Assembly: GCA_025917655.1 (NCBI GenBank)
Contig: CP084616.1
Coordinates: 2,031,292-2,095,291 of the forward strand
DNA length: 64,000 nt
Direction of reading: 5' to 3'
Origin: Chlorella sorokiniana
Lineage: Eukaryota; Chlorophyta; Trebouxiophyceae; Chlorellales; Chlorellaceae
Within the stretch, counting starts at the first letter, position 1. Every line of letters begins with the position of its first letter. A model generated the notes under the pieces. That model saw nothing but the letters and a program-made list of their open reading frames with translations. It had not been told where the DNA came from and did no database searches. Both the position numbers and the translations under genes were made by a program. Below, piece after piece: positions 1-64,000 of the stretch.

Positions 1-3000
1 TCTGGTCCTACTACCGCGCCTGCGGGTACGAGCGGGACGCCATGGCTCTCTGGGTGGCGCAGGTGGGCTGGGCTGGGCTGGCTGGCTGGCTGGCTGGCGG
101 TTGGCGGGCTGGGCAGGCTGCGGGCTGAGTCCCTGCCTCATTTCTGGCTGCCACGCTGCCCTGTCAGAGGCATGTGCAGTCCTCGAGGAGGGCTATTGTA
201 GGCTGGGCTGGGAAGCTTGCAGTCATGCTCTGCATGGCAGTGTTCTCTGGCTCAGCTGCCTTGCAAGTGACCCTGCCTGCCCCGGCCTCTCCCCTCGCAC
301 CCCCTCCCCACCCCGCCCAGAACTACCCAGCCGCCTACCACAGCCACGACTACGACGCGCTGCTGCAGCGCCCTGCGGTGGCGGCGGCGGTGGCGGAGCA
401 CATGGCCGCCAACGCCGGCGCCTCACGCCCGGGCACACCCACTGCCGCCGATGCCGAGGAGGCAGCGGCGGTGGCGGCAGCTGAGGGCGCCACCGAGGCT
501 GCTGCCGCTGCGCTGGAGCAGAACCCGGAGGCAGCGATGGAGCTGGAGGCTGCTGACCCAGCCGCCGCCGACCCGCATGCGATGCTGGCGGGCGCTGAGC
601 CGCCGCGCACCGCTCGCCGCCCCCGGGCTCGCTGCCGCCCTCTCCCGGGAGCGGCCGCTGTCGGCAGCAGCTGACGATGCGTACGCCGAGGCGGCGGCGT
701 CGGCGTCGGCGGCGGGCGCGAGAGCCAGCTGGGTGCTGACCCCACCCTTGGACAGGTCTTCGCCTCCTTCCTGCGCCCCCAGCTGCAGCAGGCGACGCAG
801 CGGGTGAAGGCGGCGGCAGGTGCGGCGGCCGCTGCCGCACACCAGCAGCTGAGCGTGGCGCAGGCGCAGCTGCTGCAGGGAGCAGGCAGCGGCGAGGTGG
901 GGGTGGGCTTGTTGGAGGCGGTGGCAGGTGGGGAGCCGCCAGTTCCGCAGAACGCCTGCGCTGCCAGAACGTGCCTTGGCTTGTGGTTTCTGCCATGCCA
1001 GCTGGAATCTTTGTTGGAATTTCTGCTGTTGTGTAACCCACACCTTTTCTTCCCCCTCGCCGCAGGGGGCGCAAGCGCAAGGCAGGCAAGCTGCAGAAGG
1101 CGCTGCCCTGGGAGCAAGCCGCAGGCTCGGACTCCGAGGGCGGCATACCGGCCTGCGCCGCCACTCACGCCCTGCCCCCCAATGGCGACGCGCGCTCTGT
1201 TGGCGGCACAGCGGAGAACGTCGCTGCCCCCGCTGCCACGGACTTGGCTGTGGGGAGCGTGCTGCCGCCGCCGGATGACGAGCTGCCGGGCTACGCCACG
1301 CCGCCAGCTGGCGGCTCCCCCGCCCCGCCCAGGCAGAGCTGGAGGCCCTGCTGGCCGGCGTGTTTGCTGAGGGGGAGGACTCGTCACCGGGCGTGCTGTC
1401 GCCAGGTGGGCCCTCCCAGCAGCTGCGCCCGGCCTCCTCCTGGACCGGCTCTGGTTTGTGCTGCACTGGCGAGCCCGCGGCTTGTGCCCGTGGCTTTGGC
1501 TGCTTGGCTGCGGCGCCCGCCTGCCGCGTACGAGAGGGATCTTGCGCGCTGGGCAAAAACCCTTCCATTACTCGCCACCTGTCCGGCCATGTGTTCGTGG
1601 TCCCTCAACGCCCTGCTGTGCGTGCCCTGGCTGCCCCCTGCCCCTTACAGGCGCGCTGGCCTCCCAGCTGGGCATCCCGCGCGCCGCCGCCGCCCGCAAC
1701 GCCGCCTCCTTCTGCGGCGCCAGCGACGCCGACACGCTGAGCAGCCGCTGGAGCGAGGGTGAGCGGCGGCGGCGGCGGCTGCGCTGCAGATGCTTGCACT
1801 GGTTTTCTGTATTGTTTGGGGTGCAGTGAGCAGTGTGGAGTGCAGCCGGCATGCGCACTGCGAAGGGGCAGTGGCTGCGGCCTGTGCAGCCCGTTGGCTG
1901 CCCTTGTTGGGCTGGGGCTGCTGCAAGGTCCCTTCCCGCTGCAAACCATGCCATCTTTGACACCTGCCTATCCTCACCTATGCGCCACTGCCTGTCGGCC
2001 GCCGCCCCTCCTCCTGTCGCAGGCGAGCTGGAGGGAGAGGGCAGCGAGGTGCAGAGCATGCACAGCACGCTGTACGGCGGCGCAGCCAGCGTTGGCCAGG
2101 TGAGCCCGCAACCAGCTGTGGCGGTACTGCAGCGTTCCTACCTGAGGGGCAGCGGCGGCCGCCTGGCTGCGCTGCAGCTGGGCTGGCCTTTCCTGCTGTG
2201 GCTTGGGGTGCCCTCGAACCGCTGCTGAGCCTGCGCTCCTGCCCGCCAACCCATGCAGAGCCCGCTGCCAGGCTGCGGCCCCGCCAGCAACGGCCAGCCC
2301 CCGGCGTATTATGAGCAGCGGGACGGCGACGCCGGGCAGGCTCAGTACGGGCAGTACGGTGCAGCCGATGGCGGCGTAGCCGCCGGCGCAGCCCAGCAGA
2401 GCCTGGCCGGCCGCTTTGAGGCTGCGCAGGTGGATCAGGCGGTTGGCGGCGCCTGGGCCGAGGAGCCGCCTTTCCACCAGGAGCAGAGCTGGGAGGGGGA
2501 GGGCTGGGAGGCTGGCAGCGGCGCGCCGCCCGGCGAAGCCACCACTGGCCCCGCCGCTGCGCATGCCGAGCGCCCGCCCAGCCAGGCTCTCAGCGAGGAG
2601 CCGCCCGTCCACCAGCCCGACAGCTGGGCCGGCGAGGGCGACGGCTGGGCTGGCGGCGAGGTGCCGGGCGCCGCCGAAGGCTGGGGCGGTGCAGACGCCC
2701 TTCCCACCGGCGACGCTGCAGCACCGGCGGAGGGCTGGGCGGGCGTGGGCGATGGCGCCGACGGTTGGGCGGCCGCCGAAGTGGAGCCTGCTGGCGATGC
2801 CCCGCTTACACTTTGGGTGAACAGGCTGCAGCAGCTGCTGCTGCCGAAGAGGAGCCGGCCGCAGCGGAGGGCTGGGGCGGCATGGAGGACGCATGTGAGC
2901 CGGCGACAGGGGAGGCGGCTGCTGCCGGCAACGGCGGTGCTGCTGAGCTGGAAGCGGCCAACGGCCATGCTCACGCCGCGGGCGGCGGCGAGGCTGAGGC

Positions 3001-6000
3001 TGCCACAGAGGGCTGGGACGACGGCCTAGCTGGCCTTCTCCCAACACGCGATCATCAAGGGCAGGCGTCAGAGGCTGAGCAGTTGCTTCCTGAGGAGCGC
3101 CTGGGCTCGGGCACCGAAAAGCCGCCGTCAGCCGGCAGCCAGTGGGGCGCTGGTGCCACCGCTGCTGCTGCAAGCACCCGTGACGGGGTTGTGGCGGCCG
3201 AGGGCGATGCTGCCGCCGAGCCGCAGCTCCTGCAACGGGAGCTGGATCAGCTGTACCAGCTGTGCCAGCAGCAGGCGGCCCAGCTGGAGGCGGCTGCTGC
3301 TGCAGCTGCAGCGCGGGAGGAGCAGCTTGCCGCGCTGCAGGCGCAGCTCGACGCTCAGGCGGCGGCGGGAGCCGGCGCCGCCGCAGACAGCAGGCAGCTG
3401 CTGGGTGCCGCTGCGGAGCAGGAGGGGTTGAAGCAGGTGAGGGGGCAGGTCGTCGTCAGCCTGCTGCGGGGATGCAGGGCGCCCTGCCGCCTGCACAGAG
3501 GCTCCTCCATGGCTGCTGCTTGTCGACTCAAACACAACTCACAGCAGCACACATTCTTTTGCCCCCTTCTCTGCAGGCGCTGGCCGCCCGCGACGCCGCC
3601 CTGGAGCGCAAGGAGTCCGTGGCGGCGGCACTGCAGGTGCAGCTGGGGGAGCTGCAGGGGCGGCTGGGCCAGCGGGAGGCGGAGCTGGCAGAGGCGGCGG
3701 CGTCTGCGACGACGCTGCATGAGCAGGCACGTGGGGCGTTATGGGTGACTTGTTTGTGCAGGGTCAGCGGGCGCCGCTGTTGCTTGAGATGTACGGTTGG
3801 TTAGTTGCACGATTGGTGGCCCCACGTCTTTGCTGCGTATGAGCCCGCCCCTGCTGCCGCCGCCCACGCCGCATGTGCAGGTTGCCGCTGCTGATCCGCG
3901 CATGCAGGAGCTGGCGGCGGCGGACAATGCGCGGGTGCAGGCAGAGGCGGCCCTGGCGGCCCTGCAGGCGAGCCGGCTGCCATGCCTGCCTGCTGAGTCC
4001 ATCCCGCTGAGTCCCTCATGCTGACGGCTGCCCAGCAGCCTTTGCCTTGCTGGGGGCCACGCAGCCAGGGCGCCGCCAGCTTGCGCGCTGCTTCCCCTGC
4101 ATACATAATTATTCCTCAGCCTGACCCTTGCCTGCATCGCAAGCTCCACTGCCAGTGTAGCCCTTACAGTACCGCCCCCTCTACCGCCTGGTCTGCAGGT
4201 GGACCTGGACGTGGCCAACGAGGCGCTGGAGGCGTCCCGCCGCGAGCTGCAGGACGCAGAGGTGATCAAAGGGGGCGCGTGTTACAAGCGGCGGTGGGGT
4301 GTCTGGGCAGGTTGTGCAATGCTTTGAAGGCTGGTGGAAGCCGAGCGCGCGTCGTCCCGCTGACGAAGCGCGTCGCTGTGCCCCCTGCCAGTGCCTTCGC
4401 CCCTGCTGCCCCCACAACCAGCCGCCGCCTTCTTCTTTCTTCTTTTATGTGTGCAGCTGGCGCTGCAGGCGAAGGAGGAGGTGCTGCAGCAGCTGCAGGC
4501 CTCCGAGCAGCGCGCCAGGTGGGCGGCGGCTTGGCCCCGTGGTTAACAGCGGCTCGCCCGCGGCGTGCTGCGCAACATTGCTGCACCGCTTCGGGCCCAG
4601 CCCTGAGGTGGCCCGTGCGTAGCTGTGCATGGTTCCCTCATCTCACATGGTTGGCTTGGCATCCTTTGCAAAACACTGTGTGACGCACGCCCTCCCTCTC
4701 CACCTGAACAGAGAGTGGGAAGGCGCTGCCGCCAACAAGGGCGCGCTCATCGCCTCGCTGGAGGCTCGCATTCAGGTGGGGGAGTTTCTGTGCATGCGTG
4801 TTGCTTCTCAGCAAGTGGGCGCCCATGTCGTGCTCTGTTGCTGCTCTACGATGGTCGTCTTGTGCCCTGACACCCAACAACGTCATCTGGTGCTCTGGAT
4901 TCACCAATCCAATGGCTCCTCACGCGTATGCTCTGCTCCCCACTGTAGGAGTTGCAAGACGCTGCCGCCGATGCCGCCGCAGAGGCGGAGGAGGCTGCTG
5001 CCGCTATCCTGGCGGAGGCCAAGGAGCGGGTGCAGGCGAGCAAGTGCTGCTGGGCCTTGGCTGCCTTTGCTGCCTTCTTTTTCTGCGCCCTGCCCCCTAA
5101 AATTTTGTTCGCTCTGCCAGCCTCGGGTCCGGCTTCAAATTGCGTGCTTGCCACAAACAAGACTCCGCCTCTGCTGCAGGTCGCAGTGGCGGCCGCTGTC
5201 GCGGAGAAGGACGCCCAGCTTCACGCCGCTCAGGAGGCGCTCAAGCGTCAGCTTCAGCAGCAGCTGCAGCGTGCCGAGGCGGAGATGGAGGTGGGTTGCT
5301 GGGGCCCTCTGCCCAGCCTCTGTACGGCGTGTGCCTGCCCACCAGCGGCTGGCTGCATGTGTTTGTCCGGCACATCGGTTCAGGCGGCGCCTGCCTCGCC
5401 TGCTGCCCCTGCTGCGTAGGCCACGGTGGCCGCCGCCGTCGAGCGCAAGGACCAGGAGATTGGGCGGCTGCGCTCCCAGCTGGATGAGGCGCGGGCGGCG
5501 CTGCAGGTGGGGCTGTTGGGGTGGGAGGGGCGGCAGCCGTGGGGAAGGAGCTGAGCGAGCCCTGTCCAGCCATCATCCTGCATGCCTGCAGCGTGCGCTG
5601 CCAGCGCCCGTCATCGCGCTGCCTGCGCCTTGCCATCCTCCCTTGCTTGAGCTGTGCTGCCCGGGCTCCCTTAACTTGCAGGCAGCGGAGGCGGCGGCCG
5701 CGTCGGGCGGCAGCGGCGTCCCGCCAGAGGAGCACGAGGCGGTGGCGGCACGGTGCCGGGAGCTTGAGAAGAAGTTTGCGGTGGCCCGCAAGAAGATCCA
5801 GGTGGGGGCCGGATCCTATGCTTGTTGATGTGCGCTTGGTGGCGGTGTTAGGTGACAATGACACGCCGCAGGGCTGCCGGGCTGGCTGCCGGGCTCACTG
5901 AATGGCAGAAGGGATCGGCAGCATTGTGAGCTTTGGCTTGACCTGTTGCCCATTCATGGCGTGGCACGCGTGCAGATGGTGCAGCAGGAGCAGCAGGCGG

Positions 6001-9000
6001 CCGCCGAGGCTGCTGCCGCCAGCGAGGCCGCCGCGGCGGAGCTGCGCCAGCAGATGCAGGACGCGCAGCAGCAGCACGAGGCGGCCGCTGCAGAGGCCGC
6101 CGCCGCCTCGGAGGCCGAGCTGGGCGCTCTGCGCGCGCAGCTGGAGGCGGCGCAGGCGCTGCAGGAGGCTCTGGGTGCTGAGCAGGCGGCGCTGCAGCAG
6201 CAGGTGGAGGAGATGGTGGCGGCGCACCAGCAGGTGCGTGTGGGGGCCAGCGGTCGTGTGCTGGTGTGGCTCGCCAGCAACTGTTACCCCTGCTGCGCTT
6301 GTATGCTGCAAGCTAGCTCGAGGCGCCGCTGCTCCAGCTCTTTCTTGAGTGTGGTCTGCCTTGGTCATTGACCTGGTGCCGCTGCCGCCTGTTCTTTCCT
6401 CCCGCAGGAGGTTGGGGCGCTGGGCGAGGAGAACCTCAAGGTGATGGAGCTGCTGGAGCAGAAGCAGGTGGGTGCTGCATGGTTGCGCGGCATGAGGCGG
6501 CGCGGAGTCGTTGCGCCAGGCGCATGTCGTGCGTGCAGGTTGAGCACCGCTTCCCGCGCTTCCATCACCTGTATGCCCGGCTGTCTCCCGACATGACTCC
6601 TCTGCTCTGCAGGAGGAGCTGGAGCAGCTGCGGGCCTCCGCCGAGGCCGGCAGCACTGCAGCCGCAGAGGCTGCCGCCCTGCGTGAGCAGCTGGCGGCGG
6701 CGCAGGCGGCGGCCGCCGATGCGCAGCGCCTGTGCGAGCAGCTGGACGGCGAGCTTTCCTCCCGGCTGCAGCAGCTGGAGGAGTTGCAGCAGGCGGCGGC
6801 CGATGCGCGTGAGGAGGCCGAGGGGGAGCGGCGGGGGCGGGAGGCGGCCGAGGCCGAGCTCGCCGCTCGGCAGCAGCAAGTGGAGGAGCTGCAGCGGAAG
6901 CAGGCGGCAGCTGCAGCCGCGGTCGCTGCCGCCGCGGAGGCCGCCGAGACGCAGCAGGCGCTGCTGGGCGAGGTCCAGGAGCAGCTGCTGGCAAGGGAGG
7001 CCGAGCTGCATGGCCTGCGGCAAGAAGCGGCGGCTGCGCGGGACCAGGCAGAGGCGGCGGCAGCGGCGCATGCCGCTGAGGCCTCTGCGCTGCGTGAGGT
7101 GAGCATGGGCCAGCGCTTGGTGGGTTTGCGTGCTGTGCTTGCTGGCTGGCGGCCAGTCGTACCGCGGTGCTTGCCGTGCTTGTCTGTGCGCCCTAAGTGC
7201 TCGCCATGCCTGCTGTTGCCCACCCCCAACAGCTGCGTGCCTTCTCCACGTTTCATCCCCTTCCCAACCTTCCCCGATGCACAGGAGCTGGCCGCTCAGC
7301 ACGCACAGATCGAGTCCCTGCGTGCCGAGGCAGCAAGCGCGGCCGAGGCGGCGTCGGCCGCCCGCGACTCCCTCTCCTCCTCCCTCACCGCCGCACAGGC
7401 TGCCGAGGCCGCGCTGGTGGCCAGGGAGGAGGAGCTGAAGAGGTTCAAGCTGCAGCTGGTGAAGGCCAAGAAGCTGCGAGCGCAGGATGCTGAGCGGTGA
7501 GGCAGGCGTCGGGCGCTGCTGCGTGGGCTGGGCGGCGTGCTGGCGGGTTCCTCTCCTTGCGCTTGCCGGTAACGGCCAGCCGGCTGTGTGTCGTTTCTGA
7601 ACCGCGATTTTACGGACCTGTCACAGCGAGGTCTCCTGTTTGGGTTCCTTTCCTCTCGCAGCATCGCCGCCTTGGAGGCCGCCCGCGAGCACCTGCTGGC
7701 GGCCGCTTCCACGCCGCCAGCCGCGGAGCTGGAGCAGGCTGCGGCCGCTTTGCTAGAGAAGGAGGCGGCGCTGGCGGCGGCGCAGGCGGCAGCGGCGGCC
7801 GCTGCCGAGACAGCTGCCGCGGAGGCTGAGGAGCAGCGGGAGCAGATTGAGCTGCTGCGGGAGGCGCTGGCGGCGGCGCAGGCGGCGGCCGAGGCTGCAG
7901 CCGAGGAGCGGCAGCTGGCGGAAGCTGTGAAGGGTGAGCTGGCGGCTGTGCGCCAGGAGGCAGAGGCAGCGCAGGTGCAGGCGGCAGCCGAGGCGGAGGA
8001 GCACGCCCTCCAGCTGCGCGCGTTGCAGCAGGAGCTGGCGGCAGCGCAGGACGAGGCAGCTGCGGCGTCCCAGGCCGCGATGGCGGCAGAGGGCAGCCAG
8101 CAGGAGGTGTTTGCTGCCAGGCAAGAAGCCGAGACGGCGGCGCGGCATGCAGCAGCGGCCGCCGAGCAGCAGGTCGAGCAGCTGTGCCGCGAGCTGGCGA
8201 CCGCCAAGGCACAGTCGGCCGCTGCTGCACAAGCTGCCGCCGAGGCAGAGGCGCGCCTGGAGGAGCTGTCTGCCGTCAAGCAGGCTGCAGAGGCGACCGT
8301 CGCGACCGATGAGCAGCAACTGGATCTGTTGAGACACGAGCTGGAAGGGGCCAAAGCGGCTGCGGCGGCTGCCGAGGCCGCCGCTGCCGCCGCCGAGGAG
8401 CGCCGCCGTGCCGAGGCTGAGGAGCTGCGCGCTGAGCTGGCAGCGGCGGCGGAGCAGCAGCAGGAGATGCTGCAGCTGCTGGAGCAGCAGCAGGAGCAGC
8501 TGGATGCGGCGGCCGGGGCCGACTCCGCTGCGACGCCCGCCGACGTGGCGGCCCTGCAGGCTGAGCTGGCGGCGCTGCAGGCCCGCGTCCAGGTGCCGCA
8601 TCTCATCACCGCCTGCTTCCCTACCTTATTTCTGCCTAGCATTGTGGCAGCTGGTCACCATGCGTGGCTGTTTTGCCGATTGATGTGTGGCTGTTGTCCT
8701 GATGAGTGCACCGCTCGCTGTGCCCCCCACCCACCCCCCACTCGCACCCACCCCCACCCCTACCACCAACCCCGTGTGTGCAGGCTCTGGAGCCGCTAGC
8801 TGGGCAGGTGGAGGCTCTGCGGGGCGAGGTGGAGGCTGGGGAGGAGACCCTCACCGACTGCCTCACCTCCCTGGGCCAAGAGGAAGCCAAGGTGGGTGGG
8901 GGCCGCGGGGGCACGCTGCCGTTGGCGACCACATGTGCAGAGGCAGCGGCATTGCTCGCCGGACAGTGTTTGCGGGCAGGCTGCCTGCTGCGGTTCCAGC

Positions 9001-10327
9001 GTGGGCCCCCCTGCATCACCTTCCGCCCTCCCTCCCTCCCCGCAGGTGGCGCGCCTGGTGCAGCTGCTGGTTGCGCGGGGCGAGGACGAGGGGGTGGTGA
9101 CGGCGCTGCTTGCTGAGGTGCGTGCGGCCGGCGGCCCGCCGCCCGACGGGGCGGGCCGCTTGCGCAATTTACGTGCTGTGCCTGCACACATGTGCATGCT
9201 GTGCAGCAAGGAACATGCTGGGCAGCCATCATTGGAGCTGCAGCGCACGCCACATGCTCCTGACCCACTGTTTTGCTGGCTGCGCCTGGCACTCGCAGGT
9301 GGAGGAGGAGGCTGGCTGGGGCGAAGGGCAGGCATCTGCCGAGGCGAGCGCAGGCGCTGCTGCTGCTGGGGAAGAGGTGCAGGAAACCTGGCCGGCGGCA
9401 GAGGCTGGGTGGCAGCAACCCGATGAACCCGCTGCCTGGGAGGCGCGTGCAGAGGATCCCGCCTCCTCTGAGCGCGCACAGCAGGGCTCAGCATCGGGGG
9501 TAGCGGCAGCAGAGGAGGCCAACGCTTGGGGCCAGGACGGCGGCGGCGAGTGGCCTGCCGACGTGGCCGCTGCAGCGCACGATGCCGCCAGCTGGGAGCA
9601 GCCGGAGCAGAAGGAGGCTTGGGAGCAGGATGCTGCGCATGCTGCCGACGAGGCTGCAGGCTGGGAGCAGCCTGATGCTGCTCCCGCTGCCATTGAGGCT
9701 GCCAGCTGGGAGCAGCCGCAGCAGCAGGAGGCTTGGGAGCAGGACGCTGCTGCTGCTGCCGACTTCGGCGCCGGCTGGGGACAGCAGCAGCAGGCGGGCC
9801 ATGATGGGTTGCAAGCCGCTGCCGTGCAGGCTGCAGGCTGGGCGGAGGACCCGGCCCCGGCTGCGCTGCTGGCCAGCGATGAGCAGGAGGCCAGCCCTGC
9901 AGCTGACCAGTGGGGGCAGGTGGAAGGCGACTGGCCCAAGAGCTTTGAAGCACAGCCGGGCGATGCCGCAAACTGGCAGCAGCAGGAGCTTCCTGCTGGT
10001 GCTGCTGTTGGTTGGCAGGACGACAGCGGGGATGCATGGCAGGCCGAGCCGTCGGCTGGCAAGGCCGAGGCTGCGCTGGAGCAGCAGGGCGGCTGGGACG
10101 GCAGTGAGGTGGCAGCTGCCTTTGAGGATGTGTCCCTGAGCGGCGGCGCCGACGCAGCCGCCGCCTGGCAGCAGCGCCAGGGCGCTCCCTTTGACTGGGC
10201 GGCGGCTGCTGAGGCCCAGCCTGTTCACGGCGGCTTTGCATGGCCGGCGTCTGAGCAGGGCGATGCGCAGCAGCAGCGGCCAGCACAGGAGGGCTGGGGC
10301 GACTTTGGCGATGATGACCTGACCTGA
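1..10327 (+). CDS. Long coiled-coil, golgin-like protein (5' end outside window)
   Basis: Multi-exon gene entering from the left edge; first visible exon ends at about 62 and the last runs from about 9299 to the TGA at 10325-10327. From about 3200 to 8600 the exons encode Ala/Gln/Glu/Leu-rich heptads with no prolines, a very long coiled coil. Before it (2257-3100) and after it (9299-10320) lie acidic, disordered stretches with recurring EGW/GWE/SWEQ units, ending GWGDFGDDDLT. At about 8842-9118 the stretch LTDCLTSLGQEEAKVARL resembles the end of the coiled coil in plant p115/Uso1-type golgins (from memory), but no armadillo head is visible. A membrane-tether or vesicle-traffic scaffold is the likeliest role; this is inference. 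One frame break at about 2804 fits a lost G. Exon boundaries before 2250 are uncertain, and that part could belong to another domain I do not recognise. Confidence 0.6.
66..99. repeat. GGCT/GCTG microsatellite in intron
   Basis: Short run of GGGCT then GGCT units just inside the first visible intron of the coiled-coil gene. Simple-sequence repeat with no visible function. Confidence 0.8.
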
Positions 10328-10847
10328 TTGGCGGGCCACCCTCAAGAGTTTGCTGCTGGTTTCCCCCACTACTCAGCTTCCCTCCCAGTGTGTGCTTTTC
10401 CGAGATTACTGCTCCACCTGTTCACACGATGAGACGTTGGTGTGTGACAGTTGTTGCGAGTAAGATTGCACATGGCCGCACGGGAAAACTCAGGCAAAGT
10501 CAGCACAAAGACAGGCGACGCGGACGGAGGACCTGAGTCAGCGTGGGAAACAGCGGCTACACAACGGAATAAGTGTGGACATGGAAGAGGACGTGACAGT
10601 AGTTCTCTATGCATCACAACAGCAGCAGCGGGTCAGGCCAGGCACTGTTCCTTGTGGCGCAAACGCACTGCTTGCAGCCTTAATGAGGCCCTCCTCAGCC
10701 TCAGAAGCTGTGCTCAGTGTCAATTTCGTTGGCGGTGGACCGGCGCTGCCGCTGTGTTGGCAGCTTGCTGCCTGCACAGGGATAGTGAGAGAACCGGTGA
10801 GGGGCGCCAGTCAGGTGGGTTGCACCAAATGCAGGAAAGCTCATCAG
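10328..10847. other. Intergenic, between convergent genes
   Basis: About 520 bp between the stop of the coiled-coil gene (plus strand) and the stop of the small minus-strand gene. It should hold both 3' untranslated regions. No TGTAA-type polyadenylation signal, repeat or convincing open frame was recognised. Confidence 0.5.
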
Positions 10848-12273
10848 TCAGATACCTGCAGTGTGCCGCATCGCTGTCAGGTGCGGCTGGAGGCGGGTGC
10901 CGCCCTCCACTGGCGTCTCGGGCCCTCTTGGGCTCTGGCTGCCGGCTCGACCGGTGGCACGGCCGCCGTGAGTGAGAAAGCCGTTGAGGCCGCTGCTGCT
11001 GGCCAGCTGCCGCTGCTGCAGTGCAGCCTGCAGGCTGGGCACCCGGCCGGGCTCTGCGATGCTGCTGCGTTGCTCAGGCAGGTGAGGGCCGTCGGCGTAA
11101 TGCGCAGCGGCAGGCTCCAGGGCCAGCTGCACATTGTCGCCGACAGGCTCGCAGGCTGCCGCGGTGTCGGAGCTCTGCTCCCGGCTGCCACCCCGTCTGG
11201 CAGCTAGGCTGATGATCTGCACAGAGTGCCGAGCAGCAAGGGGCTCGGTCCCCGGTGAGCGAGGGGACAGTTTCATGCGCATCAGCAACCGCGTGGTCAG
11301 CACGCACTTCGGCCCTGTACTGCTTGCACTAGCGCCAGCACGAGGCCACTGTGGCAAAAGGCATCCTCACCAGGAAGGGGAAGGCGAACTTGTAGCACGC
11401 AAGGAGCCAATCCAGCAGCGACTCGAGGCGTGGGTAGGACCTGGAGGGAGCAGCGGAGGCAGCGCGCTTGCAGTGACCAGGCAGCAGGGACCAGGCAGCA
11501 AGCGACGGGCGGATGGGTCCACCGCGCGGGCAGCCGGGCAGCCTCCTTTCCTGCCTCCCCAACTCCGCGTTGTCACCTGGTCGCCCTCTGCATCAGGTAC
11601 TCTTTGAAGCTGCGCTCCACCTGCGGGTCCACCCCGGCTGCTGCATGAAGTCGGCCACGAGGTGCGCAAGCTGCACGGCAGGGGGCGGGAGGGCCAACAT
11701 GACGACTCCTTGCAGTCGTTGCACGATTCAAGTGCACAAAGGCGGGATGCCACGGCATTCCTCGCCAGTCAGGCTGCACGTGATAGCTGCTCGGTGTAGG
11801 AGATTGCCGCCCAGCTGGGCCACAGCGGGTTCGCCACGGAAATGTTCAGCAGCCGTGACGCGGCAGGCCCGTCCGCGCCCCACCTGATCGAAATCAGACG
11901 TCACGTTGAGGATGGCCGCCTTCAAGGGTGGTGTGGGTGCCGGCACAGCGCGCACGAGCTGCCAAGCCGAGCCGCACGAATTGCCCAGCAGCAGCACCGT
12001 GGCGTTGTACACTGCAGAGGGCCGGGGAAGGGGAGGGAGTTGGATACTGTGCACAAACAGTGCAGCGTGGGCACGCGGCATTAGATTGTAGTCTCCAGGG
12101 CCAGGGCCTAATGCGCAATACATACAGCATGATTGAGCAGAAAGGCAGCGGGAGCAAGGTTGGCGGCGCTGCCCAAGCGGAGGGGCCGGGGCACCTGACA
12201 TTGGCGACATCCGAAGGACAAGGGCGAATGCCAAGGCCATCAACACGATTCCTCGTTTCTTCGGGAGCGCCAT
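10848..12273 (-). CDS. Small multi-exon protein of unknown function, N-terminal hydrophobic segment
   Basis: I do not recognise the family. The ATG (complement of 12271-12273) opens an exon with a short basic start and a hydrophobic run (GIVLMALAFALVL), like a signal peptide or anchor, ending at a GTGCCC donor. The next exon (complement of about 11886-12011) carries VYNATVLLLGNSCGSAW and ends NVTSDFDQ at a GTGGGG donor. A later exon encodes LVADFMQQPG then DPQVERSFKEYLMQR, with one G apparently missing between them (near 11634). Another begins SYPRLESLLDWLLACYKF, with aromatic/hydrophobic character. Frame kept across donors and acceptors supports a real gene. The last segment (10848-11357) is low complexity and may be 3' untranslated. 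It shares a 486-bp upstream region with the plus-strand gene at 12760, so divergent transcription is likely. Confidence 0.4.
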
Positions 12274-12759
12274 GCTGCAGCAGATAGCCTCCCAGGATGA
12301 CCCACACAGGGAGCGCGGGAGAGTTGGCGGGTTCAAAGCTGGTGGCTTGTTGCCGCCCAAAGGAAGTCGGCACGATAACCGGTAGTTATGTAGAGTGCAG
12401 GGAACAACCGGCAGCCGTCTCGGCAACCAAAAACACGAGCTGAGAACTGCACAGCGGCCTCCGGCCTTGGATACGCGGGGCGGTGTAATATGTGGCATAC
12501 ACGACCGGCAACAACCGAAGCAAGCCGCCTGCCCCGATTCTGGCCCGCCATGCGCTGGGAAGAAGCTGCATATGTGGCGCTCCCCCTGACAGCAGCCGTT
12601 TCCCGTTAGTTTGATGGATCACGAATGCTGGGGATTGTAGTCTGCAGATAATCTGCTCTCCCTCCTCGTCTGTGCTCTGGCTGCTGTTTGCCCTGCCGCA
12701 AGCGCAACTCTCAGCGCAACGTTCGCCATTGATCACTTGCAAACAGCAATCCGCACGCC
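12274..12759. promoter_or_regulatory. Probable bidirectional promoter region
   Basis: The 486 bp between two divergently oriented start codons (minus-strand ATG at 12273, plus-strand ATG at 12760). I saw no TATA box or defined operator. The call rests on gene orientation only. Confidence 0.35.
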
Positions 12760-13881
12760 ATGGGCATCAAGGATGCAGCAGTAATGCAACAGGGACCGCC
12801 CAGCACGCCACCACCCGCCACCAGCGCCGCTGCTGGCAGCGTCTTCAGGGTGCTGTACATGATCTACTCCAGCTATCTGTCAGGCAAGACACATACTTGC
12901 AATGCGCCAGATATGGCTCAGTCATGTTTACCAACGGCTATCTTCAGCCGGATGTGCATCTTGCAGCGCAAGTCGCATGTCACTGCGTGGCAGGGTTTCA
13001 CCTTGTGCCGGCGCCAGCAGTATCACAAAGCATACGCCCGCTGTCTTGCAGGCCCAGTGTCACTGCTAGTGCCGCGGCACACCCGTGATGCCCTTTTCCA
13101 GGTACAGTCGCGGTTTTGGCATGGTTTCCAAAGCACGCAAATCCCGAAAGCGTTAGCAATCGCCTGTGCTTGCCAGGCTGTTGTTTTTGTTTTGTTTTTG
13201 CAGCTTGGCATGGTAACCTGCTGCATTCCTTGATCCCACCTGCAGTTGCTTTGTGACCTGCGCGCCAACAGTCTGAAAGACGGACGTTTTCTCATGCGAC
13301 ACGCCCGCGCTTTGATGCCTCACACGGCGCATGGCTGGCTGGTGCGATTTGCTGCTTGTACCAGCTTGGTTCTTGCATGCTAGTGAGGCACGTGCAATAG
13401 CGTTTCTTCTCCTTGATTCTGATCATCCAAGCATGTTGCGGAATTGCAGGCTTTGGGGTCTGTTTTGGGATTCAGCTTATGCGGCATAGCGTTTCTGGCG
13501 TGTACTGCGTTAGTGCTCACCATCGTCGGAATTTCGGCTTTAACGGGGCTGATACTGGCAACAGGTTGGTGGATTTGCCCAGCAATCTCACTCGAGTTCA
13601 TGGTGTAATGACTGGCTTTTTAAGTTGTGCAGGGATGCTGATCGGGAGCATTTTGTCCGTTTTGGCGTTCGGCCTGTTTGGCATCGCCCTTATGTCGGGG
13701 GCCGCTACACTGAGCCTGTTCATGGGTGAGCATGCATTCAGCACGCAAGGTGTTGATTTGGCAGCATCTCGCACCAACGGTCTCCTTGACTCCTTTGTTT
13801 GTGTTCGCAGCGTATACCGCGATTGCCAGCAGCTTGGCATTCTTTCGCCTAGCTGCTCGGTGGCTCTTGCGCCCGGCTTGA
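12760..13881 (+). CDS. Small membrane protein with ~70-residue hydrophobic stretch (oleosin-like layout)
   Basis: Six exons join in one frame to 182 residues: 12760-12883, 13052-13101, 13246-13341, 13450-13564, 13633-13725, 13811-13881 (TGA 13879-13881). Intron 1 would use a GC-AG donor (CAG|GCAAGA); the others are GT-AG. Residues 1-90 are polar/amphipathic (Pro/Ala-rich start, then FRVLYMIYSSYL and a basic segment). Residues ~91-160 are almost wholly Ala/Leu/Ile/Gly/Ser/Val, without charge or proline (for example VLTIVGISALTGLILAT). A short basic tail ends RWLLRPA. A ~70-residue hydrophobic core flanked by polar ends is the plan of oleosins and other lipid-droplet hairpin proteins, but the oleosin proline knot is absent, so this is a layout match only. 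A two- to four-helix ER protein is the alternative. Confidence 0.55.
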
Positions 13882-15132
13882 CACAGATAGCAACAAGCAA
13901 GCTGAAGGGCCAGCCAGCTGCTGAGCAGATAGCATCCGATGCCATGGATTGCAACACCGCGGCAGCCCTTCCCCCTATTCGTACAAAGTCACCGCGCCCC
14001 AGCTTGGATCGCAGCAGCCCTCCTACAACAACGAGCTCCCCATTGATCAATGCTTCTTCTCCTGTCGCTACACCTTCAGCTGTTCCCCCTTCATGCCCCG
14101 CTGCGGCATCGCCTACTGTACTAGCACCAAGCAGCAAGCTGCCAGGCCGGCTCTCGCAGGCAGATTCTGGCCAGGTGGATTCATCTCTTAACGGCTAGCG
14201 ACACATCGCTCTTCGCAAGCAACATAAGAAGTTGGCCGTGCACCCTTCCCAAATCACTGTGTATATTGTTCTCACCATTGTACTTTGCTAAGTTGATTTG
14301 CAAAGAAGATCCTAAAATGCGTCCGGGATGCGTACGCACCTCTAGATCTCGTCCATCAGCCTGGGGTGTTGATCTAAGATGGTGGTTGTCAGGCTGGCTG
14401 ACCACCTTTCAAGTAAGTAGCCCACATACACTGAGAGAGTTTGCCAGCACGAGCGACAGCAACAACTGCAACACCACACTTTGATGCTGATTAGCGGCAG
14501 ATGGATCTGCGCCGCGTGCGCCCCTCATGCACCGGTGCTAGCTGAGATCTGCAAGCCGCACATTGGCAGATGCATGCTGCACGGTTGTACGGCAGCGAAA
14601 GGTCGAGGCGCCGGGGCAAGGGCAGGTGTAAGCCACTGCTGCTTGCTGGCGCCACGAGCGCAGTGCTGGCGGACTGCTCAGTCCCCCAGCCCCCACCAGC
14701 GCCACCGCCGCCAGGAGCCAGCAACGGGTCGAGCAAGCGAATCCACGTGCAAATGACTTGCCCATCGAGTTAAGCCCCCGCTTTGCAGGCGGCAGCGAGG
14801 CGAGTGCAGGTTCTGGACCAATCTTGCGCAGCGCGCGGAGCGGATGCGTGAGTGCACACCGATTGAAACGTGGAACCTGAGGCGCATGAATCAAGCGGGC
14901 TGCCTCAGAACTTGAATGTTCTGACGTGGCGCCACCTGGTTCGAATGAAGATGCGAAAGCAGCCAGTACTCGTGCAAGTGAATTGAATTAGTTAACTGAT
15001 TATATAATAGGGCGGAAGAAGCTCCAGACTGCGAGATTCTCGGAATACTGGAAAAAGAGTGGACATGTCTGGAAGCACATAAGTTAGCGTCCCTTTGCAA
15101 CTGCGTATGGCACAGCGCCCGCAGCTGGATAG
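13882..15132. other. Intergenic region upstream of the NRPS gene
   Basis: 1.25 kb holding the 3' untranslated region of the hydrophobic-hairpin gene and the 5' region of the NRPS gene. Short open frames on both strands here are low complexity, lack supporting splice patterns and are not reported. Composition becomes AT-richer towards 14980-15010. Confidence 0.5.
14998..15010 (+). promoter_or_regulatory. TATA-like element upstream of the NRPS start
   Basis: The run GATTATATAATAG is an isolated AT-rich patch in GC-rich DNA, about 125 bp before the NRPS ATG at 15133. Position and composition fit a TATA box; no other core element was identified. Confidence 0.4.
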
Positions 15133-18100
15133 ATGGCTCCATTACCGGGGCCCAGCGGCGGCATCTTGCTCATTGAGGCCTTCCGTGCGCTGTCTGCGAG
15201 ACAGCCTGCCGCTGTGGCCTTGCGGTGGCTGGATGATGACGGCGGCGAGGTGGCCGCTCTCAGCTATGGCGAGGTGAGCTTGGGTTTGGGCGGGGGACAA
15301 ATATCTTCCTCCGAGCTCGTGCCTTCTGACCAGCCTTGCCCTTGCATCTCGCCATGGCTGCCATTCGAAGGAAACTCACCTATTTCACTGAAGCCTAGGC
15401 GCCCTGCAGCGACTCGTTGCGGCCCAGTAGCTAGGCTTTTATTAGGCATGGATGACGCATGTGACCCATTGCTGTCGGCGGCTCACCCACACCCCGTCTG
15501 CCGACCTGTGCGGGGCTCACCTTGCTGCCATGGTCTCATCCCCTGCACCCGCACTGCAGCTGGAGTCCCAGGTTGCGGCGGTGGCCGAGTGGCTGACAAA
15601 GACGCTTTGCCTGAAGGCCGGCGACCGCGTTATTCTTAGCTTCCCGCCAGGTCTCAAGTTCCTGGTGGCCTTCCTATCATGTTTGGCCGCAGGCATCATC
15701 GCGGGTGGGTGCCGCGCCATGCGGTTATGCCTGCAGTCTCATCTGGTCTTCTTGCCAAGCTTACAGCTTCTGCAGCAGCAATCAGCAAGCAAATGACAGA
15801 CGCCTGATGTGTCATTTGAGCTAATGGCCTCTTCAATCCCCCGAACCAGTGCATTACCCAGCTTCAAACAGGCTGGTCTCTAACGGTATCCTCTTCACTT
15901 CCGATCTGCAGTGCCGGTGTACCCTCCAAGCCCAGCAACGTTCAAGAAGGACTCTGCGCGGCTGGCGCTCATAGCCAAGACGTCGGGCACCTCCATTGCT
16001 CTCACCTCTGGGGACTATCACCTGATTGTGACAGGTAATTGCTTGTGACATGCAACCCTCGGACGCCCCTGCCTGGTTTCATGCCTTCCTGGAAGCAGAA
16101 GCTGCTGTTTTTGCAGCCTGAGAACTTCTTTGTCAGCTCCTGTATGGTCAGCCCCCCAGGCTCGCACACGGAATGCAGTCATGCGGCTCTTTGCTGCTGC
16201 TGCTGGCTGCCTTGCACACAATTGAGCAGCCGCTGTGCGCCCGTGAGGGCAACTTTATCCGCTTCTGCGATTGGTCCCCCTCACCCACCCACTCACACCA
16301 CTTTGCAGGTCTTAAATGGAAGAGCTTCTTCACAGGCGGCGGCGGTGGGGCGGGCAGCTTGAAATGGAAGGCAGTTCCGGATAGCCTGTTCAAAGCAGGG
16401 AAGGTGGGTCGTCCTGCCGTCCAAATCATACTTCCTGTGTCCTGCTGCAGCTCTTCAAGCCTAAGCGCCGCAGCGCTGCTCTACCTTACATCTCAGCGTG
16501 GCGGCACAGTGACTGTAAGCATGTGGGCTCCCTAGTGCCTGCCCACCTTCCTGCAGGGACGACGCATGAAGCCCTGCACTGTCCGCCCGGAGGCCGTGGC
16601 CTTCCTGCAGTTCACTTCCGGCTCCACCGGTGGGTGGTCGTGATGTCAGTGTGTGCCTTTCCGCCGCCGCAGCAGGAGTTGTTTTTGGCTGACGCCACAG
16701 AAGCACCATCCTTTGTTTGGAGCGCTCAGCCGGCGAAGCTCGGGAAGTAGGGCGAAGCGCTGCTCGGCTGCATGGTCCATCACACTCCTTGTGAGGTATA
16801 AACCTCGCTGCTGCCTACCCTATCCCGCTTCCTTGTCCCGCACAGGCGACCCAAAGGGCGTGATGGTGACGCACGGCAACATTGTTCACAACCTCGCCTC
16901 CATCTACATACACCTGCCGCAGCGCCCAGGGGTCACCATGATCTCATGGATGCCGCAGTACCACGGTGCAGTAGTACCGTCCATGGCAGCCTGCCTGTTG
17001 CTGTTGCTGTGATTCTGTCGCTGTGGGCATGCCCCTGCGGCATGCGCTGGCACGCTGCAGCGCCTGCGGTTGCTGGTGGCTTGGTCTCAGCTGCTGTTGA
17101 TGTCCCGCCTTACTGCCACCCCCTGCAGATTTTGGCCTTATAGTGATGATGCTGCTGCCCCTGTGAGCGTGGCCGGGCTGCTGCATGTGTCAGTCGGATG
17201 CGGCTGCTGCTGCTGCTGCTGCTGCTCCAGCTCCTCTTGCCGGCAGCCTTCTGCCGTTCCCGCCTGGTTGTTCCCCGCAATGCCGCCATCCCGCTGGCGC
17301 CGTGGCCGCGCCCCCTCCTCACCTGTCGGCGTGCGCCACCCTCTCCCCTCGTCCCCCTGCGAACGCAGGTATGTGGGCTACAACACAGTGGTCATGTCCC
17401 CCTTTGCCTTCCTCAAGGACCCCCTGTCTGGCTGCGCACCATCACCAAGTACCGCGGCGAGATCACGGCGGCCCCCAACTTCGCCTTCACCCGCTGCGTG
17501 CTGGCCTGGCAGCGCATGCCCGCCGAGCGCCGCCCCCACCTCGACCTCTCCTCCCTCGTGTTCGCTTGCAACGCCGCGGAGCCCATCCGCCCGGCCACCC
17601 TGGCCGACTTCCAGGCGACGTTTGGGCCGCTGGGCTTCTCAACCACCGCCATGTGCCCCGCCTACGGCCTGGCGGAGCACGTGGTGTATGCCGGCACCAT
17701 GGCTGCCCGCCCGCACCAGCCGACAGTGATTGACCCGGACACCGGCTTTGTGGCGTGCGCTGTGGTGGGGTCGAACTCGGACATTGACCTGCAGCTGATG
17801 AGCTTCGGCGGCGACGAGGAGGGTGCGGCCCCCTCCCCCGTGCCGCCCGGAGCCACAGGTGGGTTGGGTTGGCAGCAAGAGGCGGTGCTCACAGTCAGCC
17901 TTCTTGATGCAGATGGTGGGCGCTGGGCGGTGCCTTCCGCGGCTGGCATGGGGTTGCCGGCCAGCGCAGCCTGTTTCGCTCTGCATGGGCCACATAACCG
18001 CCAGCACCCTGCACGCAACACACTCTGCTCAGCCGCCGCCCACCCTGCCTGCCGCAGGCGAGGTCTGGCTGAGTTCTCCCTCCAGTGCTGCCGGCTACTG

Positions 18101-19567
18101 TGAGTGTCCTACCGCTGCTGCAGCGGTGCCAGGCTGTGCTGCAGCCCCCTTGCTGCAAGTCATGCCCTGCCGCCCGCATCGCCTCCTGCTGCGCACGTCC
18201 CATTGCAAGTACGTCGACCTGCCTGTTCTGCGGCTGCTGCCCCTTGCAGGGGCCCGGCCCGACGTCACAAAGGACACCTTCCAAAACGAGTACCAGGGCC
18301 GCCAGTACCTGCGCACTGGGTGAGCCGCGCCGGGCGCTGCTGCTGCTTCTGCACACTGCACACACCGTCACAGTGATGCAGTCATGGCTGGCCAGCGACA
18401 CCTGGCCCCGTGCGCCTGCACAGTTGGAGGCCGGCGCCAACCCGCACATTCGGGCAGCGCTGCCCTGCTCACGCTTCTTGCGGCGGCTGCGCCCTTCATC
18501 TTTGGCAACACTCTAGATCATCCTTCTTCATCTCACCGCAGGGACCTTGCGTACATCAAGGATGGCCTGCTGTACATCACGGGCCGCCTGAAGGACGTCA
18601 TCATCGTCGGCGGCCGCAACCTGTACCCCCAGGTGGGCTACCGCTGCCGTGCTGGCTGCCTGGGCGTTGGGGCAGCGCTGCCAAGCAGCGTCCAGCGTTC
18701 CTGCTGCGCCAGCAGGCTGGGGCCTGCTCCATGCTGTCCTGCCTGCAGCAGCAGTGTGCCAGCCGCATGAACAACAGCGCCTCGTGCGGGGGAGGTGGCA
18801 GGCCAGGCCCAGCACACCAGCAGCCTGCGCTGCAGCCCGTGATGCGCGCACCCTTTGCATGAGCTGCTCCCACTCACACTCGTGTCCTCCCCATTCCCTC
18901 CCCGCCACAGGATGTGGAGGTGACGGTTGAGGCGGTCAGCAAGGAGATCCGCCCAGGCTGCGTGGCCGCTTTCCAGCTGCAGACCGGGCTGGGGCGCGGT
19001 GATGCCGGGTCCGCCGCCGCGACGGCACCAGACCAGATCGGCATTGTGGCCGAAGTGCGCTCCGCCAAGCTGGACGCGGCCACGCTCAACGCCCTGTTTG
19101 CGGGCATTCGCCAGGCGGTGACGGCGGAGCACGGCCTCACCGTCGCGCGCATTGCGATTGTGAAGGCCCGCACCATCCCCAAGACGGTGGGCAGGATCCT
19201 GTTCTGCGCTGGGGAGGGTGGCAACAGGGGCACAAGCCGCCAGGGTGCATGCAGGGCGGCGCCCAGCCGGCTCGCCGCCCTCCCGCTTCAGCCATGATTG
19301 CACACAGCAGTGCGAGTCAGCCAGCCACTGCCCCTGCACACAGCAGTGCGAGTCAGCCAGCCACTGCCCCCTGCGGCCGCGACCCTGCGCACAGATCTGC
19401 CGCTTGTTTCCATCTACTCAAGGCTGCGCTGCCTGCTCCCCTGCTCCGCCTGCAGACTTCAGGTAAGATCCGGCGCTCCACTTGCAAGGACCTGCTGCTG
19501 AGCGGCGGCAAGCTGGAGATCATCCCCGGCGGCGCGTTTGACGCCGCGGATGCCAAGCAGGCTGCGG
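15133..19567 (+). other. NRPS loading domain: fatty-acyl-AMP ligase (FAAL)-like
   Basis: Would adenylate a fatty acid and pass it to T0. Exons: 15133-15273, 15560-15704, 15912-16034, 16309-16403, 16557-16629, 16846-16965, 17129-17162, 17369-17858, 18058-18101, 18250-18319, 18542-18632, 18911-19186, 19456-19567. Splice phases agree throughout. FAAL features: [29 protein letters not shown] followed by a hydrophobic run, then [16 protein letters not shown] (the FAAL-type YR..T..PNFA signature), [44 protein letters not shown] and [12 protein letters not shown] with the catalytic Lys. One G appears lost at about 17428. FAALs differ from acyl-CoA ligases by an insertion I did not delimit, so a CoA-ligase activity is not excluded. 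Its introns do not match those of the A domains, so it was probably acquired separately. Confidence 0.8.
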
Positions 19568-22500
19568 GTGGGTTGGCGCGCTGCTGGCACTGTGGTGACT
19601 GCGTTGTGCTGGCTCCATGCCTGGCATCTTAGAGATGGGAAATATGGAAAGAATTTGAGACCCTGCCAGCTTGCCTACCAGCGATACGCTGCCCTGCACA
19701 GCTTGCACGGCAGCGGCGCAAGTGCCCGCCCACGGCCGGCCACGCTGCGCTCGACACACCCTTGTCCACCCGCGTCTCGTCGCTTGCTTGCAGAGATTGC
19801 CGGGATGGGCGCCGAGTGGCGGCCGCCGACGGCCGAGGAGGCGGCGGCTGCGCGCGCGCCCTCTGCGCGCAACCTGCTGCCATCCGACGCCAGCCCCGCC
19901 GACCGGATGCGTGCTGAGCTGGCAGACATCATCAGCGGCGCCACCGGCATCCCGCTGGGCCAGCTTGCCCCGGACGCTCCGCTGGCCGAGCTGGGGGTCG
20001 GCTCGCTTCAGGCGCTGCAGATTGTGGGCGAGGTGCAGGAGCGGTACGGCGTGGCGCTGGACCCCACCCTCTGGTTCGAGGGGCTCACGCTGCAGCAGAT
20101 GGTCGACGAGACGGCAAAGCTCGCCCAGGGAGGGGCGGGCGCCGCACCGAGCGCCGACGCAGCGGCGGTTGCGGCGGCCGCGGCGGCGGCAGCCGCCGGC
20201 GACGCGCAGCCGGCGTCGTTCAACCAGGCCCAGATGTTTGTGCTGGACTCCAGGGGTGCTGGTGCCTCCCTCAACATCCCCTTTGCCCTGGATTTGAGGG
20301 GGCAGCTGCACCTAGGGGCCTTGCTCAAGGCACTGGACGCCCTGACCGCCCGCCACGACGCTCTGCGCGCCCACTTCACCGTGCGCGACGGCGCCCCGCT
20401 GTCGTCTATGCACCCGTGCCCCCCGTCTCCCGGCGCCTTTGCGCCGCGCCTGGTGCGTGCGCCGCTGCCAGACGGCGGCGACGCCGCAGTGGCGGCGGCG
20501 ATTGGGGCGGAGGCCACGCGGCCCTTCAGCCTGCTGGACGGCCCCCTGCTGCGCCTGCTGCTGCTGGAGAGCCCCCAGCGCAACGTCCTGGTCGTCACCA
20601 CACACCACGCCATCTCCGACGGCTGGTCAGGTGGGCAGGGCATTGCTGGGGGATGCACGTTGCTTCAAGCCCCGTAGCTTGCAGAACAGCAGCTGCGGGG
20701 GCGTTGCTGTGCAGCTTGCTGTGGGGCCACGGCTGGGTGAGCCATGGTTTCCGTCGCCCGCGCTGCCTCAGGTGGCTGCTCCTGGGTCTGCGCCGCATGC
20801 CTCCACACCCCGCCCCCTGCCGCCCCTCTGCCCCTGCTACTTGCAGTGCGCGTGCTGATGAACGACCTTGCGGCTGCCTACTCTGCTTTTGTGCGTGGGG
20901 AGGAGCCATCGCTGCCGCCCTTGCCTGCCACCTATGCTGCCTACGCGACCTGGCAGCACCAGCAGGCGAAGCAGGGTGCCTGGGACGCTGACCTGGACTA
21001 CTGGCGCGGCCGCCTGCTGGGCGCGCCGAGCCACCTGGCCCTGCCGTACCGCAAGGCGGGAGCGAGCGGCAGCGCCGCAGCCGCAGGCGCCGGCGCCTTC
21101 GTGCCGCTCTTCCTGCCAAAGGAGGTGGTGGCAGGCCTGTCTGCGCTGGCCGGCCGCGCTGGAACCACGCTGTTCAGCGTGCTGGCGGCAGCGGTGTCGG
21201 CGCTGCTCATGCGCTATGCCGACCAGGACGACGTGACGCTCGGCATTCCGTTTTCGGGGCGTGAGGCCGGTCCGGCGCCCCTGCTGCGCCAGGTCGGCTA
21301 CTACGTCAACACCCTGGTGCTGCGCTTGGCCGCCGACCCGGCGCAGCCCTTTGACGAGCTGGTGGCGGCGGCCAAGGCCGAGGTGCAGGCCGCCACCTCG
21401 CACGGCGGCGTGCCCTTCCAGCAGGTGGCCACGCGGGCGGCGCCCGCGGCTCGCAGCCCTTCCAGGTGAGCTTTATGAAGCGCTGCTGTTGAGCCCTTTG
21501 CTGGCTGCCACGCCTGGCCCCAGCTGGCGTGGATTGCAGGCGCCGCGTGGCGGATCCACGCACGCCTGTGGTCAGGTGGCATCCGATTGCTGCACTAGCG
21601 GCAGCTATTTTGCTACGTGTGCTCGTGTTGGTTCAACTCACATATCCAGTGGGCTGGCTCCTGAATGGTTTGCTCTGCTCCTCACCCCGCAGGTCTACCT
21701 TGTGCACCAGGACTACCGCCTGCTGCAGGTGGCGCCCTTCGATGGCCTCGAGGTGTGCGCTTGCTGCAGCGCCGCGCTGTTGCCGCCCACGGCTCGCGTT
21801 GGCTGCTGGCAGTGCCGTCTGCACTGCCCACGGCTCAGCAACATCGCTGCCCTGTCCTTTGCATCGCATAACCTGCCCTCCCGGGCGCTTATCTGGCTTG
21901 CCCGCGCCTTCTGCTCAACATTCTGCCCGTGCCGGCACAAGCCTCGTCATTTCTGTCCGTTTTTTCGGCAGATTCACTTTTATACTTTTGCCCCACCCCT
22001 CGTGGCAGGTGGAGCCCATCCTGGACATTGACCTGGGCGCCTCCCAGTTTGACGCCACCTTCGAGCTGCTTTCCACCCCTGAGGGAGAAGTCAAGGTGGG
22101 CAGACAGCTGCAGCTTGCTCGTCGTGGTTGGAGGCTGCTGCAGGCTGGCGTTCATGCCGCACTTGCTGCTTACAACGCCCTGCACGGCAGCGTGCACCGT
22201 CCTGCCCTGCGCCCTGCTTTGAGCCTAGTGTTTGATCCCTCAGTCGCATGCTTGACACTCTCTGAAGGGCCGTCTGGTGTACAACAGTGACAAGCTGGCA
22301 GCGCCTACTATGGAGGCCATGGCTGCAGCCATGGCCGCGCTATGTGAGGCTGCCGCCGCGGCTCCTCCACCCCGTTGGCAGCGCTGCCGCTGCTGGGAGG
22401 CGCATCCCGCGCCTCTCTGGCAACCCTTTCCGCCGCTCCTTACCGCGAGGACTACCTGCAAGCGCCTGCGGTGCACCTGGCGTTCCAGCAGCATGCCGCA

Positions 22501-25500
22501 CGCAGCCCCAGCGCCCCCTGCCTCATCTTCGAGGGGGAGACGCTGAATTACGGCGAGGTGGAGCGCTGCGCCAACCTGCTGGCGCACACGCTGACTGGGA
22601 TGGGCGTTGGGCGCGGCACGCCCGTGGGCCTGATGCTGGACCGCTCCTTTGAGCTGGTCATCGCCATGCTGGCGGCCATGAAGGTGGGGCTGTGGCCGTG
22701 TGACGTGGTGTGAAGCTTGTGTTTGGGCTGGCCTTGCTGCACCCTTGTTCCAATCGTCTCACGCCTTTGTGCTGCTGCAGGCCGGAGGCTGCTACGTGCC
22801 CCTTGACCCCGAGTACCCCGATGAGCGTCTTGCTGGCTACATGGAGGACTCCAAGGCAGCGGTGCTGCTCACCCAGCAGGCTCACGCTGATCGCGCTGCC
22901 AAGCTGGGCGGGGAGGCCGCCACGTGGAAGGTGAGTGGCCACTGAGCCCATCGGTGCTGACGCTGCATTGCCACACGCTGTCCGTGTGTGTGTGGCACCT
23001 GCTGCGCTGCGCTGATGGCGCCCCTGCTCTACAATGCGAACTGCCTCATTCCGGGCAGGCTCTTCACAACTTGCCGCATTCTCCACCATCGCCCCCTGCA
23101 GACTCTCCTGTTGGACTCCTTCTGGGACCGCCCCTCCACCAACGGGTCGACTGCGCCGCCCGTGGTGGCGGGCGCCTCCCAGAGGACGCCGCCTACATCG
23201 AGTTCACCTCTGGCTCCACTGGCCGCCCCAAGGGCGTCGTCATCTCCCACAGGGCCCTGGCCGACTTCCTGTGGTGAGGCTGCGCCGGCCTGGGGCGGGG
23301 CATGCCAGAAGGGGGAAGGGCCCAGGCGCTGGCCATGGCTGCCATGCGCTCCTGCTCATCGCTGGGCACTCCCCTCTCCCAAATTGAGCGGTGGCTGCCT
23401 GCCTGCCTGCCTGCACCTGGCTTTTGACCGGCGCTCTGCCGCTCGCTGCCCCCCGCTTCGCAGCTGGGCGCGTGACACTTGGGAGCTTGGGCCCACAGAC
23501 GCCTCCCTGCTGCTCATCTCCAGTGCGCTGCGCTGCTGCCTGCTGGCCCATGCTTGCTTGCGGGCTGCCTGCATGTTTGCCTGTTCCTGTCTCACTTGCT
23601 GGCAGCACCGCCAACTGCGGCGTCGGTGAAACCATACGTGCTTGCAGCGGGACGCGTGCCAGCCTACCTGCTGTCACCGTGCTCGCTCTTGCCAGTCGTA
23701 TGTGCTATCTCCCTACACCCACTGCAGTCCAGTTCGACCCGCACGTTGCCTGCACCTTTGTGCCGCTGTTTGTGGGTGGGCGCCTGGTCATCCCGCGCCC
23801 GGGTGGCCAGTCGTCTGCCGACTACATCATGGGGCTGGTGGCCGACCATGGCGTGTCCTTCCTGCCCTCTGTGCCCACCTTTGGCTGGGAGCACTTCAAG
23901 AATCGGTGGGTGCTGTCTGTTGCGGCTGCGCGCGCGCTCATAGACCCGCAAGCATGCATACCTTTTACATGGCTGCTCCTGCTGCGTGTCCACCATCTCC
24001 ACGCTGGTATGCTGCTTGGACGCCCATCTGCCTGCCTCGCTGTTGCTGCCATGGAGCGCTGAACATGCTGGTGCTCCCCACTAGGCACGCGTCTCGCTGC
24101 GACAAGCTGAAGGCCTACCTGTTTGGCGGGGAGCCCCTGCCGCCTGAGCTTGTGGGCGTGGTCCAGAACGCGGCAAGTCTCGCTGGCTGTCTGCTGCAAG
24201 TCGCTGCAGATGGTTGCCATCATTTGCAGCCTGCCAAGCCGTAGATGACCTCAATTGCCGCCTGCCCTCCGGTCATCGCTGCTTTCAGAGGCAGTTTGGG
24301 GTTGTGTGCGCGAGGAGCTCCTGCCCCGCTGCCGTGCCTTGACTGATCGCCGTCGTCAGATGATTGTCCCCCTTTGCCCTTCCCGCAGACGCCGCAGGCG
24401 CTGCCGTCCCACAACGTGTACGGCCCCACAGAGGCCACCATCCTGATTACGATGGGGGTCTTCACAGAGGACAATGTGGGCAACGGCATCCACGTGGGCC
24501 GCCCCAACACCAACGCCCACACCTACATCGTCGACCGCTCGATGCGCCCCGTGCCGCCCGGGGTGCCCGGCGAGCTGCTGCTGAGCGGGCCCCGCCTGGC
24601 GGGCGGTTACGTGGGCAGGGAGGACCTCACGGCCGACAAGTTTGTGCCCAACCCGTGCTTGGAGCTGCTGGCGAGCAGCATCCCGGCGGGGATGAAGCAG
24701 CACTATGGGATGGCGTACCGCACAGGTGGGCTCGACAGCGGTGCAGCGGGATGTGTATTGCCTGGGACCTGCCGTCGACCCAAGGCATGCGCATCTGAGT
24801 CTGCTTCGTTGATTTGGCGACGAGCATGCGTGACGCCTGCCGTCTTTTTGTGGCCCAGCGCTTGGCGTGACTTGGCCGCTATTTGGGGCCCAACCGCTGC
24901 AGGTGACTTGGTGCGCTGGCGCCCGACGGCAACCTGGACTTCTTGGGGCGCATCGACCGGCAGGTCAAGGTCAACGGCGTGCGCATCGAGCTGGGCGAGG
25001 TTGAGGCCGCCCTGGGCAGCGCACAGGGTGAGCCTGCTCTTGTTCCAGCTCGCGACTGCAAGGCTTCGACGCACCCACCGCTTGGTTGCCGCTTGCTGCC
25101 TTGCATGTATAGCCAGGTGGCGACGCACGTCAGCTGCATGTAGCTGTGCTTGCCCATCTCAACTGACGCACCGCACACACAACCACTTCTGCCATCCCAT
25201 CCACTCCCACCCTCTTCTCACTGCCACTGGCTCCATCCATGCGCAGGCGTGGACCAGGCAGTGGCCACCGCCGTGCTGGACCCGGGCATCGGCGCCAAGC
25301 GCCTGGTGGGCTACGTTGTGGCGGCTGGCGTGGCCCCCGCCGCTGTGGTGGCCCACTGCCGCTCCCTGCTGGTCCCCGCCATGGTCCCCTCCGCAATCGT
25401 GGCCCTGGACAGCTTCCCACTGCTGCCCAACGGCAAGATTGACATGAACGGGCTGCCGCTGCCCGATTGGGGCAGCCTGCAAGAGGAGGAGGTTGAGTAT

Positions 25501-28500
25501 GTGGAGCCGGCCAACGAGACAGAGCGTCGCATTCGCGACCTGTGGCTCGAGGTGCGCGGTTGCCGCTGTAGGACCTTAGAGTCTTTTCGGTTGCCCTACT
25601 TTGCGGTCCAGTGTGCATCGTTCACTTGGCTCCACCTTGCTCACCTCTCACCATGCCCATCCCTCGCTCCCGCGCCTCTGGCCCCTCGCTGTCAGGTCCT
25701 GGGCCGCAAGGAGCCGGTTTCTTCCATCGCGGATTTCCTCACCGTGGGCGGCACCTCTATGCTGGTCAGTGGGCCTGGCCTGACACATGTGCCTGGCCGG
25801 TTGCTTTCGCTCTGTTTGAAAGAATGCATCGTGGGTTGCTTTCTTGTGCCAGCTGAGTTGGCCGCCTCCCAACGCATGATGTTGCTGGTGTGGAGCTCCC
25901 TTCCAGCCATTCACACTGCCTCAACCACCGCTTGGCCTGCCCCCTTCTCCCTCGCTCCCTCAAACCCCCTCCTGCCGCAGGTCATCCGCCTGGCCAGCGC
26001 CATCCAGATGGCCTTCGGCCTCTCCTCCCCCCTCAACCGCCTGCACGAGCTGTCCACCATCCAGCAGATGGCGGCGTATGTGGCCGAGGTGGCGGCGGAG
26101 GACGCGGGCACTGTTGCGCTCGCGCCGCGGCAGTGGCCGGACGCGCAGCTGCGCCCGCCTCACTGGGTCAAGAGCAGGTGCGTCGAATCCTGTCTTGGGG
26201 CTGGCTGGGGGCTTGAGCTGAAATCTGGCATGCCCGGCTGGCAGATTATATGCATGAGCTGAATCAGCCAAGGGGTTAAGCTGCGCTTGTACAGTTTGGG
26301 TTCCGGCCTGCTGCGGCTGCCTGTCACTCGCAACCATGCAGCTTGGACACATTGTGCCTGCACCGCTCCCGCTCCCCGTGCCGCCACCCGCAGCTCTACG
26401 TCGTGTGCCAGTTTGACCAGACTGGCTCCCTGTACAACGAGCCCCTCCTCATCGACATGCGTGGCTCCGTGGACCTTCCCCGCCTGGATGCCGCCCTGCT
26501 GGCGACTGCGGCTCGCCAGGAGGCGCTGCGCTGCTGCTACACGCAGTCGCCGCAAGGCCTGGCCATCAAGCTGCTGCCGGCGCTGGACTCTGCACCGCTG
26601 CGTGTGGTGGACCTGCGGGGCAAGGTGCCCGCGGATGCAGGGCAGGAGGAGGAACATGTGGCGGCGGAGCTGAAGGCCGACTCCCACCGTGCTTTCGACC
26701 TGCTGTCTGGAGCACCCCTGTGGCGCGGCCTGGTGCTGCGTGTGACAGACAAGCGCGCGCTGGTGCTCTTCACGATGCACCATGCAATCATGGATGGTTG
26801 GTGAGTCTACGGTCTGCTTGTGGCGGGTGGGCCATCAGTATGCATACCTGTGTGCAGCTCCATGCAATGCCTCGCCGGTTGACCAGCCATGCAGCTTCCC
26901 CCTTGAGTAAGTCACTGCTGCTTTTTCTTGACATCCTCGTGCCGCCACTATCGCAACAGCCTCTTTCCTCACTCCACCCTCTCTTGCCTGCCCATGCAGG
27001 TCCATCGGCGTGTTCTTGCGCGACCTCACTGCCATGTACAACCATGACGCATCATGGCCACAGCCGCCCATCGCCTACTCCGACTTTGCGGCCTGGCAGC
27101 GCGACTGGCTTGCCCGGCCCCAGGCCGAGGTGCAGCGCTCCTGGTGGAAGGAGCAGCTGAAGGACGCGCCCTCGTTGCTGCAGCTGCCCGCCGACTTCCA
27201 GCGGCCTTCCGTGCCAACAGGCAAAGGTGGCTCGGTGCATGTGCAGCTGGACGCCGCCACCACGGCCGCGGCAAAGGCCTTTGCCCGCGAGATGGGCTGC
27301 ACTCTCTACTCGCTCTTCCTCAGCGTTTACAGGCAAGCTTGGCATGTTGCCGTGGGATGCCTGGCCTGCCCTGCCAGCGCGATTTAAGCCGCTTTGCGTT
27401 CCCAGCCTTCAACCTGTCGGGTTGAAATTCAACGCAGCAATTTCATCTTTGTTGCTGCCTTCTGTGCTCCCCTGCCCACCGTAGGCTGCTGCTGTGCCGC
27501 CTTTCTGGCGAGGACGGAATCGTGATTGGCACCACCCAGTCCAGCCGCCCAGCCAACACCGAGAACCTGATGGGTTACTTCCTGAATGTGAGGCCCAGGC
27601 TGCGCTGCAAGCTGTGCGGCAGCTCGCAACATTGCATTTCCAGGCCATGCGGCTCACTCGCGCTTCTGCACAGAGCCTGTTCGTCCAAGCGCAAGGACTG
27701 CAAGCACGCGTGCGGCCTGCTGCTGTTGTGCCTCCTTGATGGCCCGCCCGCTGCCCCCTCCTATGCTGGCCCCAGGTGCTGCCGCTGTATGGCAAGGTCT
27801 GGCCCAACGACTCGCTGCGCGAGCTGGTCAAGCGGGAGCTGCAGACGCTTCGGGAGGCAATGGCGCACGGGGAGGTTCCCTTTGACCAGATTGTCGATGC
27901 CTGCGGCGTGCAGCGCAGCCCTGCCCACAACCCGCTGGTGCAGGCGCTGATCACCACGGAGGAGGAGGGTGAGCTTGAGGGCACGCTGTGTGCTCACTGC
28001 CTATCGTTGGGGGATAGTAGTGCTGCTGATTGGCACGTTTTAACAAAATTCATCCCACCAAGACGAACATCTTGACATTGGTGCCCACTGTGTGGCGTTG
28101 CCTGCAGGCTTCCTGCCCGTGCTGGGGCTGGACGGCCTCGAGCCTACCCAGGTAAGTTACTACCACCACGAGGGCTCCAAGATGGACATGAACCTGGCTT
28201 TCTTCCCGCACGGCGACGCATACACCATCGGCATTGGTGAGACGGCTTGAGGCAGCGTGGAGCGGACGGCGCGGGGTGTGCATGGCAGGGCGACCTTGCT
28301 GGGTCACTAGAGCCAAGCCTTTGTTGGCGTTCTTCCCGAGGCACTGTTTAAGCTGACACGCTGCCCCCGGTCGGCTGTGCAGAGTACAACAGCGACCTGT
28401 TCACGCCAGCCACCGCCCAGTCCTTCCTGGATGGCTACGTGGCCCTGCTCACCGAAGGCCTGGCCCAACCGGCCAAGTCAGTGGGGACTCTGCCGCTGCT

Positions 28501-31500
28501 GAGCGCCGCGCAGAAGCGCGAGCTGTTCACCACCCTGGCCTCGGGTGAGTTGCTGGCTGGTTGCGGTGTGAAGCGCTGGCTGGTCGAGTTGTCAGATATG
28601 CATGCCTGCGAAGTACTCCTGCAAAGTGCCCTCAATTAGTTATGGGTCCCATCTGCCCACAGGTGACCTGCGCCCGCATTATGTGCCGGAGGGAGGCGCC
28701 GCGCTCACCATTGAGCGGTTTGAGAGCGTGGCGGCATCAGAGCCCGACCGCCCCTGCCTCATTTTCAACGGTGCCACGCTGAGCTACGGCGAGGTCAATG
28801 CGCGGGCCAATCGCCTGGCTCGCACGCTGGTGAAGCTGGGTGTGAGCAGGGATGTCGGCGTCGGCCTGATGATGGATCGCTCGTTCGAGCTGGTCATCGC
28901 CATGCTGGCAGCCATGAAGGTGGGCCTGCGACTGGCTTGGCTGGCGAGCATCAACAAACCCTGCCGTGGCAGGTCCAGCGTCTTCCAGCGCCTTCCTGCA
29001 TCGACTTGATAGCTCCCTCCCAGCACCCTTGCAGGCTGGCGGCTGCTACGTCCCTCTCGACCCTGACTACCCTGACGATCGCCTGGTGGTCTACATGGAG
29101 GACTCCAAAGCAGCGGTGCTGGTGACTCAGCGCGCACACAACAGCCGGGCGCAGCAGCTGGGCGGCGCCGACGCGGGCTGGAAGGTGGGCAGGCGCAGCG
29201 CTGCCTCATGCACAAAGCACAGGCTGGAGAGCCAGCGAACGTCAAGTTGTGCAAGGCCACCTTGTCACCCATGGGACCCACCCTTTCTGCCCTCCCGTTG
29301 CCGCCAACGCTCCTCAGGTCCTGGTGGCTGAGGATTTCGACTTCAGCAGCGGTGATGCCAGCAACCTGCCGCCGGAGCGCGTCCTGCCCGACTCCCTGGC
29401 CTACGTCATCTTCACCTCAGGCTCCACCGGGCGCCCCAAGGGCGTCATGATCGACCACACCGCACTCATCGACTTCTTGCTGTGAGCGGGCCGGCTTGGT
29501 GTCACCTGCTGACTCTGGCCTGCTCTACGGCTGCCTTGCAGCTTGTTGGCACCGCCATGGTACAGCAGTTGTTTTCCTGGCCATCATCTCCCTTCATCCG
29601 ATAAGATACTGTGCTGCTGCAGCTACAACCTGGACTACTACTCGGTCACCAAGGAGGACACCTGCCTGCTGTCGGTCACCATCAACTTTGATCCACACGT
29701 CATGCAGGTCGGCAATCCTGTCCTTGTTGTCCACATGACATGCGACAGGCACAGATGGCTGCAATGCTGCCGCTGTAATCTTGAGCTGCTTTGCCTTCCA
29801 CGCAGCTGTTCACCGGCCTGATTGTGGGTTCGCGCCTTGTGATCGCTCGCCCCGGCGGCCACGTTGACCCCGAGTACATGGCGGGCCTGCTGGCTGCCTA
29901 TGACGTGTCCTTCTACAACACGGGTGAGTAGCTGCATGCGCCATTGACTGTTCCCCTGCGGGAGGAGTTTTGCAACCAGCAAGGAGTGCTGCGTACCTGA
30001 GTGTGGCCCTGTTTGCCGCAGTGCCTGCGCTGGGCCTGGAGTACTACAAGTGCCCGGCCGCCTCCAAGTGCACGGCCCTGCGCTCAGCCATTTTCTCGGG
30101 CGAGGCGATGCCGCTTGAGCTGGTTGAGCTGATCTACAGGAACGTGCCCAAGCAGGTCACGGTTTACAATGCATATGGTGAGAATTTCAGATGCCAATTA
30201 GGCATGTGCCGCAGTCACCAGCATGAACCGTCCTGGTGGCCTGTGTCAGCCGTTTGCTTTGCGCACGCAAGCTGCACGCATCCATTCCGTTGCACGACTC
30301 CCATCTGCCAACCGTTTTGCTTGCTCATTGTGTCAATCCAGGCCCCACCGAGGCAACCGTCATGGCCACCAACCTCAAGTGCCGAGCGGGCATGAAGCAG
30401 ATGACCATCGGCTACCCTGAGGCCAACATGCACTGCTACATCGTGGACAGGTTCATGCAGCCGGTGCCTGTCGGCGTGCCGGGAGAGCTCCTGCTGAGCG
30501 GGCCCCGCCTGGCGCGCGGCTACATGGGACGCCCAGATCTCACGGCAGACAAGTTCATTCCCAACCCTTGCTACGATGACGTTGCCCCGCTGCTGCCTGA
30601 CCCGCTGCGCAAGTACTTCCAGCTTGCATACCGCACGGGTGAGGGGCAGGCTGCTGGTGGACCTGCGTGTTTCCTCGTCTCTGCTCTGCTGATTGTCCCC
30701 CTTTGTGCATTCCTGTGAGCCGTGTTGCTTCATTGCCATCTTGCAGGCGACCTCTGCCGCTTCAAGGCCAATGGTGAGATCGACTTCCAGGGCCGCATCG
30801 ACAACCAGGTCAAGATCAACGGCGTGCGCATGGAGCTTGGAGAGGTGGAGGTGGCCCTCGGCAGCGCGCCAGGTGGGTGCCACATGTCAGGCGGCCTTGT
30901 TGCAATCCGGTTGCCCTGGCTATAACCAGCGCGGCTAAGGCTTGGTCATGTTGGGTACCAGCCCGGACTTGCGCGCTGATGCCAATGCCTCATCTTGCCA
31001 TGCTGCGCCGACCTCCCCATCCCGGCCCCTCTTCTCTCCGAAACAGGCGTAGCCCAGGCCGTAGCCACTGCCCGCCTGGACCCCGCCATCAACGCCAAGC
31101 GCCTGGTGGGCTACGTGATGCCTGCGTCGGTGGACGTCGCCGCTGTGGTGGCCCACTGCCGCTCCCTGCTGGTCCCCGCCATGGTGCCCTCCGCAATCGT
31201 GGCCCTGGACACTTTCCCTCTCCTGCCTAACGGCAAGGTGTGTCTCTGTGGTGCACCCTGCGGCCAGCTGGGCTGTGGTGGAATGTGTGCATTGTATTGG
31301 CGGCCAACCGTTGCATTGAAGCATTTGTTCACACAGATTGTGTTTCCATGCATGATTGCAGGTCAATGTCAAGGCGCTGCCTGACCCTGCCTTTGACGTC
31401 ACCGAGGAGTATGTGGCGCCTTCCAGCGAGCTGGAAACTCAGCTGCAGGAGGTGTGGACGGAGGTGTTGGGCCTGCCGAAGCCCATCTCCGTCACGTCCG

Positions 31501-34500
31501 ACTTCTTCATGTCGGGCGGCACCTCCCTCCAGGTGGGCTGGGCAGCTGATTGGCACCCAAACTGGGGACATACCATGCATGGGCTTGGGGTGTCCTTGTG
31601 GAGCTGTTGCTGCCTGTGTCTGGCTCCCTTTACTTCCAGTTGCCAGCACTATAAAGAGATGCCGTGGGGCGCATCCCTTTATTGGAACCCCCCCCAAACG
31701 GTCTCCCCCTGCCGCCGCTGGCACCGCAGGTCTTCCGTGTGGTGGCGGATATGCAGAAACGCGCCGGCGGGGTGCTGCCCACACTGCCGCCCACCCTTAT
31801 TCACACACACCGCACCATCCGTGCCACCGCCTCAGCCATCCAAGCCCTCCTCTCGACCCAGGGCTCTGCAGACCTCTCATCTGCAGCCCTGGGCCTGGGC
31901 AGTGGCGGCGACGGCATTGCCTCCCGTGCCTGGCCCTCTGCGCTGCGCCCTCTGAGCGCCAACCAGGAGCAGATGTGGCTGCTGTTCAAGGCCAGCCCCA
32001 AGTCCTCGGCCTACAACATGCCCCTGGTGGTGACGAGCGAGGGGGCGTGTTCGATGCCGCGCGGCTGCAGGCGGCCCTCAGCTTTGTGGCTGCCCGCCAC
32101 GAGGTGCTCAGGTGAGAGATTTGGACGTTCTCACAGCAGCCCTGCTGCAGGGCAACAGCGCCAGCACGCTGCCATAGTATAGTTCTGCCCAGTTGCGGAT
32201 GCCATGTGGAGCGGATGCTCACAGGTTGCTTGCTTGGTACTGCTTGAGGGCCATCTGCCGTTGAGCTCACCTTGCATTTCAGGTTGCAGCCCGGCAACAC
32301 GCTTCCCTTACGCTCACTGGATTTCGGCTCCCTCGCTCCCTGCCCCCTCCCCTGACCGCAGGATGCATTATGTGGAGGGCCGCGACGGCATTGCTCAGGC
32401 CCACATTGCCCCTGCTGAAGGCTACAAGGTGCCCCTCACCGTGGTCAAGGCTGGCGCAAACGGCGACCTTGCCGCGCGCCTGGCGGCCGCCGCCACCGAG
32501 CCATTTGACCTGGCTGCGGGGCCCCTGCTCCGCGCGCTGCTGCTCCTGAGTGGCCGGTCCGCCTCCACCCTTGCGATCGTGATGCACCACGCTGTGGGCG
32601 ACGCCTGGTCGCAGGTGGGGTTGCAGCTTTAATGTACAGCAACCGGCGTGGACGTGTGTGTAGCTGCCGTCAGGCTCACCACCTACCGTCCCATGTTCTG
32701 TTTTTATGAGTAAGGGTAGCTGCCCTGGGCTTCCAGCTGCCAGGCCTCCCGCTCCCGTTTGGGCCGACTATCGCCGCCCTGCTGCTTGCACCAACGCCTG
32801 CAGGGCATCTTCCTGCGCGAGCTGGCCGCCGCCTACAACGCCTCTGCCCAGCGTGGCTCCCCTGCGCCTGCGCTGCCGCCGCTGGACCTGCAATACAGCG
32901 ACTATGCCGCTTGGCAGCAGGAGCAGCTGGCCGGCCCCGTTGCCGCCAACGCGCGGGCGTACTGGGTCAAGACCCTGGCCGGAGCGCCGTCCCTGCTGCA
33001 GCTCCCCACGCTGTGTGCTCGCCCAGCGGCGCCCACCTATGCCTGCGGCTCGGTGACCGTGCAGATTGAGCCGTCAATCATGGCCAAGCTGGGCAGCACG
33101 GCGCACGGGCTGGGGGTCAACACCCAGGCCCTGCTGCTGGCCTGCCTTCAGGTGAGGGGCTGCCGCGGAGTGCAGCGGCCCGCGCACCGCCTCATGGCTA
33201 TCCCTACGGCTTCATGCCTGCCACTGACTCTCAGCCTCCCATACCCGGAACCCGAACCATATCTCCCTCCTTCCCGCCGATCCCCTGCCTTTGCCCTTGC
33301 AGGCCGTGCTGTGCCGCTACAGCGGGCAGGAGGAGGTGGTGGTGGGCGTGCCCGTGGCCGGCCGCGACCGCCCGAGACGCACCCCATCATCGGCTACTTC
33401 ATCAACTCCCTGCCCATCCGCGGCGGCCTGGGCGACACAAGCAGCGAGGCGGAGGGTCCCACGCTGGCAGCCATGGCGCGTGCCGCGTCCCAGGCTCTCA
33501 CCGAGGCCCTGGCACACGCGCTGCTGCCGCTCGCCCAGCTCGCGGCGGCGGTGCGGGCCGAGCGCTTCCCAGGCGCGAACCCCGTCTTTCAGGTGGGATG
33601 GGTTGTTCTGTGGCAGGGGGTGCGTATACTTCGCCAGGCGGCTGCTGCACGGTGGCTGTATCAGTGCTGTATGACGGCTTGTCACTTGTCTGCTGCACAT
33701 CGGCAGCAGCAGCGCCCCCTCACCGCTAAGCTGTCCCCTGCTTTCCCATGCAACACATGCTCGATAGCCTGCTACGAGAGCTGCTCTCAGCAGCCTCGCA
33801 CTGTTGCCGCCGCTCAACCGCCCGCCTGAGCATGCTTGCCGGCCTGCTGCTGCCCTGGCTTCTTGTGCCGCAGGTTTTGTTGCAGTACCTGCCTGACGCC
33901 GACAGCCTGAGCCTTGAAATGGCGGGCGCGGGCAGGGTGTCCCTGGTCACCGCCCCGCCGGCGCCGGCCAAGGCCAAGATGGACTTGCTGTTCAACATTG
34001 GCGGCGACGGCCTGATGAGGGTTGAGTACATGGAAGAGCTGTATGATGCCAGCATGGTGCGCCGCCTCGCTGGCGCTTACCTGGCGCTGCTGGCGGCCGC
34101 GGCGGCTACGCCCTACACCCCCGCCGCCGACGTGGACCTGGCCACCCCGGAGGACGCACAGCTGCTGGCCAGCTTTGTGCCTGGGGACATGCACCCAGAG
34201 TACCTGTCGGCGCCGCTGGCAGTGCACATGATTGAGGATGTGGCGGCGGCGCACCCCGACCGCGTGGCGCTGGAGTATGAGGGCAAGCCAATGACTTACG
34301 GCGAGGTGATGGGCACAGGCGCTGACCTGCTTGCTTCAACTTGGGGGAGGGAGAGCAGATGGCTTCTGGCCAAACTTCGGCGCTTTGGCCTCCCAGACAA
34401 GGCCTGCTCCGTTTGCTTCAAGTGTTGCATTTGCCTGAGCAGTTGGCCCCCTGCCCCCTTCCGGCCTGCCCCTCTGTGCAGCTCAACGCGCTGGCCAACC

Positions 34501-37500
34501 GCCTGGCTCACCAGCTGGTGGACCGAGGCATTTGCCACAACGTGGTGGTGGGCATCATGCTGGAGCGCTCCTTTGAGCTCATCATCGCCATCCTGGCCAC
34601 CCTCAAGGTGCGAATGAACCCAAGTAGCAGCCTGAAAGTGCGGAGCGCACCATGTGGTTTTAGTCCAAGGCCTCTGTATTTCAATCGCCTGGCTGGCCTC
34701 TCTCTGCCCTGGAGTCCAGGGCAAGCTTCGAGCCAAGCCCTGATGCGACCGCGCCGCTGCAGAGGAACTCAAGCCACGGCACATGCTTCACCGCCCCTAC
34801 TCTTGCGCTGCTGCAGGCCGGCGGCGCCTACCTGCCCCTGGACCCCGCCTATCCCGGTGATCGCCTCTCCGTCTACACTGAGGACGCCGCCGTCGCGCTG
34901 ATGCTGACAAGCGGCGATTTGGCGCCGCGCGCCACCGCGCTGCTTGCTGCCGGCGGCAGGGCGGACACCCCTACTTTACTGGTGGATGCCGAGGCAGCAG
35001 CGTCCGACCCTGGCAACTTGCCGCGTAGCAGGGTGCAGCCAGACGATGCATGTTACGTCATATTCACGTCTGGGTCCACTGGGCGCCCCAAGGCGCGCAG
35101 CAGCTCCACGGCGGCCTGCGTGACCTCATGCTGTTCATGGTGGACTACTACAAGATCGGTGAGTGTCACCGCAACAACGGGACAGCTGTTGCATCAGTGC
35201 GTGGGTTTGCTTCCCTCTACATGTCTGCTGTGTGTCGTTGCCGGCAGGTGGCTGTGCTGTTGGAACCTTGCCGCGCAGCAACCATTTGCGCTGTTGATGC
35301 TGCGCAACCAGCCTTATGTAGCTATGTGTCCTTGCCCTCCCCTGGCAGGCCCGGATGACGTGGTGCTGCTCACCAACACCATCTGCTTCGATGCACACGT
35401 TACCCAGGTGCCCTTTTGCCTCCGCACCGGATGGCGTCATGCATTGTGCTATTGTGTGTCCAGTCGGTTCTTGTTGCAGCTAGCAGTATTGGCGTCCGAT
35501 ACTTGCAGCGCAGCTTGTGGGTGCAACGTTGCCGCGTGTTGAACTCGGTTTGCCGCTTCCCGGCGCAGGTGTTCCCGCCGCTGGTGGTAGGTGCCAAGCT
35601 GGTGATTGCCTCTCCGAGGGGCCACCTGGACCCCGACTACATGGCCGACCTGATCTGCAGCAGCGCAGCCACTAACCTTGGCGCCATGGTGCCTACGCTG
35701 ATGAGGGAGTGGGTGGCTGCACTGGGCGACCGCCGTCCGGAGGCCATGCGCACGTGGGGCCTTGGCGGCGAGAACGTGAGCCTGGCTGATGTGGCGCTCA
35801 TGCAGAAAATGTTCCCCAACCTGCGGGGCCCGATCAACAGCTATGGTGAGTTTCTCAGTGTGGTTGGGGGGCTGCGTTGGGCTGCCAGGGGGCTCGGGCT
35901 AGCATCACAGGCTGAGGGGTCAGCCAGCCACATGTGATGTTTGGACTGATGATCCGCGGGGGTGCATTGAGTTGGCAATTTCATTTGGCATGTCTCATGG
36001 CGGAAAGCCTCAGATCGAGATTATGAGCAACTTTGGCGTGTTGGTTACTGCAGGCCCAACCGAGGTCACGGTCCTGACGGTGAACCACACTTTTGAGCCG
36101 GGGGCTAACGTGCACATGCTGGGCCGGCCAGACCACAATGTGCACGCGTATGTGGTGGACGCCAAGCTGCGCCAGGTGCCTGTCGGCGTGCCCGGCGAGC
36201 TGCTGCTGAGCGGTCCCCGCATGGGGCGCGGCTACATCGGCCGCCCGGACATCACGGCTGAGAAGTTCATTCAGGTGGGGGACCAGCCGGGACAGGCGCG
36301 GGCGCCCTGGAGCAGAAACACTGCACAACTGGCATAGCATGCCCCCTTGCACAACCTCTGATCGCTACTTCTATCCACTCGCCTGCAGAACCCATGTTAC
36401 CGCCAGTACATCGACAGCGTACCGCCAGCGCTGCAGCCGCACTTCCGCCTGGCGTACCGCACTGGTGAGAACAACAACATAGCGCCATGTCTGGCCTGGG
36501 GTTGTAGGAAACATTTCAGCTGTGCGCGCTGGGGTTACTGGCTTTAACGCGGATGCCTGCCCCACTGCTGCAGGTGACTTGGTGCGCTGGCGCCCGACGG
36601 CAACCTGGACTTCCTGGGGCGCATCGACCGGCAGGTCAAGGTCAACGGCGTGCGCATCGAGCTGGGCGAGGTGGAAATGACAATGGGCTCCTTTGCAGGC
36701 ACGGCCGACAGGCGCATTACGCACCTGCATGTTTCATGCTGCGCTCAGTTTGGCAGGGTTGCCTTGCTTCTTGCAAGGGGACATGTTTCATTGTTCAGGC
36801 TGTCGCTTCCAGGGGCGCCTTGCTGCTGAAGCTGCCGTGCTTCCCCCGCCTCAAGAGGCGGGTTGCAGCACAACGGCCATGTGCATCCCCAGACCTTGGC
36901 TGTGTATGCATTTGCGACGTCATGTGCTCCGTCTCCGCCCTTCCTTCCCGTCTGCAGGCGTCACCCAGGCTGTGGCCGCCACCGCCACTGACGCGGCCGG
37001 CGCCAAGCGCCTGGTGGGCTATGTGGCGCCCGCCTTCGTGGACGTCGCCGCCCTGCTTGCCCATTGCCGTGCCCTGCTGGTCCCCGCCATGGTCCCCTCG
37101 GCAATCGTGGCCCTGGACAGCTTCCCGCTGCTGCCCAACGGCAAGGTGGACCAGAAGAGCCTGCCGCCTCCAGATTTCGGGCCTGGCGCGGTGGAGGAGT
37201 ACGTGGCGCCCAGCACAGAGCTGCAGGCGCAGCTGCAGGCGATCTGGATGAAGGTGCGGGGCTTGGCTGGAATGGCTTGCCTTTGCTTGATTCACGCATT
37301 AAGCACGCATTTAGCACGCCTAGTAGAGTGCTGCAGCAGCAGTGCAGCTTGTGTGTGCGCATCGAGCCGATCAGGCTGTCAGCAATGCTGCCGCCTCCCA
37401 TCATTGCGGCGATGCAGACTCTGGGCCTGCCTGCCGAGGAGCCCCTCTCCGTGGAGGCCGACTTCTTCGCTGCGGGCGGCACGTCCCTCCAGGTGGGCGC

Positions 37501-40500
37501 CGTGGGCCTGCTTCCTGCAGTTTTCAGTCTGGGGTCACCACACACCCAGACAAACCCCCTTCAATGATCAGCCGCTTGCGTAGTTGCGATTACAATGCGG
37601 CACAACCTGCTGTGAAGTGCAGCACGCATTTTGCTGGGAATCCAGTCTGTTCGCTGAGCGTGTGCTTGTTCTCCTCGTTTATGTCACCCTGCCCGCAGGT
37701 CTTCCGGGTCCAAGCCGCCATGCAGGCAGCCCTGGGCGTGGCCGTGCCCGCCACCCTCATCCACACTGCACGCACCATCGCCGCCACCGCCGCGGAGCTT
37801 GAGAAGCTGCAGGGCGGTGGCGATGGCAGCGGCGGCGCGGCGCCGCTGCCCCCGGTGGTGGCGACGGCGTGGCCCGACACGCTGCGCCCGCTGAGCGCCA
37901 ACCAAGAGCAGATGTGGGTGCTGTACAAGAGCGGCGGGCAGACCAGCGCGTACAACATCCCCCTGGGCCTCACCCTGGAGGGCCTGGGCGGCGTCGACAT
38001 GGCGGCGCTGCAGCGCGCTGGATGCCCTGGCTCAGAGGCACGAGACGCTCAGGTGCGGCGGTTGGGCTGTGACGCTTCCATCGCCTGGCGTGTGCGGTCT
38101 TCCTGCCGTCAGGCGCCGCGTCCCCAGTCAGGCTGCTGCCTGTGCCTCGTTCTCGCCACGCTTATTTCCATCCTGCAAATATTTACAGTGTGTTAGCTCA
38201 GCGTTCCTATTGGCAAGAGCTGCTTTAAACGGCCCTGCCCAGCCCTCACTGCCAGCCACGAGCTCATCCGCCTGCCCGGCCACGTCGTTGCAGGATGCGG
38301 TTTGACGAGCAGGCGGATGGGTCTGTGGTGGGCGTAGTGACATCGCCAGAGGCCGCCTCCATCCCGCTGTCCGTCAGCAAGGCGGGCTCCCAGACGCGCT
38401 GTCAGAGGCGGTGCAAGCAGAGGCGCGCACACCGTTTGACCTGCAGCAAGCGCCGCTGGTGCGAGCGCGGCTGGTGCGCGGCCCGGGTGGAGACGACGGC
38501 GTGCTGGTGCTGACGCTGCACCACAGCGTGGGCGACGGCTGGTCCATGGACCTCCTGCTGGGAGAGCTGCAGCAGGCGTATGCTGCAGCTGTTGCAGCCA
38601 ACGGCAACAGCTCCGCGACCGCCCTGCTGCCGGCGCTGCCGCTGCAGTACGCCGACTTTGCGGCGTGGCAGAAGGAGCAGCTGGGCAGCGACGCGGCTGC
38701 CCGCCAGCGTGCCTGGTGGCGCAAATCGCTGGGCGGTGCGCCGCAGGTGCTGCAGCTGCCCTGGGATCGCCAGCGCCCTGACCAGCCCAGCTTTAAGGGC
38801 GGTAACTACCGGCTGGTCCTGGAGCCGGGCCTCATGGCGCGCCTGGCAGCGCTGGCAGGCAGCCTTGGCGTCAACATGCAGGCGGTGCTGCTGGCTGGCC
38901 TCAAGGTCAGTTGGCGTCACGAGCTGATTTGGTGTTCGCCGCCAACAACAGTTGCTGCGGTGCCGCGCCACGCCCTGTTGCCTGACCTGCTTCTGCAGCT
39001 TGGCTGCGTGCTCCATTCCACTTGAAGCTAAAAACACCCTCCCTGCCGAGCCAGCGCAGGCTGTGCTGGGGCGCTACAGCGCGCAGGAAGACGTTGTTGT
39101 GGGCGTGCCCACCGCTGGCCGCGACCTGCCGGAGACGCAGGTGAGCAGCAGAGCAGAGTTTGGGTTTCTTGAGGAGGGGCGCGCTTGCAATGAAGCGTCT
39201 TAGTTCATTTTCCTGTGGCGAGGTCCCTGATCCGCTCAATGTTGAGCACGATGTCTCCACCCGCAGCCGCTCATCGGCTACTTCATCAACACCACGGCGG
39301 TGCGCACCGTGCTGGAGGCCGACGACACCTTTGCTGCGCTGGCCAAGCGCGTGTCGGCGGGCGTGCTGGCAGCGCTCGATCGCAACCTGCTGCCCTTCTC
39401 CGAAGTGAGTGCAGGCAATGTGGCCATGTTTGGCCCTGCTGTGGCAGCGGCACCTCCTTTGCTGCGATCCGCATGTCGCACGCGGGCTCGGTGCCCTGCC
39501 CCGACCTCCGCGGCGGCATGCATTCACAAAGCGCTTTCATGTGTGGTCTGCCTTGTGCAGGTGGTGTCTGCGGTTGGCGCGCCGCGCTCGCCAGGCGTCA
39601 ACCCTATCTTCCAGGTCAGGCGCCAGCATGCGATTCGTGGGGTACATGAGGTGCCAGCTTGTAGTGCATTGCAAAAGATCTGCCAGGGTCTTGCGCTCAC
39701 AGCCAGGACCGCACGCCATGCTTTAACCTCCGGGTGTTGCTCGCTGTGGACTTGCTTGGACGCACTGGGAGAGCATCCTGGACCCCACTGGGAGAGCTTC
39801 CTTCGTTGCCCATCCCCCAACTTCGCCGGCAGGTCATGTTCCAGTACCTGCCAGACAGCCGCGCCTTTGCGGCCTCCTTTGGCGACGCCCAGTGCGGGCT
39901 CTACGACATGCCGGGCCTGGGCCAGGCCAAGGTGAGCCTGCAGCTGTCGGGCAGGCGGCACTGCGCCAGCTCGGTGCTCAGCCCAGGCGTGCACACGCAC
40001 AGGGGTGCAGTGCCGACCCCATTGACGCTGCTGGGATGCTCCCCGCCCTCATGCAGGTGGACATTGCCGTGATCGTCAACGGCGAGGGGCGCGTGGTGGT
40101 GGACTACATGGCGGAGCTGTTTGACGAGCCCACCATCGCCCGCATCTTCGACTCCTTCTCCTCCCTGCTGGCCTCCATGGCCGCCGCCCCGACGCGCCTG
40201 TTGCCTCCGCAGACCTCTTCCCTGCCGGCGGCCTTCGCCAGCTGCTCTCTGACCTGGCGCCTGGCGAGGCACGGCCAGACCACCTGACATCGCCATTCGT
40301 CCACGCCGCATTTGAGGCGCACGCGGCCGCGGAGCCAGACCGGCCCTGCCTGGTGTTCGAGGGCACGGTTGTGACCTATGGCGAGGCAAACGCACGGGCC
40401 AACCGCCTGGCGCATGCGCTCGCCGCAGCGGGCGCGTCCAAGGGCACGCCCATTGGCATCATGCTGGACCGCTCGCCGGAGCTGCTCATCGCCATGCTGG

Positions 40501-43500
40501 CAGCCTGGAAGGTGCGGCGGCCTTTGGGGCCTTTTTTGCTGGGCGTGCATGCCACTCTTAAAAGGTTTTGTCCTTTATGGTGGTCAGGTTGCTTGGCTAG
40601 CACTCGTGTCTTTCAAGGGACTAAATGCGTTGGGGCCCTCTTGCGCCCTGTGTGCAGTCTGGCGGCGTTTACGTGCCCCTGGACCCCGAGTACCCCGACG
40701 AGCGCCTGTCGATCTACATGGAGGACTCCAAGGCAGCGGTGCTGCTTACCCAGGAGGCCCACGCGCAGCGTGCGCAGCAGCTGGGCGGGGATGCTGCCAC
40801 GTGGAAGGTGAGCGGGCTGTGTTCGGGTTCATTGGACGTCTTAGTTGCTCCTGACCCTGCACTTGCTGGGTGCAAAGGTGCAGGCAAGCGCTGCCGTGGA
40901 ATTTGATAGGAGTACCTCCTGCAGGGCGCGCTCCTGGCCAGCACCCAAGCCTCTCACTATCTGCCTCCGCCCTACCTGAGCAGGCCATCAACATTGGCGC
41001 AGTCTGGGCTGCTGCGCCTGCCGACCCCGAAGCCTTGGCCCACCCCCGGCCGCGGGTGCCGCAGTTTCTCCGGACGACACCGCCTACATCGAGTTCACTT
41101 CAGGGTCCACGGGCCGGCCCAAGGGTGTGGCCATCCACCACCGTGGCTTTGCGGCCTACTGCTGCGCGCTGCGCGACACGCTGGGCCTGCCCCCGACACG
41201 TGCAGCCTGCTCACAATCTCTGTCAACTTTGACCCGCACCTGCGCCAGACCTGGCCACACCTGGTGAGCTGGCCTGCGGCTGATTGGAGCGTGTCTGACG
41301 GCTGAGCCTTGCCAGCCAGCCATCATGCATTCTTTTGGCAGCACAACATGCAGGCTCCTAACTTATGATTAGGGGCCAAAGATGCATGACGTCGTCACAT
41401 GTGGGGTTGCCTCTGGCGGCTGCTGGCCATGGCCATGACCATGACCACGTCCATGTGTCCTGTGCAGTACTGCGGTGGAAGGGTGGTGATCTCCCGCCCG
41501 GCGGGCACACCGACCCGAGTACGTGATGGGGCTGGTCGCTGACCATGGCGTCTCCTTCCTCTACACAGTGCCAGCTCTGGGACTGCTCTATTACGAGACG
41601 GAGGCCGCCAAGCGCTGCACAGCCCTAAAGCACGCCGCGTTCAGCGGCGAGGCACTGCCGCCTGCGCTGGTGGCACTGGTTGCCGCTTCGACTCCCAACC
41701 AGCTGCCCTGCACCAACGTTTATGGTGAGCGGTTGCAGCAGGCGACACTGAGACAGCTTGTAGCCAGATTCTGCTTTTCCGTGCAGCCGCCATACTTCCT
41801 TTTCCTTGCTCCTGAAGCTCCTTTTGTGTTTGCCTGAGCGCCCCGTGCAGGCCCCACCGAGTGCACCCTGTCCTCCACCACCTGCGTGGTCTCCCGGGCG
41901 AACACGTCACCATTGGACGCCCGACCCCAACGTGCACTGCTATGTGGTGGACGCCCAGCTGCGCCCAGTGCCGGTGGGCGTGCCGGGAGAGCTGCTCATT
42001 TCTGGGCCCCGCCTGGGCAAGGGCTACGTGGGGCGCCCGACCTGACTGCCGCCGCCTACGTGCCCAGCCCGCTGTACGATGACGTGAAAGAGTTGCTGCC
42101 GGCGCACATGCGGCAGTACTACCAGAGCGCGTACCGCACAGGTGGGTGGTGAATGCACTGCGGCTTCGGCCCAAGGCTAGAAGGCTGGGCTGTTGCGCAG
42201 GGCATTGGCCTCTGCAGGGGGCGCATATGCACTGCACTCAAATCTCTGCCCAAAGGGTTGCCAAAGCATGCTCCCAATGCGGAATTTTCTAGCTGCTGCC
42301 ACCTGACCCCTCCGGCGTTGCAGGCGACCTGGTGCGCTGGCGCCCGGATGGCAACCTCGAGTATCTCGGCCGCATTGACCGGCAGGTCAAGATTGATGGC
42401 GTGCGTGTGGAGCTCGGGAGGTGGAGTCGGTGCTAGGCAGCGCGCCTGGTGGGCTCCTGCTTGCCGCCCAACTTTCTTGGCTGTTTGCGGAACTGCCTTC
42501 AGAGCCAGGCCCATCAGCTGGGGCTGCCGTGTAGCAGGGGTTACTCAGCAAGATGCGGGGCTGTGAACAGCCGGCAGTTGCGCCCATCTCACTTCCACCG
42601 CCTTGCCGACCCACCCCCTCTGTTCCTTGGCTCTGTTCCTTTGCTCACGCTTGTCTTACCCTTCATGCTGCGTGATTGCGTGCAGGCGTTACTCGTGCGG
42701 TGGCTGTGGCCGTGCTGGACCCAGGCATTAACGCCAAGCGCTTGGTGGGCTATGTGACCCCCTCCACTGCCGCTGTGCCGGCCATGCTGGCTCATTGCAA
42801 GGAGCGCCTGGTGGCAGCCATGGTCCCCTCGGTCATTGTGCCGTTGGATGCCTTCCCGCTACTGCCAAACGGCAAGGTGGACCAGAAGAGCCTGCCGCCT
42901 CCGGCGTTTGAGGGCGGCGAGGGCGCCGAAGAGTATGTGGCGCCAGAAGGGCTGCTGGAGGAGCGGCTGCAGACCATCTGGATGCAGGTGCGGCAGTGTG
43001 CATCTTGAGTAGTGCGGCTTGAGGCATAAAGCCACTCCACCCCTGGCCGCTCTGCCACGCATGTCGTGGTGCTAGCCTGCACCCTAGCTAAACAAATAGA
43101 CATGCGCAAGGCACTTGACAGGCAGTGTATTCTTTGCCTCCTGGTCTTGATTTGCACTTGCTGTTCAGGTACTTGGCCGCTCGGCACCCATCTCGGCGGC
43201 GGCTGACTTCTTTGCGATTGGCGGCACTTCCCTGCTGGTGGGGCGGCAGATGTTGTGCCGCGCAGGCGCCACTGCATGTCGATTGCAAGCAGCACACCTG
43301 GCAAGGCCTGCTCAGCAAGGCCAGCTTTCCATCCTCTCCCAGCCGCTTTCCTCCACCGCTTGGTTTGGTCGCACTGCTGCAGGTGTTCCGCCTCGTGGCC
43401 GCCATCTCCCGGGAGCTATCTGCCCCCGGCCTCCCCGCCATCTTCGTGCATGCGCAGCGCACGATCCGTGCGCAGGCGGCTGCGCTGGAGGAGGAGTATC

Positions 43501-46500
43501 GCAGCGGGACGCTGCTGACTGGGGCAGCGCCGCCTCCCGGCTGCGGGGCAGGACAGTTGCCCGGCTGTTGCTGGTGCCGGGCAAATGGGACGATAACACG
43601 CGCCCGCTGAGCGCCAACCAGCAGCAGATGTGGGTGTTGTACCAGAGCGGCGCACATGCGGCATACAACATTCCGGTCTGCATGCGCATGCATGGGCTGG
43701 TGGACGAGGCTGCGCTCCGCTTGGCGCTAAACACCGTTGCCGCCCGCCATGAGAATTTGCGGTGGGACCCTGCTGCTCCCTTGCTACTACATTATGCATG
43801 CCTGCCCTGATGCAGTAGACACAGCTGCCGCCTGTACTGTGCGACGCTCGCGTTCTTCAATGCATGACCTGTGTCTTCAAGCACGCTGTGACTTGGATGT
43901 ATGCAGGCTGGCATTTCACGAAATGAAGGGCACTGGCGAGATTGTGGGTTTGGTGCGGCCGTCTGCTGGCTACTCTGTGCCCCTCCAATTTGTCGATCTG
44001 TCGTCTGGCGGGGACGACGCCGTTGATGAGGCTATGGCGGTGGAGGCCAGGCGGCCGTTTGACCTCGAGAACGATCCGCTGATGCGCGGCGCACTGTTCC
44101 GGGCATCACCCAGCGAGGCCACGCTGGCACTGACGCTGCACCACAGCGTGAGCGACGCCTGGTCAACGGGCGTGCTGACCAACGAGCTGACCGCCGCCTA
44201 CAACGCTTTCAAAGCAGCTGGCGGTGCCAAGCTGGACTTGGAGTCTGTGCTGGAGCCGCTGCCGGTGCAGTACGCCGACTTTGTGGTGTGGCAGTTGCGC
44301 ACGCTGGAGCAGCGTGGGGAGGCCCTGCGGAGCTGGTGGCAGGAGGCGCTGCGTGGAGCCCCCCTCCTGCAACTGCCGCTGGACAGGCCCCGTCCCGAAG
44401 CGACGACATCCAAGGCTGGAAACCACCACCTGGAGCTGCCACCGCAGCTGATGACGCGTCTGGCCCAGCTGGCCGCGCGGCTGGGTGTCAACATGCAGGC
44501 GCTGCTGCTGGCGGGCGTGATGGTGGGTGGCAAAGCTGGCGAGGCCGCATGTTCGCACAGTGATACCGCCACAACTTCATGCTTGAGTCGGAAACCTGCC
44601 CCTCGCCTGCTTCCCTCTGGCCAGCCCAGCCATTAGCTTGCATGTGTAGTGCCACACAGCGGTCGGCAAGCCTGACACTTTCTCTACTGCCTTCTGGCGG
44701 CCCTGCAGGCCGTGCTGAGCCGCTACAGCGGGCAGGAGGATGTGGTTGTGGGTGTGCCCACTGCGGGTCGCGACTTGGCAGAGGCTCAGGTGTCCATTGA
44801 TGCGCTACCCCCAGAAGCAGCAAGCTGGCCTAGCCTGCTTTGCAATGTATGGCTTGCTCTACGTTCGTTTATTGGACGAAGTTATACGGCTGTCTTTTAT
44901 CAAGCGGGCATTTCGGTTGCTTTGCTTGCTCCCATATCTTGCCACCTTAATGTCACTGGCGCTTCCCCTGCCCGTCTGCAGTCGCTCATCGGCTACTTTG
45001 TCAATACAGCAGCGGTGCGTGCTGTGGTTGAAGACGATGACACTTATGAGACCCTGGTCAAGCGTGTTTCCACTTCGCAGGCAGGCTGTGTGATGTTGCT
45101 GCAACAGTCTTGGGTTTGGCTGCTGTGGTGCATTCTGTCATGAGCAGCATCCTGATTCTTCCCACATCTTGTTTTTCGCTCGGATGCAGGTGGATGCCCT
45201 TCAAAACGCGGCGCTACCCTTTGCAGATGTTGTGTCTGCTGTCGGCGCCAAGCGCGCACGAGGCATCAACCCCATTTTCCAGGCATGCATTTGCTGACTC
45301 ATGTCTGTTTACTGTTTTCTTCTGGCTTCCGCAATTCAACATGACGGGTCATTGCTCCACCTGCTACAGGTCATGTTCCAGTACTTCCCTGACAGCACCA
45401 GCCTCAAACCAGTGCTGGAGGGCTTGCAAGTGGAGATGCTGCCTGCACCGCCACTGGAACAGGCCAAGGTAGGGGGCGCCTTGGCTGGATGCTGTCCAAA
45501 TTTGGCAGCATTCAGTGGTTGTGTTGTGATGTCAACGCGCAAATACCTGCCACACATGCAATGCCTCCACAACAACGGCCAGTGGTCAGCAGAGAGAGTT
45601 CCTCTGCGTTTTTGTGCCCGATCCCATCTTAGCAACCACCGGCCTTGGCAGCTTCCAACCCCCACAATCACACGTAACCCCCTCCAAGCTTGCAGGTGGA
45701 TGTTTCCATCTATATTGATGGCAAGGGTCACCTTGGCATGGACTATATGGCAGAGCTGTTTGATCCGCCCACCATCCAGTCCATCGGTGACTCGCTGCTG
45801 CGCATGCTGGAGGGCGCCGCTGCCTCGCCTGCCGCCGGCATTTGGGGCCTGCCCATCCTGGGGCAGGCCAACAAGGCGCAGCTGGCACGCATGACGTCGG
45901 GCGAGGTGCGGCCCCACTACGTGCCTGGTGGCGGAGCCGCTCTTACCGTTGAGCGATTTGAGCGCGTCGCCGCAACTGAGCCCAGCCGTCCATGCCTCAT
46001 TTTCAATGGCGCAAAAGTTGAGCTATGGGGAGGTGAATGCGCGGGCAAACCGCCTGGCGCATTGGCTGCGCGCTGCGGGCGTTGGACAGGATGTTGCTGT
46101 CGGCGTCATGCTGGACCGCTCCTTTGAGCTGGTCATCGCCATGCTGGCGGCCATGAAGGTGGGGCGCACATGGTTAAGCGATCCCTTCGTTTATCGTTCC
46201 TTCTTCCAATTGGCCTTGATTGTGTTGTAAGTTCTCAGTTTGGCAGCTCTGTCTGTTATAAATGCATTGCAAGCCTTCCACTGCAGGCCGGAGGATGCTT
46301 TGTGCCCCTGGATCCCGAGTACCCAGATGATCGCCTGGTGGTCTACATGGAGGACTCCAAGGCAGCGGTGCTGGTGACTCAGCGCGCGCACGCCGAGCGT
46401 GCGCAGCAGCTGGGTGGAGAGGCCGCCGTTTGGAAGGTGAGGTTTGGACATCTTCTGTACGTGCCACTTGATGGGACAGAGAGCAGTTGTCATCTGTTGT

Positions 46501-49500
46501 TCACCTGCTGAACTGGCTAGCGTTCGTGTTTCCTTTGCGATGCAGGTCCTGGTATGTGAGGAGTTTGACTTTGGCAACGGCCCGATACCAACCTTGGGCC
46601 CCAGCTGGTGGATGCTGATGCGCTGGCCTACGTCATCTTCACGTCAGGGTCCACCGGGAGGCCCAAGGGCGTCATGATCGACCACACCGCGCTCATCGAT
46701 TTCCTCTGGTGTGTGCGAGCCATAAGCCGCGCCTGCAAATTGAAAAGTTATCAGCTGTAGACTCTGTTGACTCACCGGCATATCCTATACCCATGCAACC
46801 TGATTTCAGTGTGTGTGCACCGCTTCGTGCTTTCCCCCTGCAGCTACAACCTGGACTACTATGGAATTGAGCCCGACGCCGTGTTCCTTCTCTCCGTCAC
46901 CATCAACTTCGACCCCTTCATCATGCAGGTGGGGAGGATTTGTGTAGCAGGCAGCCAAGTTTGGGCATTAGCCAGTGCATGCAAATTCGAGAGAGAAAGC
47001 TTGGTGCAGCAATTTGCTTGGAACTCAATACATGGTTGATCAAGCAGCGCTGATGACCCGCTGGCGCCGACCTTGCTGCAGATGTGGACGCCGCTGGTTA
47101 TTGGGGCGCAACTGGTGATTGCAAGACCAGGCGGGCACGTGGACCCTGAATATATTGCTGACCTGCTTGATGAGCACAAGGTCACTTTCTTCAACACAGG
47201 TGTGTTGTGCAGTGGCAGACGCAATGTATGGTGCTGGCTTGGCTTGGCTTTCTCACTCAGAATGACTCTTTTTGCTGCGCGGCCATCAGTTTACCTTATG
47301 CTGCCCTGTTGTCGTTGATGCAGTGCCTGCGCTGGGTCTGGAGTACTACAAGTGCCCTGCTGCCCAAAATTGTTCTTCCCTAAAGACGGCTTGCTTCTCG
47401 GGCGAGGCGATGCCGCTTGAGCTGGTTGAGCTGATCTACAGGAACGTGCCTAAGGGTGTTACTGTGGTGAATGCATACGGTGAGCTTGGGATTTGTGGAA
47501 ACGAGGTGATGCTGCTATTCGGTCTTGGTGATGCGGTCCTGGTTATGCAGCCATAGCAAGCTTAGCATGATGGCAGCTGTTTGGCATCTCAATTGCTTCA
47601 CCATCAAATTGTGCAGAGCCCTTGAATGCAATGTGTCGTTGTGCAGGCCCCACCGAGGCAACCGTCATGGCCACCAACCTCAAGTGCTGGGCGGGCATGA
47701 AGCACATGAGCATCGGCTACCCGGAGGCCAACATGCAGTGCTATATTGTAGACAGGTTCATGCAGCCGGTGCCTGTTGGGGTGCCGGGAGAGCTCCTGCT
47801 GAGCGGCCCGCGCCTGGCGCGTGGCTACATGGGGCGCCCAGACCTCACGGCAGACAAGTTCATTCCCAACCCCTGCTACGATGATGTGTCGTCACTCCTC
47901 CCAGAGCAGCTGCGCAAGTACTTCCAGCTTGCATACCGCACGGGTAAGGAGGGGAGCCGGTGTGGACTTTACTACTGAGCCAACGCAATTCGCGCTGATG
48001 CACAGATTGTTGCATCTACTATGTTAATTTGTGCTTCTCGAGTTTATAGTCGTACTTGATTTATGGATATCTGCTGCCAATCTGCAAAAATGCAGGGGAT
48101 CTGTGCCGCTTCAAGGCAAACGGCGAGATTGATTGCTTGGGCCGCATCGACAACCAAATCAAAATCAATGGCGTGCGCATGGAGCTCGGGAGGTGGAGAC
48201 TGCTCTGGGCACCGCACCAGGTGGGTGGATTGTCTGGTCTGTTTGTCTGCACTCGGCTCTCGCCGCACATCTGCTATCTTCTCTGCGCAGCAGGGTTGTT
48301 TGGCATGCGTCCGCTGCGCATGTGCTTCCTTGCCCTGTTTGTTTTCACTGCCGCTTTCCCTATGCCTTGCTGACAGGCGTCGACCAGGCCGTGGCTGTTG
48401 CAATGCTGGATGTGGATGCCGGCCAGAAGCGCTTGGTGGGCTATGTCACCCCGGCGACGTCTCGCCTGCTGACGTTCTGGACCACTGCCGCACTCTGCTG
48501 GTCCCTGCCATGGTCCCTTCTGTGGTGGTGGCCATGGAATCCTTCCCCCTGCTTCCCAACGGAAAGGTGGCAACACGCGCGCTGCCGCCACCAGTCTTTG
48601 GCATCGCTGCGTCAGAGGAATATGTGGCGCCAACCAACCCCACAGAGCAGGTGCGCACACCTTTTCGCCGATAAGTGAATTTTCGTCTGCAACAGCTGGC
48701 TATCATTCGCTACTGGTTTGCTTGTTGCGTATCCACTGTCCTGCCCGAATGTTGTGTTTTTATACAAGAGGAAGCTTTTGCCATTTCAGCTTGGTTTTGT
48801 TACTTCTGCAGGTTATTCAGACCATCTGGATGGACGTGCTGGGAATTACTGAGCCTATATCCATTGATGCTGACTACTTTGAGATTGGAGGTATGTGCCG
48901 TGTATATTTGCAGGCTGCTGCCGCAGTATGTGCGGCACTCTGCTGGCTACAGTGTGTCCACTGCCCTTCATTTCGCACCCACCGCTGCAGGCTCTTCCAT
49001 CAAGGCTGGCATTATCAATGCCCGCATCCGCAAGTACATGCAGGCAAGCTTGCACACCAAGCACATCATGCATGAACTGAGCTCAACGCAAGTTCCTTTG
49101 CAGATCACGGGCGTGCATGCCACATGCGCCAAGCCGTGGTCCTTGACAACCTGCGTTGTGCCTGTTGCAGCTGGATGAGCTTCCCGGAAACCTCATCCTT
49201 ACGAACCGCACCATCCGCAAGGTGGCTACGGCGCTCGCAGCTGGCGGCGGCCAGAGCGAGCTCCGGGCGGGCCCCACGCGAAGGCTCGCAGGCGGCTCCA
49301 CAAAGCGTGTGTTTGGGACGCTAGCAGTAGAAAACGCGCTGGCAGCACGCATGAACGCCACCGACCTGGAGCTGGGGCAGCACATGCCGCACGCGGTGCC
49401 ACGCACACGCCTCCCCTACCCGCTGTACATGATCATCTCTGTGCTTTTTCGCTGGTCACCACCCTGATCGCGCCACTGGTCACCGCCACGATTGTGTCGC

Positions 49501-52500
49501 TCATGGCGCTCATACAATCCGAGCCGCACCCCAAGAACGGCTTTTGGAACTTCCTCATCGGCCCCGCCATCTACCTCGGCCTGCTGACCCTCATGTTTGT
49601 GGGGCTGCCTGTCATCAAGTGGATCCTTTTCCCGCGTCGCATGCGCCCAGGCGTTTACCCGTTGTATGGGTGGACCTACCTCAGGTGGGCATGTCTGTTG
49701 ATTGGCTGGCAATGGTTTGGGGGCAGCCGGTGCGCCCTTATTTTGTCCCAAACCTCATTTTGCTGCGGCTCTCCAACACAACATCAACAGTTCCACTTGC
49801 CTCCTCCCTTATACACGTTTGCGTTGCCGCAGGTGGACCGCCTACCAGGCCATCCAGCGCCGCGTCATGTGGTGCGTCACGGCCCTTGGCAGCGGCCATG
49901 CTGCCCGCAGCTCTACTTGTCTTCCTCCGAAACTTACTGCTGCCACGATTGCGCCAACACTAGGGGGTTAACGTGCTAGGTTGTTGCCTGCATGAATGTC
50001 TCTACGGTGGTGTGAACCAGTATGTGCACCCTTTCTCGACCCTCCTCTCCCACAGGTACTTCACACCCCACATAGGTGGCACGGAGGTCTGGAACTGGTG
50101 GTTGCGCTCACTGGGCGCGCGCATCGGACAGGGATGTGTGATTGACACCAATAACATTAACGAGCCGGACCTCATTTCCATTGGGCACAGTGTGCTGGTG
50201 GCAGAGGACGCCTTTGTGTCGGCCGCTACCATTGTGCCGCGGGGATTTGTGGACGAGAACGGTGAGCAGTTCCTATGGATAACATTGACTGCTTGCTTGC
50301 GGGCTGTCCCGCTCACTATGCAAAGACCAGCCGGTGCAGCGAATGGTTGTGAGGAACACGCCTTGAATACACAACGCTAAACTCTTTGTTATGCCTCCCG
50401 TTGCAGCCGGCTGCCTCATACTGTCCACTTTGCTGTCATTGGCGACAATTGCGTGTTGGGTCGGCGGTCCGTGGTTCCGGCGGGGTCGCGCCTGGCGCAT
50501 GACAAGCTGTTACGCCCTATGCTGCACCCAACCACCTTCGGGAGTTCTGGAGCTGGAGGCTGGTAGGAAGCTGTACCCACACTTTTATCCAGGTGTGCGG
50601 GGCCACTTATTTGAAGTCTGACCTAGCCACCAATCCTGTTAACAGAGTTGCCAGTTCTGGCAATCGTGGCCTTACAGTTCAGGGTGCATGAGCGTGAGCC
50701 TGCCAATTACCCCTTATTGTACATGCAGAGCGCCACATGAAGCCATGGACACGCACCATAACTGCCCTCATTGGTTCCATCCTGAACACACTCTCCTACA
50801 TTCCGGGTGCGGCGCTATCCATCTGTGTTGTGTGCTGGTGAGCAGCCACACCAGCTTCCTTACGTTGTCGCTAGTGCCGCGTGCTTCTTCTGTTTGTGCT
50901 GCTTCAGCGCTATAGCCAAGAGTGTTCTTCAAATGCAGGACCTACAACCTGGCATCCTCCACGGATCCACCGACGAGCGCAGCAACCTTCAACCCTATTA
51001 TTTCTCCCGAAAACTTTTGTGGCTACGGTGCGCCGCAGCTACCCGTACTTTGTTGCTCTTGTTGCTGGCCGTGCGTTTTTCATGGGAGCATGCTGGCTTG
51101 ACTTCAACCACAGCAGAAAGTAATGTCTAGGAAGCCTCCCATTTTCCATGCATTAGAGCTAGGCATGGACGTTGCCCTCCCCCCCACACACGCGCACACA
51201 CACACACACACACCTCCCGGCCCCCTCCTCCGCCCACCCTAACCGCCCTCCCGCCCACTTACCACCCACACGCATTTTGGGTGGCTTCTTGACTCCCGCT
51301 CGCAGATGTATGCGGGGCTGAGCTTCGCTGTGCGCGGTTCCACGTTCTATTTCAAGATAATCCTCCTGCCCATCAGCGGAACCCTGGCTTCGGGCTTGGT
51401 GCTGACCCCGCCACGATGTTCGTGCAATTCATTTTCAATCTTGTTTGGAAGTGGCTGGTGAGCATGAGGGAACCAGGGCCAGCATTGGCATGCACACATG
51501 TTGTTTGACATGACATGGCTCCAGGAAGCTGGGCAATGGCTGGGAAAACTTGACGGGCATGCTGGAGTCCTATTCCAGTTTGACGATTGCCAGTTTCAAA
51601 GACTATGCACAGTCGCCTTGACCTGTGCCTCCTTCCCTTCTCTGCGGATGCTAGGCCGGTTGTCTCCTGGGCGTTGCCTGACCTCCTCACAGTGGTTCTT
51701 TGCTTCGCTACCGTGTCTTCCTTAACCTCCAGCGCGGCGGCATGTGGCAGCTATCCAAGCAATACTTCCATTCAACCCTGGTGGCCAACTCCTTGCTGCG
51801 CGCATTCGGTGCCCGGCTCGGATACGACTGCCATGTCGACGGGATCACTGGTGGGTTTGGTGCTTTGCGGGTGATCTTGTACTCAAGGCCATGGGCGCCC
51901 TTTGCTGTGTATGCGGCTGCCTCCCAGCGAACGCCGTCGTTCGTTCAAAGCTTGGAGCGCCCTGCCAAAACCAGCCAACAACCCCAGCTTGCAGTTTCTA
52001 CAGCCGCCCTGTAAGGTGTACTAGTCGTTTGGATTTCTTCATTGCAGAGTACGATGCTGTTGACGTTGGCAACGTGGCCGTCACTGGGGGAAGTTCTGCT
52101 TTTCACACTGTGGATGAGGACGGCATAATTCAAAAGATCACAGTGCATGACTTTTCATCTTTTGGTGAGCAAACGGTGTTGATTCAGGCCACCGACATTC
52201 GTTTGCATGTGGCATGCCTCACCTTGCAAAGGATGCCCTCTTCTCTTGCTGCCCTTGTTGCAGGCCACACCACCTTCTTCCCAGGCTCCTCCATTGGGGT
52301 GAGTGTAGGATTATGGGTGTGCATCGTCCGTTGTGCTTGCTTTCTGGGTTGACGAGGATGCCCCTGGTGGCCTTGTGGCATACAGCCTGTCATTCCCACC
52401 ACAACATGACCTCCTGCAAGTTTCCATTCACGCTTTCATGAAGCATTGGACATTTCATCCCATTACCTGATAGGATTAGCTATGCCCCCTTTAGGAATGG

Positions 52501-54728
52501 CAGATTTCTTACCAAGGCAGAACTAAAGCACATCTGCAAACAACCCACTCCTGCAGTTTGCTTCCATTGTGGGTAACGAGACGAGCGTACAAGCAGGCCG
52601 CTCCGTGCCCCCGAAGCACAATCTGCAAGGCGATTTGTTGTACCCTGGTGGCGCCTCCACCGGCCCCGAGAAGGAGTATTCCGATTCTGACAAAATCGAG
52701 GATAGCGACATCAAGGACTTAGAGGCAGGCGGTGTAGTGGATGACCCTCCCGCCAGGACAGCCGACTTCGATATTTTTGCTCCATCAGCGCCGCCTTCCA
52801 GCCTGTGGCACAAGCTCAAGGCTATTCACTCTGCAGCACGCGTGGTCCTGCTAACGCTCGCAATGGATGCTGGCACTGGGACTGCTTGTTGGGCTCCAGC
52901 GTCAGTCGCCTTGGCTGCCTTCATGAGCTTCCTCGAGGTGCGGCGGTTGTAAGTGTCCATATGCATGCTTATGCGTCCCTCATCATGTCCTTGTTATGTC
53001 TCGTCCACCTGCTGCACCTAACTGATCTGCCTTTGCGAAGACTTCAACGCACCCCAATGCCTCTGCCTTTCCATGCGGGCTCAACGTGCAGGTGAACAAG
53101 GACTGGGCCATTGGCTCCCTTATTGCTATAACCATCCCGCTGGTTGTTGCGCTGGCCGTCGTGGGCCTTTGCTGCTTGTTGGTCTGGATTAACTTTCACA
53201 CGCTTATTTGGCGCGGCCGGGCCCTGTGGAAGGAGAAGTCTGCCTCAGGAAAGAGCCTGCGTGTGCGCATGCTAGGTGAGCAGATAGGTTGGTTCGAGCC
53301 CACCTCAGGCTGACGTGAACTTTAGCTTGCTGGGTCCATTGCTCTCCACTGACTGGCCCACTTGATCTTTATGTGCTCCACTTCGTCCCCGGCTCACAAA
53401 GCGTTGTTGGCTAACGTCTGCCTGCATGTCTGGTCGTTCAGGCTTGGTGGAGGGCAAGATCCAGATGTTGTTTGATGCCTTCAAGGGCACTCCCACCTTC
53501 AACTTGGCCATGCGCCTGTCCGGCTGGGGCGTAGCCCGGAGTCCATCATCCTCGGCTCCCTGTCACAGGTGGGCGGACGGTTGTCAGGGTAGCCGCATCA
53601 GGCTGGCGTTGCATCGATGGTTGCAGCCAGCGTGCCTGATGCTAGGGGTCGATTGGGTTGCTACCAGAGTTGGAGGGGTACATTGCAACTGGAGCCCAGA
53701 TCAGTTACCCGCCCAATCGCCCCACCCGCATCCATATTTGGCATTCAACTACGCTTGATTGGCCACTCATGTTGTCTCGGCCCATATGCCTGGCTCCAGG
53801 AAATGACTTTGTTTAACGGCGGGAAGGGCCTCATTATCGAGCCGGGCGCTGTCATGTCCACACACTACATCCAGTCCGGACGTCTCTTCTTTGTGCCCGT
53901 CACGTGAGCTGCAACGGCATGTGAAAGGCTTGCAGTTTTGGGTGGCGTGCCTTTTCAAACTCCTTGCATCATCATGGGCGAGATATGTATTTGCCGCAGT
54001 CTGCTAGCGCCGTGACAAACGCCCCTCTGGTGCGCTGCTTTGCTGCCCTGCAGCACGGAGGAGAATGTTTGGGTGCAAGCTCGCACGCGCACGCTGGCAG
54101 CCCCTGCGTTTGGCGAGCATTCTCGCGTCCTACCCGCCTCCATGGTGCTGCCCAACGAGGAGGTGCCTGCCATGACGATCTGGGGAGGCATCCCAGGTGT
54201 GTTGAGCCCTAGAGCTTCGTGCCGGAACTCTGTCGATTGCGTCTGTGAGACTGGCATCGTTGTGTGCCCGTCACCAGCCGCATTCGTGCATCGTTTTGTT
54301 CGTTGACGGGCCATGTTTCCTCGTGTATCTTGTTTGCAGCCAATCCGGTGGGCAAGGTGTTGCCGCCAGAAGTGAAGGGTGCTGTGGAGGCTGCTCGGCG
54401 CGAGACCTTGGAGGCCAAGGACACGGTACCTGAGCTGCAAGCAATGTCAATAGTGGAAGAGATGCGGGAGGTGATGCAGCTTGGGAGATCCGGGCAGACG
54501 TCAACACAGCTTGGTCGGCGGACCAACGTTGTCTCCTTCCGTGTCGCCAACCCCGCATCTTACACAGGCGCCACCTTGAACCAACATTCGCTTGCCACCA
54601 GCCTTGCCGGAAGCACGTTCCGAGTCCAGGCCTCGCAAAGTAGACGACGTCTTGACACTCTAGGGAAAGAAAGGCCATCCGGCGCCTATTTTTGCATTAT
54701 GCTCCTCTGTGCACCCGCTTTGCCATGA
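15133..54728 (+). CDS. Multimodular NRPS: FAAL-T, five C-A-T modules, membrane/beta-helix terminal region
   Basis: A single ~39.6-kb, many-exon gene (ATG 15133, TGA 54726-54728). Domain order: FAAL 15133-19567, T0 19794-20150, then C-A-T modules to about 49330, then a terminal membrane region to 54728. Core motifs are present: FTSGSTG and PNGK in the A domains, HHxxxD in the C domains, GGTS/GGSS (GVGS in T0) in the carriers. No epimerase, methyltransferase, reductase or thioesterase was seen. Expected product: an N-acylated pentapeptide, assembled at a membrane. Equivalent introns recur between modules. About two dozen one-base frame breaks sit inside conserved exons; most look like sequence errors (see findings). 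If they were real, the gene would be a pseudogene, which the high conservation on both sides of each break argues against. Known NRPSs are mostly bacterial and fungal; a bacterial origin followed by intron gain is inferred. Confidence 0.85.
19301..19373. repeat. 36-bp tandem duplication in an NRPS intron
   Basis: Two adjacent, nearly identical ~36-bp units, each starting CACACAGCAGTGCGAGTCAG, inside the intron between 19187 and 19455. Recent slippage or replication duplication with no coding effect. Confidence 0.9.
19794..20150 (+). other. NRPS carrier domain T0 (acyl carrier)
   Basis: Starts after a Pro/Ala-rich linker in the exon that begins at 19794 and runs through into C1 without an intron. 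The carrier helix is [18 protein letters not shown]. The phosphopantetheine Ser codon is 20003-20005, in the ACP-like context GVGSLQ and not the GGTS of the later carriers. It should hold the acyl chain from the FAAL for condensation by C1. An Ala-rich spacer separates it from C1. Confidence 0.75.
20200..22440 (+). other. NRPS condensation domain C1 (acyl-accepting starter)
   Basis: Begins [16 protein letters not shown], a variant of the usual SxAQxR-type start. Catalytic HHAISDG is encoded at 20603-20623, just before an intron at 20631. Later blocks are [19 protein letters not shown] and [13 protein letters not shown]. As the first C domain after an acyl carrier it should join the fatty acid to residue 1. 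Frame breaks at about 21453 and 22368 are repaired by one base each. Intron placement and the opening sequence differ from C3-C5. Confidence 0.75.
22440..25480 (+). other. NRPS adenylation domain A1
   Basis: Activates residue 1. Motifs in order: [48 protein letters not shown] (23203-23250), [62 protein letters not shown] and [10 protein letters not shown] with the A10 Lys. Specificity residues by eye against GrsA-PheA: D-P-A-P-L-G-V-I-L plus the A10 Lys. This matches no code I can name, so the substrate is not assigned. Frame breaks at about 23180 (one C) and 24925 (one G, CCCGG signature). Introns after MLAAMK and inside YRTG|DL are shared with A2-A5. Confidence 0.8.
25480..26180 (+). other. 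NRPS carrier domain T1
   Basis: Carrier spanning an intron: [22 protein letters not shown], interrupted here by an intron, then [14 protein letters not shown]. Pantetheine Ser codon 25756-25758 in GGTS. The intron directly after the GGTSxL core recurs in T2-T4. Confidence 0.75.
26393..28655 (+). other. NRPS condensation domain C2
   Basis: Joins residues 1 and 2. Opens [27 protein letters not shown] straddles an intron (His codons 26778-26783, Trp split at 26812). Later blocks: [58 protein letters not shown]2 is more divergent from C3-C5 than those are from one another, and lacks the RPLSANQ start they share. No frame break was noticed here. Confidence 0.75.
28655..31395 (+). other. NRPS adenylation domain A2 (twin of A5)
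   Basis: Activates residue 2. Motifs: [48 protein letters not shown] (29411-29458), [81 protein letters not shown]. Specificity residues by eye: D-P-M-N-I-S-A-V-M plus Lys. A5 reads D-P-M-N-C-S-A-V-M, so both should take the same or a very similar amino acid. I cannot name it. Exons from about 30098 to 30600 are nearly identical to those of A5 at nucleotide level. No frame break was seen. Confidence 0.8.
31395..31930 (+). other. NRPS carrier domain T2
   Basis: [16 protein letters not shown], then [11 protein letters not shown], interrupted by an intron, then [10 protein letters not shown]. Pantetheine Ser codon 31524-31526. Followed by a helical stretch ([17 protein letters not shown]) and a linker into C3. 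Confidence 0.75.
31930..34175 (+). other. NRPS condensation domain C3 (HHxxxDA variant)
   Basis: Joins residues 2 and 3. Opens [15 protein letters not shown]. The catalytic block is HHAVGDAWS at 32585-32611, with Ala where the family normally has Gly after the Asp. Later blocks: [69 protein letters not shown]. Frame breaks at about 32045 (G run) and 33374 (CCCGG signature). Introns after HEVLR, LLACLQ and NPVFQ are matched in C4 and C5. Confidence 0.75.
34175..37195 (+). other. NRPS adenylation domain A3 (most divergent)
   Basis: Activates residue 3. Motifs: [42 protein letters not shown] (from 35063) followed by an unusual AQQLHGG in place of the VMIDH type, [77 protein letters not shown]. 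Specificity residues by eye: D-A-T-A-G-G-S-V-L plus Lys; substrate not assigned. The intron found after DFLW in the other A domains is missing or displaced here. One-base breaks at about 35092 (a G) and 36596 (CCCGG signature). Confidence 0.75.
37195..37870 (+). other. NRPS carrier domain T3
   Basis: [14 protein letters not shown], an intron, [26 protein letters not shown], an intron, then [14 protein letters not shown]. Pantetheine Ser codon 37484-37486. Confidence 0.75.
37870..40290 (+). other. NRPS condensation domain C4
   Basis: Joins residues 3 and 4. Opens [27 protein letters not shown] at 38519-38545 is the canonical form. Later blocks: [73 protein letters not shown]. Frame breaks: two bases near 38032, one C near 38388, and one G at 40191 (CCCGG signature). 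Confidence 0.75.
40290..42935 (+). other. NRPS adenylation domain A4
   Basis: Activates residue 4. Motifs: [47 protein letters not shown] (from 41094), [53 protein letters not shown] (frame intact here), [27 protein letters not shown]. Specificity residues by eye: D-P-R-Y-A-S-V-L-S plus Lys; substrate not assigned. This domain has the densest frame breaks: about 41065, 41195, 41500, 41517, 41893, 41923, 42039 and 42417. Each is mended by one base, and the flanking motifs match the other A domains, so decay is less likely than error, but this is the part where pseudogenisation is hardest to exclude. Confidence 0.7.
42935..43590 (+). other. NRPS carrier domain T4
   Basis: [12 protein letters not shown], an intron, [19 protein letters not shown], then TSLL, an intron, [14 protein letters not shown]. 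Pantetheine Ser codon 43229-43231. Followed by [19 protein letters not shown] and the linker to C5. Confidence 0.75.
43590..45905 (+). other. NRPS condensation domain C5 (HHxxxDA variant)
   Basis: Joins residues 4 and 5. Opens [18 protein letters not shown]. Catalytic HHSVSDAWS at 44139-44165, again Ala after Asp as in C3. Later blocks: [84 protein letters not shown]. No clear frame break in this domain. Confidence 0.75.
45905..48625 (+). other. NRPS adenylation domain A5 (twin of A2)
   Basis: Activates residue 5. Motifs: [49 protein letters not shown] (46638-46685), [80 protein letters not shown]. Specificity residues by eye: D-P-M-N-C-S-A-V-M plus Lys, one change from A2. Breaks at about 46016 (extra A), 46584 and 48453 (CCCGG signature) and 48187 (G run). 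Confidence 0.8.
48625..49330 (+). other. NRPS carrier domain T5 (GGSS)
   Basis: Exon from 48812 ([19 protein letters not shown]) ends at 48890 within the Gly pair. The next exon, 48991-49043, gives [18 protein letters not shown]. The pantetheine Ser is the first of two Ser, codon 48993-48995. It differs from T1-T4: GGSS in place of GGTS, and an intron inside the core instead of after it. The following intron (49044-49170) appears to be GC-AG; the next exon starts [15 protein letters not shown], a normal end for a carrier domain. Confidence 0.7.
49330..54728 (+). other. NRPS terminal region: repeated membrane + left-handed beta-helix blocks
   Basis: Replaces a thioesterase. Three blocks are visible. 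Block 1: hydrophobic spans at about 49420-49640 (MIISVLF...; [19 protein letters not shown]), then hexapeptide repeats at about 50057-50560 ([29 protein letters not shown]). Block 2: spans at about 50750-51460 ([29 protein letters not shown]), repeats at about 51740-52640 ([20 protein letters not shown]). Block 3: spans at about 52840-53200 ([19 protein letters not shown]), repeats at about 53802-54370 ([30 protein letters not shown]). This fits the NRPS terminal domain TIGR02353 and the membrane half of epsilon-poly-lysine synthetase. Function here is inferred: membrane anchoring and product release or transfer. Breaks at about 49445, 50739 and 51402. The tail 54373-54728 is polar. Confidence 0.7.
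51185..51213. repeat. CA microsatellite in an NRPS intron
   Basis: An (AC)n run interrupted by CGCG, within the intron preceding the exon at about 51306. Simple repeat. Confidence 0.9.
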
Positions 54729-56040
54729 TTGGTTGCAAGTACCCGCCGCCTCGTGAGGAGCAGGCGTGATTGATGCCTCTCCCAGCTTGCCCCTCTCCAC
54801 CCTCTTCGCTACTGACACACTACATATCTCGGCATGAGTTGTAGGGTTGTTGGCATGCCTGTTGACATTTGCAAGTTTTTTGAAGTCCCTCACATTCTCT
54901 CTCCCTCCCCACTTGTGTTGGCTTTTGTTTCTGGGTCGTGTGCCCCCTTTTTGGCCTGTCATCGATCTATGTGATGGAAACATGTAACAATAGCATCCGA
55001 AAACAAAGGGATTCATCAGTTTTGTTGCTGTGGCTCCTCTCTTATGCTTATCTGCTTGCTCGACTAGGGAACCCAAGTTATTGCTGCCCAGCACAATCTT
55101 ACCTTGTTCTTTGTGTTTCATGGATGCCATCACTATAGTGATGTACACATGTGTAACAGCCAGAGCACCCTTGTCAATGTTTGTGACAGCATGTGGTTTT
55201 GGACGCGGCGGAGCCGACAACTAGCAAGCGGCATGCCGACCCCGTGTTGAGGCCGACCTTGTTAGTCTTAATGTTTCTGCAGCAGAGGCACTTCGACAAG
55301 CAGTAGATAAGCGGCTGAAACTATTACTGCTCTGAGTTCTCCATGAACTACTCCAACAGTATGTTCTCATGCGGTCATAACCGCAACTCTGACCGTCTCG
55401 GTACCAGTTCTCTCTTCTTTTGTAACCATCCAAACTTTACCAGACCTAGATGAGCCTGAGCTAGTACTAGAACACTCACACACTAGAACATCCTGTTACA
55501 GTTTCAGTGCAAGAGATGATGAGGGGGCGGATTGCGCCTAACGGACACAATCCAGTTGCACTTGACATTTGCGTGCCAACCAAGAGTAAGGCAAGGGTGG
55601 AGGCTTGTCGGGTGTCCAGAACTTGTCAGTTGACTAAAATCAACGTTGGCAGCTTGAGAACAACTTCAAGAATGCGCAATAATGGTGGAAGCATACTTCC
55701 TCAGAGCTGGCACCCATCAATGCATAAAATGATATACGAGTCAACAGTAAGGCGACGACTGCGCCTCCTTGCAATACTTTTGGCTTTCGAATGCGGCATG
55801 ACAGTCTAGAACCATCGGGTTGAGGCATGAAACTTCAGAGGGGATGATTTATTTTGGCTGGAGGGTAGTCATGCCGTCCAAGGGTGCAAAGTGTTGAATC
55901 GTGCTATGAATATGTTTGAGGGCTTCATTCGTGTTTGAATCGTTGGTTCTCATATCTTAATTAATGCGGCCGGCAAAGGGATTACAATCTCTTCGGGACA
56001 CCACCCGAAACTTAAAGAAAAATTGTCATTGAGGTGTTTG
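54729..56040. other. Gene-free AT-richer spacer after the NRPS
   Basis: Holds the NRPS 3' untranslated region and then sequence with lower GC than the rest of the window. Minus-strand open frames here (for example 54660-55220) have no family likeness or splice support. Nothing else was recognised. Confidence 0.5.
54983..54987 (+). terminator. TGTAA polyadenylation signal candidate
   Basis: TGTAA, the usual green-algal polyadenylation signal, about 255 bp after the NRPS stop. A second copy is at 55152-55156; either could serve. Confidence 0.45.
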
Positions 56041-56095
56041 ATTTAGGGTTTATGGAAAACCTAACCTCAATAAAACCCTGCATGGCGAGGGTATG

Positions 56096-56122
56096 GGGTT
56101 TGAGGGTTTAGGGTTTAGGGTT
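56096..56122 (+). repeat. Interstitial telomeric repeat tract
   Basis: GGGTTT followed by GAGGGTTTAGGGTTTAGGG, about three to four telomere units in the same orientation as the terminal array, with a degenerate unit at 56041-56051. It lies 7.6 kb inside the chromosome end. Confidence 0.85.
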
Positions 56123-58684
56123 ATTATGTAGTAAGCGCGGGGCGGGCGGCCCCGCAGGGTGGGGGTGGGGGGTGCAAAGTGGGGTGGGGTGCCACAGGGC
56201 AGCAAGGGTGCCAGTGGTGGTGCAGTGTGTGGGAGGGTAGGTGGAGGAGGTGGGCTGGCTGGGTGATAAGTGGAGGCAAAGGGAGGAGGGGGGGCACGAG
56301 CGGGACGCACGCGCGGGCCCAGGCATGATCAACCCACCTGCTGAGCCTTGTGGAGCAGCCTGGTTCTGCTGGGGCATGGTGTGCACCTGCACATGTGAGG
56401 AAGGTTGAGGTGTGTGAGGTCAGTGGGGCAATGTGCTGCATGGGTGCGACATGCGACGCCGGCGCCCGCAGCGCTCCGGCGACGAGCGGAGGCTGGGTGC
56501 CCTGGCCCCACCAATCATGCTGCAGGCAAGCAGGAATGCAAGCCTGCAGCATCCAGCTCATACTATAGGTCATGCTGGTGGTTGCTGGCAGGTTTGCCAG
56601 GCCAGCGTCACACCAGGCTTGGAATGCGCAGCGCACGTCAGTGCAGTGCAGGGAGTGCTGAGCAGCAGCAGACTTCCCCAGGCGACCCCCGCACCTCGGC
56701 CGGCGGCTGCGGGGATCGACTATGGCAGCTGTCGTGGGGCGGTTTGAAGGGCGATGCAGGCAACAACGGTCGGTTTCAGGGCTGGGGAAGTCGGTGCCCT
56801 CAGCACGGCGTCGCTGCGCTTGCTGGCACGCGCATTGTGCTGGGATGAAGGGAGAGGTGTGCCTGGGCGGTGCAGGCGCGTCCCGTGGTGCGGGTGGACT
56901 GTGGTTTGGGCGGGGGAGCGAGGGCAAGGATGGGGGACCTTCAAACGATGCAGATGGACGTTGCGAACGAGGATTGAGGGCGCACGCTTGTTGGGAGGCG
57001 TGGTCCAAAACAGCCCTGGTGGGGTGTGTACCTGCAGGTACTCCATCCGGCCCGAGCCGTTGGAAGGGCGAGCGGCTGCTGGAAAACGTTTGTGCGAGTG
57101 TGTGATCTCGATCTGAGGGGCGCCCCGATAGCCTGTTGGCCTCCAGCTGCCGCCAGCCCCAGCTGTGGTACACCCAGCTGTTGTACCTCTGCTGGAGGGG
57201 GCTGGCCGGGGCAGGCCATCCTTCCTCTCCTGCAACGCTTCTCCGTATTTAATGCGTCGTTTGCCACCTGCACCCCGCCCGGCTGTCGCCCCCTTCGCCA
57301 GGCGATAGCCGGTTAGTTCCTATTTGTACATAGCCCTGCGCGCCTTCAGAACTCTAGAGGTGTACGTCAGACGCCTAATGGCGCAGCGCAGCCGTGCGAC
57401 CGTGCAGAGCAGAACCGGGCTTGGCACTCCTCTGCCACTGCTGGCGGCACTGCCTGCGCAGCATGGGATGTGCTGCTGTGGTTGTGTGGGTGACATGCTG
57501 GAGGTCAGGCATTCATGGATGCCATCACAATGGTGTATGGTTGCCAGGATCAGGTTTGCAGCCTGGATGAACAGCCCATGGAGCCTGGGGAGGTTTCCCT
57601 CGCCGCGGGCGCGCGAGGCTTTTGCGGGAATGTTGCGCGCATGTCGTCAGACTTCAGGCAGGAGTGTTCAGTGATGGTTAGATGGCCCAGTACCTGCACT
57701 TTGTGTTTGGTTGAGCTGTGGTGGTGTTTGTTGTGAGGATGTCAGCTGTGGCAACAAAGAAGTATGGTGTGGGGAGTGGTTGGCTCCACACGCACAGCGG
57801 GGGGGCGTCGCATACGCTTGCCTGCAAGGTGCAGCTGGCATGTTTTGCAGCTTGACAAGCTGCAGTGTGTAGCTGTATGCTGGTGCATCACTGGTGATGA
57901 GTTTCTCAAGCTGTGCAAGTTGTGGCAGAGGTTGGACAAGAGTGTGCCATGGTGCTCAGTTGTCAGCGGGCACCGAAGGGTGTCATGATATGATAGAAGT
58001 GCAGGCATGGTGCCTTTCATTGGCCCACAAGCTTTCCCAGGCTTGACTCGTCATGTAAAGTGAGGCTGATGAAGTGGTTGCAGTTTATCTCACCAGAAAG
58101 ATGTGACTGTGAGCTGGAACAATTTTTCAGTGAAACTGTGTCACACTGCTGGATGGGCAGAGATGGGTACACCAAGTTCAAGACAGATTATAATAGGCTG
58201 CACACTTACTCTATGCCAGAACAGTACAGGAAAGCTTCCTGCAAAGTTACAGCTCGGTATTGCACCATTTGGATGTAGTATGTCATGTCATTGTGTGTAA
58301 TCAAGTGTGTTTCTGCCTCAGTCTTGACATGCTCTGATAGCATTAAACCACCTCCAGGACTGTTTTTGCTGATATAAAAGTATTTCCAGTTTTAGTTTGG
58401 TGTGAGCAAGGTGGACACAAGCTTGGATCTCGGTGTCAGTATCATTTTGAGGCAGTGCCACATGATGGGGTGCTGCCTGCAAAGTGCAGCAGCACCACAG
58501 GGTGAGCAGTTTTCACAGAACCATGTCCAGGGCTCATAACAATCGACAGCAAGTTTCCCTAGCTCAAATAAGTGTACAATGGCTGATTATAAACTTTCAG
58601 CACGTAAATGCACGATTTGATGCCAGCATTGATGTGGCTGACCTTGAGTTTCCCTGCTGCCAGCCTGCACGGTCATGCCTCCCC
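56123..58684. other. Subtelomeric low-complexity region, no gene recognised
   Basis: 56140-56300 is strongly G-rich on the plus strand, with several runs of four to six G and quadruplex potential. From 56300 to 57700 it is GC-rich with long but featureless open frames on the minus strand. From 57720 to 58680 it is AT-richer with no open frame of note. No protein family, repeat family or RNA gene was identified. Confidence 0.5.
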
Positions 58685-58904
58685 GCCAGAGCGCCGATTT
58701 CGCTCGAACAAAGGCCGGAACTAATGTTTTTGCTATTGAAAACATAAGAATCGAGCGAGTCTGACGCGATTGGAGCAGGTCGGTGCCAACATGTTGTCAG
58801 TGCAGGGAAGTGCAAGTTCGCCAGCGCGCCGTTTCCGCTCGAACAAAGGCCGGAAATAAGGTTTTTGCTAATAGAAATATAAGAATCGCGCGAGTCTGAC
58901 GCGA
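58685..58904 (+). repeat. Pair of ~85-bp direct repeats (58685-58769, 58820-58904)
   Basis: Two diverged copies, 135 bp apart start to start, share CGCTCGAACAAAGGCCGGAA, a T-rich centre, ATAAGAATCG and CGAGTCTGACGCGA. The 50-bp spacer between them is not repeated. Likely a dispersed subtelomeric or transposon-derived unit. Confidence 0.8.
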
Positions 58905-59479
58905 ACGCAGCAGCTTGGTTTCACACTTTTTCAGTGGTCAGCTGGTGGTGCTGGGGCAGCAGAACAGCATGATTTTGTTGCAAGGCGGTGGAACTTGATG
59001 CTGTAACTTGCAGGCCAGCCCTGAAAGACACTTTTGAGCAGCATCCACGAAAGGAAGCACGTGGATTGGTCCTCTATTCACCACTCTGCACTTGCACCTG
59101 CACTTGCACCCCCATCAGGCCAGAGTACACAGCATAAGTTCGCTGCCAGGAGGTGCATTGTTGGCCTGCAAATTGCATGCCCTTGCTGCAGGGGTGGTGC
59201 AGCATGCATGCAGCTGAGTGCAGGCACAATGTGCAAGGGTAGCCCATGCAAGACCAGCTTGGGCCCTCCTGGCACCCCTGGCCATGCAAGGGGGCATGGC
59301 TGTGTGGGTTGCAGATGGCAGGCTGCATGCCTCCAATGATGGCACATTGGGTCCCCCAGCACCCCACGTGCATCACTGCCACTGGTACTGCAGTTGTACT
59401 GCAGTGCCCCTGCAGTACAGGCCCCCAGCAGGGCAGCCAGGGGGCTCCCACCCACTCCCTCAGAACAGTGGGCTGTTGG

Positions 59480-59800
59480 GGTGCACCCTCCCACCACCAC
59501 CTCCCACACACCCTCACTGACACGCCAACAAAATAACATTTTGCATAGCATGGCATTCTGCCACATGCAAAACACACTTTGGGCTCCAATGCACACCCAC
59601 CCCAGTGCATGCCCCTCTGAACTCACCAAAAAAACACTCTCACAACCCACAACACACACCCCCACACCCACAACACCACAACTAACACCCACACCAAAGC
59701 ATCAACCATTCCAACACACGCCGACACACGCCGCCGCCACCACCAACCCCCCAACCACCCTCCCTGAAAAAGTGCCAGCTCATTGAAAACGTGATGTGCT
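59480..59800. other. C/A-rich, G-poor tract
   Basis: About 320 bp in which the plus strand is mostly C and A with very few G, including CACACCCCCACACCC-type runs. This marked strand asymmetry resembles simple subtelomeric sequence. It lies just 3' of the minus-strand HNH-like gene. No coding potential is visible. Confidence 0.6.
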
Positions 59801-59950
59801 TGCAATGTTCACACTCACAAACAATCAAAAACACTCAGCACCACTCACAGACACTCAGCAAAGCACTCCAGCACCACTCCAGCTCGCGCACGCACCGCCG
59901 CTCAGCCGCCCATCCGCCACATGCTCCAACTCAGCCCATCAGCCTCACCC

Positions 59951-61004
59951 TCACCCTCCCTTTCCTAAGCTGCTGGGGGTGTTCTTGCCATACTTGTGGC
60001 TCCTGGGCTGCACACACCTCCACTTCTTCGTCCAAAACCTCTGGCTCACATTGAACGCGTCGTCCGCCACCGCCACGTGCCACGGAGCCGCGCATGACTT
60101 GTCATGGCACTCACCCAGATGGGCCACAATGTACCTCCTCTTCTTCCTCCCATCCCTGGGGCCCCTTGGCCTCGCATCAAAGGGAAGCTGGGACAGCTCT
60201 GCAGGGGCACCAGGCCTGTGCTCACACACTGCCGCCGCTCGCGGCGCGCGCCGCCGCTGCCGCCGCCAACATAACACGACGCTCACCGGTGTACCCATTC
60301 TTCATGTACGCCACCAAAACGTGCAGGCCGACGTGAACACGAAACTTCGACTCCGCCTGCGACACGCCAACCGCCTCAGAAAGCACAAACCGCTGGAGTA
60401 CTGCTGCCACGTACCGCTCACCTGCGCTCGGGGCTTCGTCCAAGCGCCCCGTTTGCCCTCCTTCAGCGCCAGGACGCCGTAAAGGTCGAATTGCAGGTAC
60501 GCGTACCCGTCCGGGTTGCGGCTCAGCACCACCCGCCGGTCCGGCGGCCGGGCGCTGCCGCCAGGCAGCGCCCGCACCTCTGCAAAGTTCTCAGCAAGCC
60601 TCCTCTTGCAGGCTGGCAGCACACACCCACTGTAGATGTCATCCTCCTTCTTCCAGTGCATGCTGTCCTTCACCAGCTTGGGCCACTGCAGCCAGCTGTC
60701 CTCCGCCGACGCCGCCGACAGCGCCACGCCGTGCCCGGCATCGACGCCCAACAAGGTGAAGGACTGCAGCTGCTGGGAGCCCTTGAAGCAGGGGTGCAGC
60801 ACATGCCTCACCACATCCTCCCACTCAGACTTGCTGACCCTCACAACTGACAGCTGCCTGCTGCCATCCTCCAGCACTGTGCACCTCAGCAAGCTGGGCG
60901 CCTCGTCCGAAAGGCACCCCAAACCCAGCTTGTCCTCGTACTTCTGCCTGCCTGGCCCCCCTCCTGGCTGTCACCCTCTTCCCTTTCTGCCTGGTGGTCA
61001 CCAT
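59951..61004 (-). CDS. HNH / His-Me-finger-like protein of a mobile element
   Basis: The ATG (complement of 61002-61004) opens a basic start (MVTTRQKGKRVTARRG), then KYEDKLGLGCLSDEAPS and a soluble domain. Exon 1 ends at a GTGAGC donor (complement of 60416-60421); exon 2 starts at complement 60392. Exon 2 carries VHVGLHVLVAYMKNGY and then HLGECHDKSCAAPWHVAV with a following Asn and Arg (about 60062-60130). The spacing H-x3-C-x4-C-x3-P-x-H...N...R is that of the zinc-binding loop of His-Me-finger/HNH homing-type endonucleases (zf-His_Me_endon style, PF05551, from memory). Frame breaks near 60250 and 60955 need one base each. A DNA-cutting or DNA-binding role is inferred. Its neighbour is a recombinase-like gene on the same strand, so both may belong to one element. 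Confidence 0.5.
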
Positions 61005-61239
61005 GATTCTGCAGTGCATGCACAGGGGTTGGGATCACATGGGAGGGTCAGCACATGGGGAGAGGGGGAGCAAAAAATAGTGGAGCTAAGGGAGCCTGGG
61101 GCCTGCGCCTGCGCAACGGCGCAGGCACAGAATGCCTAAAAGCCTAACTAGAAAAAAATAAAATATCTGAGGAAGGAGCTAGGGGCTCATGCTCTGTGCA
61201 GAATCATAGTCTTCAGAAGAGGAGGAGCAAAGGTCAATC

Positions 61240-63690
61240 TCAATGTCCCAGCCCTCCTCCTCCTCCGCCGCCGCCCGGCCACTCCGGCTCCGCCTTCACC
61301 GCCACCAAGCCCTGCTGCTGCTGCTGCAGCTGGGCAAGCTGCTGCACAACTTGGGACTGGAACTGCTGCTGCTGCTGCTGCATCTCCACAAGCTGCTGCC
61401 TCAGCTCTGCTGCCCTGGGCTCCTGGCCTGGCACCAGGGGCAGCGCCGCAGGCGCCGCACCCGCCAGCTCCGCCAGCGGGTCCACCGCCGCCGTGCCAGC
61501 CTGCTGCAAGGCCACATGCCTGTAGTGCTCCATGTGCAGCTGGGACACCCTCATCTGCTCCAGCTTGAAGGTGGGGAAGTAGGTGGAGGTCCACTGGTAC
61601 AAGGAGTTGCCCATCCCCCACGCCGCCGACTCGTTGTCCGGGCCAGCGCCGCCGCGCGACATGCGGTCAGTGATGAACACATGCCTTGCAAACTTGGGGC
61701 ACAGCCTCACCCACTCCTGAAATGGGGGAGCAGCCAGGGTGGGGTGGTCAGGCTGGGGCATGCAAGTGCAGGCTGGCAAGGGGGCTGGCTGGGCGGCGCT
61801 GCACACGGTACCGCCCCGTACCGCACCGCACCCACCCACCTTGAAAGTCCAGGTGACTGAGGAGGGCCTCATGGGCACACCAGTCCCCATGGTGCAGAAG
61901 GCTGTCTTGGTGCCCCGCACACACACCAAGGGGGCTGGCTCAGAGGGGCACCACGAGCGCAAAGACCCCACACGCCCCGCGCCCCCCCCCCGCACCTCGG
62001 CGGCGATCACGCGGTGGCAGTGGCTGAACCACACATCCAGCCAGATGAGCATGGAGGGGGAAGGGGTAGGTGATGGGGGCCCTGTTCCTGGTGCTGCTGG
62101 TGGTGGAGGTCTTGTGGTGGGGGATGAAGAGGGTGTAGCCGCCGCTGGGCGTGCGCCGAATGCCGTTGCCGCGACAGGTGGGCACGTGGCAGTTGCCCAG
62201 GGTGCAGCTGTCAGGCCAGTGGTCAGGGTGGCACAATGAGGAGAACCACTCCGGCCTCCAGGGTGTCAGGTGGCCCATCCAGCAGCTGAGCATGAGGCCC
62301 TTGCCCCAGGCTTGGGCGGCGGCGCGCACGGCGGGGTGGCCGGCATGCGACTCGAACAGGCGCAGCTCTGGGAACTGGAAGGAGGTGGAGGTGACAGTGC
62401 TGGTGGCAGGGGAGTCCCCAATGGCAGCTGGAAGGGCCTGCAAGGGGGAGGGGGAGGGGCAGGCAGCTGGGTGGGAGGGGGAGGCACAGCGTACAGCGCG
62501 CGTACCGCCGACGACGCGCCAGCGCAGCAGCCACAGCAAGGTGCAGGGCAGTGCAGAAGGCTGGCTGGCACCCACCTTCATGAGCTCCACAGCCTTCCTC
62601 TTCTCCTCCTCAATGAAGGCAATGAGCTCAGGGGCACCCTTCCACTTGGCCCCCTCCATGAGGGCCTTGTAGTTGAAGGGCACGTGGCGCACGATCTTCT
62701 GCAGCTGGTACTTCAGCCTGGCCAGCTGCTCTGTCTGCTGCTTGAACTGCCTCAGCTTGGCTGCTCCATAGGGCTGAGGGGCTGAGGCCTTGAGGAAGTG
62801 CAGCATCCTGGCAGCTGCATGGCAGGCCTGCCCCACATAGGCGCCGCTGCGCTCCCGCGCCATCAGCACGGAGACGAAGCGCAGAAGGACCCAAAGCTGT
62901 CCCTCACCACAGCAAAGCTCAGCCTCTCATTGTTCTGCTTGCAGTGTCTGATGTAGAAGCCAAAGTAGGCATTGATGTGGTACAGGGTGTTCTACCAGGT
63001 CCTGCACCAGGCAGCAGGCATGGGCGACACGTCAGCGGCCGGAGACTGGGCGACAGCTGGGCAGGCAGTTGGGCAGTTCAAAAGCATGTCATGCATGCCA
63101 GGGACACCAGCAGCACCCCTGCTCACTTCTGGTTGCCACTCTGCTCAATGCCAGGGGCTCTGTCCAGCCTCACTTCATCATGCAAGAACTCCTTGAAGGC
63201 CTTGTACTGGGGGCCAGCCTCTTGCACGTTTGAGGCGCCAGCGCCGTCAGCGCAAACCGCGACGTCTTCAGCTGCTCAGGGGTGAGCCCATGGGGGCAGC
63301 TTGTCCAGCCTCTCCCCATCCTGAAAGAGACAGGGAATTGGGGGGGGGCACACACTCAGGGCAGTGCCTCATGTCACAAGAGAGCAAGGTCATATAGTGG
63401 CAGCGCGGCGGCGCGCGGGAAGCAGAAAGCGCACTCACCAGCACCATGTCATCCTCCTCAGCATCCTCCAGTTCAGGGGGTGGAGGGGGTGGAGGGGGTG
63501 GCAGCTGCTCCAGGCTGAACAGCTGAGCAAAGGAAGCATCCAGCTCAGGGCTGAGCAAGGAGAGGGAGGCGAGCGCCGCCGCACGACCGCCGCGGAAGCC
63601 AGGCTGGCCTTGCTGGTGCTGGCTGGGTAATCAGCATGGTCAATGAGCAGATCAATGTCTGTGGGGAGGCTGCCATCCAGGGAATGCCCT
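61240..63690 (-). CDS. Tyrosine-recombinase-like protein abutting the telomere
   Basis: Exons on the minus strand: about 63439-63558 (perhaps preceded by coding sequence to about 63690, LDGSLPTDIDLLIDHADY), 63127-63320, 62576-62991, 61996-62437, about 61840-61905, and 61240-61717. The 62576-62991 exon (YHINAYFGFYIRHCKQNNER, then RSGAYVGQACHAAARML) looks like a helical core-binding domain. Catalytic candidates: Arg in GHLTPWRPEWFSSL, the HHKTS turn, RHVFITDR, AAWGMGNSLYQW and Tyr in TSTYFPTF. This order matches the R-K-H-R-H/W-Y set of tyrosine recombinases such as Cryptons, but I assigned it by eye. The C-terminus is Gln-rich (CTG repeats, about 61314-61390) and ends in poly-Gly. Frame breaks at about 62058, 62890 and 63240. 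No ATG was found before the telomere, so the 5' end may be missing. Confidence 0.5.
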
Positions 63691-63709
63691 GGGCCCCCTC
63701 TTCAGTGCA

Positions 63710-64000
63710 GGGTTTAGGGTTTAGTGTTTAGGTTTTTTTAGGGTTTAGGTTTTTAGGGTTTAGGTTTTAGGGTTTAGGGTTTAGGGTTTAGGGTTTTAGG
63801 GTTTAGGTTTAGGGTTTAGGGTTTAGGGTTTAGGGTTTAGGGTTTAGGGTTTAGGGTTTAGGGTTTAGGGTTTAGGGTTTAGGGTTTAGGGTTTAGGGTT
63901 TAGGGTTTAGGGTTTAGGGTTTAGGGTTTAGGGTTTTAGGGTTTTTTTAGGGTTTAGGGTTTAGGGTTTAGGGTTTAGGGTTTAGGGTTTAGGGTTTAGG
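63710..64000 (+). repeat. Telomere, (TTTAGGG)n, right chromosome end
   Basis: About 290 bp of TTTAGGG units running to the window edge. The inner ~100 bp and a patch at about 63930-63950 contain variant units with extra T residues (for example GGTTTTTTTAGGG); the rest is regular. The G-rich strand runs 5' to 3' towards the end, as at a right-hand telomere. The unit is that of plants and most chlorophytes. Confidence 0.97.

Follow-up and report, generated by a model that had tools for sequence, protein, structure and literature searches.

The 64,000-base window analysed here, the last bases (2031292–2095291) of contig C11 in a green-algal genome of 38.8 Mb and 15 contigs, carries a large nonribosomal peptide synthetase (NRPS) gene that begins with a fatty acyl-AMP ligase (FAAL) and ends in a membrane region homologous to the terminal domain of the epsilon-poly-L-lysine and delta-poly-L-ornithine synthetases, Pls and PosA. 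The gene has a second copy, and the two have diverged under purifying selection. We consider it fairly probable that this nuclear, telomere-side, duplicated gene encodes a lipopeptide synthetase, in which the Pls/PosA-related tail would move an acyl-pentapeptide to an amine at the membrane.

Gene model and domain organization

The gene was modelled with a two-sequence Viterbi exon finder, run on the window together with a paralogue on contig C10, which scores synonymous change and conserved splice sites. Because the finder takes GT/GC-AG introns only, the splice classes are imposed. The model used here runs on the forward strand from the ATG at 15133 to 54769, with 116 exons (median exon 128, median intron 154) and a CDS of 20889 nt, or about 6960 codons. 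Depending on the finder settings, the window copy has 98–126 exons and ends at 54632 or 54769, so that single exon edges and the position of the stop are uncertain. In a profile search, exon matches to Condensation and AMP-binding are spread along the whole stretch from 15133 to 54728. A genome-wide search with PF00668 at E 0.001, in which all 38 first-look candidates were scored, returned 21 exon pieces, all of them from the C11 gene or from the left-end region of C10.

The domain order read from the model is FAAL, a carrier (T0), five condensation-adenylation-carrier (C-A-T) modules and the membrane tail, all on the forward strand. C domain limits were taken from the HMM, and the limits of A and T were placed by hand in all five modules. 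The FAAL (15133–19515, its end also placed by hand) precedes T0 at 19919–20146, which matches PF00550 at E 1.7e-12 and has its serine motif near 19994. Module 1 (20186–26082) consists of C at 20186–22330 with an HHxxxD motif at 20603, A at 22462–25452 and T at 25495–26082 with the carrier serine motif at 25744. Module 2 (26364–31849) has C at 26364–28438 (HHxxxD at 26778), A at 28701–31397 and T at 31425–31849 (serine motif at 31512). Module 3 (31925–37773) has C at 31925–34080 (HHxxxD at 32585), A at 34228–37172 and T at 37200–37773 (serine motif at 37472). Module 4 (37864–43478) has C at 37864–40158 (HHxxxD at 38519), A at 40302–42897 and T at 42925–43478 (serine motif at 43217), and module 5 (43580–49233) has C at 43580–45797 (HHxxxD at 44139), A at 45945–48590 and T at 48618–49233 (serine motif at 48884). 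PF00550 alone recovers three of the six carrier domains in the window copy, the other three being recognized by their serine motifs. There are six A3 motifs, one in the FAAL and one in each of the five A domains; that of module 3 is present in the DNA near 35063, next to another frame change, and is skipped by the exon model.

Five C domains with HHxxxD, five A domains and five T domains after FAAL-T0 mark the gene as an NRPS. The exon model, domain matches and motifs bear out the first-pass annotation of an intron-rich nuclear gene in a green alga that encodes FAAL-T, five C-A-T modules and a terminal membrane region. That annotation was right about the architecture; it identified neither the tail nor the telomere, and it did not notice that the gene has a second copy. 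Its description of the gene as complete holds for the domains, all C, A and carrier motifs having been found, and fails for the open frame, which in the assembled sequence is broken in both copies.

The FAAL starter and the module domains

We searched the PDB with a FAAL query composed from both copies. The best matches were 7r7e (E 2.8e-100), 3kxw (8e-89) and FadD32 entries. Seven of the first 15 rows name FadD or a fatty acyl-adenylate ligase in the title; the remaining eight (entered as polyketide synthase, saframycin synthetase or acyl-CoA synthase) we take to be FAALs as well, and the first feruloyl- or fatty-acyl-CoA synthetase row appears only at E 1.7e-26. The closest relatives of the starter in this ranking are fatty acyl-AMP ligases, not acyl-CoA ligases. 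NCBIfam FAAL models match at up to E 1.5e-97, yet under their curated cut-offs (for example 327 vs 775 bits).

A composed query of module 2 A-T matches LgrA with a whole-sequence E of 2.1e-193. We read the specificity pocket of every algal module from one or both copies. At position 239 all 25 of the sampled Pls-type A domains carry Glu, as do 4 of the 60 canonical A domains and no algal module; the acidic pocket residue for a diamino acid, a trait of Pls and PosA, is absent from every algal module. The nine-position pocket codes of modules 2 and 5 differ at a single position, so that residues 2 and 5 of the peptide may be identical. An A domain tree with an arbitrary bacterial tip as its root grouped the ten algal sequences next to five of Pls type and one other (support 0.966). 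With 11 FAALs as a (distant) outgroup, the 25 Pls-type A domains separate as a clade (0.907) and 59 of the 60 canonical A domains share a clade with the algal ones (0.965), and after this tree a Pls-type origin of the algal A domains was dropped. The domain phylogeny called for by the first-pass annotation thus places the algal A domains, unlike those of Pls and PosA, among canonical NRPS A domains; it does not resolve a single origin of the C domains, as the module 2 C domain stands apart from the other four. A recent transfer from a sampled bacterium was also considered and is argued against by the 80 NRPS loci kept of at least 581 confirmed, which are only 36–42% identical and belong to many phyla.

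The terminal membrane region

The region at 49321–54395 is, judged by profile comparison, related to the Pls/PosA terminal domain, though divergent from it. TIGR02353, the NCBIfam model of Pls/PosA, matches a piece of the C10 copy at E 1.2e-25 (90.0 bits) and the last window piece at E 1.2e-12 (47.1 bits). On the C10 tail with X at the breaks it reaches 118.5 bits, far under the curated cut-off of 423.1. Scored exon by exon across the genome, the algal loci give 34.2 and 32.8 bits, no better than ordinary hexapeptide proteins; the model also gives sub-threshold scores of 19–66 bits in each of eight bacterial genomes and matches in 13 of 14 control genomes. Since these exon-wise scores are unspecific, we base the assignment on longer stretches. 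An HMM of bacterial tails scores 86.3 bits on the window tail and 116.6 bits on the C10 tail, and hhalign aligns the algal tail with five bacterial Pls/PosA-type tails over 588 columns at a probability of 99.4%. As controls in hhalign, the reversed sequence gave 0.4%, and the FAAL and a module 2 stretch gave no match. The annotated plasmid relatives of the tail are Pls/PosA proteins of 1335–1368 aa, plus one of 911 aa.

In the accessible part of PMC10522769, the Pls/PosA domain is predicted to place three left-handed beta-helices above six helices that form three pairs. The hydropathy peaks of the algal tail likewise fall into three pairs, at about 49458/49551, 50779/51351 and 52884/53128, with soluble segments around 50123, 51844 and 53833. 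This pattern is found in both copies, and the five bacterial tails give six to eight peaks by the same simple hydropathy. Seven peaks exceed 1.5 in the window tail, three of them exceeding 2.0; the first 6150 residues hold 26 peaks above 1.5 (maximum 1.98), and because the same scan yields these 26 peaks outside the tail, we treat the pattern as supportive only. As far as the available descriptions of Pls and PosA go, they share with the alga a terminal membrane domain placed right after a carrier, and hydrophobic pairs and soluble segments in matching order. Pfam Hexapep scores 19.8 bits on the tail against a cut-off of 27, and a Pfam scan of two tail pieces found no thioesterase or reductase match in them.

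The algal tail is 19–23% identical to the five bacterial tails. Such distance, the score far under the TIGR02353 cut-off and the Pls-type pocket Glu that no algal module carries would fit a tail that is an inert membrane anchor or a part for export, the lipopeptide being freed by hydrolysis or by a separate enzyme. We regard this as unlikely, because the homology covers the soluble segments too and because the tail is under strong constraint between the two copies (dN/dS 0.096), stronger than an anchor should require. A divergent Pls/PosA-type domain that still acts on the peptide chain is the reading we prefer.

The second copy, selection and frame breaks

The last 292 bases of the window (63709–64000) are TTTAGGG repeats at the end of contig C11, which places the end of the gene about 9 kb from the telomere. 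TTTAGGG telomeres are consistent with green algae. The left end of C10 is telomeric too, and close to it is a collinear paralogue of full length. With blastn, window positions 15110 to 54631 are collinear with the C10 copy at 73–89% identity in blocks longer than 1 kb, and a global alignment of the two is concordant. dS between the copies ranges from about 0.10 in the module 1 C domain to 0.57 in the tail, and introns have diverged by 0.26. The uneven dS suggests gene conversion between chromosome ends; two telomere-side copies of this kind would make chromosome-end exchange a candidate driver of megasynthase evolution.

Differences between the copies are distributed over codon positions 1, 2 and 3 as 253, 148 and 965, and pN/pS is 0.149 in frame vs 1.79 and 3.02 in the shifted frames; the coding signal is therefore not a product of chance. 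Over 6923 codons dN/dS is 0.133, with a regional range of 0.049–0.268 and a value of 0.094 beyond 48450. No stop in the paralogue faces any window codon, and the one stop left in the window model, at 32175, lies in a doubtful exon.

The open frame nevertheless needs six breaks in the window model and five in the C10 model, two of which (near 33373 and 40190) are common to both. These two are identical in the copies and could be ancestral, converted or the result of a context-specific sequencing error. A 35-nt intron as the cause of the break at 33373 was rejected, because the stretch contains a motif common to the other modules. In the alignment, window exons contain 44 indels, of which 39 shift the frame, the gap being in the window copy in 15 cases and in the C10 copy in 24, although a gap by itself does not tell which copy is broken. 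Twenty-five of the 39 lie inside both exon models with a local identity of at least 0.75; some of the remainder may sit in wrongly modelled exons. A parse based on usage only found no frame switch in a 10-kb polyketide synthase (PKS) stretch and none in the NRPS either, and is hence insensitive.

The 39 frame-shifting differences and the two shared breaks, at a telomere-side site whose adjoining segment is repeated on other contigs, raise the question of whether both copies have recently decayed, having been functional for most of the time since duplication and being broken now by real indels. The substitution record is difficult to reconcile with that. Introns show 0.061 frame-shifting indels per substitution; at that ratio, neutral decay that produced 39 indels would have brought about 643 neutral substitutions and about 16.5 stops, and the probability of seeing none is 7e-8, in a test biased towards constraint because the exon model avoids stops. 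Low dN/dS and the lack of facing stops point to assembly error or recent decay as the source of the breaks, and away from old pseudogenes. Moreover, 18 of the 25 well-placed indels fall at runs of at least three equal bases, where long-read errors tend to occur. We infer that the breaks are mostly assembly error, and judge recent decay of both copies, against which the dN/dS of 0.133 and of 0.094 near the gene end also speaks, to be rather improbable.

Although some finder settings divide the model into two to seven genes, transcription as several cooperating genes, such as a FAAL-NRPS and a separate membrane protein, is very unlikely, since order and strand are identical in both copies, the split under one setting coincides with a frame break and those under another partly do, and at 24 of 25 loci elsewhere the Pls-type tail shares a frame with an A domain.

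Proposed biosynthetic pathway

We infer the reactions of the individual domains, the final transfer and the membrane location as follows. The FAAL would activate a fatty acid and load it onto T0. The five C-A-T modules would then extend it to an N-acyl pentapeptide bound as a thioester to the carrier of module 5. At this point the Pls/PosA-related membrane domain would stand in for a thioesterase or reductase and, at the membrane, pass the chain one or a few times to an amine, which could be an amino acid, a polyamine or an amino lipid.

According to the accessible part of PMC10522769, the terminal domain of Pls and PosA is required for polymer formation, joining carrier-bound amino acids to amines. 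As these relatives are needed for that linkage, transfer to an amine is likelier here than free release. The free N-acyl pentapeptide predicted from the domain order in the first-pass annotation is thus not borne out as the product, the kinship of the tail favouring transfer to a further amine. More tentatively, and with odds that we put below even, a membrane polymerase domain may have replaced the thioesterase so that the lipopeptide or serial residues are coupled to amines within the membrane, giving membrane-bound or capped poly-amide lipids. We found no modular NRPS for which such a release mechanism or product class is described, and termination of NRPS synthesis by a Pls-type membrane domain at the end of a FAAL-primed five-module line would be new.

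Comparison with bacterial synthetases

We sampled 1281 bacterial genomes, 398, 195, 292 and 396 from the phyla of Duganella, Corallococcus, Nostoc and Streptantibioticus, respectively. Tail matches at E 1e-30 or better number at least 61 in at least 55 genomes, these counts being lower bounds because in most genomes two to five candidates were scored; the longest open frame that holds one is 1565 aa. Pls-type loci have A and tail in one frame in 24 of 25 cases and a C-domain match in none of the 25. The sampled Pls and PosA members carry a single A-T without a C domain ahead of the tail, whereas the alga has FAAL-T and five C-A-T modules.

Bacterial FAAL-primed NRPSs, such as loci in Nitrospira and Variovorax, resemble the algal gene in having the FAAL followed by C-A modules in one frame. 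Among 86 loci scanned, FAAL-C-A-C-A was found in five of the ten FAAL-bearing frames (3086–3114 aa). The A domains of the alga and of this FAAL-primed sample align at no more than 45% identity. Unlike the alga, the 80 genome loci (the best 80 of at least 581, with flanks of up to 10 kb on each side) have no Pls-type tail nearby. No multimodular NRPS ending in a Pls-type tail turned up in this bacterial sample; among fungi, an epsilon-poly-lysine synthetase has been reported (PMC7179176). The openly accessible literature yielded no account of a multimodular NRPS that is primed by a FAAL and ends in a Pls-type tail.

Algal NRPS context

Large NRPS genes were said at first pass to be rare in green algae, and this agrees with published counts, as given in the accessible parts of the two surveys: NRPSs in 7 of 32 algal species (PMC4661987) and in 3 of 22 green-algal table rows (PMC7073580). 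Among the eukaryotic algal NRPS genes counted there, as the present gene is, are an NRPS with one C domain in Chlorella variabilis (PMC4661987) and two NRPS clusters in Parachlorella kessleri (PMC7073580). The largest algal NRPS given in PMC4661987 has 490 kDa and 10 domains, and a much larger NRPS-PKS hybrid of 85 domains appears under the record SymGor_s2_6 in PMC10794256. The latter, a survey of 212 algal genomes, lists eight NRPS candidates that are similar to reference clusters and lack a thioesterase. The accessible text of these three papers describes no FAAL with five modules and a Pls-like tail. The locus offers a concrete gene for testing algal lipopeptides, in a lineage near the widely cultivated Chlorella.

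Genomic surroundings

None of the 20 flanking ORFs tried has a Pfam match at E 0.01. No Rfam match at gathering scores and no tRNA were found within the window. Positions 56000–63600 of the window are repeated at 86–96% identity on contigs C3, C4, C9, C8 and C5, and a further short match lies close to the right end of C10. The genome has two matches to phosphopantetheinyl transferase (C1:4084918 and C6:1921982), the enzyme class that activates carrier domains. Other carrier-rich loci in the same genome lie at C1:4.159–4.218 Mb, C8:512–548 kb and C2:14–73 kb. The C1 stretch contains ketosynthase, ketoreductase and carrier domains, and several of the carrier matches on C8 recur at an offset of 10320 bases. 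A CP26 exon of 121 aa in this genome has PDB 8bd3, an entry from Chlorella ohadii, as its best match, with 108 of 121 residues identical, which is consistent with an alga near Chlorella. PF00504 has 41 matches in the genome, several of them on C11, which indicates that the host is photosynthetic.
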